A DNA stretch of 64,000 nucleotides. Origin: Pyropia yezoensis. Its lineage: Eukaryota > Rhodophyta > Bangiophyceae > Bangiales > Bangiaceae. The position numbers and the translations under genes were made by a program. A model generated the notes under the pieces. The model was not told where the DNA came from. It saw only the letters and a program-made list of their open reading frames with translations, and searched no databases. The stretch's first letter is position 1. Every line of letters starts with the position of its first letter. The stretch is from the NCBI GenBank assembly GCA_009829735.1, contig CM020620.1, forward strand, positions 12,335,420-12,399,419. Reading direction: 5' to 3'. This document shows, in pieces, positions 1 to 64,000 of this stretch.

Positions 1-2884
1 CCCCGGGGAGGGAGGCCAGCGACAGCGACGCCGCCGTCGGCACCAGCCACTCGGTGACGAGCAGCAGCCGCGCGGTCGTCAGCACCGCCCCCATCCAGCG
101 CGGGCGGCGGCCGCCGTGGTCTCCGCCCCTGCCCCCGCCGGCGGCCGCCGGTACGGGCGTCCAGCGCACGTCCAAGACCGCCTCACCCGGCCTTAACGCC
201 AACGCCGACCGCCGGTCCAACGAGTAGGCGCAGTCCGCAGCGGCGCCCTCTGGAATGGGCCGCCCCCCGTACGCAGCGTTGGCCGACAGCGCTAGCCGGC
301 TGTCGGCCGCGTCCCAGTAGACGAGCGCAGACCACCGGCCGAGCGGCGACCGCCACACCCGTGCGACGCGCACGTCGGGGCGGGCCGCCGCTGCCGCCGC
401 GGCGGCAGCATCCCCACCGGCCGCAACGGTCGCGTCGAGGGCGTAGCGCCGCACTGCGGCGGTGCCGTCGTCACCGCCGCCGGGGGCCACGGCCGCCCCA
501 GCTGACGCGCGGTCGCGGCCACGCCCCCCTGACCCCCTCCCCGGCGGCGCAAACGACAGCACCGCCAACGTCGTGCCACCCGGCGCCAGCACGGCCAGCC
601 GGGTGTGGTCGCCCGCGGGCCCGAGGAACACTCCATCCCGCCCCGCTTGCGTCGCCGACACACCCCACGCGCGGTCCTCCCCGCGGCGGGTCAGCAGCAC
701 GTACTGCGCCGCCGACGACCCGTCGGCGCGGTCCCGGCCACCAGCGCCGCCGCCGCCGCCGCGCCCCACATCAGCCGACCAGTCGAGAGCACCGCCCCCC
801 AGCGCCGCGTCGCCCGCCGATAAAAACACGAGCGCGGCGGCGGCCGCGCCGCCACTGTCGCGCGCCACGGCCAGGGACCGCGCATCGCCTGGGGGGAGCG
901 ACGCCAGGCGGGTGACCGCATCGGTTGCGAGAGCTACTGCAAAGACGGCACCCGACGCCACCAGCAGCGCGTCGGCGGCGAGGACCACCTCCCGACCGGG
1001 GGTAGGGGGCCCGTCCGCAGCTGGTGTGTCAATGGCCGCCGCGAGCGGCAGGCCCGGCATCTCTGGTGTCCCACCCCGGCCGGTGCGTTGCCACAAGCAC
1101 ACCCCCGTCCGGTGGCGGCCACCGGCACTGAGGAGGAGGCCCAGGGGGGCGTCCACGCCAAGCACCAGGGGGGGTGGGGGCGTCCCATCGCCGCTACCGT
1201 CGGGGCCAACGCCGACGCCCTCGACCGAGCCGGAGACGACTAGAGGGGGAGCAACGACCGACGGCGGTACCGACAACGCGTCGCCACCGCCGCTGCCCAG
1301 GGAGCGAAGCTTTGAACCCCACGCGCTGACCTTGCCCCGCGTGCCGCCTGACGCCGCTGGCGACGGTGCCCCTCCCGACGCCTGGGGGGTAGCCCCCGCA
1401 GGGGCGCCACCCCCCCCCCTTTCCCCCGCTTCCTCGGGCGGCTCGCCGACATGTACGGCAGTGACGGCAACGCCTGTGGAACTCCCAGGGTCGTCCCCCC
1501 CGCCAGCCGCCGCCCCAACCCCCCGACTCGATGGCGGACGCAGTACCCGGCTGGGCGCGGGCCACCGGGCGGACGGCACCACTCGGCCGTCGTCTGCCAC
1601 CAGCTTCGCCACCGCCCGCCCAGACGCTGCCGCGACGGCAATGACATAGGCGGGGCGGCCGGGCACAAAGACCAAGCCCGCCCAGCCACCAGGGAGCGTG
1701 CGGTCCCGCCACTTGGCGCGGGGGAGCGTTGGCGGCGGCGCCTTACCGCCACCACCGCCGCCGCCGCCCGACGGCACCCGCCATGACAACAGCCGCCCTG
1801 CAGAGGTGGACGCCACCAGGTGCCCCGCCCCAGACGACGGAGTCACCAGCGGCGCCACCCCCCCCGCCGCGGAAAAAGCCGCCTCTGCCGCGTAGTCGGT
1901 GGTCGAGTCCTCGGCGTCCTCCGCAGCGGTCGTCGGGTCCACCCCGGCCCCCCCAGGGTGGAACGCCAGCCCCGTCAGACGCTCCAGCGGCAGCGGCTGC
2001 GAGTCGAGGACGGCCACCAGCGACCGCCGCAGCGGATCCCACACCCGCACCCCGCCCGCCGCGTCGGCGGTGGCTGCCAGTGCGGTGGCGGCGGGGTCGG
2101 CCGCCATGGCAGCCGCCACAATCGGCGCCGCGGGTGACGACGTTGCTACCGCCCGCAAGCGGGAGAGCGCCGTCGATGCAGCCACCGATGCGGCTACACC
2201 ACCTCCGCCGCTGCCCCCGCCGCCACCCCCGCCGCCCTGCACCGCGTGCAGAGGAGCGTCGGGGCGGAGCTTGTATACTTCTGTCACTCGGGGGAGGCCC
2301 GGCAGGCCTGCAGCGGCAGCGGCAGCGTCGCAACCACCCCCAGTGGCCGCAGCAGTGCCCCCCCCAGGGAGGGTGTAGGCCATCACCCACAGCGACGGGG
2401 AGCCAGCCTTGACGTACACCACCAGCCGGCGGCTCACCGCCGCCGCAGCCACCACCACCCGACCCACGGCGCCGGGCAAGGCCCACGGGGGCGACGGCGG
2501 CGGCGCACCCCCCCCCTCGCTGGCATCCCACGCGTCCGCCATCCCTGTGGCGGCGCCCCCGCCGCCGGCCCCCCCACCCCCCCCGGCGACGCCCACAAAT
2601 GTGACGGTGCCGTCGGCGAGGAAGGCTGCCGCCGCCCCTGCCGGCGGCAGGTAGACCAGCGCCGTCACGGCTGCAGTCAGGCGGTGTGCGTAAACGGTCA
2701 GGAGGGAGGCAGTGGTGAGGACAGACACGGCGGGGCCGGCGGCGGTGATCAGACGGCCGACATCAGGGGCAGTGGCAAAGAGCGGGGGCGGGGGGGGTGG
2801 GGCGCCGCCTGGCGGGGGGGCTGCCGAACCGGCCGCTGCGAGGGGTGAAGGCAGCGCCGCGCGGAGGCGGAGGGGAAACGCCAT
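1..2884 (-). CDS. TSET/TPLATE-complex WD40 subunit (TWD40-2-like), N-terminal 961 codons, runs off left edge
   Basis: Reading the minus strand from the ATG at 2884 gives 961 codons without a stop up to base 1. Because the frame is open at the edge, a stop-to-start ORF search misses it. The protein has WD40-like stretches (for example a GGVRVWDP motif near residue 280) and Gly/Ala/Pro linkers. Near the edge, residues ~900-960 contain LDVRW, then LTTARLLLVTEW, then ASLPG. In plant TWD40-2 (Arabidopsis At5g24710) I recall the same order: L-x-V-x-W, a short linker, LTT-x-R-x-L-x-V, then LPS-F-R-S just before a conserved Trp. That family is a subunit of the TSET/TPLATE endocytic coat at the plasma membrane, related to the COPI outer coat. 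No intron is needed. The C-terminal part, expected to hold the alpha-solenoid, lies outside the window. Coding is near certain; the family is a moderate call, and COPI alpha/beta' or another beta-propeller protein are alternatives. Confidence 0.6.
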   Translation of the reverse strand, partial: MAFPLRLRAALPSPLAAAGSAAPPPGGAPPPPPPLFATAPDVGRLITAAGPAVSVLTTASLLTVYAHRLTAAVTALVYLPPAGAAAAFLADGTVTFVGVAGGGGGAGGGGAATGMADAWDASEGGGAPPPSPPWALPGAVGRVVVAAAAVSRRLVVYVKAGSPSLWVMAYTLPGGGTAAATGGGCDAAAAAAGLPGLPRVTEVYKLRPDAPLHAVQGGGGGGGGSGGGGVAASVAASTALSRLRAVATSSPAAPIVAAAMAADPAATALAATADAAGGVRVWDPLRRSLVAVLDSQPLPLERLTGLAFHPGGAGVDPTTAAEDAEDSTTDYAAEAAFSAAGGVAPLVTPSSGAGHLVASTSAGRLLSWRVPSGGGGGGGGKAPPPTLPRAKWRDRTLPGGWAGLVFVPGRPAYVIAVAAASGRAVAKLVADDGRVVPSARWPAPSRVLRPPSSRGVGAAAGGGDDPGSSTGVAVTAVHVGEPPEEAGERGGGGAPAGATPQASGGAPSPAASGGTRGKVSAWGSKLRSLGSGGGDALSVPPSVVAPPLVVSGSVEGVGVGPDGSGDGTPPPPLVLGVDAPLGLLLSAGGRHRTGVCLWQRTGRGGTPEMPGLPLAAAIDTPAADGPPTPGREVVLAADALLVASGAVFAVALATDAVTRLASLPPGDARSLAVARDSGGAAAAALVFLSAGDAALGGGALDWSADVGRGGGGGAGGRDRADGSSAAQYVLLTRRGEDRAWGVSATQAGRDGVFLGPAGDHTRLAVLAPGGTTLAVLSFAPPGRGSGGRGRDRASAGAAVAPGGGDDGTAAVRRYALDATVAAGGDAAAAAAAAARPDVRVARVWRSPLGRWSALVYWDAADSRLALSANAAYGGRPIPEGAAADCAYSLDRRSALALRPGEAVLDVRWTPVPAAAGGGRGGDHGGRRPRWMGAVLTTARLLLVTEWLVPTAASLSLASLPG

Positions 2885-4456
2885 GTTCCCCGCAGACAGG
2901 GCCGGTGCGTGGGGGATGCCGGGCGTGGGAGCAAGGCAAGTCAGGGTGGATGGGAAACGAATGGGCGACCTAAGCTAGAGTTCAGGAAGCAAGAAAGACG
3001 TGGAGCCTGGAAGCAAGACAAAAAGAAAAGAAAAACAGGAATGATGGAAGGGGGGAGGGAGGAAAGAAATGGGGCAGAGAGACGGAAAAGGGGGGTGACG
3101 ACTAGCGCAGGCGATGGGGGACGGGGCGGTGACGGGATGCGGGAGGCTGTCTCGGCCACAGACAGCGTGCCACTCCATCAACACCGCAAGCTACGTACAG
3201 TCTATATGTATGTACTGACATCAAATGAATGCTAGCTAGGCACAACTAGCTCACTGACGCAGCCAGCATAAGATTTACCTCGAGTACCACGATGCGATCA
3301 CAGCGACTGGATCAGAGAACAGGCGGCCCGTGCTATATTTACAGTAAATACATTCCACGAACGATATGCCTTTGTTCTAACGAAAATCGCATATTATGGA
3401 CTGGACCACGCCGCGTGTGTCAGGCACCAGCGTTTTGACAACACCAGCTTTTTGACGGTACCAGCGTTTTGACGCAACCGGGGTTTTGACGGCACGGGTT
3501 TTGACGCGACAAGGGTCTTGACGCGACTGGGGTTTTGACTGCACCAGCGCGTTGACGCAACCGGGGTTTTGACGCAACCGGGGTTTTGACGGCACCAGCG
3601 CTTTGACGGCACCGGGGTTTCCAGCACAGGCACCGCATCCCTCCTGGGGTTCGCTGGCGCTCGGTGTGTCCTCGCCGCCTCTCGACGCCCTCCCCCTCTT
3701 CCCGAACCGAGAACGCCCCGCCAGCCTGGCCCCGACGTCGCGCGTCGAGAGACAGCCGCTTCCTGCCACATCCCCCTCCCACGGTACCACGGTGGGCAGC
3801 GCGGCGCAAGGGTCGTTGCCGCGCCACTCGCACGCGGAGGGGGCGGGGGTGGTGCGCAGCGCGGGGTCTCACCACCGCGGGCGCTGCATCCCTTCCCGAC
3901 CGCCGCCGCCGGTCCCTCGCCGCCGCCCCCGTCGCCGCGCGTCGGTTGCCGGCCCGCGCGCGCGTGCCCAGCGCCGTCGTTGCAACGGCCGCTGCGTTGT
4001 CAGGTGGGCCGTTGGGGTCGCGGGGGCGGCGGGCGGGGGGCGGCGGGGGGGGGGACTGGGGGGGGGGGGGGAGCGGATCCTGCCGCCTGTTAGCGCCGGG
4101 AAGCGGAAGGGTGGAAGAGGCACTGGGGCGGGGGGAGCGGGGGGGCGGGGGTGTGGCGGGGGTGTGGGGGGGGGCGGTCGTTCGGTAGGCACGCACCGCC
4201 GTTGGGCGGCTGCGGGTGCTTGACGCGGGTGGTGGGCTGTGTGCATCACGCCGCGGTGGTCGCCATCGCCACACTTGGCGCCCTCCTTCGCGGTCCCCGC
4301 CATCCTGTGTGCCCCCTCCCTTCCCCCCCTCTGCTCTCTGCCTATTGCCGTAGCTGCTGTTGACGCGGCCACTGGCGGGCTGGGCCGCCCCTGTGCGGCG
4401 TCGGGTGGGACCGGGCCAGTTCTGCGTCCCTGCCCCCCCCCCTGTCATTGCTCATT
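2885..4456. other. Intergenic region between two divergent genes
   Basis: This separates the minus-strand WD40 gene from the plus-strand NIPA gene. It holds an AT-richer stretch at 2960-3420, the minisatellite at 3425-3628, and GC-rich low-complexity DNA with G and C runs at 3650-4450. The ORFs over 3420-4450 change amino-acid character with frame and read the minisatellite as a protein repeat. I see no gene. Promoters of both neighbours should lie here. Confidence 0.6.
3425..3628. repeat. 17-bp minisatellite, about 12 copies
   Basis: Tandem units close to CACCAGCGTTTTGACGG and AACCGGGGTTTTGACGC follow each other without spacers. One unit is shortened to 15 bp. Two subtypes (CACCAGCG- and AACCGGGG-) are mixed, which suggests repeated unequal exchange. 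Confidence 0.9.
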
Positions 4457-6362
4457 ATGTTGAGTTTTAACCTTTCCAATCTGGGCTGGGAAGTGGGCGG
4501 CAGCTGGCCAGGCATCCTACTACTGCTGGTCGGGTGTGTCTCGGCCAACTTGGGGTACGTGTAGGAGGAGGGGGGGGGGCGGGTTAACGGTGCGGAGGGC
4601 GTTTTTTTTTTTTTTTGGTGCGAATGGGCAGGCGCTGAGCCCCTATGGGTGCTTCAGGGGTGGTGGGCGTGTGCTCTGAGAAGGGGTGGGGTTGGACGTG
4701 CGTTGAGGACACTAGCGGGGTTAAGGAAGCGGCGAAGGCCATTGGGCAACGAGTGGCTGCCGTGCAGGGGGCACGATGCTGTTGATGCGCAGTCAGTCGG
4801 TCCCTCGGCCTGGATGCCGGCCTGGCGGCTGCGCTCTTTCCATAGTCACGGCCACCGTGACTGACCTGCTACTGTGCTCTCGTGTTGTGCCCCGAGTCGC
4901 GCGTTCCCTGTGGGTGTCTCTTTTTCTTTTTCTTTTTTATTGTCTTTGCAGGACCAACGTCATGAAGCTGGCCATCAACAAGCGGTTGGAGCAGCCTACC
5001 GAGCTCCGCAAGCGCCTCTCCCGCACGCCGCAGTGGCTGGGCGGCTTTGGCTTGTTTGTGGTGGGCACATCGCTCAATTTTGCGGCGTTCAAGTTTGCCG
5101 CCCAGTCCCTCCTCTCTGGCCTTTCCTCCGTGCAGTTCCTATCGCAGGTCCTCTTCTCGCACTTCATTCTCCATGAGAAGGTGCACTCGTCATCGGTGGC
5201 CGGCGTGGGCGCCATTATTGCGGGGTGCGTCCTCCTCGTCGCTTTTGGCACCAAGACGTCGCGCAACTATGGGCCCGAGGAGCTCGCCGCACTCTATGGC
5301 CGCTCCGCGTACGTGTGTTACCTGATTGCTGCGGCGGTCTTGTCGGTGGCGTCGTGGCTGGCGTACGGCTGGTTGAAGGGCCGCATCGTCCGTGCCGCGA
5401 GTGTAGACTCGTTTAACGTGTCCCTGGCCACGTTGCGAGAGCGGCAGGTACTGGCGGCTTTTTATTCTGTGCGGTCTGCCCTGTGGGGCTCCCAGGCGGT
5501 GCTGCTTGCCAAATCCCTCTCCATGTTACTCATCCAGGCGCTGCATCCGAGTGAAGCGTATGGCAACCCAGCAGCACAGTACCAGACTTGGTTTATTTTG
5601 GCTGGGTTTGCAGCTGCCGCCACCTACTGGGTGGTGCGGCTCAATCACGGTCTGCGGCTGTTCGACGCCGTCTTCTTTGTTCCTATGATGCAAATTTGCT
5701 GGATCCTGTTGGCGACAATCTCGGGCGGCATCTACTTCCAGGAGTTCAGTGACTGGGGCAGCAAGCAGGTCGCTGCCTACGTCCTCGGCTTTGGCGTCAT
5801 CCTCGGCGGTGTGGCGATGCTGTGTCCGTCGGAAGAGGCGCAGCCCCTCAATTCGGCGGAAATTCTCTACGACATTGTTGCGGAGGAGCACGCAGACGGC
5901 ACGCCGCGGTCACCCCGGTGGCTGGCGCATCCGGCGACGGCGGCCACTTCGTCGCCCCGCGGTTCGATGGGTCCGCCAGGCGCACCCGGTGTCGGTGGCG
6001 GTGACGTGGAGCTGGGTGGCATGGCAAGCGATGGGATGGCTGTTGGCAGCGGCACCAGCATGTCCCCTCTGCCGTTGGGGGCGGCCGGCACGGGGGCGTC
6101 CCGCCGGCGGGGCGTCAACAACGGTGGCCTCGCTATTGGTTCGCCTCCACTGTCCCCTCCTGCTCAGGAGCGTGTGCCGTCGGGGCTGCCCACGTCGCCC
6201 CGGCCGTGGCCGTCGGCCGCTGGTCGGCGGCTACCGCAGAGTGTGGCGGGCGCCAGTGGCGCCGGGGGATTAGCTGTCGACGAGGAGGAGGAGGAGGAGT
6301 CGTTCTTGTACACTCGCGACGCGAGGAGAGGAAGTGGAGATGCGGAGGGGGTGAGCCGATAG
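4457..6362 (+). CDS. NIPA-type magnesium transporter; two exons (4457-4554, 4952-6362)
   Basis: Exon 1 starts at the ATG at 4457 and ends at 4554 before GTACGT. Exon 2 starts at 4952 after TTTGCAG. The splice joins ANLG to TNVMKLAINKR and gives a 502-residue protein. The hydrophobic core matches the NIPA family (Pfam Mg_trans_NIPA): an N-terminal helix, G-T-N-V-M-K-L, repeated helices such as GGFGLFVVGTSLNF, and a last helix near YVLGFGVILGGVAML. About nine membrane segments are expected. NIPA proteins carry Mg2+ across plasma or endosomal membranes. The last ~140 residues form a Gly/Pro/Ser-rich cytosolic tail with an acidic run, longer than in most family members. The 397-bp intron contains an in-frame ATG at 4776 that could be mistaken for the start, but it lacks the first helix. 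No frameshift is seen. Confidence 0.85.
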
Positions 6363-6438
6363 GGTGCCCCTGGGGGAATCTGCCTGCTATGAGGGTGCGT
6401 CCTGGCCGGCCTAGAGCTCTTTTCATTCTGTTATTCTG

Positions 6439-7188
6439 TTGTCTCTTCTTGGAGGAGTACGAAGGTCTTGGTCGTCATATCCCTGTGCCAGCGGACGTTT
6501 GGGCCCCTGCGTTTGGGGCGGCCGCGCCGGCGGCGGCGGCAGCGGCGGCGGCAGCGGCGGCGGCACCGCCCATGGGGGCGATGCCGGCGCGACGGAGGAG
6601 GATGCCAAGGCCGCCGCCCTCCGCGCCGCCCTCGGCCTGATGCGCCTGGCAGCAGGCGCGAGTGGCGCGCAGCTGGCGGCGCTCCGCGCGCTCGTCGCGG
6701 CGCTGCTGCCACCGCCGCCGCCGGGCGGCGGCGGCAGGTGTGGCGGCGGTGGAGGGCCCGGTGCGGGGCTCCTCGACGGCGTAGCGGTGAGGATGCTGTG
6801 GGATGCCGCGGCGGGGCGGGTGCCCGGCACGGCCGCCGCCGCGCTGCCCGCCGCGCTGCCCGCCTTTGCCGCCGTCGCCGCCGCGGATCCGTCGGCGGCG
6901 GTCGCCGGCGGCAGTGGGCGATTGGTCCGCCTCGCCGCCGTCCCGCGTGGCGGGGGGGAGTGGGGGGAGGAAGGCCCCGCCGCCGGCGTGGGTGCCAAGG
7001 GGGGGCACACGCGCCCCGCCGGCCGTGAGGGTGACGACGGTGGTGGCGACGGTGGGGACGGTGACGGTGGCGGAGGTGGTGATCCCGTGGACGCCAGGCC
7101 CGCAGCGACCGTCGCCGCCGCCGCGGGGACGGGCGCCGGCGTGCCCCATCCGGATGCGGCAACCTGCCTGCCGCCGAGGCGGCGGTGA
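6439..7188 (+). CDS. Unrecognised Ala/Gly-rich protein, probably one exon of a longer gene
   Basis: This plus-strand frame reads as plausible helical protein in its middle part (AALRAALGLMRLAAGASG near residue 55; later Ala/Leu helices), flanked by Gly runs. The opposite strand reads as Arg/Pro low complexity, so the plus strand is preferred. Just beyond, from about 7170 in another frame, comes the segment PAAEAAVTAIYALDEAP, which also looks like real protein. A splice or a G-run sequencing error may join the two. Start and end are not certain. The helical texture could suit a repeat-solenoid protein, but no family is recognised. Confidence 0.35.
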   Translation: MSLLGGVRRSWSSYPCASGRLGPCVWGGRAGGGGSGGGSGGGTAHGGDAGATEEDAKAAALRAALGLMRLAAGASGAQLAALRALVAALLPPPPPGGGGRCGGGGGPGAGLLDGVAVRMLWDAAAGRVPGTAAAALPAALPAFAAVAAADPSAAVAGGSGRLVRLAAVPRGGGEWGEEGPAAGVGAKGGHTRPAGREGDDGGGDGGDGDGGGGGDPVDARPAATVAAAAGTGAGVPHPDAATCLPPRRR

Positions 7189-8048
7189 CGGCCATCTACG
7201 CGCTGGACGAGGCCCCGAGTCGCGCATTCACCGGGCGCTCACCGCCGTTGCCCGTGCTGCCACGTGGGGCCGCCAACGGCGGCGGCGGCGGCGACCCCCC
7301 CCGCGCCGACGGCGGCCCAACCCCCCCCCGCGGCGGCGATACCCCGCCCAGCCGCCACGCGCGTCGCGACCGCCGCGGCGGGCGCCACCAGCGGGGCGCC
7401 CAGGAAGAGGAGCAGCAGCCCCGCGGGGAGGGCGGCATGGGCGCCCAGCCCCGCGGGCGAGCCGACTGCACCGCAAGGGTTGGGGCCGAGCGCCGGGGTG
7501 GGGGGGAGGGGGGGGGGGAAGGGTGCCTCGGGGCGGTGGAGGGGCGGCGACAGCAGGGAGGACGGCGGCGAGCGCAGGCGGCCGGCGGTGGGGACGGGAG
7601 CGACTCCCCCGCAGGGGCTTTGGTGTTGCTTGTGGCTGCCGCTGACGAGTTGAGGGGGGGGGTTGGGGGCCGGGATGGACGGCGTGTCGGGCCGGCTGGG
7701 CTCCCTTGGCGCCGACCGTGGGGCGCGTGCTCAATAACAAAAAAGAAAAAAACAGATAGCGACCGTGACCATGAGACCATAGCAGCCGCCCCCCCACACG
7801 GCTGCCCCGTGCCGCCGCGGCATGGGCGGCCTGTGGCAACGGCACACGGCGTCACCGCGGCATGGGCGGCCTGTGGCAACGGCACACGGCGTCACCGTGC
7901 AGGGTATACAGAATGGGCTGGGCGCCCGCCAGCAGGTCCGCGGCCGCTGAAAGAGCCGCGTCAGCCAGGCGCTATAGGGGTGGTGACAGGGAGGGGGGGG
8001 GGGCGTCGGGGTCCCCCCCCCGTCGTCGCCACTGTCGGTGGTGGGCGC

Positions 8049-8079
<31 letters not shown>

Positions 8080-8421
8080 GCAGCGGCGGCGGCGGGTGCG
8101 GTGACATCCACGGGGGCGCCGCTGTCCGACTCGCCCTCGCCCAGGGCGGGATGCACACCATCTGTGTGTACCACCCCACCCACCACTCAGCACCCCGATC
8201 CCGTCTGCCGCCGCCACGGCCGCCCGGAGGGCGGGCGGACACGTCCCAGTCCTACTCCCTCGTGTCCGGGACGCACCGATCGAGGCGGCGGCGGTACAGC
8301 ACCGGTCGGCGCTGTGCGCCGGTGAGCGGGGGGGGGGGGGTGGTTGAGGCGGGTCTGTGGGCGCCGCTGTCCGACGCGCCCTCGCCCAGGGCGGCTAGCA
8401 TCCCCCCCCGTGCTGATTGCG
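7189..8421. other. Low-complexity stretch between two uncertain genes
   Basis: Frames on both strands are Pro/Arg/Gly/Ala-rich. A short AT-rich stretch at 7730-7760 (AAAAGAAAAAAACAG) may be the junction between converging transcripts. A GGC-rich run lies at 8040-8100. A segment coding on the minus strand for LGEGxSDSGA occurs twice (near 8115-8150 and 8360-8395). No gene can be fixed. Confidence 0.4.
7815..7895. repeat. Tandem duplication, 40-bp unit, two copies
   Basis: The unit beginning CCGCGGCATGGGCGGCCTGT is repeated head to tail with no mismatch seen over about 40 bp. It lies in non-coding or low-complexity sequence. Confidence 0.85.
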
Positions 8422-10060
8422 TCACGTTCGGCGACGAGCGACCACACAAGGCCATCCACGACCAGCGGCGCGTAGGCGCCATCTGCGCGCGGACGTCCCC
8501 CGCCCATCCCCGCACAGCACCCCCGCAGCGCCGCCTCGCCGCCAGTCTGTCGCCGCCTGATCGGCGCGGGCGGCGGCGTCGGCAACCTCCGCACCTCCCC
8601 CCCACCCCCACCCCGGGGCGCCCGCCACCTCGGTATCCCGCGCCCACCTGCCAGCTTCGTCCGCGTCCGTAGCGGCAGCGGCCAGGGCACCCACCACCGC
8701 CGCACCCCCGAGGCGGCCGGCGAGCAACTCCCCAAGTGGCGGTCCCGCCGCGTCGTCGACGCCGCCCCCGTTGCCGCCGCCGCTGCCACCGACCCGGGCG
8801 GCCGCCACGACTGCGGTCACCCCCCCCCAGAGACGGGCCCTCCCGTGGGTGGCATCGCCTGTTGGCAGCGCCGCCGCCAGTGCGGCCAGGGTGACAGAGC
8901 CAGCGGTGATGCCACGGGTGATGAGGCCGACCGCCGCCGCCGCGACCGACGGCGGGGGCGAAAGGGTGCCACCGCCGATGTCGCTGTCAGAAGGAAAGGG
9001 GGAAGGGGTGCGCGGCCCGCCACCCTTGGGGCCGTCCCCGTCGCCAACCGCGGTGGCAGCCGCCACAGCGGTAGCGGCCGGCGGCGGCAGCGAGGGCGTC
9101 GGCCCATGGCGGCGGCCTTCCGCCCCCGCCCCCTTTCCCCTCCGCGGCGGCCATTACGGGGGGTAACAGGAGGGGCACCGGGTCGGCCCCCCTCAGCCCC
9201 CCCGCCCTCCCCCCCACCCCCCCACAGCGGCCCCACAACGGCACCAAGGAAGGTCGCCCCCACCACCACTCGTGGATGTTGCAGCGGCCCGTCGGACGAG
9301 GAGGCAACAGTGGCCAGCAGCCGCAGCAGCGGAGCGGCGGCGGTGGCACGCCACGCAGCAGTGCGATCCACCGCCATGGTCTGTGGCCGCGGCGCGGGGG
9401 GGCGGCAACGACCCTGGCGGCGCCCAGCGTGCCTCCACCCACCGGGGCAGCTGGCGGGGCAGCCGCCCCACCCGTGGCAGCCGCAGCGGCCGCCGCCTGC
9501 ACCGCCGCCCACGCGTAACCAGCATCCGCCCCCCACGCCTCCCCCAGCAAACGCGGCGGCAATGACCGCGCCGAGGGCGACCGTCCCCGCCACCCCTTCC
9601 GCCTCTCCTCGGGTGCGGCAGCTCCGAAGCGACCCTCCGAGGTCAGACGCCAAGCCGGGTACAAAGCCTGCAGCCAGGCCAGCCGGCAGCACCGCGGCGA
9701 GGCCCGCTAGCACGGGAAGGAGGTTTTTGGAAGAGCCCCGCCGAGCCGACAGAGGGGGTAGCGCAGGCGGCTTGGCCGCAGAGGCACCAGTCAGCTTGGC
9801 GGCAGCCGCCGATGGTGGGGGCGGCGGCGGCCGGGAGGCAGCGTCAAGGTCGGCCAGGAGGGACAGCGCCGCCGGCAGGGCGGCAGCCGCGGCCTCCGCG
9901 GGGGCCATCGGGGGCACCCGGTGGAGAGCGGCAGTGGCAGAAGCCACCGCCGCCGCCCGCCCCGCGGGGTGGGCGGCAACCCAGGAGCGGCCAGGGGCCA
10001 ACAGCGCCTGCGCGAGCGGCGGGGGCGGCCGCGGGGGAGGGGGCGGGCGCACGGCGGTCG
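8422..10060 (-). CDS. Putative multi-pass membrane protein; frame changes at homopolymers
   Basis: On the minus strand, hydrophobic helix-like segments occur in order but in different frames: LLPVLAGLAAVLPAGLAAGF and GTVALGAVIAAAFAGG (~9730-9560); then GYAWAAVQAAAAAAATGG (~9520) in the next frame; then VVVGATFLGAVVGPLWG (~9270); then VGLITRGITAGSVTLAALAA (~8930) in a third frame. The frame switches fall at G6 and C7 runs, so sequence errors or short introns are likely. A possible 3' splice acceptor (CCCCGCAG) precedes the region near 10148, so an upstream exon may exist. I do not recognise the family. Confidence 0.4.
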
Positions 10061-10648
10061 CGGAGGCTCGTCGAAAGGGGGAGCGGCGCGGGATGCAAGC
10101 GGGGCGGAGCGGGATGCCAGAAGGGGGGGGGGAAAGTTCTTCCTGCGGGGAAACACTCGCACTAGAGATGGATTAGGGGTATGTATTTAGGGGGACCGCG
10201 CCTCAATCGTTCTACCTATGCCAGCAAGCCCAGGATTAGGCTTGTGCTGCACGCCCCTTTTTTGGGGGCGTGCAGGCATGACACGCCCTAAAACACGCCT
10301 AATCCCGCTCGGGGCGTGCAGCTTAGTGCACGCCCTGGGCGTGCAGCACAAGCCTACCCAGGATGCACCTGCTCGATCATGGATAACCGCTTACGATGCT
10401 CATTAAAAGAAATAGAAAGACCGACCACGAGCGATACGTAGGGCACCTCAACTGGCAAGTGTCGCAGACGCATGCCATAACGAGCCATGTGAACATAGCC
10501 GATGGGGAGGGCATGCACGTGAGAGGAGGAGAAACCAGAGCCGTGAAGGGGAGGCCTGCGCACCCCCATCCGATGAAGTGGAGAGCTCCCCACCCGACCG
10601 CGAGGTTGGGGACACCCACTCGCAGGACGGTGTGCGCGCGGCTTGGCA
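10061..10648. other. Gene-free stretch left of the transposon
   Basis: It contains the fold-back element at 10237-10356 and then AT-richer DNA (10380-10640) resembling transposon interior rather than host genes. The left inverted repeat starts at 10649; older or outer transposon sequence may extend into this stretch. Confidence 0.5.
10237..10356. repeat. Fold-back element with 20-bp perfect arms
   Basis: The arm TAGGCTTGTGCTGCACGCCC at 10237-10256 recurs as its exact reverse complement at 10337-10356. The 80-bp loop holds further copies of GCACGCCC/GGGCGTGC and could form nested hairpins. The flanks CCCAGG / CCCAGG match imperfectly. It looks like a MITE remnant. Confidence 0.8.
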
Positions 10649-10810
10649 TCGTCGGTTTCCGCCCAAATCCCGTCGAGCCCCGGATTCGACGGGATCTCGA
10701 CGGGCTCTCGACGGGCGATTCCAGCCCGTCGAAGGGCCTTTTCGATGGAAGCTCGACGGTGCTCGATGGCGAAAAGCTCGACGGGGCTCGACGGGGACTT
10801 CCCCATCGAG
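10649..10810 (+). repeat. Left terminal inverted repeat with CGACGGG motif array
   Basis: It begins ATCGTCGGTTTCCGCCCAAA and contains about eleven forward or reverse copies of TCGACGGG or TCGATGG within 140 bp. It matches the right end in inverted orientation over the first ~30 bp and over an inner block around CCAGCCCGTCGA. Confidence 0.75.
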
Positions 10811-11416
10811 GAAAACCTGTTGCATTACAGAGACCTATCTCGATATATGTCGCGGGGTCGCGCGAGTTTTCTCGTCCGACACGAGAGATTCCTGCAGATG
10901 ACGAGACATGCCCGTGCAGGCTGCCGTCCCTGTTCATTTTCTACATCGCATCCCTGCCCCCATTACCGCTCCTCCAGGCCAGTTCTGTACACAATGATGC
11001 TCCACGACATCGCGTGCACACGTATGGTTGCAGCTGTTAGGAGCTGAGGTGGACTGGCTGGCGTAGGGGCTCTACATGTGCACGATTACTATTGACGCAA
11101 AGCAGCTCTCAAGAGCCTACACTCCCCTCGCGTCGCTACATCCGCCGATGACCTCTCTGCTCTTTCGCCGATACGCCCCACTGTCCGAGCACTCGACCGG
11201 GATGACCTCGCACATCGCACCGGCGCGGCGGCGGCGGCGCCGCCGCCGTTGAGGGGGCAGCAGCAGCCCTGCCTCAGTCCCTTCTTACGCCTCTCCCCGC
11301 CTCCCCCCCCTCCCCCTCCCCTCTGATGCCCCTCCTCCAACGGAGCTCTGCAGCGGTCGCCCGACTAAGCCCGGGATGAACGGCAGACTGGACCTACCTC
11401 AACCTCACCCTCACCA

Positions 11417-11806
11417 CTAAAGCTCCTCTTCTTCGAGAAGCTGGCCCAGGTGGTCCGCGTACTCGGTGGTCTCAGCAAGGAGATGGAATCCGTCGTCAGC
11501 CACGTCGGGCACCGGCGGCGCGTCGGGCGCGTCAGTGCCAAGGCTCTCCGCGCGAGAATCCGGTCCATCCATCCCGACGGATGCGTCCTGACCCTCCCCG
11601 ATGGCTCTGCCCGCTGCCGCTGCAACACTGTCGCGCATGGTGACACCCCCCCCCTCACCTGCGGGTCCCTCCTCGCCCGCCCCGACGGCGCCGCCTGCTG
11701 CCACTACACGAGAGGCAGAACCCTCGGCATCCGCATCTACCGTGTCGGTGCCGTCGTCAGCAACAAGTCGGACACGCCCGGCATCGTCCCCGTCGCACAG
11801 CTGCAA
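11417..11806 (-). CDS. Acidic transposon ORF directly downstream of the 703-residue ORF, same frame
   Basis: These 129 residues are rich in Asp, Glu, Ala and Gly and end in EEEEL. The frame is the same as that of the ORF at 11819-13930, and only one TAA codon and four further codons separate them. A short intron with acceptor TTGCAG at ~11805, or stop-codon loss in other copies, could fuse it as an acidic tail to the upstream protein. The second copy has a one-base deletion near 21702 that shifts this frame. No homology is recognised. Confidence 0.45.
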   Translation of the reverse strand: MQLCDGDDAGRVRLVADDGTDTVDADAEGSASRVVAAGGAVGAGEEGPAGEGGGVTMRDSVAAAAGRAIGEGQDASVGMDGPDSRAESLGTDAPDAPPVPDVADDGFHLLAETTEYADHLGQLLEEEEL

Positions 11807-11818
11807 TCCATCCGAGGG

Positions 11819-13930
11819 TTAGGTGTGACGGCGTAGAAAGGAGTTCACGATGATCATCTGCTCCCGCCACCCGTCGTACGAGCTGTCATCATTGCCCGAG
11901 CGGCACGTCTTTCGGACGCCGACCACCTTCTCAAACACAGTGCAAGCCCAGTACGCGACCAGGGCCACGTGCCCCATCGATGCATTGATGTACTCTTCCT
12001 CCCAGACAGTCGTTGGCTGAACCACCCGACTTTCCCCGCCATTGCGCATGAAAAGCGCCTTCAATGCCGCCTTAGTCGCTGTCTTGGCCGCGGGGGACTT
12101 GGCATAACGAGCGTCGGCCAACCACGTCTCAGCTTCTGCCGGGGTGAGCGCCGCCACGTTTATGCCAAGCGACTTGAAGTACGCAACCATCGCGACCTTC
12201 TGCAGAGCCTCAAACAAGTGCCCCTTGATGCGGTTCAGCTTCTCAGACACCGGCGCCCGCTTCTCTGCCGCCTCGCCGTCAGCATTGATGGAAATGCGGC
12301 GACTGTCCATGTACTCCTGCGCGCCTGCACGATCAACACCGAGAACGTGTTCCGTAGCCTGGTAGCAGATGTCCAGGACTCGTGCCCCACTGGGCATCAC
12401 GTGAAGGCCAGCCGTCGTAGTGATGACCTCGGTCAGCATCATGTGCTTGGCTACGGTGCGGACCTCAGCGACCTCGACCTGGTTCCGCGTAGCCAGCTCA
12501 AACCGGTCGTCCTCGTCAACCGGGTTTGCCATGCTCTTGAGTACGGACTGAAGTGGGGCAGGCTCCGTCTTCGTCCGCGTCACGACACCGTCATACACAC
12601 CTTGAACGGCACCCTGAAGCTGAACAACCGCATGGGCTGTGCGCTCATTACCAACGCCCTGGGTGTGCAGACTTGTCGAGATGCGACTGACCGTGTCGTA
12701 CACCTCGCCAATCTGCTTTGACAAAGTGGCAATCTGCGTGGACACAGGATAGATGCCTTCAGCAAGCACGCGGCGGAGGTCTGACGCGGTGACCACCGTC
12801 TGCTCGTCGAGGACGGGGACCGCCGTCGGCTCCCCAGAGACCGCAGCTGCCTTCTTTCCTCTCCCAGAGGCAGCGGCCCGACCCTTTGGCGTGCCTTTGC
12901 GCTTGGGGGGAGGGGGTACAGCGCCTGCAGGCTTCAGCGCCGGTACTGTGGGCATTTTCAGTGCCAGCGTGCGTTTGGTACGCGTCTTGGGGGGCGCCTT
13001 CTTGATCGCCTTCGTGGCCTTGGGGGCGTCTCGCCCTGCTGGGGCCTGCGTCAGTGACCGGTCTGCGCCCAGGTTCACATCCTCGGATTTGCGGGCTTCA
13101 AAAGCCAGCACGCGTTGCGTGGTGAGCGCCTGTAGACGGGATTGATGAGGGGGCGTTACAATTGCCAGAGAAGCGTCCTGACGTGGCTTGTCGACGAGAC
13201 CGGGAGGCAAAGTTTGGGTCGTTCGTGCCTCCCCCGACGTGCCCATACCCACAGGCGTTGTGCCTTGGGAGAGGGGGCTTCTATCAGTCTCAAGGCGATG
13301 CGAAAAGTGTCGCGTGACAGACGGAAGAGGCGTCAATGGCAACGCAGGTGCGCTCAACTGCGACCCCGCTACCAGCGGTGTCACCTCCAGCAGCCGGGAG
13401 GGAGCGGCGTCAGTCGCGGCAGCGCGAGTGCCTCCGCCAGAAGCCCCGGCAGTAGGAGATGGCGCCCGCAATGGCCCACCAGGACGAGGAGCAGGCACCC
13501 AGCGGGGAGGTCGCGCTGGCCCTTTACCTCTCGCGATGGCGCCGACGGCAGGCGGCATGGGGCGCAAGGCAGGAACTGCGCCACTCGTTCGGCGGGGTGG
13601 GGGAGCAAGACCACTTTTGGAGGGTAGAGCGCGAGGGGTCGTGCTGCGCCGCGGGGCATATGGCCCACTTGAAGGAGCAGATGCAGCTGGCGATGTCGGT
13701 GAGCTCGGCAACGGCGCTGGAGCGGTGGGCATTCCTGCAAGTGTCCTTGCCGCTCCAGTGTCCGCATCACCGCCACCTGACACGTCCTGGGACGACGGGA
13801 GGTGGCTTACAAGCTGCGACACGCGACGAATTGCCATAGTGACTGTGGCCGGCGCGAGTAGGGAGGGGAGATGCACGGGGAGGAGAGAGAACGGGTAATC
13901 GGCGGCACCACGGAGCCACGGAACGAACAA
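11819..13930 (-). CDS. Transposon accessory protein of unknown function (703 aa)
   Basis: This is the intact version of the ORF. The first ~300 residues are Pro/Ala/Ser-rich and look disordered. A basic segment follows (KKAPPKTRTKRTLALK, then KRKGTPKGRAAASGRGKK), of the kind used for nuclear entry or DNA contact. The last ~330 residues look folded, with long helices and a conserved-looking end (GHVALVAYWACTVFEKVVG). The gene diverges from the transposase, from which about 2 kb of repeat-rich DNA separates it. A TnpA-like end-binding role would fit the composition and context, but nothing in the sequence proves it. In the second copy single-base deletions break the frame. Confidence 0.7.
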   Translation of the reverse strand: MFVPWLRGAADYPFSLLPVHLPSLLAPATVTMAIRRVSQLVSHLPSSQDVSGGGDADTGAARTLAGMPTAPAPLPSSPTSPAASAPSSGPYAPRRSTTPRALPSKSGLAPPPRRTSGAVPALRPMPPAVGAIARGKGPARPPRWVPAPRPGGPLRAPSPTAGASGGGTRAAATDAAPSRLLEVTPLVAGSQLSAPALPLTPLPSVTRHFSHRLETDRSPLSQGTTPVGMGTSGEARTTQTLPPGLVDKPRQDASLAIVTPPHQSRLQALTTQRVLAFEARKSEDVNLGADRSLTQAPAGRDAPKATKAIKKAPPKTRTKRTLALKMPTVPALKPAGAVPPPPKRKGTPKGRAAASGRGKKAAAVSGEPTAVPVLDEQTVVTASDLRRVLAEGIYPVSTQIATLSKQIGEVYDTVSRISTSLHTQGVGNERTAHAVVQLQGAVQGVYDGVVTRTKTEPAPLQSVLKSMANPVDEDDRFELATRNQVEVAEVRTVAKHMMLTEVITTTAGLHVMPSGARVLDICYQATEHVLGVDRAGAQEYMDSRRISINADGEAAEKRAPVSEKLNRIKGHLFEALQKVAMVAYFKSLGINVAALTPAEAETWLADARYAKSPAAKTATKAALKALFMRNGGESRVVQPTTVWEEEYINASMGHVALVAYWACTVFEKVVGVRKTCRSGNDDSSYDGWREQMIIVNSFLRRHT

Positions 13931-15964
13931 AGAGAGCAGTGAGGATGGTGGTGTGAGCTGCGCTGCCCCGTGATGCCCACGCTCACAATCGCCATTCAGC
14001 TCTTCTAAAGCACGTGATCAAGCCACATACCTTCAGAGGACGCGACGCACGAGGCGCCTGCGGTGGTGCATGTCGTGCCAGAGCTCGACAGATCCACTAA
14101 GGGAACCAGAGGGGCCTGTACAATTCAAAGAAGAGCTTTCGTGACCACAGGTGCATGTGAGAGGACAGGAGTGGGCCATGTGGGGAGATCCCATTCAACC
14201 GACGGACGGCGACACAGTAGCGGCAGGCGGCACAGTAGCAGACGGCGACACAGTAGCGCAACGCGGCATTGTAGCGGGCAAAAGCAGCAGTGAGACGGCG
14301 AGTCGTGGCCTGAGACGTGTGCAACCCCATCACACCTGCCGCGTGCGCAACCGCAGGTGCCCCGACCCCTCGAACCACCACAGAATCGCCAGTAAAAGCT
14401 CCAGGCAGAGCTCCAAGGAACAGAAACCATGGGCCACAGGCGAGGAGGGCGGGCACAGTGGTCGGCCAGCTACCTGGGGCCCCACAACGTACCAACACCG
14501 TGCACCTACCGCAACGGGCCAAAGCTTCTGCGGGAGAGCGGGGCATCCCAAGTGTCAGTGCCAGCAAAAGCGGGGCACCCAACAGCCACGAAGTACGGCG
14601 ACAACGTCAGGGACAGGCAAGGCGGTGCGAGAGGGTGAGCGGATCGCCACTTTGCCCAGCCACTACCATTCAAGGACAGTATTGCAGTTGGGCCCGGTCA
14701 ATGCGATGTGAAAGTACGAGAATTGGCGTTCACATTACCACCTTCCGGTCGTTCCATTGGCGTACACGTCACGATCCTTACACAATAAGCTCAATATAAC
14801 AAATATTGATCCACGTTGTTGAGAAGTTGGCAAGAACTGCGTCCCGCAACTCTATTTCACCAGATCGTTTGGCTTGCATCTACGATATTGTTGCCCGCGT
14901 ACCTCGTGACCCGGCGGAGTCGACTGGTGGACCGTCTGTGGTCCTCGACGGGCCCCGACGGGGCTCGATGGGACCCGGCGACGAGGAGCACGGCCTGAGC
15001 ACCTGGTCCAGAGCTGTCCGGGTAGTTGGCGGGCCTCGTCGGGCCTCGTCGGGCATGGACGGGGCTCGACGGGGCTCGATGGCTCCCACCGAGGAGGATC
15101 GCGGCCCATGCCATTGGGGTAGCGCTCAACGGCGGGTTATCCGGCCATGGAGGGTCCCGACGGCCCGCCGTTGGGACCCGTGGGGGGTCTCGACGGGTCG
15201 CAGCTGGGACCCTGGGAGGGTCTCCACGGATTGCAGCTGGGCTGAATGGGACGCTCACGATCTCGCGGACGAGGAGGGTAGCCTGAAGCACTGTTACACT
15301 CCGAGTCCCCTTCGCGATGCCATGCATTTTTGTACGCTTCGATTTTCGAGTTAGAGGGTACGTGACATTGAGAGCCTGCGATGGAAGGCAGAGGAAGGTC
15401 GGGGAGCCTGTGGGCGTCTGTGGCATCTGCTCAGGGACCGGTTGCTGCACTTGTGGCGGAGGTTGCGAGCTCTGTGTGTGGCAGTGCGGCCAGCTCCCCT
15501 TGCGCAATCGTTTGCGCCCTGTACCTCGAGCGTGCGCCTGACGCGCGCGGTGTGACGTGCGTGGCTTGGCACTGTGTTGAGTTTTTGGGTGGCTGCTGCC
15601 CTGGATACTTTCTTGCGATTTTCTTTTATTGATAAGCAGCTTGGTGCGGCGCCTGGGCCGCGGGTGGCAGTCGCGACCAAGACCTGCAGAGTTCTTCGCT
15701 CCTCACTTGCGGCCGACTACTGCCTGAGGCCGCAGCAGCCAGGGGATGCCGTCAATGAGGTACGTGCGTCTGATTCACTTTGTGCGGTCTGTCCTGACGG
15801 GCTCCCCTTATGTGGGGACGTCTGCCTGTGTGCGTGTGCGAGTTAGCGGGAGACAGCAGACGTTCATATGGTGGTTGCTGACCATGTTGCTCCTCGTACA
15901 AGGAATGCGTTTATGGCTGCATGGCGTGTCGCTCATGGTTTGCTGTGACAGTGCGCATCTCAAG
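13931..15964. other. Region between the divergent transposon genes
   Basis: It holds a short tandem repeat at about 14207-14280 (unit near CGGCGACACAGTAGC, four to five copies) and, at 14937-15240, a cluster of CGACGGG/CGATGGG motifs like those in the element's ends. ORFs here are short, overlap in several frames and show no protein-like pattern. Promoters for both genes should lie here. The second copy is 24033-26066. Confidence 0.6.
14937..15240. repeat. Internal cluster of end-type CGACGGG motifs
   Basis: Repeated CTCGACGGG, CCCGACGGGG, CTCGATGGG and CTCGTCGGG words resemble those in both terminal repeats. They sit between the start of the minus-strand ORF and the transposase start. The second copy is 25039-25342. 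Confidence 0.7.
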
Positions 15965-18900
15965 ATGGAGCGCCGTCAGAAGGCTCTTGTCTGCTGCTTC
16001 TGTGGGTTTGAGGCGCGCAGTCGGAACGGGCTCGTGCTTCACCAAAAAGCCATCCACAAGAAGCAAGGTGGAAATGGTATTCCACCTTTGAAGAAGGCAC
16101 GCCTGCACGGCACTTTCGAGGACGACCAAGGACGCCTGGGGTCGCTCCGTCGTCCTGCGCGGGCTGTGCCTGCAGCCAATGGCAGTGGCCGCGAAGCGGA
16201 AGCTGGTGGTAGGCTCGTGCGCGTGCCTCCTCCTGGTGCCGGTTTACGTGGCGAGCGCAATGTACCTACAGCGCAGGGGGCTCCTCGGTCGTCACTCCGC
16301 CCCGACGACAGCGGCAGTTACGATGAAGCTGTATGTAAGGAGCTTCACGCGCTCATGGCGATGACGGGTGTGAATCTGAATGACGAGGACGGCATTAACC
16401 CCACCACAGACCGCCAACCGGGCCACTGTCGGGACTTTGACTACCAGACGCTGGCAACTCGAGCGCGACTCCTCTATGAGGTTTTGGACGACGCAGCCTG
16501 CTCCGTGCCGATCCTGGAGAGGCGGAGGAACAATCGACCGGGCCAGTTCAACACAAAGCGCCTGAAAGCATTGCAGCAGTTTGTGCTTGGCGTCGGTGGA
16601 GCGGGTTTGTCAAGGCGCGAGCAACGGCTGTTGTACAACTTCTTGAGCATCTGGGATGACCACGGCGACTTGTGCCCCATGGACGTCGCAGATGAATTTT
16701 CCCTCCACGCCGTATTTCCCTCGGCCTCCGCCTTCGTTAATGCACTGCGCAACGACATTGATGATGCGGCTCTGGATGGTGGGAGGAGGAAGGTGTGCAT
16801 TAAGGAGGGCGGCATCGACTACGAGGCCTATTTTCGCCCTGTACTGGAGTTGGTTATGAAGCTGCTTCGCCGCAGTAGTAAGCGGTACTCCCTGTCGAGC
16901 GGGAAGGACGGGCCAGCCCCACCGACAGATCGCCGGGAGAGGCCGATGGACGGCGATGCTTTCCGGTTGTGCGAGCAGGAGGTGATTGAGGCGAATGGAC
17001 TTCATGCATTCGTGCTTGGGCTGCACCTATACAGTGACGGCAGCAGACTGTCTTGGTCGGGAGGTATGTTGGTCTGTCGGATGGTCGAACGGGTTTCTCA
17101 CGCACGCGCTTCGTTCTCTCTTCTATCCGTCAGCGCGCTTGACAAATTCTCTTGAGAGCGCTTCTGACGCTTACCTATCTCGCAGTTTTGTGTGCTGGTC
17201 GATGTCGCTCAACGTCCACAACCCTCTTGTCTACAACCGCCTCAACTGCACATTAGCCCACAAGCTGTAACCTGTACGCATCAGGGTCGTCAACGACGTG
17301 TCGCTGGCAGTCACCTGGATGACGGTCGCGTACATCCCCATTGTGCGCAAGCAGACGGAGACGGCCGCAGACGACCGCTCACGCTTACGACGATGTGGAA
17401 TCCTGCAGCGCGTGCTATATACGTGCATGCGCACGGCGATCGCGGCGAGCCACGTTGGTGCCGAAGTTCGTGTGGGTGACCGGACGATGACGGCGTTTCC
17501 ACGCGTGCTGCTGTATGTCTGCGACCAACCGGAGGAGCGCGCAGTGCTGTGCTTCAAAGCTGGGAAGTGCCAGCGGCCCTGCTCCCAGTGCGATGTGAAA
17601 GTGGAAGTCTCTGGCGTCTCCGAGGCTCTCAATGCCAGAGAGCGTGACGTGGTCGCCATGCTGGAACGACAGCTCAAGGTATCCAACCTTCGAGAGCTCA
17701 ACGTTAACAAGCATAAGCGAGAGAGCCTGGAGGCAGAGCACAGTCTGACCGGTTTTGTACCGGCATTGGCGGGAATGGCTGGCCTGTCTACCTCTCCGTA
17801 CCTTCTCTACAAGATGGTCGGATTCGACGCCCTACACGTACGTCTCGTTTTTGCTCTCTGCTGTCGACAACTGGTCCATCCTTGCTGAGTGTTCCACGGC
17901 TCGGTGGTCTTGCGTGAAGCGGGTGGTCGATGGCATAAGGAGCATGGCGCTGACGCTCGGGGTTGATCTCTGTCGCTCTCTGTCGCTCACCACGTGAAGT
18001 GCTTTTTGTGTGTGTGCCCGTCGGCGTCATCCCTTTCTCACATCAGATACTGGACCTTGGAGTCACGAGGATGCTGATTCAGAAGCTCGTGGAGGTATTT
18101 CCGCGCATGTGTCGTCGTGACGGGGCCCTCGCCGGAAGTGACGCTGCCACGCGCCGCATTACAAACTCAAGGCTCGTACATCTGGGACGTCGCAGTACTG
18201 CGTGCAAGCTTCCGCCCGGGTATGTTGGTGCACTGTGCTTTTCAGTGCATGCGAGTTACATTCTGCATCCTGCGCCCACGCTCTCGCTGCAGGAGGTCGT
18301 CTTGTCCTGGTGGGCCGATCTCTTACGACGCTATCTCTGCTTATGCGTTTACTTGCTTCTGTTACATGTTTGGCTGCTGGACTCAATGACTTGTCGTGCT
18401 TGCCCACTCAGCTACGTCATCAAGAGTGACGAGACGCAGTCCATCTTCACGGGCAAGCACCAAAGAGACGGTGTGTCAACCATGGCCTTCATTATGGCGG
18501 GCGTGTGGCGGCCCAAGAGTGGGAATGGGCCGCATTTTGGGCCATTGGATGAGACAGCGGCTGGTATCGGCCCAGTAAGGGACGGTGCAAGTGGCAGCGA
18601 TACCGCGGGCGAAAACAACCTGCACGTTCCGGCTCACAGCAGCGGCCGTCCTGCAAGCGGAGATGACCAGCCTGCGCCAGTGGGCGGTGGTGGCGACGAG
18701 TCCGGGAGACAGAACAATGCTACCACTTCCGCTCCTGTCATTGAGGAGGCCAACGAGGACGCGGCTGTCAACAACACGGTTCTTGTGCTGGCAAAGGAGT
18801 ACGACTGGTCGGCATATCGTGCGGTATGGGGAGACACCCCGGTGGACGAGGCTGTCACTGGCATGTTTGCTGAGTTTGCCGTGTTGCACGCGCAGCTGCG

Positions 18901-19941
18901 TGGGTCCATTCGCTCCACGGCCCCCCGCCCATTGACCCTGGAAGCCGGTAGGAGTGTCGCGGATCGGGCGGAGCGGTTTGTTCTCAAGTACGTGACTCCC
19001 ATACTTGGGCAGCAGCACTCTACGAAGGTGCATAAGCTCATGTGCCACGTGATGGACGCGATAAGGATGCATGGGAACATCGTGAACGGGAATGCCGGTG
19101 ACAATGAAAGCCAGCACAAAGACGACAAGCCGTACTACGCTAGAACCAGCAAGGACATCGAGGACTTCACGCGCCAGCTCGTCGTGCAGGCGCACGGAGC
19201 ACGCGCGATTCAGCAGCGCATCACTGACGGCGACGAGGAGGCGGAGGTGCTCCAAGCGGAGGAGGAAGACCGGGGAGACAGCGCTGGCGACGACGACGAA
19301 GAGAGTGACGACCAGGGGGCGGCGACACGGGACAATCCTCCCCGTGCTTGTCGTCGCCCAAGTGCTCATCACCTACCGCTTGTTCAACTGTCGCACCTGA
19401 TGCTCGCACCAGGCTTGGACGGCGTGGACGTGGCTATCGGTCTGGAACCCGATGAGCGAGCTCGCGTCGCGTCGCGGGTGCCGTTCGAAGCACGCTTCGA
19501 CGACGGCACCACTCAGCCGCAGTTGCTCTACGGCGCGCAGAGCTTCCGCGGAAGCCCCGTGGTACGACTCAGTGCTTTACGAGCCGTCTGACGACAGCTC
19601 TCGAGTGTCGGTAGGGGAGGTGCGGGCGATTTTGCGGCTACAGGAGGGCGACGTTGTTGTGATTGCGGACATGGAGGTGGTCGAGCCCGAGCCCAACTGT
19701 CCACTGGCGGCACGCGGCTGCACGCGCCTGGCGTGGCATGTGCCACAAGGTCAGTCGGACGTATGCCTTCGCGCCAGTGCCTCTGCAATCGGTCCCGTCG
19801 CGTGCTGCACGTGGTGCCTGACTTTGGAGACCTTGCCCAGCGGCATGGATTTGTCGCCGAGCCGGCTGCATTGACAGCACCAAGGGAGGAGCGCCTGGCA
19901 ATGCGATACTTCATGAACGATTTCTATGTATGGGGCCCGTG
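15965..19941 (+). CDS. Plavaka/KDZ-like transposase, first copy (C-terminus frameshifted)
   Basis: The start chosen is the ATG at 15965, which puts a C2H2 finger (C-x2-C-x12-H-x4-H) at residues ~11-32, as is usual for Plavaka proteins. Exons: 15965-17063 (donor GTATGT), an unresolved part at 17186-17300, about 17285-17837 (donor GTACGT), 18047-18219, and 18412 onward. The splices give FDALH+ILDLGVTRM and LPPG+YVIKSDETQ. Family-like features are YSDGSRLS, then SLNVHNPL, then VAYIPIVRK, then FPRVLLYVCDQPEE followed by a CxxxCxxC knuckle. These follow the order of KDZ/Plavaka transposases (SD-x-T, 'N-x-hydrophobic', 'D-x-P-E'). An in-frame TAA at about 17268 lies in the unresolved part and may be intronic or a real nonsense codon. 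Extra bases from 19557 on break the end in this copy; it is intact in the second. Confidence 0.7.
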
Positions 19942-20039
19942 AACAACTGCTGGCTTGTCCATACTTTAACGGCCGGTCTTCGCCACGCAGACGCCGCGAC
20001 ATCGGACGGTGCCAGCATCCCTGCTCCGTCGGCGATCCC

Positions 20040-20560
20040 ACGCCGACGCTGCCGGCAACCCACGCCGACGCTGCCGGCCACCCCTGCTCCGCCGGCCACC
20101 CACCCACGCCGGCGCAGCCGGCCATCGTTGCGGCACCAGCACTCCACAACGACGCTGCCGGCAACCTCTGCTCCGCCGGCCACCCACCCACGCCGGCTCA
20201 GCCGGCCACCGTTGCGGCGGCCGGGCATCCGCGACGACGCTGCCGGCCACCTGACGCTTCCGGCAACCACTGCTCCGCCGGCCACCCTCCTGCGCCGGTG
20301 CTGCCGGCCACTCTTGCTGCATCGGCTGCCATCACCGACGCTGCAGGCCATCCACGTCGACACTGCCGGCCACCAAGACCTGCTCCGCTGGCTACCCACG
20401 GCGTGTTCCCCGCGGATTCGGCACGCCGCCGCAGTGCCATTTGGTACATATCACGCCGTCGGCGGGCTTTTTAACGCCCCGTCACCCGCCGACGACGTGG
20501 CTACCTCGACGCCGCTGCCCGCTCCGACGCCGCCTCCCGCGCCAACCCCTGAGTCGCCGC
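20040..20560. repeat. Low-complexity GCTGCCGGCCACC-type repeats
   Basis: Imperfect short units built on GCTGCCGGC, GCTCCGCCGGCCACCC and ACGCCGGC follow the transposase stop. Every frame reads as Pro/Ala/Thr/Arg repeats, so no gene is called. The second copy is 30125-30655. Confidence 0.7.
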
Positions 20561-20563
20561 AGC

Positions 20564-21063
20564 NNNNNNNNNNNNNNNNNNNNNNNNNNNNNNNNNNNNN
20601 NNNNNNNNNNNNNNNNNNNNNNNNNNNNNNNNNNNNNNNNNNNNNNNNNNNNNNNNNNNNNNNNNNNNNNNNNNNNNNNNNNNNNNNNNNNNNNNNNNNN
20701 NNNNNNNNNNNNNNNNNNNNNNNNNNNNNNNNNNNNNNNNNNNNNNNNNNNNNNNNNNNNNNNNNNNNNNNNNNNNNNNNNNNNNNNNNNNNNNNNNNNN
20801 NNNNNNNNNNNNNNNNNNNNNNNNNNNNNNNNNNNNNNNNNNNNNNNNNNNNNNNNNNNNNNNNNNNNNNNNNNNNNNNNNNNNNNNNNNNNNNNNNNNN
20901 NNNNNNNNNNNNNNNNNNNNNNNNNNNNNNNNNNNNNNNNNNNNNNNNNNNNNNNNNNNNNNNNNNNNNNNNNNNNNNNNNNNNNNNNNNNNNNNNNNNN
21001 NNNNNNNNNNNNNNNNNNNNNNNNNNNNNNNNNNNNNNNNNNNNNNNNNNNNNNNNNNNNNNN
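20564..21063. other. Assembly gap of exactly 500 N
   Basis: The round length suggests a placeholder. The sequence on its left ends, and the sequence on its right begins, inside the same 9.6-kb repeat. Confidence 0.98.
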
Positions 21064-21922
21064 CCCCCATTACCGCTCCTCCAGGCCAGTTCTGTACACA
21101 ATGTGCTCCACGACATGCGTGCACACGTATGGTTGCAGCTGTTAGGAGCTGAGGTGGACTGGCTGGCGTAGGGGCTCTACATGTGCACGATTACTATTGA
21201 CGCAAAGCAGCTCTCAAGAGCCTACACTCCCCTCGCGTCGCTACATCCGCCGATGACCTCTCTGCTCTTTCGCCGATACGCCCCACTGTCCGAGCACTCG
21301 ACCGGGATGACCTCGCACATCGCACCGGCGCGGCGGCGGCGGCGCCGCCGCCGTTGAGGGGGCAGCAGCAGCCCTGCCTCAGTCCCTTCTTACGCCTCTC
21401 CCCGCCTCCCCCCCCTCCCCCTCCCCTCTGATGCCCCTCCTCCAACGGAGCTCTGCAGCGGTCGCCCGACTAAGCCCGGGATGAACGGCAGACTGGACCT
21501 ACCTCAACCTCACCCTCACCACTAAAGCTCCTCTTCTTCGAGAAGCTGGCCCAGGTGGTCCGCGTACTCGGTGGTCTCAGCAAGGAGATGGAATCCGTCG
21601 TCAGCCACGTCGGGCACCGGCGGCGCGTCGGGCGCGTCAGTGCCAAGGCTCTCCGCGCGAGAATCCGGTCCATCCATCCCGACGGATGCGTCCTGACCCT
21701 CCCGATGGCTCTGCCCGCTGCCGCTGCAACACTGTCGCGCATGGTGACACCCCCCCCCTCACCTGCGGGTCCCTCCTCGCCCGCCCCGACGGCGCCGCCT
21801 GCTGCCACTACACGAGAGGCAGAACCCTCGGCATCCGCATCTACCGTGTCGGTGCCGTCGTCAGCAACAAGTCGGACACGCCCGGCATCGTCCCCGTCGC
21901 ACAGCTGCAATCCATCCGAGGG

Positions 21923-24032
21923 TTAGGTGTGACGGCGTAGAAAGGAGTTCACGATGATCATCTGCTCCCGCCACCCGTCGTACGAGCTGTCATCATTGCC
22001 CGAGCGGCACGTCTTTCGGACGCCGACCACCTTCTCAAACACAGTGCAAGCCCAGTACGCGACCAGGGCCACGTGCCCCATCGATGCATTGATGTACTCT
22101 TCCTCCCAGACAGTCGTTGGCTGAACCACCCGACTTTCCCCGCCATTGCGCATGAAAAGCGCCTTCAATGCCGCCTTAGTCGCTGTCTTGGCCGCGGGGG
22201 ACTTGGCATAACGAGCGTCGGCCAACCACGTCTCAGCTTCTGCCGGGGTGAGCGCCGCCACGTTTATGCCAAGCGACTTGAAGTACGCAACCATCGCGAC
22301 CTTCTGCAGAGCCTCAAACAAGTGCCCCTTGATGCGGTTCAGCTTCTCAGACACCGGCGCCCGCTTCTCTGCCGCCTCGCCGTCAGCATTGATGGAAATG
22401 CGGCGACTGTCCATGTACTCCTGCGCGCCTGCACGATCAACACCGAGAACGTGTTCCGTAGCCTGGTAGCAGATGTCCAGGACTCGTGCCCCACTGGGCA
22501 TCACGTGAAGGCCAGCCGTCGTAGTGATGACCTCGGTCAGCATCATGTGCTTGGCTACGGTGCGGACCTCAGCGACCTCGACCTGGTTCCGCGTAGCCAG
22601 CTCAAACCGGTCGTCCTCGTCAACCGGGTTTGCCATGCTCTTGAGTACGGACTGAAGTGGGGCAGGCTCCGTCTTCGTCCGCGTCACGACACCGTCATAC
22701 ACACCTTGAACGGCACCCTGAAGCTGAACAACCGCATGGGCTGTGCGCTCATTACCAACGCCCTGGGTGTGCAGACTTGTCGAGATGCGACTGACCGTGT
22801 CGTACACCTCGCCAATCTGCTTTGACAAAGTGGCAATCTGCGTGGACACAGGATAGATGCCTTCAGCAAGCACGCGGCGGAGGTCTGACGCGGTGACCAC
22901 CGTCTGCTCGTCGAGGACGGGGACCGCCGTCGGCTCCCCAGAGACCGCAGCTGCCTTCTTTCCTCTCCCAGAGGCAGCGGCCCGACCCTTTGGCGTGCCT
23001 TTGCGCTTGGGGGGAGGGGGTACAGCGCCTGCAGGCTTCAGCGCCGGTACTGTGGGCATTTTCAGTGCCAGCGTGCGTTTGGTACGCGTCTTGGGGGCGC
23101 CTTCTTGATCGCCTTCGTGGCCTTGGGGGCGTCTCGCCCTGCTGGGGCCTGCGTCAGTGACCGGTCTGCGCCCAGGTTCACATCCTCGGATTTGCGGGCT
23201 TCAAAAGCCAGCACGCGTTGCGTGGTGAGCGCCTGTAGACGGGATTGATGAGGGGGCGTTACAATTGCCAGAGAAGCGTCCTGACGTGGCTTGTCGACGA
23301 GACCGGGAGGCAAAGTTTGGGTCGTTCGTGCCTCCCCGACGTGCCCATACCCACAGGCGTTGTGCCTTGGGAGAGGGGGCTTCTATCAGTCTCAAGGCGA
23401 TGCGAAAAGTGTCGCGTGACAGACGGAAGAGGCGTCAATGGCAACGCAGGTGCGCTCAACTGCGACCCCGCTACCAGCGGTGTCACCTCCAGCAGCCGGG
23501 AGGGAGCGGCGTCAGTCGCGGCAGCGCGAGTGCCTCCGCCAGAAGCCCCGGCAGTAGGAGATGGCGCCCGCAATGGCCCACCAGGACGAGGAGCAGGCAC
23601 CCAGCGGGGAGGTCGCGCTGGCCCTTTACCTCTCGCGATGGCGCCGACGGCAGGCGGCATGGGGCGCAAGGCAGGAACTGCGCCACTCGTTCGGCGGGGT
23701 GGGGGAGCAAGACCACTTTTGGAGGGTAGAGCGCGAGGGGTCGTGCTGCGCCGCGGGGCATATGGCCCACTTGAAGGAGCAGATGCAGCTGGCGATGTCG
23801 GTGAGCTCGGCAACGGCGCTGGAGCGGTGGGCATTCCTGCAAGTGTCCTTGCCGCTCCAGTGTCCGCATCACCGCCACCTGACACGTCCTGGGACGACGG
23901 GAGGTGGCTTACAAGCTGCGACACGCGACGAATTGCCATAGTGACTGTGGCCGGCGCGAGTAGGGAGGGGAGATGCACGGGGAGGAGAGAGAACGGGTAA
24001 TCGGCGGCACCACGGAGCCACGGAACGAACAA
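21923..24032 (-). pseudogene. Second copy of the 703-residue accessory ORF, broken by two single-base losses
   Basis: Compared with 11819-13930, one G is missing from a G run near 23094 and one C near 23334, which splits the frame into pieces 21923-23059 and 23259-24032. Both breaks lie within 2.3 kb of the contig start. They are more likely sequence errors than biological decay. Confidence 0.75.
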
Positions 24033-26066
24033 AGAGAGCAGTGAGGATGGTGGTGTGAGCTGCGCTGCCCCGTGATGCCCACGCTCACAATCGCCATTCA
24101 GCTCTTCTAAAGCACGTGATCAAGCCACATACCTTCAGAGGACGCGACGCACGAGGCGCCTGCGGTGGTGCATGTCGTGCCAGAGCTCGACAGATCCACT
24201 AAGGGAACCAGAGGGGCCTGTACAATTCAAAGAAGAGCTTTCGTGACCACAGGTGCATGTGAGAGGACAGGAGTGGGCCATGTGGGGAGATCCCATTCAA
24301 CCGACGGACGGCGACACAGTAGCGGCAGGCGGCACAGTAGCAGACGGCGACACAGTAGCGCAACGCGGCATTGTAGCGGGCAAAAGCAGCAGTGAGACGG
24401 CGAGTCGTGGCCTGAGACGTGTGCAACCCCATCACACCTGCCGCGTGCGCAACCGCAGGTGCCCCGACCCCTCGAACCACCACAGAATCGCCAGTAAAAG
24501 CTCCAGGCAGAGCTCCAAGGAACAGAAACCATGGGCCACAGGCGAGGAGGGCGGGCACAGTGGTCGGCCAGCTACCTGGGGCCCCACAACGTACCAACAC
24601 CGTGCACCTACCGCAACGGGCCAAAGCTTCTGCGGGAGAGCGGGGCATCCCAAGTGTCAGTGCCAGCAAAAGCGGGGCACCCAACAGCCACGAAGTACGG
24701 CGACAACGTCAGGGACAGGCAAGGCGGTGCGAGAGGGTGAGCGGATCGCCACTTTGCCCAGCCACTACCATTCAAGGACAGTATTGCAGTTGGGCCCGGT
24801 CAATGCGATGTGAAAGTACGAGAATTGGCGTTCACATTACCACCTTCCGGTCGTTCCATTGGCGTACACGTCACGATCCTTACACAATAAGCTCAATATA
24901 ACAAATATTGATCCACGTTGTTGAGAAGTTGGCAAGAACTGCGTCCCGCAACTCTATTTCACCAGATCGTTTGGCTTGCATCTACGATATTGTTGCCCGC
25001 GTACCTCGTGACCCGGCGGAGTCGACTGGTGGACCGTCTGTGGTCCTCGACGGGCCCCGACGGGGCTCGATGGGACCCGGCGACGAGGAGCACGGCCTGA
25101 GCACCTGGTCCAGAGCTGTCCGGGTAGTTGGCGGGCCTCGTCGGGCCTCGTCGGGCATGGACGGGGCTCGACGGGGCTCGATGGCTCCCACCGAGGAGGA
25201 TCGCGGCCCATGCCATTGGGGTAGCGCTCAACGGCGGGTTATCCGGCCATGGAGGGTCCCGACGGCCCGCCGTTGGGACCCGTGGGGGGTCTCGACGGGT
25301 CGCAGCTGGGACCCTGGGAGGGTCTCCACGGATTGCAGCTGGGCTGAATGGGACGCTCACGATCTCGCGGACGAGGAGGGTAGCCTGAAGCACTGTTACA
25401 CTCCGAGTCCCCTTCGCGATGCCATGCATTTTTGTACGCTTCGATTTTCGAGTTAGAGGGTACGTGACATTGAGAGCCTGCGATGGAAGGCAGAGGAAGG
25501 TCGGGGAGCCTGTGGGCGTCTGTGGCATCTGCTCAGGGACCGGTTGCTGCACTTGTGGCGGAGGTTGCGAGCTCTGTGTGTGGCAGTGCGGCCAGCTCCC
25601 CTTGCGCAATCGTTTGCGCCCTGTACCTCGAGCGTGCGCCTGACGCGCGCGGTGTGACGTGCGTGGCTTGGCACTGTGTTGAGTTTTTGGGTGGCTGCTG
25701 CCCTGGATACTTTCTTGCGATTTTCTTTTATTGATAAGCAGCTTGGTGCGGCGCCTGGGCCGCGGGTGGCAGTCGCGACCAAGACCTGCAGAGTTCTTCG
25801 CTCCTCACTTGCGGCCGACTACTGCCTGAGGCCGCAGCAGCCAGGGGATGCCGTCAATGAGGTACGTGCGTCTGATTCACTTTGTGCGGTCTGTCCTGAC
25901 GGGCTCCCCTTATGTGGGGACGTCTGCCTGTGTGCGTGTGCGAGTTAGCGGGAGACAGCAGACGTTCATATGGTGGTTGCTGACCATGTTGCTCCTCGTA
26001 CAAGGAATGCGTTTATGGCTGCATGGCGTGTCGCTCATGGTTTGCTGTGACAGTGCGCATCTCAAG
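24033..26066. other. Second copy of the region between divergent transposon genes
   Basis: Identical to 13931-15964, with the short tandem repeat at about 24309-24382 and the CGACGGG cluster at 25039-25342. No gene is seen. Confidence 0.6.
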
Positions 26067-29000
26067 ATGGAGCGCCGTCAGAAGGCTCTTGTCTGCTGCT
26101 TCTGTGGGTTTGAGGCGCGCAGTCGGAACGGGCTCGTGCTTCACCAAAAAGCCATCCACAAGAAGCAAGGTGGAAATGGTATTCCACCTTTGAAGAAGGC
26201 ACGCCTGCACGGCACTTTCGAGGACGACCAAGGACGCCTGGGGTCGCTCCGTCGTCCTGCGCGGGCTGTGCCTGCAGCCAATGGCAGTGGCCGCGAAGCG
26301 GAAGCTGGTGGTAGGCTCGTGCGCGTGCCTCCTCCTGGTGCCGGTTTACGTGGCGAGCGCAATGTACCTACAGCGCAGGGGGCTCCTCGGTCGTCACTCC
26401 GCCCCGACGACAGCGGCAGTTACGATGAAGCTGTATGTAAGGAGCTTCACGCGCTCATGGCGATGACGGGTGTGAATCTGAATGACGAGGACGGCATTAA
26501 CCCCACCACAGACCGCCAACCGGGCCACTGTCGGGACTTTGACTACCAGACGCTGGCAACTCGAGCGCGACTCCTCTATGAGGTTTTGGACGACGCAGCC
26601 TGCTCCGTGCCGATCCTGGAGAGGCGGAGGAACAATCGACCGGGCCAGTTCAACACAAAGCGCCTGAAAGCATTGCAGCAGTTTGTGCTTGGCGTCGGTG
26701 GAGCGGGTTTGTCAAGGCGCGAGCAACGGCTGTTGTACAACTTCTTGAGCATCTGGGATGACCACGGCGACTTGTGCCCCATGGACGTCGCAGATGAATT
26801 TTCCCTCCACGCCGTATTTCCCTCGGCCTCCGCCTTCGTTAATGCACTGCGCAACGACATTGATGATGCGGCTCTGGATGGTGGGAGGAGGAAGGTGTGC
26901 ATTAAGGAGGGCGGCATCGACTACGAGGCCTATTTTCGCCCTGTACTGGAGTTGGTTATGAAGCTGCTTCGCCGCAGTAGTAAGCGGTACTCCCTGTCGA
27001 GCGGGAAGGACGGGCCAGCCCCACCGACAGATCGCCGGGAGAGGCCGATGGACGGCGATGCTTTCCGGTTGTGCGAGCAGGAGGTGATTGAGGCGAATGG
27101 ACTTCATGCATTCGTGCTTGGGCTGCACCTATACAGTGACGGCAGCAGACTGTCTTGGTCGGGAGGTATGTTGGTCTGTCGGATGGTCGAACGGGTTTCT
27201 CACGCACGCGCTTCGTTCTCTCTTCTATCCGTCAGCGCGCTTGACAAATTCTCTTGAGAGCGCTTCTGACGCTTACCTATCTCGCAGTTTTGTGTGCTGG
27301 TCGATGTCGCTCAACGTCCACAACCCTCTTGTCTACAACCGCCTCAACTGCACATTAGCCCACAAGCTGTAACCTGTACGCATCAGGGTCGTCAACGACG
27401 TGTCGCTGGCAGTCACCTGGATGACGGTCGCGTACATCCCCATTGTGCGCAAGCAGACGGAGACGGCCGCAGACGACCGCTCACGCTTACGACGATGTGG
27501 AATCCTGCAGCGCGTGCTATATACGTGCATGCGCACGGCGATCGCGGCGAGCCACGTTGGTGCCGAAGTTCGTGTGGGTGACCGGACGATGACGGCGTTT
27601 CCACGCGTGCTGCTGTATGTCTGCGACCAACCGGAGGAGCGCGCAGTGCTGTGCTTCAAAGCTGGGAAGTGCCAGCGGCCCTGCTCCCAGTGCGATGTGA
27701 AAGTGGAAGTCTCTGGCGTCTCCGAGGCTCTCAATGCCAGAGAGCGTGACGTGGTCGCCATGCTGGAACGACAGCTCAAGGTATCCAACCTTCGAGAGCT
27801 CAACGTTAACAAGCATAAGCGAGAGAGCCTGGAGGCAGAGCACAGTCTGACCGGTTTTGTACCGGCATTGGCGGGAATGGCTGGCCTGTCTACCTCTCCG
27901 TACCTTCTCTACAAGATGGTCGGATTCGACGCCCTACACGTACGTCTCGTTTTTGCTCTCTGCTGTCGACAACTGGTCCATCCTTGCTGAGTGTTCCACG
28001 GCTCGGTGGTCTTGCGTGAAGCGGGTGGTCGATGGCATAAGGAGCATGGCGCTGACGCTCGGGGTTGATCTCTGTCGCTCTCTGTCGCTCACCACGTGAA
28101 GTGCTTTTTGTGTGTGTGCCCGTCGGCGTCATCCCTTTCTCACATCAGATACTGGACCTTGGAGTCACGAGGATGCTGATTCAGAAGCTCGTGGAGGTAT
28201 TTCCGCGCATGTGTCGTCGTGACGGGGCCCTCGCCGGAAGTGACGCTGCCACGCGCCGCATTACAAACTCAAGGCTCGTACATCTGGGACGTCGCAGTAC
28301 TGCGTGCAAGCTTCCGCCCGGGTATGTTGGTGCACTGTGCTTTTCAGTGCATGCGAGTTACATTCTGCATCCTGCGCCCACGCTCTCGCTGCAGGAGGTC
28401 GTCTTGTCCTGGTGGGCCGATCTCTTACGACGCTATCTCTGCTTATGCGTTTACTTGCTTCTGTTACATGTTTGGCTGCTGGACTCAATGACTTGTCGTG
28501 CTTGCCCACTCAGCTACGTCATCAAGAGTGACGAGACGCAGTCCATCTTCACGGGCAAGCACCAAAGAGACGGTGTGTCAACCATGGCCTTCATTATGGC
28601 GGGCGTGTGGCGGCCCAAGAGTGGGAATGGGCCGCATTTTGGGCCATTGGATGAGACAGCGGCTGGTATCGGCCCAGTAAGGGACGGTGCAAGTGGCAGC
28701 GATACCGCGGGCGAAAACAACCTGCACGTTCCGGCTCACAGCAGCGGCCGTCCTGCAAGCGGAGATGACCAGCCTGCGCCAGTGGGCGGTGGTGGCGACG
28801 AGTCCGGGAGACAGAACAATGCTACCACTTCCGCTCCTGTCATTGAGGAGGCCAACGAGGACGCGGCTGTCAACAACACGGTTCTTGTGCTGGCAAAGGA
28901 GTACGACTGGTCGGCATATCGTGCGGTATGGGGAGACACCCCGGTGGACGAGGCTGTCACTGGCATGTTTGCTGAGTTTGCCGTGTTGCACGCGCAGCTG

Positions 29001-30041
29001 CGTGGGTCCATTCGCTCCACGGCCCCCCGCCCATTGACCCTGGAAGCCGGTAGGAGTGTCGCGGATCGGGCGGAGCGGTTTGTTCTCAAGTACGTGACTC
29101 CCATACTTGGGCAGCAGCACTCTACGAAGGTGCATAAGCTCATGTGCCACGTGATGGACGCGATAAGGATGCATGGGAACATCGTGAACGGGAATGCCGG
29201 TGACAATGAAAGCCAGCACAAAGACGACAAGCCGTACTACGCTAGAACCAGCAAGGACATCGAGGACTTCACGCGCCAGCTCGTCGTGCAGGCGCACGGA
29301 GCACGCGCGATTCAGCAGCGCATCACTGACGGCGACGAGGAGGCGGAGGTGCTCCAAGCGGAGGAGGAAGACCGGGGAGACAGCGCTGGCGACGACGACG
29401 AAGAGAGTGACGACCAGGGGGCGGCGACACGGGACAATCCTCCCCGTGCTTGTCGTCGCCCAAGTGCTCATCACCTACCGCTTGTTCAACTGTCGCACCT
29501 GATGCTCGCACCAGGCTTGGACGGCGTGGACGTGGCTATCGGTCTGGAACCCGATGAGCGAGCTCGCGTCGCGTCGCGGGTGCCGTTCGAAGCACGCTTC
29601 GACGACGGCACCACTCAGCCGCAGTTGCTCTACGGCGCGCAGAGCTTCCGCGGAAGCCCGTGGTACGACTCAGTGCTTTACGAGCCGTCTGACGACAGCT
29701 CTCGAGTGTCGGTAGGGGAGGTGCGGGCGATTTTGCGGCTACAGGAGGGCGACGTTGTTGTGATTGCGGACATGGAGGTGGTCGAGCCCGAGCCCAACTG
29801 TCCACTGGCGGCACGCGGCTGCACGCGCCTGGCGTGGCATGTGCCACAAGGTCAGTCGGACGTATGCCTTCGCGCAGTGCCTCTGCAATCGGTCCGTCGC
29901 GTGCTGCACGTGGTGCCTGACTTTGGAGACCTTGCCCAGCGGCATGGATTTGTCGCCGAGCCGGCTGCATTGACAGCACCAAGGGAGGAGCGCCTGGCAA
30001 TGCGATACTTCATGAACGATTTCTATGTATGGGGCCCGTGA
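26067..30041 (+). CDS. Plavaka/KDZ-like transposase, second copy (C-terminus intact)
   Basis: Exons correspond to 26067-27165, an unresolved part at 27288-27402, about 27387-27939, 28149-28321 and 28514-30041. The last exon runs uninterrupted to the stop after YVWGP, whereas the first copy is shifted. This exon holds an acidic Glu/Asp segment (~29330-29415) and a C-terminal domain with GEVRAILRLQEGDVVVIADM. The N-terminal C2H2 finger and the core motifs are as in the first copy. The enzyme would cut and paste the element through the CGACGGG-rich ends. Whether it is active depends on the in-frame TAA near 27370, which is spliced out or a real stop. Confidence 0.75.
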
Positions 30042-30660
30042 ACAACTGCTGGCTTGTCCATACTTTAACGGCCGGTCTTCGCCACGCAGACGCCGCGACA
30101 TCGGACGGTGCCAGCATCCCTGCTCCGTCGGCGATCCACGCCGACGCTGCCGGCAACCCACGCCGACGCTGCCGGCCACCCCTGCTCCGCCGGCCACCCA
30201 CCCACGCCGGCGCAGCCGGCCATCGTTGCGGCACCAGCACTCCACAACGACGCTGCCGGCAACCTCTGCTCCGCCGGCCACCCACCCACGCCGGCTCAGC
30301 CGGCCACCGTTGCGGCGCCGGGCATCCGCGACGACGCTGCCGGCCACCTGACGCTTCCGGCAACCACTGCTCCGCCGGCCACCCTCCTGCGCCGGTGCTG
30401 CCGGCCACTCTTGCTGCATCGGCTGCCATCACCGACGCTGCAGGCCATCCACGTCGACACTGCCGGCCACCAAGACCTGCTCCGCTGGCTACCCACGGCG
30501 TGTTCCCCGCGGATTCGGCACGCCGCCGCAGTGCCATTTGGTACATATCACGCCGTCGGCGGGCTTTTTAACGCCCCGTCACCCGCCGACGACGTGGCTA
30601 CCTCGACGCCGCTGCCCGCTCCGACGCCGCCTCCCGCGCCAACCCCTGAGTCGCCGCAGC

Positions 30661-31239
30661 GCTCGTGCCTGCCCTCGCCACCTGCTCGCGGCAGGCCGCC
30701 GAGCGCCCCCCACCTGCCACCTTCTACCTACCACCGGCGGCGCCACCCGCTACTACGCCGCCGCCCTACCGCCGGCGGCGCCACCCACTACTACGCCGCC
30801 GCCCTACCGCCAGCGGCGCCACCCACTACTACGCCGCCGCCCTACCACCGGCGGCACCACCACCTACGACACCGCCGCCCTACCACCAGCGGCGCCACCA
30901 CCTACTAGGCCGCCGCCCTACCGCCGGCGGCGCCACCGGCTAGCACGCCGCCGCCCTACCACCGGCCGCGCCACCCGCTACTGGCCCACTTCCCGACCGG
31001 CTACCTGCTGGTCGACAGATCGCTCGTGGCGGGCAGCCCACCGTGCCGCCCGTTGCAGGTCGTGCTGCCTCTGCAAGCCACTCTTCCGGACGCAGCACAG
31101 GGTCACGGACACGACGTCCGCTGCCTGCAGCTTGTCGCGGCGTGGCAGCCGCGTGGCAGCGGCGGCGGTACCGCGCGCCACCGGCTGGTGTTACGTCTGA
31201 CGCACTGAACCTGGCGGCCGCAGCCCACCACACGCCGCA
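30661..31239. repeat. Low-complexity tandem repeats upstream of the SET gene
   Basis: At about 30740-30975 units of roughly 45 bp containing CGCCGCCCTACCGCC and GGCGCCACCCACTACTACG repeat five to six times. Frames give Pro/Thr/Tyr/Arg repeats. The remainder to 31239 has no recognisable gene. Confidence 0.65.
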
Positions 31240-32163
31240 ATGCCTCTGACATTGCTTGCGTGGGGGCCGCTGCTGCTCATGCCGGCACACACGCACATAT
31301 CGGGGGCCATTGTCAAGGAGCTGATGAGTGTGGAGGGCGTGGTCGATGCCTGCGGGGGGCTGAACCTGTGCACCACGACTGTGCATGAGTGGCCGGACGC
31401 CGTCATCCAGATTCTACGTGCTGAGAGGGATGTCCTTGGCTTGACGGGCCAGGTGCGGCTGCTTGAAGCCGACGCAGAGGCGAGCGAGACGGTGGTGCAG
31501 CCGTCGACCGTTCGTCATGCCGGTTTGGGTGTCTTCGCTACTCGCGACTTTGAGGTCGGCCACCACTTCCTCCCGTTTTTTGGGCAACTCGTATACCACG
31601 ACTGGCAGGTGCCGGGACGCTCCTTGAGGGAGCGCTCCTACGCACACCAGTACGGGCTGGGCAAGCTGGACATGTCTCTGGCAACGACTGCCAGGAACTG
31701 GATGTACACCGCCCTGCAGCTGCGAACTCATACGTCGATGTGGCCGGTGGGGTCGAGTGGTTCTTCATCCTCTATGGTGCCGGCGGCCCTGAGCGCCCGC
31801 GAGGACGCGGCCACCACCGCCAAGCCGGTCTGGGTCGCCCCATCTGAGTTTTGTGCGGGTGGCCGGGTCAATGACCATCGCCCGGACTTGGTGGCAAATG
31901 CCAAGTATGTGCAGCTGGTGGACCCTGTGATGAACATTGGACAGCTGATATTGCCCAACTGCGCCTTTCTGGAGGTGACGCGGAAGATCTACGCTGGGCA
32001 AGAGGTGCTTGCGAAGTATGGACGGCGCTATCCGCTGTCGTCAGTCGCTTCTCTGCCGCAGCCAGCTCGTGCGCCGGCGAACGGAGGGCCGGCGAGCGGG
32101 GGGGAGGAGGGGGGGGCGGGTGCGGGCGGGGGGGAGGGGGATGTTATTATGATAGATGATTAG
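31240..32163 (+). CDS. SET-domain protein (putative lysine methyltransferase) inside the transposon
   Basis: This is a single-exon frame of 307 residues. Residues ~88-110 read STVRHAGLGVFATRDFEVG, matching the SET N-motif in which a G-x-G-V/L-F-A-T segment binds S-adenosylmethionine. Residues ~207-225 contain GGRVNDHRPDLVANAKYV, in the place of the usual N-H/D-x-x-x-P/A-N motif, and residues ~250-262 contain AGQEVLAKYGRRY, the C-motif E-x-L-x-x-Y-G before the product-release Tyr. The spacing between motifs suits a short SET enzyme with an insert. The tail is a Gly/Glu run. Proteins of this class methylate lysines, often on histones. The gene lies 1.2 kb after the transposase, on the same strand and inside the inverted ends, which makes it a passenger or partner gene of the element. 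The target is unknown. Confidence 0.75.
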   Translation: MPLTLLAWGPLLLMPAHTHISGAIVKELMSVEGVVDACGGLNLCTTTVHEWPDAVIQILRAERDVLGLTGQVRLLEADAEASETVVQPSTVRHAGLGVFATRDFEVGHHFLPFFGQLVYHDWQVPGRSLRERSYAHQYGLGKLDMSLATTARNWMYTALQLRTHTSMWPVGSSGSSSSMVPAALSAREDAATTAKPVWVAPSEFCAGGRVNDHRPDLVANAKYVQLVDPVMNIGQLILPNCAFLEVTRKIYAGQEVLAKYGRRYPLSSVASLPQPARAPANGGPASGGEEGGAGAGGGEGDVIMIDD

Positions 32164-32250
32164 ATGGAGAGCTGTCGATGGGAGTGTGTGAGAGAGAAGA
32201 CGGGTCTTTGATGTGCGTGTATTGCATGTATCACACAGCTCCCGTAGTAT

Positions 32251-32956
32251 GTGACAATGGCCTGGTCGTTAAGCTCACCAACACTCCATGTCTTTCCCTC
32301 TGCTGATGCCCTCGCGTCAGAGACGTACAATGCGCGGCGTCACGGAGAAGAGCACATGGACCAGAGCGCCCATCCCCCGATCCATTCCACGTCAGCGGCA
32401 TGGACGACAGCGACAGAAGTAACACGGACGGCGACCGACACGGCAGTAGCTGCGGCCACAGACGCGGAGGAAGCTACAGGAACGGCGCCGCCGTCGTCGT
32501 TGCAGACGCTGGTGGCACGCGTGTGCTGATACTGCAACAGAGGCGGCGACAGAGGCGACAGCATCACATGCTGCCGCAGAGGCGGCCGCCTCTGCGGCAG
32601 CTTCGGTAGACGCAAAGGCAGCGGCGCTAGAGGCGGCCGAGGCGGAGGAGGAGGCGGCCGCAGATGCGGCAGAGGTGTGGGACGCCTCGACGGCTGTAGC
32701 TGCACATACCGCAGCAGCTGCTGCAGACTCGGCGGCGGCAGCTGCAGACGCGGCGGAAGTCGCGGCGGCGGCAGCTGCAGGCGCGACGGGGCACTTCATT
32801 GCCTCGACGATGTGCACTCCGTCGGGGGGTGGGAGCGGGCTCCTGGTGTGGTGGGAGGGAGGGGTGTCGCTGACGCACACCAGATCCGCTGCTCTGCTCC
32901 TGTCCTTCGCCAGAACTGACAGTATTTCCATATCCAATGAGAGTGTCTTCTCATGA
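32251..32956 (+). CDS. Ala/Glu/Thr-rich helical frame, possibly frameshifted, function unknown
   Basis: A first frame (32251-32529) ends in an Ala/Thr/Glu-rich segment. A second (about 32531-32956) carries the same composition on, with Ala-rich helices including AAEAEEEAAADAAEVWD, and ends at a TGA. One frame change near 32530 separates them. The opposite strand is also open (32392-33510) and Ala/Ser-rich, so the strand is not proven. It lies just inside the right inverted repeat. Confidence 0.3.
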
Positions 32957-33039
32957 TCTGGTCGCGTGTACCTCTGCTTGTCCCGAGCTGACCTCGTGGG
33001 GAGCGAGACGAAGTCCATCGAACACTCAGTTGGCTGCGG

Positions 33040-33211
33040 GTCCGAGTCCCGTCGAGAGCCCCGTCGAATGGGGGCTTCGATGGGATTCTCGACGGGCTGG
33101 AAACGCCCATCGAAGGCCTGTCGAAACCGGCCTTCGATGGGCCGACGGGCCTCGGTGGGCTTCGACGGGCTCTCGATGGGATTCGGGCGGAAACCGACGA
33201 TATCTACGCAG
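33040..33211 (-). repeat. Right terminal inverted repeat with CGACGGG motif array
   Basis: It ends GGGCGGAAACCGACGAT, the reverse complement of the left start, and holds about ten CGACGGG/CGATGGG words in both directions, including the shared block around CGACGGGCTGGAAACGCCC. Confidence 0.75.
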
Positions 33212-33553
33212 CGGCTGTGCCACCGCCCTGGGCCTCGACGACCTCCGCCGTCGCTTCCGAGTCGCGCGGTCGGAGCAATGATTGGCCTGACGGGCAGCGG
33301 CCGCCCAACAACAGACCGGCCCGCCTGCTGTCGGCGCGCCTCCTCCCCCCGCAGCAGCACACCGCCACGAGCAACGGCCGCCCCCGTGCTGTGAACCCGC
33401 CGCGGGCGCGCAGAGAAAGTGGAGGTGGCGTGGGGAGGGGCGGCCGCGACCCGCCCCGGCGCTGCCCCCCCCACCAGGGGGGAGGGGGGGGTCACGCGGC
33501 AGCGGTGCAAGCGGCTCTCGGTTTTAGTGCACTTGCTTGGGGGCCTCTCCCCC

Positions 33554-33706
33554 GCGCAGTGGGTCTAAAACCGAGTACCTACATTTTCGTGCAAGACGGC
33601 CCTCAGGGGGTCGTGAGGGCCTGCTTACGGAAGCCGACCCCCCCACAGAGGCCGTAAAGGCCATCTTGCACGGAAATGTAGGTACTCGGTCTTAGACCCA
33701 CTGCGC
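33554..33706. repeat. 153-bp fold-back element (MITE-like), arms of about 46 bp
   Basis: The left arm starts GCGCAGTGGGTCTAAAACCG and the right arm is its reverse complement with two or three mismatches, ending CCACTGCGC. The loop contains a second short inverted pair (GGCCCTCA / TGAGGGCC-like). No clear target duplication was found. Confidence 0.85.
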
Positions 33707-34067
33707 CGTCTCGCCGTTGAGGTTTCGCACGTCGGTGCAAAAGGGATGGGGGGGTGGAGCGTGCCGACGTGGTCTGGAAGCGTGCCAGTCTCTGTAGGCA
33801 CGTGCTCAATGGCCACAGCAGATACCGTCAGTCGGGCGCCCCATGCAAACGGCCAATGGACCCATGACGAGGAGCCGCCCATTGTGTTACTTACTCATGC
33901 CTTCAAGAAAGAAAGTCCATGCAAATACTTTGGTGCAAAAAAGAACCAGCAAGGTCCCAGCGGTCACGTGCCTCTCTTTGCCGCGTTGCGCTTCCCGAAG
34001 GCATCGCGGCAGTGTGCAGGCCGGGGGCGGGGGTGCGCGGGTCGGGCCGTGAGCTTCACCGCCGCCG

Positions 34068-36436
34068 GTGCTCGCGTGCGCCATCCTCTGCAAGGGTTGT
34101 GGCGGCTCTCGCGTCGGCGACGCCTCGTTTGGCGGCCATGGAAGCGTTGCCAACCGTCTGCCCCCCCCTCCCTCCCGCCCACGCGGCGCCCAACCGCCGG
34201 TCCTGCGTGCGCGCGCCCCCCCCCCCCCCCCGGGGGCTTTCCCCCACCTCCCTCCGGGGCCGGCACAAGCGCCCGGGGGGCCCCGCGTCCCCCCCACCTC
34301 CCACCCCCCTTCCACATGTTCATGTCAAGCGACCATTCGGAACGGCCGGCTGCTGGTGCCTGCCCTTGTCGCGCGCGCGTACGCCCGGCGTAGGGACGCG
34401 CGCTGGCCACCTGGCCTGCCTGGGATGAGGGAGGGGGAGGGGGGGGGCCGGGGCCGCTGTGCGTCGGGGGCGCCCCACAAGGCCAGCGTGGCGGTGGCGC
34501 GTCGGCCGCTGCCGCTGCCGCTGCCGGCGGTTGCGACCGGCCGACAGCGTCGGCGGGCGAGCAGCTGCCGCTGGAAGGAGGGGAGGGGCGCGCGCTCCCC
34601 CAGGGGCGGCGGAAGCCCGCCAGTGCCAAGGGGGCATGCCCTCCACAGTTGTGGCGCCCCCCCACGTGCGGGGGGGAGGAGGAGTGGTGCTGGGGGGGGG
34701 GGGGGGGGGGGGGGGGCGGCGGGGGGGCGTCAGGATCCGACGGGGGGGCGGGCGGGCCAGCCGGCCGCCTGCGCCGGCCGGCCCCACGGCCACGCGGCCG
34801 CCCCGCAACCAGACGGCCCGGTCGGGCGGCGCCCGCGGGCCGGCCGGCCGGCCGGCGTGCCCCCGGGGGCAGTTGCGGGCGGGCGGGCAGGCGGGCGGAC
34901 GGGCGGGCGGGTGGGAATGGCAGGCGGGCGGGCGGGCAGACGGGCGCGGGCGGGAGGCCGGGCGGGGCGGGCGGCCGGGTGGGGGGGGGGGGCGGCCGGG
35001 GGGGGCTGGCGGGTGGCTGGGCCCCCCGGGGCGCTTCCCCACTACGGCGCGGCCGCCGCCCTTCCTCGCCGCCCCCCCCCCCCCCCCGGGACGTCCCACT
35101 TGGCAGTGTCTCCCCTTGGTTCCTCCTTCGCCCTCACGTGCGCGGGCGGCGGATTGGCGGGCGCCCCGCCTCTCTCTCCCCCCTCCCCCCTCCCCCCACC
35201 ACCGGGGAGACCGCGCCCGCCGGCGCGGCGCGCGGCAGGGGGTGGTGGCCGCCGCGCGGCCGCCGCCGCCGCCGCCGCCGCCGCCTCCGCCGCCGCCCGT
35301 CCGCCCCTGTCGCCGACGCGCGGCGGCCGTCCGTCCCTGTCGCCGACGCGCGGCGGCCGTCCGTCCCCTCCTGGCGCTGACGCGGCGGCCGCCGCCGCCA
35401 TTGTGGGCCTGACGCTGTCACTGCCGCCGTTGCCGCCGACGCTGCCGTCACCGCCGCCGCCGCGTCGCCGCTGCCGTTGTTGCGGCTGCCGCTGCTGCGG
35501 TCGCCGCCTGCTGGTGCCACTGCCCGTCGGCGCCTGTCGCAGTTGCGGTCCCCATCACCGACGCCAACGCCGACGCCGACGCCGACGAGGCGTGTGTTGG
35601 CGCTGGCCTCGGGCCTTTGGGTTCTCCGCCTTCCCCCACCCCCTTCCCCTCGCTGCCCACCATGAGCGGCTGGCCGCCGGCGCCCCCCCCCCCCCACTCG
35701 ATGCCTCCCACGCCGGTGATGGGGAGGAGCCGCCGCCCTCCCCCCCCCACCCCCGCCCACCCCCACTGCCGGAGCCCGCCCACGCGCACGGCGGGGGCGG
35801 TGGGCCGCCGCGGCCGCCCGCCGCCCCCCCCCCCCCCCTCGGCCACCCACCCCACCTGCCCACCGCCAGCCACACGCTGCCGTCCTATGCGGGGCGCCCC
35901 CTCTTCCCCGTCCCGTCGGCGCTGCCGCTGCTCCTGCCCCCCGGCGGCCACCCGCTGCCGCAGCCCGCCGGCGCCGGCCACTCGCTGCCGCAGCCCGCTG
36001 GGGGCCACCCGCTGCCGCAGCCCGCTGGGGGCCACCCGCTGCCGCCGCCCGCGGGGGGTTCCCCGGCGGGTGGCCTCGGCGGCCACGCCCTCCCTCCTTG
36101 GGGGGGCCCCCACCACGTGCCCCACCCCACCACCGCCGCCCCCACCCCACCACCCCACCCCACCACCGCCGCCCCCACCCCACCACCCCACCTCCTCCAC
36201 CCGCCGCGGCACCCGTCGGCGCGGTACGCGCCGCCGCCGCCGCTCTTCCCCACCCCCGCCGACACGGCGGGGGCGGCCGAAAACGCCGCCGCGGCGCAGG
36301 TGCCTCCACCCCACCCGGCCGCCCCGCGGGCGGCGGAAGAGGACGGTGCGGCGGCGGCAGGCGGCGGCGGCGGCGGCTTGGGGGAGGGGGAGGGCGACAA
36401 GCTCAGCCTCAGCTTCCTTCTCAACGCGGACGAGGG

Positions 36437-36476
<40 letters not shown>

Positions 36477-39101
36477 GCAACGGCAGGCCCCGCCGACTAT
36501 GCGGCCGCTGCGGCGGCGCCGGCGGTGGCTGGGGGTCGCACGGGCGCCGGCGCCGTCGGGGTGACGGCCACTCCCTGGGCCCCCGTCACGGCGGAGCGTT
36601 CCCCCCCCCTGTTTGGCACACCCTGGGGGGTTGGCGCCGCCGCCGCGACGGCGCACTACCCCCCCGGGCGGCCCCCCGATCTGCGCGGCGGGGGGGCCTA
36701 TGGGGTTAGGGGCGGCGGCGGCGGCGGCCACCCGCCTGCCGGCGACAGCTGTGACTATGCCGCCGCCGTCGGCGCCTATGCCGTGGGGGGGCCCGCGGCC
36801 GTCGCGGCAGCCGCCACGGCGGCGGCGGCGGCGGTGGCGGCAGAAGCGGCGGCCGCGCCGCATGCGCTTGTGCCGTATGGTACCGCCGCCGTGGGGTATG
36901 CCTACGGCACCGCCACGGCGGGCGGCGGTGGCGTCGGCGGTGACGCTGCGAGAGCGGCTGGCGGTGGCGGTGGCGGCGGCGGCGGCAGCGGCGGCGGCGG
37001 CGGCGGCGGGTCTTCTCCCCAGTCGTCCCTCCCCCCCCCGCTGGGGATGCTGGCCGACGGCGGCGGCTGGCCGCCAGCCCTCCCCGCTCGCGCCGCGTCG
37101 CTCCCCCCGCCGGGTGCCACGCCCGCCTCGGCGGCGGCCGCCGCCGCCGCCGCCGCCAACCGCTCCCCCCCATGGACGCGGACACGCCCCGCTGGGGCGG
37201 CCGGCGGCATGGGGGACGGGCCGTACGGAGGCGGGCCGGGGTGGTCCGCCGCCTGGGGTGCCCTGCCCCCGGCAAGGGACACTGGCTGGCGGCGGGGCGG
37301 GGGGGCGCCGCCGCTCCTGGCGCCGGCGCCGCTGTGGGGAGGGATGGCCCCGCCGCCGCCGCCGGCGGCTTGGCGCTTTGGCGGCACACCGCCCTCCGGT
37401 GGCGGGGCGGCCCGGTGGGCGGCCCCCTTTTCCCTCGACGACGCCGTCCGGACGTTGCCGCCCGACTGGGAGGGTGCCACGCCGCGACGGCGGGGCGGCG
37501 GCGGCCGCCGTCGCAACACCGTGGGCCTGGGCGGGGTGGCGGGTGGCGCCAGCGGCGGCGCCGATGGGAGTGACGGGGAGAGCAGCCTCGGGGAGAGTGG
37601 CAGCACCGCCGGCAGTGGCGGTGGCGGTGGCGGTGGCGGTGGCGGTGGCGGTGGCGGTGGCAGTGGTGGCGGCGGTAGTGGCGGCGGGGGGGGGGGGCTT
37701 GTGGGAATGGACACGCCAGGGGCGGCAGGCAGCGCGTCGCATCCGTCGCAGCAGCAGCAGGGGCGGCTTCGGCGGCCACTAGCGGGGGCGTTGCGCCCGC
37801 AGGCGCGGTTTGCGCACGCATTGACGGCTGGCGGCGGCGGTGATCGCGGGGGCGGTGACGGCGGCGATGGTTGCGGCGGTGGTGGCGGCGAGGCGGGCGG
37901 TGGTGGCGACGGCGCCGCCGACGGCGGCGGCGGCAGCGGCGGATCCGGCGGGGAAGGGGTGCGGGAGGACTGGGGGGACGCCATGGACGGCGGGGAGGAG
38001 GGGGAGGGGGGCGCCCGCGGCGGTCCGCCGTGGGCAGCCCACCCCCGCTGGCGCGGCACCGCCGACGCGGCCATGGCCATCCCCCCGCTGCCCTGCCGAT
38101 CAGACGCGGCCGGCAGCGGCGCTGCCGGCGGCGGCGGTGCTGCTGCTGCCGCTGCGGCCACGGCGGGCGGGGCGGGGTACGCCGCCCCCCCCGCGGCCGC
38201 CGCTCACCTCTTCCCCGCTGGGCGCCCCCCCCGCACGCATGCCTGCACCGAGTGTGCGATGGTCTTCCCCCACGCGGGAGGCCTGCGGAAGCACGTGCGC
38301 TGCGTGCACCGGCGGGAGCGCCCCTTCCAGTGCACCTGGTGTCTGCGGCGGTTTGGGGAGCGGTCCAACGCGCGGAAGCACGTCAAGTCGGTGCACCTCC
38401 GCCAGCGGCCGGAAGCGTGTGGGGTGTGTGGCAAGGCGTTTTCCTTCCAGGACGGACTGACTCGCCACATTGCGCTCGTCCACGACCAGCTGCGGCGGTA
38501 TGAGTGTGGGGTGTGTGGCGCCATGTTCAAGCAGCAGAGCCACGCGGCCAAGCACCGGGCGTGCGTACACAAGGACGTGCCCGAGGGGGCGGCCGCCGGC
38601 GACGTGGTGCCCCCGCCGGTGGTGCCGTCGGTGGCGGAAGAGGCGATGGCCACGGCGGCGGCGGCGGCAGCGGCGGCGGCAGCGACGGCGGCGGCAACGG
38701 CAGCAGCGACAACGACAGCGGCGTTGGCGGCCGCAGGGGAGGCTGGGGGGGTGATCGGGCCGACCCGCGGGGGAGCCCCCGCCATCACCCCCCGGCCAGC
38801 TCATCCCGATGGCCGCGACGCGGAGGCGGGTGGAGCGGGCGGCGGCCCCCCCACCACCACCAACGCCGCCGCCGGCGCGGGCGGTGACGGGGGAAACGCC
38901 GGCGGCGGCGGCGGCGGGGAATTCGGCAGCGGCGGTAGTGGCGCCGGGTGGGGCGGCGATCTGGCCGCCTGGCCGCCCAGCGGCGGACCCCCGGCGGCAG
39001 GCGGTGGTGGCGGCGGTGGTGGCGGCGGTGGCGGTGGTGGTGGCGGCGGCGGCGGTGGTGGTGGCGGCGGCGGCGGCGGCAGCGGCGGTGGCGGCTCCTA
39101 A
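34068..39101 (+). CDS. Long low-complexity protein with four C-terminal C2H2 zinc fingers
   Basis: The maximal frame is 1677 residues, but the first ~550 (34068-35730) read through G and C runs and Gly/Arg/Pro repeats and may not be coding. From about 35740 the protein character is consistent (repeated GGHPLPQPAG, Ala, Gly and Pro tracts). Near residue 785 a segment KLSLSFLLNADE stands out as a likely short peptide motif. Four C2H2 fingers follow one another at ~38244-38575, residues ~1392-1503: CTECAMVF...H, CTWCLRRF...H, CGVCGKAF...H and CGVCGAMF...H, each with two Cys and two His. Such arrays bind DNA, so a sequence-specific transcription regulator in the nucleus is likely. After the fingers comes another Ala/Gly tail. 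There is no intron in the finger region. The start remains open. Confidence 0.7.
34860..35030. repeat. GGGC-rich tandem repeats, G-quadruplex prone
   Basis: Runs of CGGGCGGG, CAGGCGGG and TGGGTGGG repeat many times, with long uninterrupted G runs nearby (34690-34720, 34980-35000). Confidence 0.7.
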
Positions 39102-41190
39102 GCTTTGGAGCCGCCCACAGGGGCGCCCCTACGGGACATTTTTGACGCGATATCGGGGTCATTGTGCCCCATTATCGGGGCTGTTGCGACTTACAAGGTG
39201 CCGCAATAATGGAGGGCGACGACGTGCCCCGACATCGCGACATTATATATAGCTCTCTATTGTGCCCCGATATCGCGGCATTGTGCCCCGATATCGCGAC
39301 AAAATGTCGGTATTGCAGTTTTCCTAATTTTGTCCCATGTGGACAAGAGCAAGAGCAAGTGTTCAAGAGCAAGGGCCAATCGCATGCTCGCAGCAGAGGG
39401 CTTACTAATGGCGTGCTGCAACACATCTGTCGGAAGAACCTGATGATTGGCTATGGCCACAACTGCTCTCGCAACGAACGCTGGTTGGTCAAAACACTCT
39501 TGTTTTTTCATCGGATCTCGCCGGTTGGCCCTTTATTTCAGGTCATCACTGTCAAGAACAGTGTGAAGCGCTCAGCCGGTGCTTGTTCTGCCCTCGAAGT
39601 GGTCAGAAATCCCGAGAGAACCCCCGATCACAAACAACGGACCCTCAAGCAGAGCAGTCATTGGCCAGAGAGGCAGCATCTGAGCCATATCATTGGTCAA
39701 CCACAGTTTGCTCTTGCTCTTGTCCACATGGGACAAAATTGGAAGAACTGCAATATACCTGTCCGATCCGTTCGTCCACAGCGTCCCACGTGGAGGGCAT
39801 CATTGGTCAGGGACTCTCCACGTGGAATGCCCCGACTCCCCTTCCATTACTTGACACCCCATCAATGCACTCGAACAACTACTGTATGATAAGTCAACCA
39901 CTAAGAAAACAAAGGAAAATATGTCCTTGTGACTGCTAACCAGATTACCCAGCGGTCACGTACATTCGAGGATGAGAAAATCAAAAAAGTATCTTTTGCT
40001 ACTGAAACAGTGTACTCGACACTTTAGCACTGGGACAACAGTTGTAAAAGTTCTTAATAAGTTTTTTTAGGGCTTTTGGAACGGTCGACGATGTTCGTTG
40101 TTAATTGATTTTTTGTTCGTGTTTCATTCACGCGGTGCTGTTAAAGAAAACTCGGCTTGGTCCGTGCCCGGCGCTGGGACCGTCGCCGACAGTGAGGCTT
40201 GCGCCGCGGCGGTCGCCGGAGGACCTTGCCGCCTTTTTTTGAGCTTGAAGGCCGATTGCTGGCTGTTTGCCGCCTTCCAGACTTCTCTGGCGATGCCGGC
40301 GGAAGCGACATCTCGTCCGGAAGAGAGTCTTTGGGGGGCGGGGGCTGCAGAGAAGCTGCAGCAGCCGCCGCGCGCGACGGACTGCCGGGACGCAGCACCC
40401 CCCCAGACGTCATCCCTCTTCGCCTGGCCTATTCAAAAACGGCTTCGGCGGCGGCCGCTGCCGCGGCGGCAGCGGCGGCGGAAATGAGCTCTGCATGTAT
40501 GACGCATGCACAAACAATCAATAAAATCGGAGGGGCATGAGTGAAAAAAAGCAGATACAGCAAGAATTATCACGAGCAGGACAGTGCATGTTCATCTGGT
40601 CTGGAATAATGTCATATGGCACCTATAAAGCATGCCATGCCACGTGGGCAGCCCACGACGCTGTACGAACAAAACGAACACCGTACGTTGGGAGCTCGCA
40701 TCGCGGACTGACGGAGCGCCTCCCTGTGGTGCCGGCTGCGGGGGAGTCCCAGCGGCCCCACTGGTAGACCCGAAAGGACAAGGTGGCGCCGTCTGTGACG
40801 ACCGAGGATCACTCGTGCTCAGAGAAGCGCGCCTGGGCGGCAGCCGCGGCCAACCTAAAACCTCCATGCTTTACAAGTAGGGTCACAAAAAACGAACCAA
40901 AGAAAGAGTGCACCAGTTGATACCTAGGATGTCGAAAAACAAAGCGTCGGGCAGTTACCACTGTGGACACTATAGCGTGCGCTTCTTTCGACCTCTCTTC
41001 GCTCTCGCACGGGGGTTCCTAGAGACTTTCTATTATTTTTCTCATGTCCACAGAACAAGTGGGAAAACGATGGACCGGTTCCCAGCGAGCAGCCGCATGC
41101 GTACGGCCGGGAAAAAAACATCTCGTGTGCCTTATTAAATTAGATAGACCTTCAGGGTTGAAGGTTCGGTTCCGATCGACGCTAAGTGTC
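39102..41190. other. AT-richer intergenic DNA with short repeats
   Basis: It includes units with CCCCGATATCGCGACATT around 39145-39305, the inverted-repeat element at 39311-39755, and 39756-41190 where I see no convincing gene. Frames at 40098-40540 have poly-Ala ends and no pattern. At 41127-41222 a hairpin is made by two diverged copies of the sequence taken as the end of the DDE transposon. Confidence 0.6.
39311..39755. mobile_element. Non-autonomous element with ~45-bp inverted repeats
   Basis: The left end starts TATTGCAGTTTTCCTAATTT and continues through TGTCCCATGTGGACAAGAGC. The right end is its reverse complement with a few mismatches, finishing GAAGAACTGCAATA. The 445-bp element contains no protein-like frame. 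Confidence 0.8.
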
Positions 41191-42824
41191 GACACTAAAG
41201 GTCTGTCTCACGCAATAAGGCATATGAAAAAAACATTGTTTCTGAGGCTTCCGATGAAGTCACCGCCCGAAATTTCTTCACCGGCTGCCAAAGTGTCCCG
41301 CGACTCCAGGAAAAAAAATCATTAGCAAATAAGCAAGTGTGGACGTCGTACGCGTGCACTTTGTGTGAAGCGTGGTCGTTGTGCGCTTCTCTTCCTGAGC
41401 TGGTTTTCGAGCAGCTGCAATAGCAATTCGATTTGCCTTACAGCTGGACGGAAACAGGTGCTACTTTTCCTGAAGATTGTGCGTTGGGCTGCTTCACTGC
41501 TCGCGCTCGCCGTCCTTCGACCGCAACCACCTCCCTCTGTCCACCTCCTTTCTTCCTCCCCTGCCCCCGTGGGAGCGAGTGCGTGTTTGTGGATGACTTC
41601 AGCGCAGTGGCGGGACCTATTTTCTACTCCTGCATCCTGGTCAAGCACCGCGGCGGGCGCGACGTGGGCCATCGGCGCGTATAGCTGTAACAGACCCCCT
41701 CCTTGCCGCTCCGCCTGCCCCCGAGCTCCTCGATGAGATGGATATGGCGCCGAAGGCGCCTGGCAATTTCGCCCTGGGTGAGCTGCAGCGGGGGTACGTG
41801 ATCTCCATTGTGAACGTCGGTGCGGTCGTGCTCAGAGCTGGGTTTTCAAACGCGACGTCCTCGTCACCCCAACCACCCTCCAAGAACTCTCCCGGGCGTC
41901 ATCATGGATAACAAACTTCCTCCGCTGCATCACGTGGTGGTGCATTGTGCAGTAGCGGCTGTGGGAGGGGGAGGCAGCCGCGGCCAGCCGCCTGCTCGCG
42001 GCTGACACCTCGACTCCCCCACCCACCGCCGCTGCTCAGACCAACCTGGCTTCTAAGATACCCGCGGCTGTGTCTGCTGCGGCCGTGGTAGGGGGGGCAC
42101 CCCAGCCGGCGCCGTAGGTTGCGCCGTTGAGTGGCAGCTTCTCGTTGTGGGTTGGCCACCAGAGAGGGGGGGGACGGGGGCTGCGGTTGTTGTAAGCGCT
42201 GGAGGGGGCTCGCACGACTCCTTTTTCAACAACCAACATTCATGTCTCACTCCTCATCGCTGCTCTCGTGCTCAATCCCCGCGTCCTCCTCATCCTCATC
42301 TTGTTCTCCTTGGAAAGCCTCCTCCACCTCAGCTGAAATCTGATCCACGCTGCGGTAGTACTCCTCCACTCCTATCGCATGGTCCTCATAGCGAGCCCAC
42401 ACGTCAGCGGTTATCTTCTCAAACTCAGCCTCGACCAGGGCTTTCAGAGGCATGAGGTTAAAAGTCCACTTTCCCTCTCTTGGCGGCCATCTTCACAGTT
42501 CCCCACACGATCTCAATCGGGTTGAGCTCCGGGTGGGCAACGGGAGAGATCGGGATACTTACCTCAAAGCGGGCAGCCAGGTCCTGCACCAGGTAGCGCG
42601 GGGCGGGTCAGTTCTTTGCTGCTTGCAGCCTCATCTGCGCCACCGTCTTAGCCCTCCGCCAGGTAGGTCCCTAGTCCTCCGGGACCGCGCCATGCTTTTC
42701 CAGCCAGGCAACAAACTCTGCTTTTCGGAAGTTTGCCCGCGCCGGGCGGGTGTCCTCCATCCTCACCAAGTGGTAAGGCGCGCGGTCAACAACCAGGACT
42801 CCACCGCGTATGCAAGGCAGGACC

Positions 42825-43265
42825 TGTTGGCAATCGGGTGCAAAACGCGTTGCTCTTTTCTTCACTCGAGTGGCGCTGCGCGCCTCCCCCACATTAAGTC
42901 TACCTCCCCCCCCCTCTCTGCTGTCGCAGCTGGGGTGGAGTACCCCTTCGGTCCATTCCCAGCGCACTCCGCCAGTGTAGGCGCGTAGGGGTCCATTCGC
43001 GAGCCCCCGTGTGGGGGTCCCCGCTCCTCTCCGGCCCACTCCACTCAGCCGGATCTGCGGCACCTTGTCGGTGCCCCACTCCCCCGTGTCCACCGCACCG
43101 TGGGCCGTGGGTCTCTCTTGCTCGATCATCATCCCTCTCTCTCGTGATCCACTTGATCCTCATCCGTGTCGGACTTGGTCAGAAGTGCGTCGCTGGGGCT
43201 AACTCCCCCATCCCTCGTGTTCCCCTCTCGGGATCCCGGTCCAGGGGCAGGGTCGTCGGTCAACA
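42825..43265 (-). repeat. 3' LTR of the Copia element, 441 bp
   Basis: It is nearly identical to the 5' LTR once the solo LTR and its duplicated 5 bp are removed from the latter. The few differences (for example GTGGCGC / GTGACGC, CGTGTGGG / CGTATGGG) suggest a fairly recent insertion. Confidence 0.92.
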
Positions 43266-43266
43266 C

Positions 43267-46185
43267 TCACCCACGGCCGTGCCCCACCGGCGGGATCGCC
43301 TCTGTAGAGCCCCCCTGTTCCTTGTCCCTAACCTTCGTGACTCCCATGTGAGCGCGGTAGGTTTTGAAGGCCTCAGGTGGCAGCGGCTTGGTCAGACCGT
43401 CAGCGACCATGTCGCCGCTTGCCACATGGTAGAGCACGACGTCCCCCATCGCCATCCGCTCACGGACGAGGTGGTGGGCGGTGTCGATGTGCTTCGCCCG
43501 TCCTGTACCTTCCGAGCTGCCTGCGATGGCAATACAGGCCGTGTTGTCCTCGGCAATGGGGATGGTCTCGCCATCTCCGTCCAGGTCCGCATCCAGCTTC
43601 TGTAGCCACATGGCCTCCTTGACCGCCGCAGCTGCCGCAATGTATTCTGCTTCCGCCGTTGAGATGGCGACCGTGGGCTCCCTCTTGGATGCCCACGAAA
43701 CCGCCCCACCGTTCCAGTGGAACACCGACCCAGCGGTCGACTGTCGTGTATCGGGGCAGCCAGCATAGTCAGCGTCGACAGCACCGGTAAGTCTGCCGCC
43801 GCCGCCATACCGGATGCCCATGTCTGTCGTACCCACCAAGTAGCGCAGAACCGCCTTGGCTGCCTGCCTGTGGTGCTGCTCAGGCGGCTTCATGTACTGG
43901 GCTAGCTTGCCAGCTGCCAGGGCCAGAACGGGGCGCGTGGACGTGCTCAGGTAGAGTAGGCCGCCGACCACCTCCATGTAGGCCGTCGCGTCGCCCAGGA
44001 TGTTCTCCCCCGTGCGGCGCAGGTCGATCCCCTTAATCATAGGGACCAGAGTTGGGTTGGCGTGCTCCACCCCAAACCGCTTGATGAGGGCCATTGTGTG
44101 CCCGGGGCTGGATAGCTCCAGGGTCTTGTTCTTCCGATCCCTCACAATCCGCATACCAAGGAAGTCGGTCAGCTCCCCTTGGTCACGCACTTCATACTTG
44201 TCTTTGATCACTTGTTGGCCTGCCTTGACACCTCCCTTGGTCTTCGCCACCGTGAAGACATCGTCCACATGGACCAGCCGGTAGATGCTGGCATGCACAG
44301 GGTGGTGCCACAGGTAGCAGCATGGGTCGGCCTCCGAAGAGTCCATCCCCGCATCCTTGTGCGTTTTGTCGAGGTCCATGTGCCAGAGGTTCCCTGCTTG
44401 TTTTGAGCCATACTGTGCCATGTCCACCTTGCAGATGACATCAGGGCGGCCGCATTCGTAGCCCTCAGGCTTCTCGATGTAGACATCCTCGTCCATCGCG
44501 GCGTTTAGGTAGGCGGTCTTGATGTCGAGCCCACCTATTTCCAGGTCCCTCTCGGCCGCCACTGCCAGCGGGCTCCACTTAGTAGCTCGGGCTGGGCATG
44601 GCGCCCATGTCTCGTCGTAGTCCAATCCCTTATCATGGGTGTAGCCCTGCATGAAGAGGCGGGCCTTGTACCGGTTGACCGTGCCTGCGGCGTCATGCTT
44701 GTAATCGAACACCCACTTGCTCCCGACAACGTGCATCTCGGTCGTACGCTGCATCAGCCGCAGGGCCTTCTTGCCCGATAGGGACGCCATCTCCTCGTCC
44801 ATTGCCTGCTGCCACAGGTCCGCGTCAGGTCGTGACAGCGCCTCCGTACGCGTCTTTGGTGCTGTCCGGTTCCACCAGGTACTATTGACCGCCTCCTCGG
44901 TGGTCACCGTCTTTTGGGCGGTCGCCGCGTTGGCCGTCACGTCATTCCCATCCACAGCTGCTGTTGGGTCACCGCGTGACCGTCGGTCGTACGGCCTGCG
45001 CCCAACAGGGCCCGCCGTCGATGCGGGCGTGTCGGGGAGCGGGGGTACGCCGATAGGCCCCACCCACTGTCCAGGGGCATTCTGTCCCGGCGGGCCTTGC
45101 CCGTCGCTTCCGTTGCTGCTTCCCCCAGATTGCCCGGCCCCCCCAAACTGTTGAAGGTTGGTAGTCCCTTGGTCTGCCGCTGGCACTGGCGTTGGTCTTT
45201 CATCAAAAGCCACATCGCGCCTGATGTAGATCGTGCCATTGTCTGCAGAGAGTACGCGGCACGCCTTACCCCCCGTCGCGTAACCAACCATCCAGCCGAC
45301 CATAACCTTGGATCCCAGCTTCCTTTGCTCCTTGTCCACCTTTAAGGCATATGCCTTGCTCCCCCATACTCGGAGATGGCTCACGTTCGCCTTCTTGCCG
45401 CAGAAGCGCTCAAACGGTGTCGACCTCCCATCCACCGTTGGGGAGAGGTTCATAGTGTACAGCACCGCCTGGAATGCCTCGGCCCACAAGTCGCTGGGTA
45501 ACCCTGCGGCTAAGAGGATGGCCCGCAGGTGCTCCATGATGGTCCGGTTGGCCCGCTCCGCCCGGCCGTTCTGCTGAGGGGTATAGGGCGCTGTCGTTTC
45601 TACGGTGATGCCTTTCTTGTCGAAGTAGGCAGTCATCTCATGGCTTGAGGCAATCTCCTTGGCCCCGTCCATGCGGACCCTCACCACCTTGTGCCCCGCC
45701 TGGACCTCGAGCCGGTCGATCCAGTTGCGAAGTGAGACGCCCGCCTCCCCCTTGGTCTTGAGGGAGGTTCCCACCATCAGCTCCGTGTGGCAATTACCGA
45801 TAGCAACGAAGTGTCGGGCCCCCCCACGTGATGGCGGCAGGGGCCCAACCAGGTCTACGTGTAGCATTTCCAGGGACCGTGATGTCGTTCTCGCGGTCGA
45901 GTTGAACGGCGCGCTCTGCATGCGGGCCTCCACACAAGGCTGGCAGATAGCACCCGCCTGCTGCACATCGCCGGCGGCCGGTCCCCCCATTCCGTTCACG
46001 ACCTTGGACATCGTGGACAGCCTGCCCACTGCGAGATGGCCGGTCCGTCGGTGCCAGAGGTTTTCCCACTGCCCGCCTTGGGGGTAGGTAGTGACGTTGG
46101 CTAGCGTCGTCGAGGTGGTCGGCTTTTGGTTGGCGCGCAGCACGTACTGGTCGCTCGCGTCGACATGCGCAACGGCCACCACCAC
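43267..46185 (-). CDS. Copia pol: integrase, reverse transcriptase, RNase H (972 aa frame)
   Basis: Domains in order: GAG-pre-integrase (LWHRRTGHLAVGRLS), integrase core with HVDLVGPLP and YTPQQNGRAERANRT, reverse transcriptase with NRYKARLFMQG and GLDIKTAYLNA, and RNase H with DADYAGCPDTRQSTAG and STAEAEYIAAAAAVKEAMW. The reverse transcriptase active site reads LVHVDDV where Copia usually has Y-V-D-D: both Asp are kept but Tyr is replaced by His. The frame ends in the purine-rich GGTGAG one base before the LTR. It lacks its own start and is joined to gag only by a shift: a 2-nt indel in a GTGGTGG run near 46165 separates it from the upstream protease linker. Confidence 0.9.
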   Translation of the reverse strand: MVVAVAHVDASDQYVLRANQKPTTSTTLANVTTYPQGGQWENLWHRRTGHLAVGRLSTMSKVVNGMGGPAAGDVQQAGAICQPCVEARMQSAPFNSTARTTSRSLEMLHVDLVGPLPPSRGGARHFVAIGNCHTELMVGTSLKTKGEAGVSLRNWIDRLEVQAGHKVVRVRMDGAKEIASSHEMTAYFDKKGITVETTAPYTPQQNGRAERANRTIMEHLRAILLAAGLPSDLWAEAFQAVLYTMNLSPTVDGRSTPFERFCGKKANVSHLRVWGSKAYALKVDKEQRKLGSKVMVGWMVGYATGGKACRVLSADNGTIYIRRDVAFDERPTPVPAADQGTTNLQQFGGAGQSGGSSNGSDGQGPPGQNAPGQWVGPIGVPPLPDTPASTAGPVGRRPYDRRSRGDPTAAVDGNDVTANAATAQKTVTTEEAVNSTWWNRTAPKTRTEALSRPDADLWQQAMDEEMASLSGKKALRLMQRTTEMHVVGSKWVFDYKHDAAGTVNRYKARLFMQGYTHDKGLDYDETWAPCPARATKWSPLAVAAERDLEIGGLDIKTAYLNAAMDEDVYIEKPEGYECGRPDVICKVDMAQYGSKQAGNLWHMDLDKTHKDAGMDSSEADPCCYLWHHPVHASIYRLVHVDDVFTVAKTKGGVKAGQQVIKDKYEVRDQGELTDFLGMRIVRDRKNKTLELSSPGHTMALIKRFGVEHANPTLVPMIKGIDLRRTGENILGDATAYMEVVGGLLYLSTSTRPVLALAAGKLAQYMKPPEQHHRQAAKAVLRYLVGTTDMGIRYGGGGRLTGAVDADYAGCPDTRQSTAGSVFHWNGGAVSWASKREPTVAISTAEAEYIAAAAAVKEAMWLQKLDADLDGDGETIPIAEDNTACIAIAGSSEGTGRAKHIDTAHHLVRERMAMGDVVLYHVASGDMVADGLTKPLPPEAFKTYRAHMGVTKVRDKEQGGSTEAIPPVGHGRG

Positions 46186-46397
46186 ACCTGCTTGGCGATG
46201 ACGCAGCTGTCACCCTCAAAGGTCACCTTAGCACCTTTCTTTGTCATCCCACGCACCGACATCAGGTTCGTCGCAATGGTCGGCACATGAACCACCTCAC
46301 TAAGCATGAGTTCCCATCCCTGGTTGCCCATGAACTTGACTGCCCCTTCCCCCACAATAGGGATCGATCGCCCATCCGCCAGTGTTAAATCACGTGC
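46101..46397 (-). CDS. Protease-to-integrase linker in the gag frame, after a TAG codon
   Basis: It continues gag in the same frame after the TAG at 46398-46400, with typical Copia protease sequence (LADGRSIPIVGEGAVKF, VVHVPTIATNLMSV). It then runs out of the pol frame at 46101-46185. Either the TAG is read through or, more simply given the frameshift just beyond, the copy is decayed. Confidence 0.75.
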   Translation of the reverse strand, partial: ARDLTLADGRSIPIVGEGAVKFMGNQGWELMLSEVVHVPTIATNLMSVRGMTKKGAKVTFEGDSCVIAKQVWWWPLRMSTRATSTCCAPTKSRPPRRR

Positions 46398-47432
46398 CTA
46401 GTCCGACTGGTAGTGGGTGAACGACGTCGTGTCCTTAATCATGTGGCTGGTTGCCCCAGAGTCAACAACCCATTCAATCTGGTCCTCGCTGCCCCCCTGC
46501 GACTGTACCTTCGCTGGGCATGCCCGCGGATGGGTGGAATATTGGCGTCCAGGGGCCCGCTGCGTAACACGGGCGCCCAGCGCAGCGCTCCCCAGGAATC
46601 CTGCGGCACTGCCGGCACCTGATGGCGGCCCTCCGCCGTCTTTCCCCCCGCCTTTGGAAGGCCCCCCTTGGCCTGCACCCATGCGGTTGCATTCGTTCGA
46701 GTAGTGGCCACGGTTGCCACAGTTCCAGCATGTAATGCGGCGCCGACGCTCAGAGGCAAGGTGCTTCCTCTCCTCTGCTGTAGCGCCATATGCCGACGTT
46801 GAGCCCGCACCGGGAGTTGTCGTCGTCGCCTCAGTCAAGGCCTTCTTATTCTTGATGCTTGCTTCCGCCACCAAAAGCCACGCCACGACGTCCTCCCAGG
46901 AAGGGGGCACGCGTTGGTTGGTGATGAAGGTCACAATGGATTCGAACTCGGGCTCAATGATGCCCGACAACATCTGGATGATGGCGCGACGGTCGCTGAT
47001 CTGCTCGTCGGACACCCCCGCCAACTCGACCAGTATCCCCTTGGCGCGCCCCGCGTACGTCATGATACCCTCTTCAGGTGCCTTGCGCAGCGACGCCATC
47101 TCGCGCTGTAGTCCCACCTCACGGGCCATGGTCGATGCATGGAAGGCGTCCTTGAGCTTTTCCCATGCCTCCTTGGCCGCGGTGCAGCCGTCCAGTTTGT
47201 TGAGGTGGGTCGGCAGAATCCCCAACTTGATACGCCCCAACGCCCTGCGGTCAATCTTCTTCCAGCGGGCAAACTCCGCCTCGCTCTCCTCGGGGTTCGG
47301 GCGCAGCGGGTCCTCGATGGTCTCCCAGAGCTCCACGGTATCTAGGTACGCCTGGAACTGCACTGCCCATGTCGTATAGTCTGCATCGAGCTTCCTCGGC
47401 ATCAACCCCGCCGATCCCCCCAGCTCCGCCAT
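46398..47432 (-). CDS. Copia gag with zinc knuckle and start of protease (344 aa)
   Basis: The start at 47432 is the first ATG after the 5' LTR. Residues ~10-190 are the UBN2-type Gag fold (WAVQFQAYLDTVELWETI; RIKLGILPTHLNKL). Residues ~236-249 are a CCHC knuckle (CWNCGNRGHYSNEC) that would bind the RNA, and WVVDSGATSHM near residue 322 is the aspartic protease active site. The frame stops at a TAG in protease sequence. It assembles the virus-like particle in the cytoplasm. Confidence 0.92.
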   Translation of the reverse strand: MAELGGSAGLMPRKLDADYTTWAVQFQAYLDTVELWETIEDPLRPNPEESEAEFARWKKIDRRALGRIKLGILPTHLNKLDGCTAAKEAWEKLKDAFHASTMAREVGLQREMASLRKAPEEGIMTYAGRAKGILVELAGVSDEQISDRRAIIQMLSGIIEPEFESIVTFITNQRVPPSWEDVVAWLLVAEASIKNKKALTEATTTTPGAGSTSAYGATAEERKHLASERRRRITCWNCGNRGHYSNECNRMGAGQGGPSKGGGKDGGGPPSGAGSAAGFLGSAALGARVTQRAPGRQYSTHPRACPAKVQSQGGSEDQIEWVVDSGATSHMIKDTTSFTHYQSD

Positions 47433-47523
47433 CTTCTCTCAGCGTAGAGGGGTCGACGAGGAGGGGGAAGGTCTGTCGGGGGAACGCGCCTGCACGAAGG
47501 TACGTGGTGTCGTTACCACGGAC

Positions 47524-47538
47524 TCTGGGCCCATAACC
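47524..47538 (-). promoter_or_regulatory. Primer-binding site matching the anticodon arm of initiator tRNA-Met
   Basis: The plus strand next to the 5' LTR reads TCTGGGCCCATAACC, very close to the conserved anticodon arm of eukaryotic initiator Met tRNA (GGGCCCATAACC with CAT anticodon). The element's RNA would therefore pair with an internal part of the tRNA, as in Drosophila copia and yeast Ty5, where a cut tRNA half primes reverse transcription. Confidence 0.8.
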
Positions 47539-48453
47539 TGTTGGCAATCGGGTGCAAAACGCGTTGCTCTTTTCTTCACTCGAGTGACGCTGCGCGCCCC
47601 CCCCACATTAAGTCTACCTCCCCCCCCCTCTCTGCTGTCGCAGCTGGGGTGGAGTACCCCTTCGGTCCATTCCCAGCGCACTCCGCCAGTGTAGGCGCGT
47701 ATGGGTCCATTCGCGAGCCCCCGTATGGGAGTTGTGGCAAAAACCACTTACACACACGGCACCCAAGTTGGGGCGGTGTACAAGGGCTGCCTCCCGTGTC
47801 GGGGGAACCGGAAGAAGTGCAAGTCGCACACACTCTGTCCCTGTTGTGGGGCAAACCCCCCACTGACAAACACGAGGATGGTGTGTGGTCCAACAGTTTC
47901 TTGGTCGGGACGGGGACGCAGGGCCAAGCCCCGCTGTCCCTCCCCTTATCCCCCCAGGGTCCCCTCAGAATCTCGCCACTCAGAATCTCCCACCCCAGCA
48001 CCTGCCCACCGGGCCACACGAAAATTCAAGACGATAAGTGCAGAAAACCCTCAAATCCAAGTTGGATTTACTACTAAGCTAACTATCCCAAACTTAGGGA
48101 ATACGGACCCAAATGCAGGGGGAGGAACGGATCAGGCTAGTGGCCTGCCGCCCCTTGCATGGCACGTGTTGCCCCCGTACCTGGGGGTCAATACTGCCAC
48201 AGGAGTCCCCGCTCCTCTCCGGCCCACTCCACTCAGCCGGCTCTGTGGCACCTTGTCGGTGCCCCACTCCCCCGTGTCCACCGCACCGTGGGCCGCGGGT
48301 CTCTCTTGCTCGATCATCATCCCTCTCTCTCGTGACCCACTTGATCCTCATCCGTGTCGGACTTGGTCGGAAGTGCGTCGCTGGGGCTAACTCCCCCATC
48401 CCTTGTGTTCCCCTCTCGGGATCCCGGTCCAGGGGCAGGGTCGTCGGTCAATA
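47539..48453 (-). repeat. 5' LTR of the Copia element, 915 bp because of a nested insertion
   Basis: 915 minus the 469-bp insertion and its duplicated 5 bp leaves 441 bp, exactly the length of the 3' LTR. Confidence 0.92.
47733..48201. mobile_element. Solo LTR (469 bp) of another retrotransposon nested in the 5' LTR
   Basis: It starts TGTGGCA and ends TGCCACA (7-bp inverted ends, TG...CA), and is flanked on both sides by GGAGT (47728-47732 and 48202-48206). No internal coding region remains, as expected after recombination between two LTRs. Confidence 0.88.
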
Positions 48454-49544
48454 GGACGTTGTCCTCCAGCCACTTTAGCCACGTGGCGGAATTCATCCCG
48501 CCGTGGTAGTCGCCTGACTTCTTCTTGCCGATGAATACCAGGCCTGCATCGCGAAGTAGGCCCGTAGATCGCGACCCAACATTGGCGACAATGGTTCGGG
48601 CACCTTTCCCGGATGGCACGTTGAGGCGAGCTCGCATACTGCCGTCTTTCCAGCTGCGGTAGACCGTAATGTTTTTGTTGACCCAAGTTTCATCCGTGTA
48701 GTAAACCGTACGCCCCTGCTCCGGATACTTGCGGATGGATTCGATGAAGTTGTCGCGCTGCGCCCGTACTGACGCCTTCTCACGTGCAACATCGTCATGA
48801 TTGGGCCCTTTGCTGAACGAAAAGCCAATATCCTGAAGCGCCCGGTGGAATGCAGTGCGCGACCACTTGTAGCCCGTACCAGCGGCGCCACCGGGCGCAC
48901 CATCGCCGCCACCGCCAGCACACTCCCGGCCACGACCAGAAACAGAGGCGTGGTCGTCAGAGCCGTCACTGCCGTCACCGTTCTCGGACTGGCTCTGCTC
49001 TGTGTCGTCCGCGGCAAGTGGCGTCTCCCCAGCATTGCTGAGATATTCGAGCGTGCTGTCCAACGTGGGAAGAGTCCGCTTCTCATACTGAGCGTATATA
49101 GCGTGTCGCAAGCGCGGCAGTTCGTCCACAGGCACACGCTTGACAGTCTCACGCATCTCATGCGCGCCCGGCTCGGGCAGAGAAGTCACGTAGGCGCTAT
49201 TGGCGAGACGGCTGACCGAGTGGACACTCAAGCCCGTTGCCTCGGCCGTGCGCTCCACCAGGCGCTCACGTAGCACAGCCTTGCGAATCCGCTTCTCTTT
49301 CTCAAACAAAGCGCGCACGCTCAGCACGATGGCTGCCACGCCGCGGTCAATGATCAGGACTGCGCGCCGGTGTGTGCCCCGGCCAAGGGTAGAAATGCTG
49401 CGAGGCGACGGCATCCCGGGCGTGCAACCGGAGTGAAGAGCCACGAGCTCAGTGGAAGGGCACGCGAGGCGCGCACTCGTTCCCCACTGGACAAGTGGAC
49501 AGCGAAGGGGGGGGCCGAGCTGCCGGTGCAAGGGGGGCAATGGT

Positions 49545-49735
49545 CGACGGGGGGGGGGGGGGGAATCACGCCTGCCAGAGAACACGGGCATTGATCGACT
49601 GGAGGGGGGATCCAGCCTGCCAGAAAGGCGGGCAGGGGTCGACTGGTGAGGGGGGATCACGCCTGTCAGAAAAGGCGGGCATGGGTCGACTGGGGCGGAT
49701 CAAGCCAGTCAGAAGAGGCGGGCAAGTGGAGAACA
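49545..49735. repeat. Minisatellite, ~45-bp unit, four to five diverged copies
   Basis: Units contain GATCACGCCTGTCAGAAAAG and GCGGGCATGGGTCGACTGG, with variants such as TCCAGCCTGCCAGAAAGGCG. Lengths vary through G runs. It lies upstream of the transposase start and reads through as a false N-terminal extension. Confidence 0.8.
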
Positions 49736-50270
49736 AATTCAATGCGCCATGCGCAGATGTAGCCCCCTTCATCAGATGGGCAGCGGATTGCATGCTGCGA
49801 AATGTCGACACGTGGGATCCTGGATCGTGTAGCGCCGACGCTTCACTTCTTGGTGCCGCCGTGTGCGGCGCACCGATGGTACTTTTTCCGGGTTTTTTTC
49901 TCAAGGTCGTCCAACCCACGTAGAATGCGACCTTCTCGCTGTGAGAGAATGCTCAATGCGGCAATAGCCTGGAATGAATTATGGGAAGAAACTCCAAAAA
50001 CGCGAGGAAAAGCAGTCGTACAAAACCTTACGCCCTGACAAACAATGATCCTATCAGTACAGAGGGGCAGTGCATGACATTTTTGGAAAGCCTGTGAGCT
50101 CTTCTTACACACCGTGTGCCGCATGTGGGCTGGAGTGCCGTCGTAGCGGAGATGAGCCGCGCCCCAGTCGGGTGTCCGCCGCGTGCCTTATTGCGTGAGA
50201 TAGACCTTTAGTGTCTTTAGTCTCTAAGATATATCCCTAGTGTCTAAAGCATCTTTAGTCTACCCCAAAA

Positions 50271-50312
50271 TAGGCTCAAATGAGCCTTTCCTGAGGCTCA
50301 ACTGAGCCTCAA
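50271..50312. repeat. Pair of short palindromes (GGCTCAAATGAGCC and GAGGCTCAACTGAGCCTC)
   Basis: Two adjacent near-perfect palindromes. A related GCTCAAATGAGC lies at ~51229. They might be remnants of small element ends or protein-binding sites; no function is evident. Confidence 0.6.
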
Positions 50313-52135
50313 AGTAAGAGTCGATTCTGACCCCGGGAGGCATTGTTCGACCCAATTTTTCGCGTGGCCGCTGGCACACTTCAGCTGCGCCGGTGAGCCG
50401 CCTGTCACCTTCATCCGTTGTCGCACATCCTCGTCCCCCTCGGAGCCTGCCGACCCCACCCCACCCCATAGCCAGTCTGGACCTAATGTCGACCATTCTC
50501 GATGAGATCCTTGGTCTCTGTGTACTGCATGAGATGCACGACATACCCCTTTGTAGAGGAGACTGAGAGGAGCCAGATGGTATTTTTTATTTTCTGAGTG
50601 CTCTTGTTCTCTGTGAGCTATTAGGAGAGAAGGCAAAAGTAGTGTCAGTTATCTGCTCACTAATGTCGACCACGTCTTGGGGCTAATGGGGGCACCCGAT
50701 CTGCTCACCGGCGCGGGCTGCGGTGCGCTGCAAGCGAATCATTCTTGCTGAGTGTGGCCCGACCACCCCTTAGGTGCCACAAGGGTGCCGAATGTCTCCG
50801 AGAATAATACACTCTGTAGCAGAGAAAAAAGCACAGCAAAAAGAGAGTTGAGGCTCAGGTCTTGATGCATGACAAGAAAAACAACAACGGCTATGTGTAT
50901 CCATTTTTGGAAGGCCTGATGCCCAGGCCATGTGTGCTTCTCTTGTTCTTGACTTGGAAGTAGCAGAAAAAAAGAAAAGAAATTACTTCGGTCACGAGTC
51001 TGCCTCCTGGGGGCCTCCAGGAGACCCTGGTGTGGTCAACATTTTGGACAGTGGTCGACATTGCAACCAGACTAGCTACTGCACCTCTCCCGTTCAGACG
51101 CGCGCTTCCCTTAGCTAGGATGCTCCCGAGATGTCTCAGGAGTAAAGAGCCTGCGCTGTGTCCATTTCTGTGGTCGGAAGGAGCAGGAGACCGCGGGAAG
51201 AATGAAAAAAAGGACGCGAAAGAGTTGCTCAAATGAGCTCGAGTGAGCCGGTCAGTGGACTAGACACTAAATTAGGTGGGCTGGCGGCCTCCACGTGGCC
51301 TATGTTGGGTAGATCGCAGGCGTTGGGGAGGGGCCGCGCGCAGCACTTCGTAAAAAAGTATCTGATCCTCCGTGGTCGCTGCGGACCATCAATCGGTGGC
51401 GCGGGGGCCCACTGGCTCTCCTCCCCCACCAACGACCGCGCGCGCGCCCCACAAGGGCTCTCTGGTGGTCCACTGGGGGGGGGGGGGGTGCCGGCGGCGG
51501 ACCGTGACAGCACCGGCGGCAGCCGCGGCCTCGTGCGCGTGGTGGCTGCTGGGGACAAGAGAGACACGCGCTGGATGGCGCGGCCTCTGCGGGATGCAGA
51601 GCCTGCGGCGTGTGTCGCAGGGGGGGAGGAGGCGGCCGCGGGGGGGGTTGCACCTCGTGGCTCAAGCCGCTCAGCGCTCGCGCCGCTCGCGCCACTCGGG
51701 GGTGCTCTCCCAGCCCCCCGTCCCCCACCCACTTGTCGGGCGTGTCGCCGCGACACAGGCGGCCAGCTGGCCAGCGCGTCTGGGCAAACGTCTCGGGGCA
51801 ACAAAGGGGCAGGCAGGGGACTAGCGTCACCACCACCGAGCCGTGCGGGGCGCCGTCTCCGCGGCACGAGGCGCGCGCCGACGACCCGCCGCCCCCGACC
51901 GCGTCGGCGTCAGCGTCACCGCGGCTAGCCGCCGCTGGCCACCCGCGTTGTTGGCGCGGCGCTTTACCCGCACTGGCTCTGCCGGGGCACCCAGCTCGAG
52001 CTCCGCCCATCGTCCTCTTCCCCAGCCTGCCCTCCCCCTCTCCTCCCCCCACTCACCTCCTCCTCTTTGTTCCTTTTACCCACCTCCTCCTCTTTGTTCC
52101 TTTTCTGCTGTTCTTGCCTGATTGACGGGCGCGCC

Positions 52136-54835
52136 ATGGCGGCGGCTTTTTTGGTCCCGCCCCCCGCGCTGCCGACACGTGAGCGCGGCCTTCGCCCGTC
52201 GACAGTGCGGCCGCTGGTGTCGCCCCCGTCGCCCGTGGCAACCGCTGCCGCGTCGCCGTCGGACCGACCGCGGGAGCGTGGACGTGGCCGCGAGCGGGGG
52301 CGGCCGGAGCAGCGGGGCGGCCGCCCGGCTGGCCGGCCCCATGGACCCGCCGCGCGGCGTCCCAACCGGCGGGCCACCATGTCGGCGCCCCCGGTGCCGA
52401 GGGTGGGGGATGTGTTGATGGGCGGCGGCGTTGCCGTTGCGGGCGTGGTTGCTGCGACCGTTGCGGGCAGCGCAGCAGACGCGATTCATTCCCTCCCGGC
52501 AGTAGGAGACTCTTTTGAGCTGGTACGTTGTCTATGGGGGCGGACGTGAGTGTGTCTGTCTGCTCGTACGCGAAAAGAGGCTGCACAACTGCGGGTAGCG
52601 ATGCTACTATCTTGGACGGCGGTTCTGTCGTGTGGGGTTATGAGTTTGACAATGGCTCTACTGACGTCCGATCCTATCCTTTTCTTGCTACCACGTTTCC
52701 TCTCATGGCTCCTTCATGACTACGCTGTGGATGACTGTCGTTGGTCGGCGTAGGTCGGAGCAGCCTACACCCTGTGGTTCATGCGCCGCTTCCTGTCTTC
52801 CAATTTGGGGCGGCAGGAGCTGGCGACTACGCTTCGCTCCATCTCGCCGCCCCCGACGGCTGCCCCGTCGGCACGCCGTTCCGCCAGCGCGCCTCCGCCT
52901 CGGCGCTCTCAGCGCTCGCGTAACGGAGTGCAGCCGGCTGCATCTCCTATGGCGGCAAAAGCAGATGGGGTCGACACCCCCCAGGCCGCCGCAGCTGTCA
53001 GCAGTCAAGCGCCATCTGTGGCTGCTGGCAGTGGCGTGTTCTTCACGGCACGCTCTGGGTCCGCCGCCCCGCCGTCAGTTGTGTCGCGTGCAGCCCGCGC
53101 TCACGCGGCGCGAATGGCCGTGCGCGCCCGACGAGCGCCACGGGTCGTTGCGCCCAAGACAGTGACCCTGAAGTCTTCCGTGCCGGGGCAGTCGGCCGTC
53201 TCGCTGTCTCTGCAGGCTCCTGTGCGGACTCCTTTGCGCGTGGGGGCGGTGGAAACTGACAGTGGCATGGAAGTAGAGGCTCAGAAAACCGTTACGACAG
53301 GGGCGGCTGCTGTCAACGGTGCTGTCAACGGCGCGGCGGCTCCACGGTCTGCGCGACAGCGTCGTGCCAAGCGCGCTGTCAACCCGAGCATCTCGACGCG
53401 CTCTGCAGTGCTGCGCTCTGCAGAATCCAGAGCGCGTCGCGCTCGGGCCGTTGGGGGCTTGGGCGGTCCCGCTGGCCCTGCCCGTGCGGCTGCTACTGTG
53501 ATGAAGGCCGCAGCGGCGGCTGCGATCAAGATAGCCGTGAGTCCGGTTGCTCGGGCTGTGGCTGCGCCTCCGGCCAAGGCAGCTTCAGTGTCCACGACAG
53601 TCGTTCAGTCGCCGGCGAAGCGTGTTGAAGTGCCAGTGGTCAAGGCACCGGCAGCACCCGTTGCACCCAAGGCGTCGGTGACGCCATCGGTGAAGACGGC
53701 CGCTCCTGCACAGGCCGAGGTTAAGACGATCGTGCAGACAGGGTCGGCTCCTGTCAAGGCGGTTGTCACCTCCCCGGCGGCGCCTGCTCACCGGGCAACT
53801 CACCCGAGCACTAGTGCACGCTCCACGTCTGTGCCGGTGAGCCCAGCTGGCACGACGGCAGCAACTGCCGGGACAGCTGTGCCGGCTCGCCAGAAGCGGT
53901 CAGTGGCGGACCGTGTGCTGGCGCCCTTCCGCTCGCGAGCGCAGCCCGCTGTGGTCGCTGCACCAGCTCACATTACGATGGCGCCTGTATCTTCGACAGT
54001 CACTGCAGAGATAGTCGCGAAGTATCGCGGCTGGCGGTTTGTCCGGAAGCGTACTCTGCCGACACCGGTGGGGATGTATAGCACGCAGGAGGGGCAGCCA
54101 CGTTCGGCGGCTGCGGTTGCGACCACGTCGCTCTTTGTCAGTTCAGGTCTGAACTGGGGCGGCTGGCGCTCTGGCAACGTCGCACTGTCACTTGCACCGG
54201 GAGGCACCCTGACTGCGCTAAGCCAAACAACCGTGGCTGATGCTGCCTTGGCGACAGCTGCGGGGCTGCCCGCCGCTGCCGCTTCAGCCGTTGCGGCCAT
54301 CCCAGAGGCAGCCGCGACGGCTGCCGCAGGGTTTAACGCGGCAGCGGCCGAGGTCGTGGCCGCGTTCCCTTCGGCCGCTCGGGGGGCCGCCACAGGGTTT
54401 CCAGCGGCCGCTACCACAGCCGCTGCCACAGCGTCAAGGACGTTGGCCAATGGGGATATGAGCTTCGGGGGGTGGCGGTTCGCTGGTTATGCTCGGTGGC
54501 GTGATGAGGCCGTGGAAGAGGCTCGCTCAATGTCAGACTTGCCGACGCATGCTGCGGCCCCCGCGGGGGCCGTGCAGCTGGCTGCCGCGGCAGCTGTGGC
54601 TACCGCTCGGAAGGATGCCGCATCCCGGCCTCCGGCTCCCAAGCCGCATCGTCCGTGGAGCCGCTCTGAGTGGTTGTCGTCGACCATGAAGTCCCAGAAC
54701 GAGGCCTCTCCATCCAATCCGGCGAATGCGTATGTTGCTCCTACGACGCGGCGTCGTGGAGGGCGAATGGACCGGACCAAGCTGCCGTCTGTGACGCAGC
54801 CGTATGAGAACAAGTACCTGGTTCGCGAGATCTGA
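52136..54835 (+). CDS. CURT1/CAAD-type thylakoid curvature protein with a ~620-residue C-terminal extension; exons 52136-52522, 52754-54835
   Basis: The ATG at 52136 opens with MAAAFLVPPPAL, a Phe-containing leader rich in Arg and Pro that fits a plastid transit peptide. Intron 52523-52753 (GTACGT...GCGTAG) joins DSFEL to VGAAYTLWFMRRFL. Residues ~100-175 match CURT1: a first membrane helix (VLMGGGVAVAGVVAATVAG), then LPAVGDSFELVGAAYTLWF forming the second, then RQELATTLRSI, as in the K-E-L-A-E-D-I of plant CURT1A. CURT1 proteins bend thylakoid membranes at their margins and are usually under 200 residues. Here 822 residues are predicted. The extension is Ala/Val/Pro/Lys-rich, with three Gly-Trp-Arg modules (YRGWRFVRKRTL, NWGGWRSGNVAL, FGGWRFAGYARW) and an end KLPSVTQPYENKYLVREI. 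Fusion, not a frameshift, is indicated by the unbroken second exon. Confidence 0.82.
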
Positions 54836-55035
54836 AGGACACGGGGGGACAGGCTGTAGCTGCACGGGGGCCGCGACGGTCGAGATAGTATTTCTTTGCA
54901 TATGCGTGTGAGGGTTTTTTCATGAGTTGACATAGCGTACAGATAGCAAGTCAACATCCAAGTCATTTACGGAACAACTGCGGCCCGGCCGAAGGGGCAG
55001 TGACAAGATGGTCCCCTTCGCGGCCACAACAGCGC
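54836..55035. other. 200-bp gap between convergent genes
   Basis: The CURT1-like and BET genes end towards each other here. Both 3' ends must fit within this stretch, which is AT-richer around 54885-54965. Confidence 0.6.
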
Positions 55036-58000
55036 CTAGCTTGGCGATGGGCGGCCACGACGCGAGTCTGCCTCACTTTCGCTGACGCTTCCAAGCCCCG
55101 CAGTCCCCACCCGTGGTGGCGCAGCGGTTTCGCCAACAGGGAGCGTTCCAGGTGATGTGGCGGCCGCACCAGAGCCGTCTCCAGCCGGCAATTCGTTGGC
55201 CGCCCCAGTCTCTACGTATCTGTCGCCACTGTCAGTGGCACGTGCGGAGGAGTGACGCCCAGCGTCGACCTGCTCGGCTGGCAACTCGGTGGGGCGGTCG
55301 CCCTGGCGCTCGTCCCTCATCGGACGGGGAGGCTCTGAGGAGTGACAACTGCCCGCGTGAACCTCGCCTCCGCTGTCAGCCGCTGGGATGTTGATGTCAT
55401 CTTCACTGCGTAGGGGGAGAGCGCGCGGCGGCCGACCACTGGCAGCATGAGGAGGAAGTGCAGCGCGGGTGCCCCCGCAAGGTCCTGGATGCTCTGGAGT
55501 AGGCGTCGGGGGTTGCAGCTCCCCCCCGCCGCCCGAGCGGCACCGTTTCTCGCCCGCCACGGGCCGCTGCTGACTGCCACCGTCGCGGTGTGCAACTGCA
55601 AGGCGAGGTGGAACCCCGCTCGTAGGTACTTGGATGTCTGCACCACCGTGTTGACGAGGATTTGAGGTCGGCGAGCCCGTCGGACCCGCGGCCTTGCCCT
55701 CCTCGTCTGATGGGCACTCCCGCAGTGTTTCTGCGGCGGCGGCAGCGCCAATGAGGGCCTCCCCGGGAGACCCCCCCCCCGAAGGTTTAGCGTACGCCGG
55801 AGGTCGACCGCCCGGCCGGAACTCAGACACGGGCGACCGTGCTGCCGCCAGCGTGGCCCCAGCCATACGCGAGAAGCCCGACGTAGGGTACAACGGCACT
55901 GCCGCGGCCGCAGTCGTTGACGCCGCCGGTGATGGCCGTGTTATTGCCGCGGCCAGACGATGCTTGTCAGCCACAGCCAGTGCCCGCAGCCGTCGACGGG
56001 AACTGCCACTGGCGCCCGAGCCACTCGAGGAGCTTGAGCCTGTGGACGAGCCCGACGAGGAGGAGCCGCTCCCTCGCGAAGAGGAGGAACTGCCCGACCC
56101 AGAAGACGAGGAGGACAAAAAGGAACGAGGCGCGCGGGGTCGACGCTTCGGAGGGCCCCCGCTCGCAGCGGCACCTGCGTGCTCACCACCAGACAATGGT
56201 GGCAGAGGGGGCGGTGCCGCTGCCGCCTCAGCCGCTTCCCGCATCTTGGCCTCCTCTAAGCGGGCCTGCACAATCGCAATCTCTTTGCGAAGAGCCGTCA
56301 GCTGCGCCTTGGACGGCTGCTTGCGACCCTTGAGAAGGGTGGCAAAGATCATCGCCTCCATATCCCGCAGCGTGTGATTGTCTAATGAGTCGATGTCCAG
56401 CTCAATCTCCTGCTCCTCGTTCACGGGAAAGGAGGCCGACGTACTCCGCGCCACGAGGGCGACAAGTTTTTGGAGCTGCTCCGACGGAAGTTGATTGACG
56501 TTTATGGACAGCTCCACCTTCCCTTCGTACGTCATCGGCACGTCTCGCAGCGCGGTGACGGACGACTTGTCGCCCGCCGCTGCCGCCCTGCTTCTCAAAT
56601 TCAGCAGCTCCCGCTCGAGCACCGCTGCGCTCTGCCGCTCTACAGCCTGCACGGCAGAGCCTGACATGACACTCTCTTCCACCGCAGCGCCGACCGCGGC
56701 GCCCGCAGCCACGCCCTTCCTGCCACGGCCTCCACCAGAACGATGATCCACCCGCCGCTTCTTGACGCGCTTGGAGGCGGGTGCCGCCGACCGGCCCGCG
56801 CCCGACGCCCGCCGAGCTGGCGACGAGTCCACCAGCGGACGCTGAGCGTCCCGGTTGCGCGAGTCCGCCACTCCACTATTGACGTCACCATTCGCCCCAC
56901 GACGGGGCACCTTGGCCGCCGCATCGACCCCGTCATGCCCCCCCCTCGTCGCACGCGACAGTTCCTCAGGAGCGCTGCGCTTGCGAGTAGAGTGGCGGGC
57001 ACGGGAGGAAGCCGCGTCAACGGGCTCTGACTTGGTACCAGACTTGGTCCCTGACGGTCGCCGCCGGTCGGGAGGCGCATCCACATCAGGCAGCGACCCA
57101 AACTTGTCCTCAAAGCGGCCAAGCAGACGAGTCGCGGCCGTGTGGAAAGGGTCCCCGGGCGTGTTGTATGCGAGCGCGTTTTGAAACACCAGCCGCACAT
57201 CGGCTGCAAACGCGGCGGGGTCGAACTCCTTAGCTGCCGCAACGAACGGCGTCAGCTCTGCCCTCGAGTCTGGTGCCATAGCGTCCCCCGCGGTCTGCAC
57301 GGCTGCACCTTCAGTGCCCTCACCGCCACCACCGCGGCCAGTGCCCTCAGAAGGTGGGAGCGTATGATAGAGACCGTCGTGAAGGTTCTGCAACACAGTG
57401 CCCAGGTCCATAGGCCGCTTCACAATGTCCAAATATCCCGGCAGCTGCTCGGGTGTCCAGATGGAGGTGATGGGCTTGGAGAAGCTCGACGCGTCCTTGA
57501 TTCGCAGCATATCCTTGATCAGTCGAGAGCAGTAGGAGGCCTGTCGGCCGCCAAACGCGGGTGCACCAACCACCCCGCCCGCAGCAACCGAGCCGCGGGC
57601 GGCGCGGCCGGAGCGGGATTTCTTCATCCCTTTCTTGGGCCGTGCCTTGGAGCGCGCAGCTGCCTCGTCCACCCCACCCGGCAAGGCAGCCCCGCTACCA
57701 ATCAGGCGCAACGGGTCGTACGAGCCGTGATGGCCGTAGGAGGGCAGCGCCCCATCGGTGCCGGTCGTGGCCCGCGCGCTGAGCACTGGGGAAGCGGCGG
57801 GTGGATAGCCGACCGCCCCGGTCACCGCCGCAGCCGCCGCAGCTGCCGCCGGCAAAGCAGCCGGCAGCGTCGGCGCGCCACTCGAATGTTGCTCGGGATG
57901 CTCCGCGTCCATGGTGTTGGCCACGGGGTAGTCCATGCCACCGCCTCTGCCGTCCCCTTTCCCCCCCCCGCCGGCGCTACCGCCTCTGGTACCCGCCGCC

Positions 58001-58257
58001 GCAGCCGCCACCGCCTCCCGACTGGGAGCGGCCGACGACGGCGCGTGGGCGGCCTGCACGCTGGCGAGGCGCGTCTTTTCCAGGTCAATCTGGTTGAGCC
58101 GCGCCAGCAGCCGCGACCGTCGCTCGTCCACGTCGACATTGCCGCCCACACTCACGTCCACAAACGACGGCCGCCGGGGGGGGAGGTCCGACCCTGCCGG
58201 CTTGCCGCCGCGCGACTTAAGGGCCGAGCGCGGCGGGGATGGCGTTCCGCCAGCCAT
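55036..58257 (-). CDS. BET-type bromodomain and NET domain protein (plant GTE-like)
   Basis: The start at 58257 gives 1073 residues in a single exon. The bromodomain spans about residues 237-387: SYCSRLIKDMLRIKD, then LPGYLDIVKRPMDLGTVLQN, then FAADVRLVFQNALAYNTPGD with the acetyl-lysine-binding Asn in AYNTPG. About 50 extra Gly/Glu/Ala residues are inserted between the PMDLGTV helix and FAADV. A basic linker (KRVKKRRVDHRSGGGRGRKG) may direct it to the nucleus. The NET domain is at ~572-640: MTYEGKVELSINVNQLPSEQ and IELDIDSLDNHTLRDMEAMI. A Ser-rich acidic tract (GSGSSSSSRGSGSSSSGSS) follows. Having one bromodomain plus NET matches plant and algal GTE proteins rather than animal BET, which has two. 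The protein would read acetylated histones and recruit transcription factors. Confidence 0.9.
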   Translation of the reverse strand: MAGGTPSPPRSALKSRGGKPAGSDLPPRRPSFVDVSVGGNVDVDERRSRLLARLNQIDLEKTRLASVQAAHAPSSAAPSREAVAAAAAGTRGGSAGGGGKGDGRGGGMDYPVANTMDAEHPEQHSSGAPTLPAALPAAAAAAAAVTGAVGYPPAASPVLSARATTGTDGALPSYGHHGSYDPLRLIGSGAALPGGVDEAAARSKARPKKGMKKSRSGRAARGSVAAGGVVGAPAFGGRQASYCSRLIKDMLRIKDASSFSKPITSIWTPEQLPGYLDIVKRPMDLGTVLQNLHDGLYHTLPPSEGTGRGGGGEGTEGAAVQTAGDAMAPDSRAELTPFVAAAKEFDPAAFAADVRLVFQNALAYNTPGDPFHTAATRLLGRFEDKFGSLPDVDAPPDRRRPSGTKSGTKSEPVDAASSRARHSTRKRSAPEELSRATRGGHDGVDAAAKVPRRGANGDVNSGVADSRNRDAQRPLVDSSPARRASGAGRSAAPASKRVKKRRVDHRSGGGRGRKGVAAGAAVGAAVEESVMSGSAVQAVERQSAAVLERELLNLRSRAAAAGDKSSVTALRDVPMTYEGKVELSINVNQLPSEQLQKLVALVARSTSASFPVNEEQEIELDIDSLDNHTLRDMEAMIFATLLKGRKQPSKAQLTALRKEIAIVQARLEEAKMREAAEAAAAPPPLPPLSGGEHAGAAASGGPPKRRPRAPRSFLSSSSSGSGSSSSSRGSGSSSSGSSTGSSSSSGSGASGSSRRRLRALAVADKHRLAAAITRPSPAASTTAAAAVPLYPTSGFSRMAGATLAAARSPVSEFRPGGRPPAYAKPSGGGSPGEALIGAAAAAETLRECPSDEEGKAAGPTGSPTSNPRQHGGADIQVPTSGVPPRLAVAHRDGGSQQRPVAGEKRCRSGGGGELQPPTPTPEHPGPCGGTRAALPPHAASGRPPRALPLRSEDDINIPAADSGGEVHAGSCHSSEPPRPMRDERQGDRPTELPAEQVDAGRHSSARATDSGDRYVETGAANELPAGDGSGAAATSPGTLPVGETAAPPRVGTAGLGSVSESEADSRRGRPSPS

Positions 58258-59905
58258 TCACGTCAACAAGCAGAGAGGGAGGGAGGAAATAGGGCAAGGG
58301 CCCATACACAGGAGCACAAAGGGGGAGACCAGGCACGAGCAGCACAAAGGAAACGAGGGGCGGGGGGGGGAGGGTGAAAGCGGGGGGCGGAGGGCAAACA
58401 AAGTAAGTCGTCGGGAAAAGTGCGCCAAAAATGCATTCCCACATATGCCGAAACGGCTGCGGTGGCCCCACCGGAAAAAAGGGTGGCGCGAACAGGGGCA
58501 CGACGGCGCTTCCCCAGCAGCAAGAGTCCCACAGGCACAGCGAGTACGCACGGGTGGGGCCAACGTACGTTGTGCTCCATCATTGCACGCACCGTCGGGT
58601 ATGTATGCGCAAGCCGGGCTGGCCCAGCCCGCGCAACCCCCGCGTGGCCCGAACCGCAGAGGGCGGCAGCCCAAAACAGGCAAAGCCCTCCCGCCCCCCC
58701 GACGAAAAGGAAAAAAAAAACAGCACAAGGCAACCGCTGTGCCCGGCAGAGGCAGCAACACCCCACCGCCAAGGACGGAGCTGCGCAGAGCTGTGGGGCG
58801 CGACCCCCTCCCCCCCCGGTGCCGCGCGGTGTGCACGACGGGCGGGCAGGGAGGCGAGCACTGGCAGCAGCCGCGCCCAGGGCGGGCGCGCGCGCGCAAA
58901 GGCGGCTCGCGGAGATGGGCGAGGGGCCCGAGGGCGGCTTGCGAGCCTCTCCACCCCCCCTCCCCCCCCCTCCTCCTCTCTTGAGCCACGGGGAGAAATC
59001 GTTGAAAAAATAGTGCGCGCTCAAGGGTGTGACGGTGTGGAACGAGTTGTGGCTCGCGAACACCCCCCTAGAAAGTGTATATAATTTGTGCTGTCTCGCA
59101 AGCATTTTCTCAATGGTTCCTTCCAATGTTCTGGCTTGGTCCCAATGGGTCCGTTAACTACGGCCTTTGTGCTGGCGCGCACTCATCACTGGGAACACGA
59201 GTTTTCCCCTGGTTCTCCAATGGGGGGCAACGGTCGACGGTCGGACGCAGCCCCCCCCTCCCCTCCTCCCCCCCTCCTCACACTCCAATGCGGCCACTGT
59301 ATTCCCTCATCCCCGCCTCACGAACCCGGTTTCACGCCCCCGCGCTCCCACCGGCCGCTGCGCTCTTCGTCCTCCCCCTATCGCCACCCCATCCACGGGC
59401 AGGAAGCGCCGGCGCCCGCACTGGGTCGCGCAGTCGGTGCAGGCGGCGGCGGGCCTGCCGCCTTGCTGGACTGCCGCACCGGCCGCCGCCCGTGGCGAGC
59501 GCCCCTCTCGAGCGGCCGCCCCTGGCCCCCGCCGGCCGGCGCGGCCCCGCCCGCCCGCCCCCCCGCCTGCCAGTGCCGTGCAAACCTGCCGCGCGGGGGT
59601 GGGGTTGCTGGGGGGGGGTGGCTGCGCCCCGGCGGCCCGGCGCCCTCCGCCGCCGCTTGGCGGTGGGCGCCCCGCGGCGGGCCAACTCCCCCGCCCCCCC
59701 TCCCGGTCTGGTCGACAGTGGTGGCAAGCAGACAGCCGCCGCGGCAGTGGGACGCTGCGGCCTCGGCGGCACGGCGGGGGGGGGGGGGAGGCTGCGTGCA
59801 CAAACCGCGGCCGTGTGGGGCGGTGGCGGTGGGGCTTGGCGGCAGCGACGGCGACCTCTACGACGGCCACCCCGACGACGGTCACCTCTCTGGCGGCGGC
59901 CAGCA

Positions 59906-59967
<62 letters not shown>

Positions 59968-60061
59968 TGTAGCGTTACGGACGCTGTGGGGCTGACGCGG
60001 CCCCGTCTCTACCTCGTCCGCCGGGCCCGCCTTGCCCTTCCCCTCCCGGCGCCCCCCGTCC
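58258..60061. other. Intergenic region between divergent BET and glycosyltransferase genes
   Basis: Overlapping frames on both strands are Arg/Pro/Gly-rich and lack domain resemblance. A (GGC)n microsatellite lies at ~59905-59960. Promoters for both genes are expected here; a TATA-like TATATAA occurs at ~59087-59093. Confidence 0.55.
59905..59960. repeat. GGC trinucleotide microsatellite, about 18 units
   Basis: Uninterrupted CGG/GGC repeats upstream of the glycosyltransferase start. Confidence 0.9.
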
Positions 60062-61438
60062 ATGACCCTGCCTATGGATGACGAGGAGCGGGGGCCGCTG
60101 CTGCCGCCTGCCGACTCACACCCCGCCCGGCGGCCCGGCCATGGCGCCGACGGCGGCGGCGCCGGCGGCGCGGTGGGAAAACCCCGTGGCGGCACCACCG
60201 CCGGCGGCGGCGGTGGCGGCGGCGGTGGCGGTGGCGGCGGCGGTGGGGGCGCCCTCTCCCCCGCCGCCGCCGCCGCCGCCGCCACTGCGGGCGGCGGCCG
60301 CGCTTCCCCAGGCGGGGGCCTCCCCACCTGGGCGGTCGCCCTGCTGGCCGTGGCGGTGGCGGTGGCGGCGGCGCTGGGCGGCGCGGCGGTGCTGCTGGGG
60401 GGGGAGCGCGGGGCGGGGGGGGCGGGCGGGCTCCTCCGCCACCTGCCGGGCGGCCTCGGCACCCGCCTGCCCCGGCCGTGGCAAGGGAGGGGAGGTGGAG
60501 GGGGGGGGCGGGGGGGGGTGGGGGGCGCCCCCGCGGCGACGGCGGCGGCGGCCCCAGCGTCGTCGGCGGCGACAGCGGCGGCGGCGGCGGGTGCGGCGGC
60601 GGGTGCGGCGGCGGCGGGGGCGGCGGCGGGGGCGGCGGGCGGCGCGTATGGGCGGCCCGGGTGGCCCGCCCTGCGGGTGCCCGCCGACGCGGTGCTCCCC
60701 GGCGTGAGCCTCATTGCCGCGTGCTCCTCCCGGCAGGGGGTGCTGGCGCGGGTGCTCCCCGGCTGGGCCCGCGTGGCGGGGGTGGACGAGGTGGTGCTGG
60801 TGGACTGGTCCGCGGCGCCGCCCCTGTCGTCGGTGGTGACCGCCGCCACCACCTACTGGGGGGGGGACGGGGGGGGGGGGGGGGACGCCGCCGCCACCGC
60901 CGCCGCCGCCGCCCCCGCCCCCGTGCGGGTGTTGCGGGTGGAGGGGGAGGACGGCTGGCAGCTGACGCGGGCGTACAACCTGGCGGCCGCCGCCGCGCGG
61001 CACGCCACCCTCCTGCGGGTGGACTGTGACCACGGGGTGGCGGGCCGCTTCCTCGCCGCCCACCCCCCGCGGCGTGGCGCCTACTACGCGGGCAACTACA
61101 TGGTCAGCCGGGATGACAATGAACTCCACCTCAACGGCGCGGCGGTGGTGGGGCGGGCGGACTTTTGGGCGGTCGGCGGCTACGACGAGCGCCTCCAGGC
61201 GTACGGCTACGACGACGAGGACCTGTACGCCCGGCTGGCGGGTCGGGGGCTCGCCCGCCTCAACGTGTCGTACGACGCCATCTGGCACGTGCCGCACGGG
61301 AATGAGCGCCGGTCGGCGCTGCCCTTCCCGCGCGCCCGCATTGACTACCACGCGCTGCTGCTTGAGGGGCTCCCCCGCTGGGGGGGGAACACGTCGTCGC
61401 CGCCCCACCCCACCACCTACGCGCTGCGGCGGGTGGGG

Positions 61439-61472
<34 letters not shown>

Positions 61473-63276
61473 GCGCCGGGGGGGGCGGCTGCCTCGAGCG
61501 CTCCCCGGCGGGGGTGGTGGCGCCGCCGTCGGCGGCGGCGGCGGCGGTCATCCGGGCCGTGCGGACGCCGCTGTCGGTGGAGGCGGCGTCGTCGGCGGCC
61601 GACCGGGCGGCGGCGTGGGATACCGCCCTCGGCCGGCGGCTGTGGGGGGACTATGACCTGCCGTGGGATTTCTTCTCCGCCCAGCCCCGGGCGGTGCGGG
61701 AGCGCCTCCTCCGCCGCCTCAACGCGCGCACCGCCGCGGCGGCGGCGGCGGCGGGGGGGGGGGACAGCCGGGGCCTCCCGCGGGTGCGCCTAGCCGTCGT
61801 CCACGCGGCCTATGGGCTGGGCAACCGCCTGCGGGCGGTGGGGTCGGCCGCCGCGTACGCGGCCGCCACGGGGCGGGAGCTGGTGGTGGTGTGGGTGCCC
61901 GACGAGCACCTCGACGCGCCCATGGGGGACCTGTTTGCGGTGGGCGACGACGGGGGGGGGGGGGGGGGGGGGGTGAATGGGAGTGCCCCGCCGGGCTCGG
62001 CGGCGGCGGTGGGTGCCGCGGCGGAAGCGGCGGGGGGGGAGGGGCTGACGCTCTTTTCGTCGTGGGGCCTCCGCTGGCCGCTCAGCGACTATGCGGCGTG
62101 GGACGGCGCGTGGGCGGCGTGGCGGTTTTTCAACTACATGGTCGACGCCCCCGACGGCGCCGGCGGCGGCAAGGACCTGCCCATTGCCGTCCCCCCCACC
62201 GCCCACCTCTACTGGCAGTCGGCGTACGTGATGGTCACGGACGCGGGGCTGACCAACTGGACCGCCGCCAACGCCGCCCTCCGGTCGCTGCCCCCGCACC
62301 CGGCGGTGGCGGCGGCGGTGGCGGGCGTGGCGGGCCGCGTGGCGGTGGGCCGCCTCGGCGGTGCGCACGTGCGGTGCCTCAACCTCACCGCCGACATCCC
62401 GGCCATTGCCAACGCGACGGCCGAGTATGGGGCGGCGGGCGCCGCCGCGCTGGCGCACTGGCGGGGCAAGTCGGGGCCCGCCGTCTTTGCCGCCGAGGTG
62501 GTTGCCCGCCTCCGCCGCTCCAGCGGCGGCGGCGGCACGCCGCCGCCCCTCGACGGCTTTTACGTTGCCTCTGACTGGGGCGGCACCGCGGCGGTTGTCC
62601 GGGCGGCGGTGGCCGCCGCGTCGCCGCCGCTGGTGGTGGGCGGCGGCGCCGCGGTGGCGGGCGCCACGGCGGGCACGCCCGGCGGGCGGCCCGTCGTGGT
62701 GACGCTGCCCCCCGCGGCGACGGCGGGGTGTGAGGGCGACCGCGGGGGGCGGTGCGTGCGGGCGGCGCTGGCCGACGCGCTGCTGCTGGCGCGGACGCCC
62801 GTGCTGCTGGGGAGCACGTGGAGCAGCTTTACGGAGCTGGTCATGCGGCTGGGGGGGGTCAAGGCCNNNNNNNNNNNNNNNNNNNNNNNNNNNNNNNNNN
62901 NNNNNNNNNNNNNNNNNNNNNNNNNNNNNNNNNNNNNNNNNNNNNNNNNNNNNNNNNNNNNNNNNNNNNNNNNNNNNNNNNNNNNNNNNNNNNNNNNNNN
63001 NNNNNNNNNNNNNNNNNNNNNNNNNNNNNNNNNNNNNNNNNNNNNNNNNNNNNNNNNNNNNNNNNNNNNNNNNNNNNNNNNNNNNNNNNNNNNNNNATGG
63101 AGGCCGCCGGTGTGCCGACGGCGGATGTGGCGGCGTTTGAGCGCACCCTCCTCCGCCGCTACAAGGCGTACGTGGTGCGCGTGGAGGGGGACCGCTTCTG
63201 TGTGCGCCGCGACGCGTTTGCCGACTACATTGTGGACGTGTACCTGGACGCCCTTGACGGCAAGCTGCGCACGTAA
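60062..63276 (+). CDS. Type II membrane glycosyltransferase with GT2-like and fucosyltransferase-like domains, interrupted by an N gap
   Basis: The ATG at 60062 (MTLPMDDEERGPLLPP) gives a short cytosolic tail with poly-Gly, then one membrane helix at about residues 88-112 (WAVALLAVAVAVAAALGGAA), typical of Golgi type II enzymes. Domain 1 (residues ~215-440) has GVSLIAACSSRQGVLARVLP, a D-x-D-like LLRVDCDHG that would bind metal and nucleotide sugar, and LNGAAVVGRADFWAVGGYDE with GYDDEDLYARL, the GT2/GT7 acceptor-side motif. Domain 2 (from ~578) reads AYGLGNRLRAVGSAAAYAAA, then RELVVVWVPDEHLDAP and LLGSTWSSFTELVMRLGG, a GDP-fucose-type transferase pattern. The frame enters the gap at 62867 and the C-terminus resumes in another frame at 63097, so the gap length is not in phase. 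The stop is at 63274-63276. Confidence 0.7.
62867..63096. other. Assembly gap of 230 N inside the glycosyltransferase gene
   Basis: The frame before and the frame after the gap differ, so the real missing length should be 3n+1 or 3n+2 different from 230, or an intron lies here. Confidence 0.95.
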
Positions 63277-63764
63277 CTCGATCTCGCGGGGGGGGGGGGG
63301 GGGGGGGGGGAGAGAAGGGGAGAGCAAAAGGGGGAAGGGGCGTCCGCCGGGGGGGGTGCGGGGCCATGACTGTTGCGCTGGAGTACGACTATGCAAGTTT
63401 GTTGTTTTACCTCCATGGGTGACCAGGTGACCAGCACTGTGGTGCTGGGCACGCAGCACTGTGGTGCTGGGTGATAAGTAGATGTGGCCATGGCTCACCG
63501 TAGAGTCCCAGGGGCCACCGTGTTTGGAGCGCCTCACGGGAGGCACGACTTTGCCCGGCGGCAGTCTATTTTTCCTATACCCGGTGATGCATGCGGATGC
63601 GCAGCAAGTTCACAGCAAGTGTTTCTTGTGCTTCCCACTGCCCCTCCCCCCTCTCCGCCCTCCCCCCCCCCACCTACGCCTTTTGTGGCCCAAGAGCTCC
63701 ACACGCCGTCTGCCGCCTGCCACCCCTGCGGCGACCGCCCACCCCCCGCTCGGGCCTTGATGGC
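63277..63764. other. Region between two convergent genes
   Basis: It begins with a long G run (63287-63310). At about 63433-63472 the unit GCACTGTGGTGCTGGG occurs twice, 23 bp apart, and is itself partly palindromic. The remaining frames are short and unlike protein. The two genes' 3' ends lie here. Confidence 0.6.
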
Positions 63765-64000
63765 CTAGACCCGGAAGCTCTTGGTCGCCGGGCACACATC
63801 CCCATTGGCAGCGTCCAGGATGCGGCGGTCCGCGGGGGACACGTTGGCCCACCGCGGGGAGATGCCACACGACGTCACGTGGAACTTGCCGGCGAGGGAG
63901 GATTTGAAGACAAAGAGGTAGGTGGTGCCCACCTCCAGCGGCTGCCCGCACTCCTCGGGGGAGTTGCCGCTCGTCACCCGGATGTACCGCGGCACGCAGT
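63765..64000 (-). CDS. 3' end of an unidentified gene (last ~77 codons), runs off right edge
   Basis: The frame is open to the window edge and stops at 63765. It reads CVPRYIRVTSGNSPEECGQP..., with four Cys in 77 residues, and a Y-L-F-V-F ... F-H-V-T-S-C ... P-R-W-A-N-V-S pattern. That spacing recalls the C-terminal half of NTR/TIMP-like domains of secreted proteins, but the match is weak and I would not name it. Balanced composition, unlike its low-complexity surroundings, supports real coding. Confidence 0.6.
   Translation of the reverse strand, partial: CVPRYIRVTSGNSPEECGQPLEVGTTYLFVFKSSLAGKFHVTSCGISPRWANVSPADRRILDAANGDVCPATKSFRV

Follow-up and report, generated by a model that had tools for sequence, protein, structure and literature searches.

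Organization of the Element

The window, a stretch of 64,000 nucleotides analysed as a whole, corresponds to C3:12335420-12399419 of the searched genome, which comprises 107.5 Mb in 11 contigs, three of them of 43.6, 34.3, and 29.4 Mb. These three large contigs contain 12 matches to phycobilisome-linker genes (PF00427), as would be expected of a red alga. A single Plavaka-type DNA transposon with matched ends spans positions 10648-33201 of the window, and the right border, initially placed at 33211, is corrected here to 33201. The left terminal inverted repeat (10648-10810, plus strand) starts with 5'-ATCGTCGGTTTCCGCCC... and is matched by the right terminal inverted repeat (33040-33201, minus strand); both contain subterminal TCGAYGGG repeats, and the inner border of each is approximate. 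The initial annotation had proposed matching inverted ends, which is confirmed by the identity of 28 of the 30 outermost bases (10648 onward against the reverse complement of 33201 backward) and by a local alignment score of 52 vs a maximum of 38 among 290 windows drawn at random from this 64 kb. The likeness of the ends is looser inward, with 122 of 283 aligned columns identical over the whole compared stretch. Of the 31 TCGAYGGG motifs found in the 64 kb, 16 lie inside the two 250-bp ends, 8 in each.

Between these ends lie three coding units. ORF1, the divergent accessory protein already predicted by the initial annotation, is an open frame of 732 codons on the minus strand (11819-14017). 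The transposase is represented on the plus strand by three open frames: frame a (15728-17155; 475 codons), which carries the sequence motif of a C2H2-like zinc finger at 15992-16057 (plus strand), frame b (17271-17888), which contains the match to the Plavaka domain PF18759, and frame c (17954-19591; 545 codons), which corresponds to the C-terminal part and is found again at 28056-30041 in an assembled duplicate, where it has 661 codons and a one-base indel accounts for the difference. A block of 38-bp tandem repeats (30680-31036) separates the transposase from a predicted SET methyltransferase gene on the plus strand (31240-32163), which encodes 307 amino acids from its ATG in a frame open from 31201.

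Assembled Size and Genomic Copies

The size of 22.6 kb ascribed to the element includes a gap of exactly 500 N (20564-21063), as read in the assembled sequence, and an assembled duplicate of 10957-20563 at 21064-30660, which is probably an unmerged contig overlap and lies outside the true length. The two stretches are the same 9.6 kb with no substitutions and 10 one-base indels, and the extra base belongs to the first copy in all 10 cases. The assembled 22.6 kb is very probably an artefact of such an overlap, because full copies on two other chromosomes measure ∼12.45 and 13.47 kb; the true length of the window element is about 12,457 bp (∼12.46 kb) without the duplicate, and the two sets of transposase frames in the window are most likely one set. 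The assembled sequence does read as a real element of ∼22.5 kb whose middle part was recently duplicated in tandem, but the lack of substitutions over 9.6 kb, the single-base indels all running in the same direction, the 500-N gap at the junction, and the smaller size of both other full copies make such an origin very improbable, and it was rejected in favor of the assembly artefact.

The left 252 bp of the element match 15 genomic places, 4 of them at 94-100% identity, and the right end is also present at 3 of these 4. The fourth close left-end match (C1:28116693) has no right end listed, and its likeness to the others stops after ∼0.9 kb. Three full copies of the family of the window element were therefore found; the second (C1:24804475-24816926) is ∼12,452 bp long and the third (C2:5146368-5159841) ∼13,474 bp, with ∼1 kb extra between the SET gene and the right end, these lengths being arithmetic from the coordinates. 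The left ends of these two copies are 98-99% identical to that of the window copy. Two short derivatives of ∼1.9 kb with related ends (L055 and L056) were also observed.

The termini of the three full copies read (AT)CGTCGGTTTCC. Inspection by eye found AT at both ends in all three, and outside the AT the flanks share two bases (GG) in one copy and differ in the other two. Either this AT belongs to the inverted repeat as its outer base pair or it represents a 2-bp target duplication, and the latter is plausible because fungal Plavaka elements are described as producing 2- or 3-bp target duplications (PMC12730594). In a search for an empty site, the joined flanks of the window copy matched only their own two places in the genome.

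Family Assignment

Frame b matches PF18759 with an E-value of 1.2e-7 and 31.7 bits vs a cut-off of 26.3, the match covering only profile positions 154-271 of 325 and being scored on the identical assembled duplicate of the frame (27373-27990); together with the finger motif, this bears out the earlier proposal of a zinc-finger transposase inside the ends. The terminal inverted repeats common to the three full copies are likewise a feature of Plavaka. The KDZ domain PF18758 was not matched in any of six scanned proteins of the window element, and none of the five PF18758 matches in the genome lies inside it. Similarly, no shared 8-mer flanking the three full copies was seen by eye, an 8-bp target duplication being a KDZ feature that PMC12730594 gives for Zisupton and Dileera. 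KDZ membership was rejected because the element lacks a PF18758 match. According to the same source, the Plavaka transposase does not resemble KDZ in sequence and belongs to the CMCT group (PMC12730594). The window element is thus a member of Plavaka (CMCT group) and not of KDZ, and only the first half of the original Plavaka/KDZ-like designation is retained.

Fungal termini are given as TGT..ACA in PlavakaA and CATCA..TGATG in PlavakaB (PMC12730594). The termini of the window element, ATCGTC..GACGAT, match neither, and the element therefore cannot be assigned to either of the fungal Plavaka subgroups described there. ORF1 matched no Pfam family over the cut-off; among the loci compared in this analysis, from which its relatives were placed, a sister element without SET has a homologue (50%), as has an element of a second, B-type Plavaka branch (25%), and ORF1 is therefore part of the core transposon. 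No Pfam match to a TET/JBP dioxygenase was found in the six scanned proteins of the window element.

The Predicted SET Protein

The predicted SET protein consists of an N-terminal region of ∼80 amino acids followed by the SET motifs GLG, VND...N, and GQEVLAKYG. Taken alone, it matches Pfam SET with an E-value of 0.076 and PRDM2_PR with an E-value of 0.007, both below the cut-off, and PF00856 is matched by 9 of 11 chosen members of its family at E-values up to 0.1 (best 8e-7). The initial assignment of a SET protein is thus qualified: as judged from sequence, the SET-domain identity is weak for the single protein and firm at the family level. A profile of the 11 members, searched against solved structures, matched KMT2A (E 2.4e-4), KMT5A (E 0.0016), EZH2 chimeras (E 0.006), and PBCV-1 SET (E 0.012), these matches resting mainly on the first SET motif (∼40 positions).

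In the alignment of these members, whose rows were cut to their matching parts and are 33-58% identical to the window protein, 30 columns are invariant, including the GxG, Asn, and Tyr of the SET motifs; GxG, Asn211, Asn220, Glu255, and Tyr260 are the same in all 11. The N-terminal ∼80 amino acids are shared as well, the rows aligning over most of this region and L037 from column 20 on. The catalytic motif of ordinary SET proteins is NHS. The corresponding position reads ND in 10 of the 11 members, and methyltransferase activity is therefore not assured. A single-sequence structure model of the SET protein had a mean pLDDT of 34 and was useless, and scans of viral contigs confirmed no SET relatives there.

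Association of the SET Gene With the Element

The SET gene is present in all three full-length copies, between the same ends, at 97-100% identity and without an internal stop. The left-end search suggested in the initial annotation therefore supports a SET gene as real cargo of an algal Plavaka element, since it is present at each of the three close matches that also have a right end. The opposing possibility raised there, a single-copy host gene, does not agree with the at least 74 rows that the SET protein matches in the genome. Eleven of the 74 SET rows (10 loci, as one broken gene yields two rows) have a Plavaka match no more than 12 kb away, among the matches listed; in 1000 draws of random places, which ignore the clustering of repeats, the mean was 2.5 and the maximum 8, with a Plavaka list of at least 149 rows, 148 of them from one search. 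Five loci have the Plavaka domain and the SET gene on the same strand at a constant spacing, 3214 bp in three of them and 3180 bp in the other two; in one further locus the spacing is 5389 bp.

For one of the 11 SET rows (C2:9190242), the Plavaka match is a distant one, 7.6 kb away and on the opposite strand, which may be chance.

A transposase tree was built from 45 Plavaka segments, mostly the best matches among those listed, and rows were labelled as SET-bearing where a SET match lies within 12 kb. The clade of the window transposase contains 10 rows (support 99/96), of which 7 are SET-bearing. Its sister clade (65-74% identity over the transposase segment) has no SET label in any of its 16 rows, among the matches listed, and one of its elements (L065) was read to the right end; transposition in general can therefore proceed without the SET gene. 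The initial annotation had named copies without the gene as evidence against cargo; none of the three full copies is of this kind, and such rows appear only at a distance, in this sister clade.

The three unlabelled rows within the clade of the window differ from one another. L071 has other sequence in a 1.2-kb sample where the SET gene is expected, with no match to a sister element of identical transposase segment, and its lack of a SET gene says little because the expected place is occupied by this other sequence. L073 has a matching SET gene with a right end ∼19 kb downstream on the same strand, and L090 contains stop codons. Counted strictly, the SET label requires five changes on the transposase tree rather than one, at least four of them being forced by well-supported branches, as compared with 8.3 in shuffles. 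In addition, the branching of the transposase tree, window | (L012,L013) | (L014,L015), recurs in the SET tree, although this congruence is weak on its own because it involves only three lineages and chance would give it 1 time in 3.

The SET gene moves together with the element, has been conserved alongside it, and keeps a fixed place behind the transposase. That it is integral cargo can be stated with high confidence. A host gene lying by chance between two unrelated ends would be in keeping with the 50 of 74 SET rows, among the matches listed, that are near neither a Plavaka nor a KDZ-like transposase, but it is extremely unlikely because three dispersed copies agree in both their ends and their interior and because two loci belonging to another family have nearly the same spacing.

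Related SET Genes in Other Transposons

A second Plavaka branch, the B-type, is represented by L062+L063 (C2:12434001-12450000) and by a locus at C1:21255319 and combines a transposase with a related SET gene; ORF1 was seen in L062+L063, and the SET gene at C1:21255319 holds a stop. The SET protein of L062+L063 is 43% identical to that of the window. In this branch the SET gene lies on the same side as in the window element and in the opposite orientation, and it has therefore either been inverted or captured a second time.

Nine full-length SET rows at 38-40% identity sit in a repeat that is at least 8 kb long (L064, L109, and L110), whose DNA is 95-99.9% alike over most of the compared flanks and whose ends were not found. 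A transposase-like frame beside the SET gene of L110 matches Pfam KDZ below the cut-off (E 9.9e-4; 19.3 bits vs 26.6), and the corresponding frames of L109 and L064 have no Pfam match. A genome search with the L109 frame gave 85 rows, including all five KDZ profile matches, three of which are over the cut-off, and the frame is therefore linked to KDZ through its relatives. Among the matches listed, 13 of the 74 SET rows (12 loci, including three broken ones) have a KDZ-like row no more than 8 kb away, and each has one convergent KDZ-like row at 1.7-2.7 kb; random placement gave a mean of 0.8 and a maximum of 5 in 1000 draws. The SET proteins beside a KDZ-like transposase are 35-40% identical to that of the window.

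Near-identical dispersed copies also occur among the SET genes found near neither type of transposase (L016/L017/L019, L028/L038, and L034/L037), and further mobile carriers are therefore likely. The 10-kb neighborhood of the L111 SET family showed no likeness to the window transposase or ORF1 and none worthwhile to the KDZ-like protein. In a SET tree of 26 rows, all nine Plavaka SET genes fall in one clade together with L016/L017/L019 (100/100), and seven KDZ-linked SET genes fall in the other (100/100).

That a single genome has SET genes in its Plavaka as well as its KDZ-like elements is the most interesting part of these observations. There is about an even chance that red-algal DNA transposons own a SET family sharing the ∼80-amino-acid N-terminal region, which unrelated transposase groups, two Plavaka branches and a KDZ-like family, would have acquired or exchanged, as fungal transposons have done with TET/JBP, and that silencing is then fought on the histone side by element-encoded histone methyltransferases.

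Selection on the SET Gene

Selection was estimated as dN/dS from 20 chosen pairs drawn from 24 of 30 SET loci, leaving out L020, L021, and L027, which contain stop codons, and the near-copies L011, L026, and L031. Eight comparisons between families gave ratios of 0.19-0.39, which are rough because dS is near saturation (1.06-2.4) and the method is simple. Eleven comparisons within families gave 0.57-2.07, and a twelfth within-family pair (L012-L013) had no synonymous change and hence no ratio. These values suggest the usual picture, in which the SET gene would be selected along element lineages and would drift after insertion.

Proposed Role of the SET Protein

The whole model, in which a Plavaka transposon of ∼12.5 kb carries its own SET methyltransferase and thereby counters host silencing, is put forward as evenly poised between right and wrong; anti-silencing as the role of the SET protein is a tentative assignment, to which slightly less than even confidence is given. 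Under this model the transposase, through its finger, and perhaps ORF1 too, would bind the TCGAYGGG arrays at the ends, and the SET protein would methylate histones on or near the copies of the element. The mark so written might block H3K27 methylation and counter silencing by the host, which would keep the transposase gene expressed. Such an enzyme would be the equivalent, acting on histones, of the TET/JBP cargo of fungal Plavaka and KDZ elements. In the red alga C. merolae, H3K27me3 is reported to cover 50% of repetitive elements and to be associated with low expression (PMC5405695), and histone methylation is therefore a plausible front line in this setting. The same anti-silencing reasoning is offered for fungal TET cargo in PMC12730594.

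Other roles can be weighed against the same data. The SET protein could be a self-limiting repressor that places a repressive mark on the element and keeps copy number and damage to the host low, which would fit the profile matches to EZH2 chimeras and to the viral SET protein of PBCV-1, as well as the finding of just three full copies of the window element's family. The matches to KMT2A and KMT5A score higher, however, and on general reasoning selection for self-limitation is hard to maintain in a sexual host; such a role is unlikely. SET enzymes with non-histone targets exist, and the constant position of the SET gene beside the transposase in five loci would suit an enzyme that methylates the transposase, ORF1, or a repair factor and so tunes transposition. 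This appears quite unlikely, since the related SET proteins that accompany a quite different, KDZ-like transposase argue against a partner specific to Plavaka.

The SET gene might also be a captured passenger, carried along as the element multiplies but of no help to it. The sister rows move without such a gene (0 of 16 with SET, among the matches listed), it is turned round in the B-type element, and its dN/dS within families is high enough to agree with such a history, but the low ratios between families and the 30 columns kept invariant among members that differ so widely from the window protein indicate long selection, and a passenger would be expected to decay; this reading is accordingly improbable. 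Anti-silencing is the role preferred here.

Comparison With Known Systems

A transposon that encodes a chromatin enzyme of its own offers a natural experiment on the silencing of genomic parasites. In fungal Plavaka and KDZ elements, the TET cargo draws attention to DNA methylation; in a red alga, SET cargo in both of these groups would suggest that the front line there is histone methylation. The element SET proteins also supply compact and diverse SET enzymes, and many genomic "SET genes" may be transposon genes, as 24 of the 74 rows adjoin a Plavaka or KDZ-like transposase, among the matches listed. The novelty claimed for the SET gene as cargo has to be narrowed, because SET histone methyltransferase cargo is reported from HarbingerS and MuDR elements of oomycetes, namely of Phytophthora (Kojima and Jurka, 2014, as cited in PMC12730594). 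For Plavaka or KDZ elements, or for red algae, the claim stands insofar as no report was found in the open-access literature, a scope that excludes bioRxiv preprints, most subscription journals, and Repbase Reports.

One of the systems compared is the SET-less sister element L065 of the same genome (C2:30226001-30236000), in which ORF1 is 50% alike and the transposase is 71% alike over the Plavaka segment. Its genes are ordered as in the window element and its right end is related, but no SET match lies between the transposase and that end. The Vandal (MuDR) elements of Arabidopsis likewise encode a protein that regulates the silencing of their own family, although this anti-silencing protein is a sequence-specific regulator and not a SET enzyme (PMC12730594). 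HarbingerS and the SET-bearing MuDR elements of oomycetes are, like the window element, DNA transposons with a SET gene; they belong to other transposase superfamilies and another host group, and the likeness drawn here is one of description and not of SET sequence.

The initial annotation had named chromatin- or DNA-modifying genes as cargo of fungal KDZ/Plavaka elements, with TET/JBP in KDZ elements; PMC12730594 (and Iyer et al., cited there) describes TET/JBP cargo in Plavaka (PlavakaB) and KDZ transposons. These fungal systems resemble the present one in that an element with a Plavaka transposase also encodes an enzyme that modifies chromatin or DNA, that Plavaka and KDZ are both carrier groups, and that related cargo occurs in several superfamilies within one genome. 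The fungal elements carry a TET/JBP dioxygenase, whereas the window element carries a predicted SET methyltransferase and its host is an alga.

Assembly gaps and neighbours of the element

The two copies of the doubled 9.6-kb stretch within the element are separated by an assembly gap of 500 N at window positions 20564-21063, and another gap, of 230 N, lies at 62867-63096. A run of 500 N is also present in L060/L061, elsewhere in the same genome, and further elements of this genome may therefore be doubled at gaps.

About 350 bp to the right of the element, an inverted repeat with arms of 55 nt (89% complementary, spacer of 43 nt) occupies window positions 33554-33706 and is perhaps a small separate element. 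It is followed at 34053-39101 by a very G+C-rich open frame of 1682 codons with several C2H2-like fingers, as read by eye, which is probably a zinc-finger gene of the host, next to the element. At 42822-43263 and 47536-48451 lie two direct repeats, about 190 and 250 bp in length and with identities of 97-98%, which are perhaps the ends of another mobile element.

SET genes and related elements elsewhere in the genome

Of the SET matches, at least 74 in total, 50 (e.g., L111, L016/L017/L019, L028/L038, and L034/L037) have neither transposase type close to them, and some of these 50 are near-identical dispersed copies. L055 (C2:25706801-25709101) and L056 (C2:22857201-22859501), which have related ends but measure only about 1.9 kb each, are too short to hold the transposase and are non-autonomous derivatives.

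In the Plavaka elements at L062+L063 (C2:12434001-12450000) and C1:21255319-21259145, the SET gene is opposite in orientation to the transposase, yet at the same side. KDZ-like transposons, linked to KDZ through relatives (12 loci in all), carry a convergent SET gene with an open frame of 268 codons. They are at least 8 kb long, and the three that were compared (L109, L110, and L064) share about 97% identity; in L109 the frames lie at 2125-2871 (+) and 5419-6222 (-). Alongside the Plavaka carriers, this genome therefore holds a second group of transposases, the KDZ-like one, whose elements have a SET gene as cargo.
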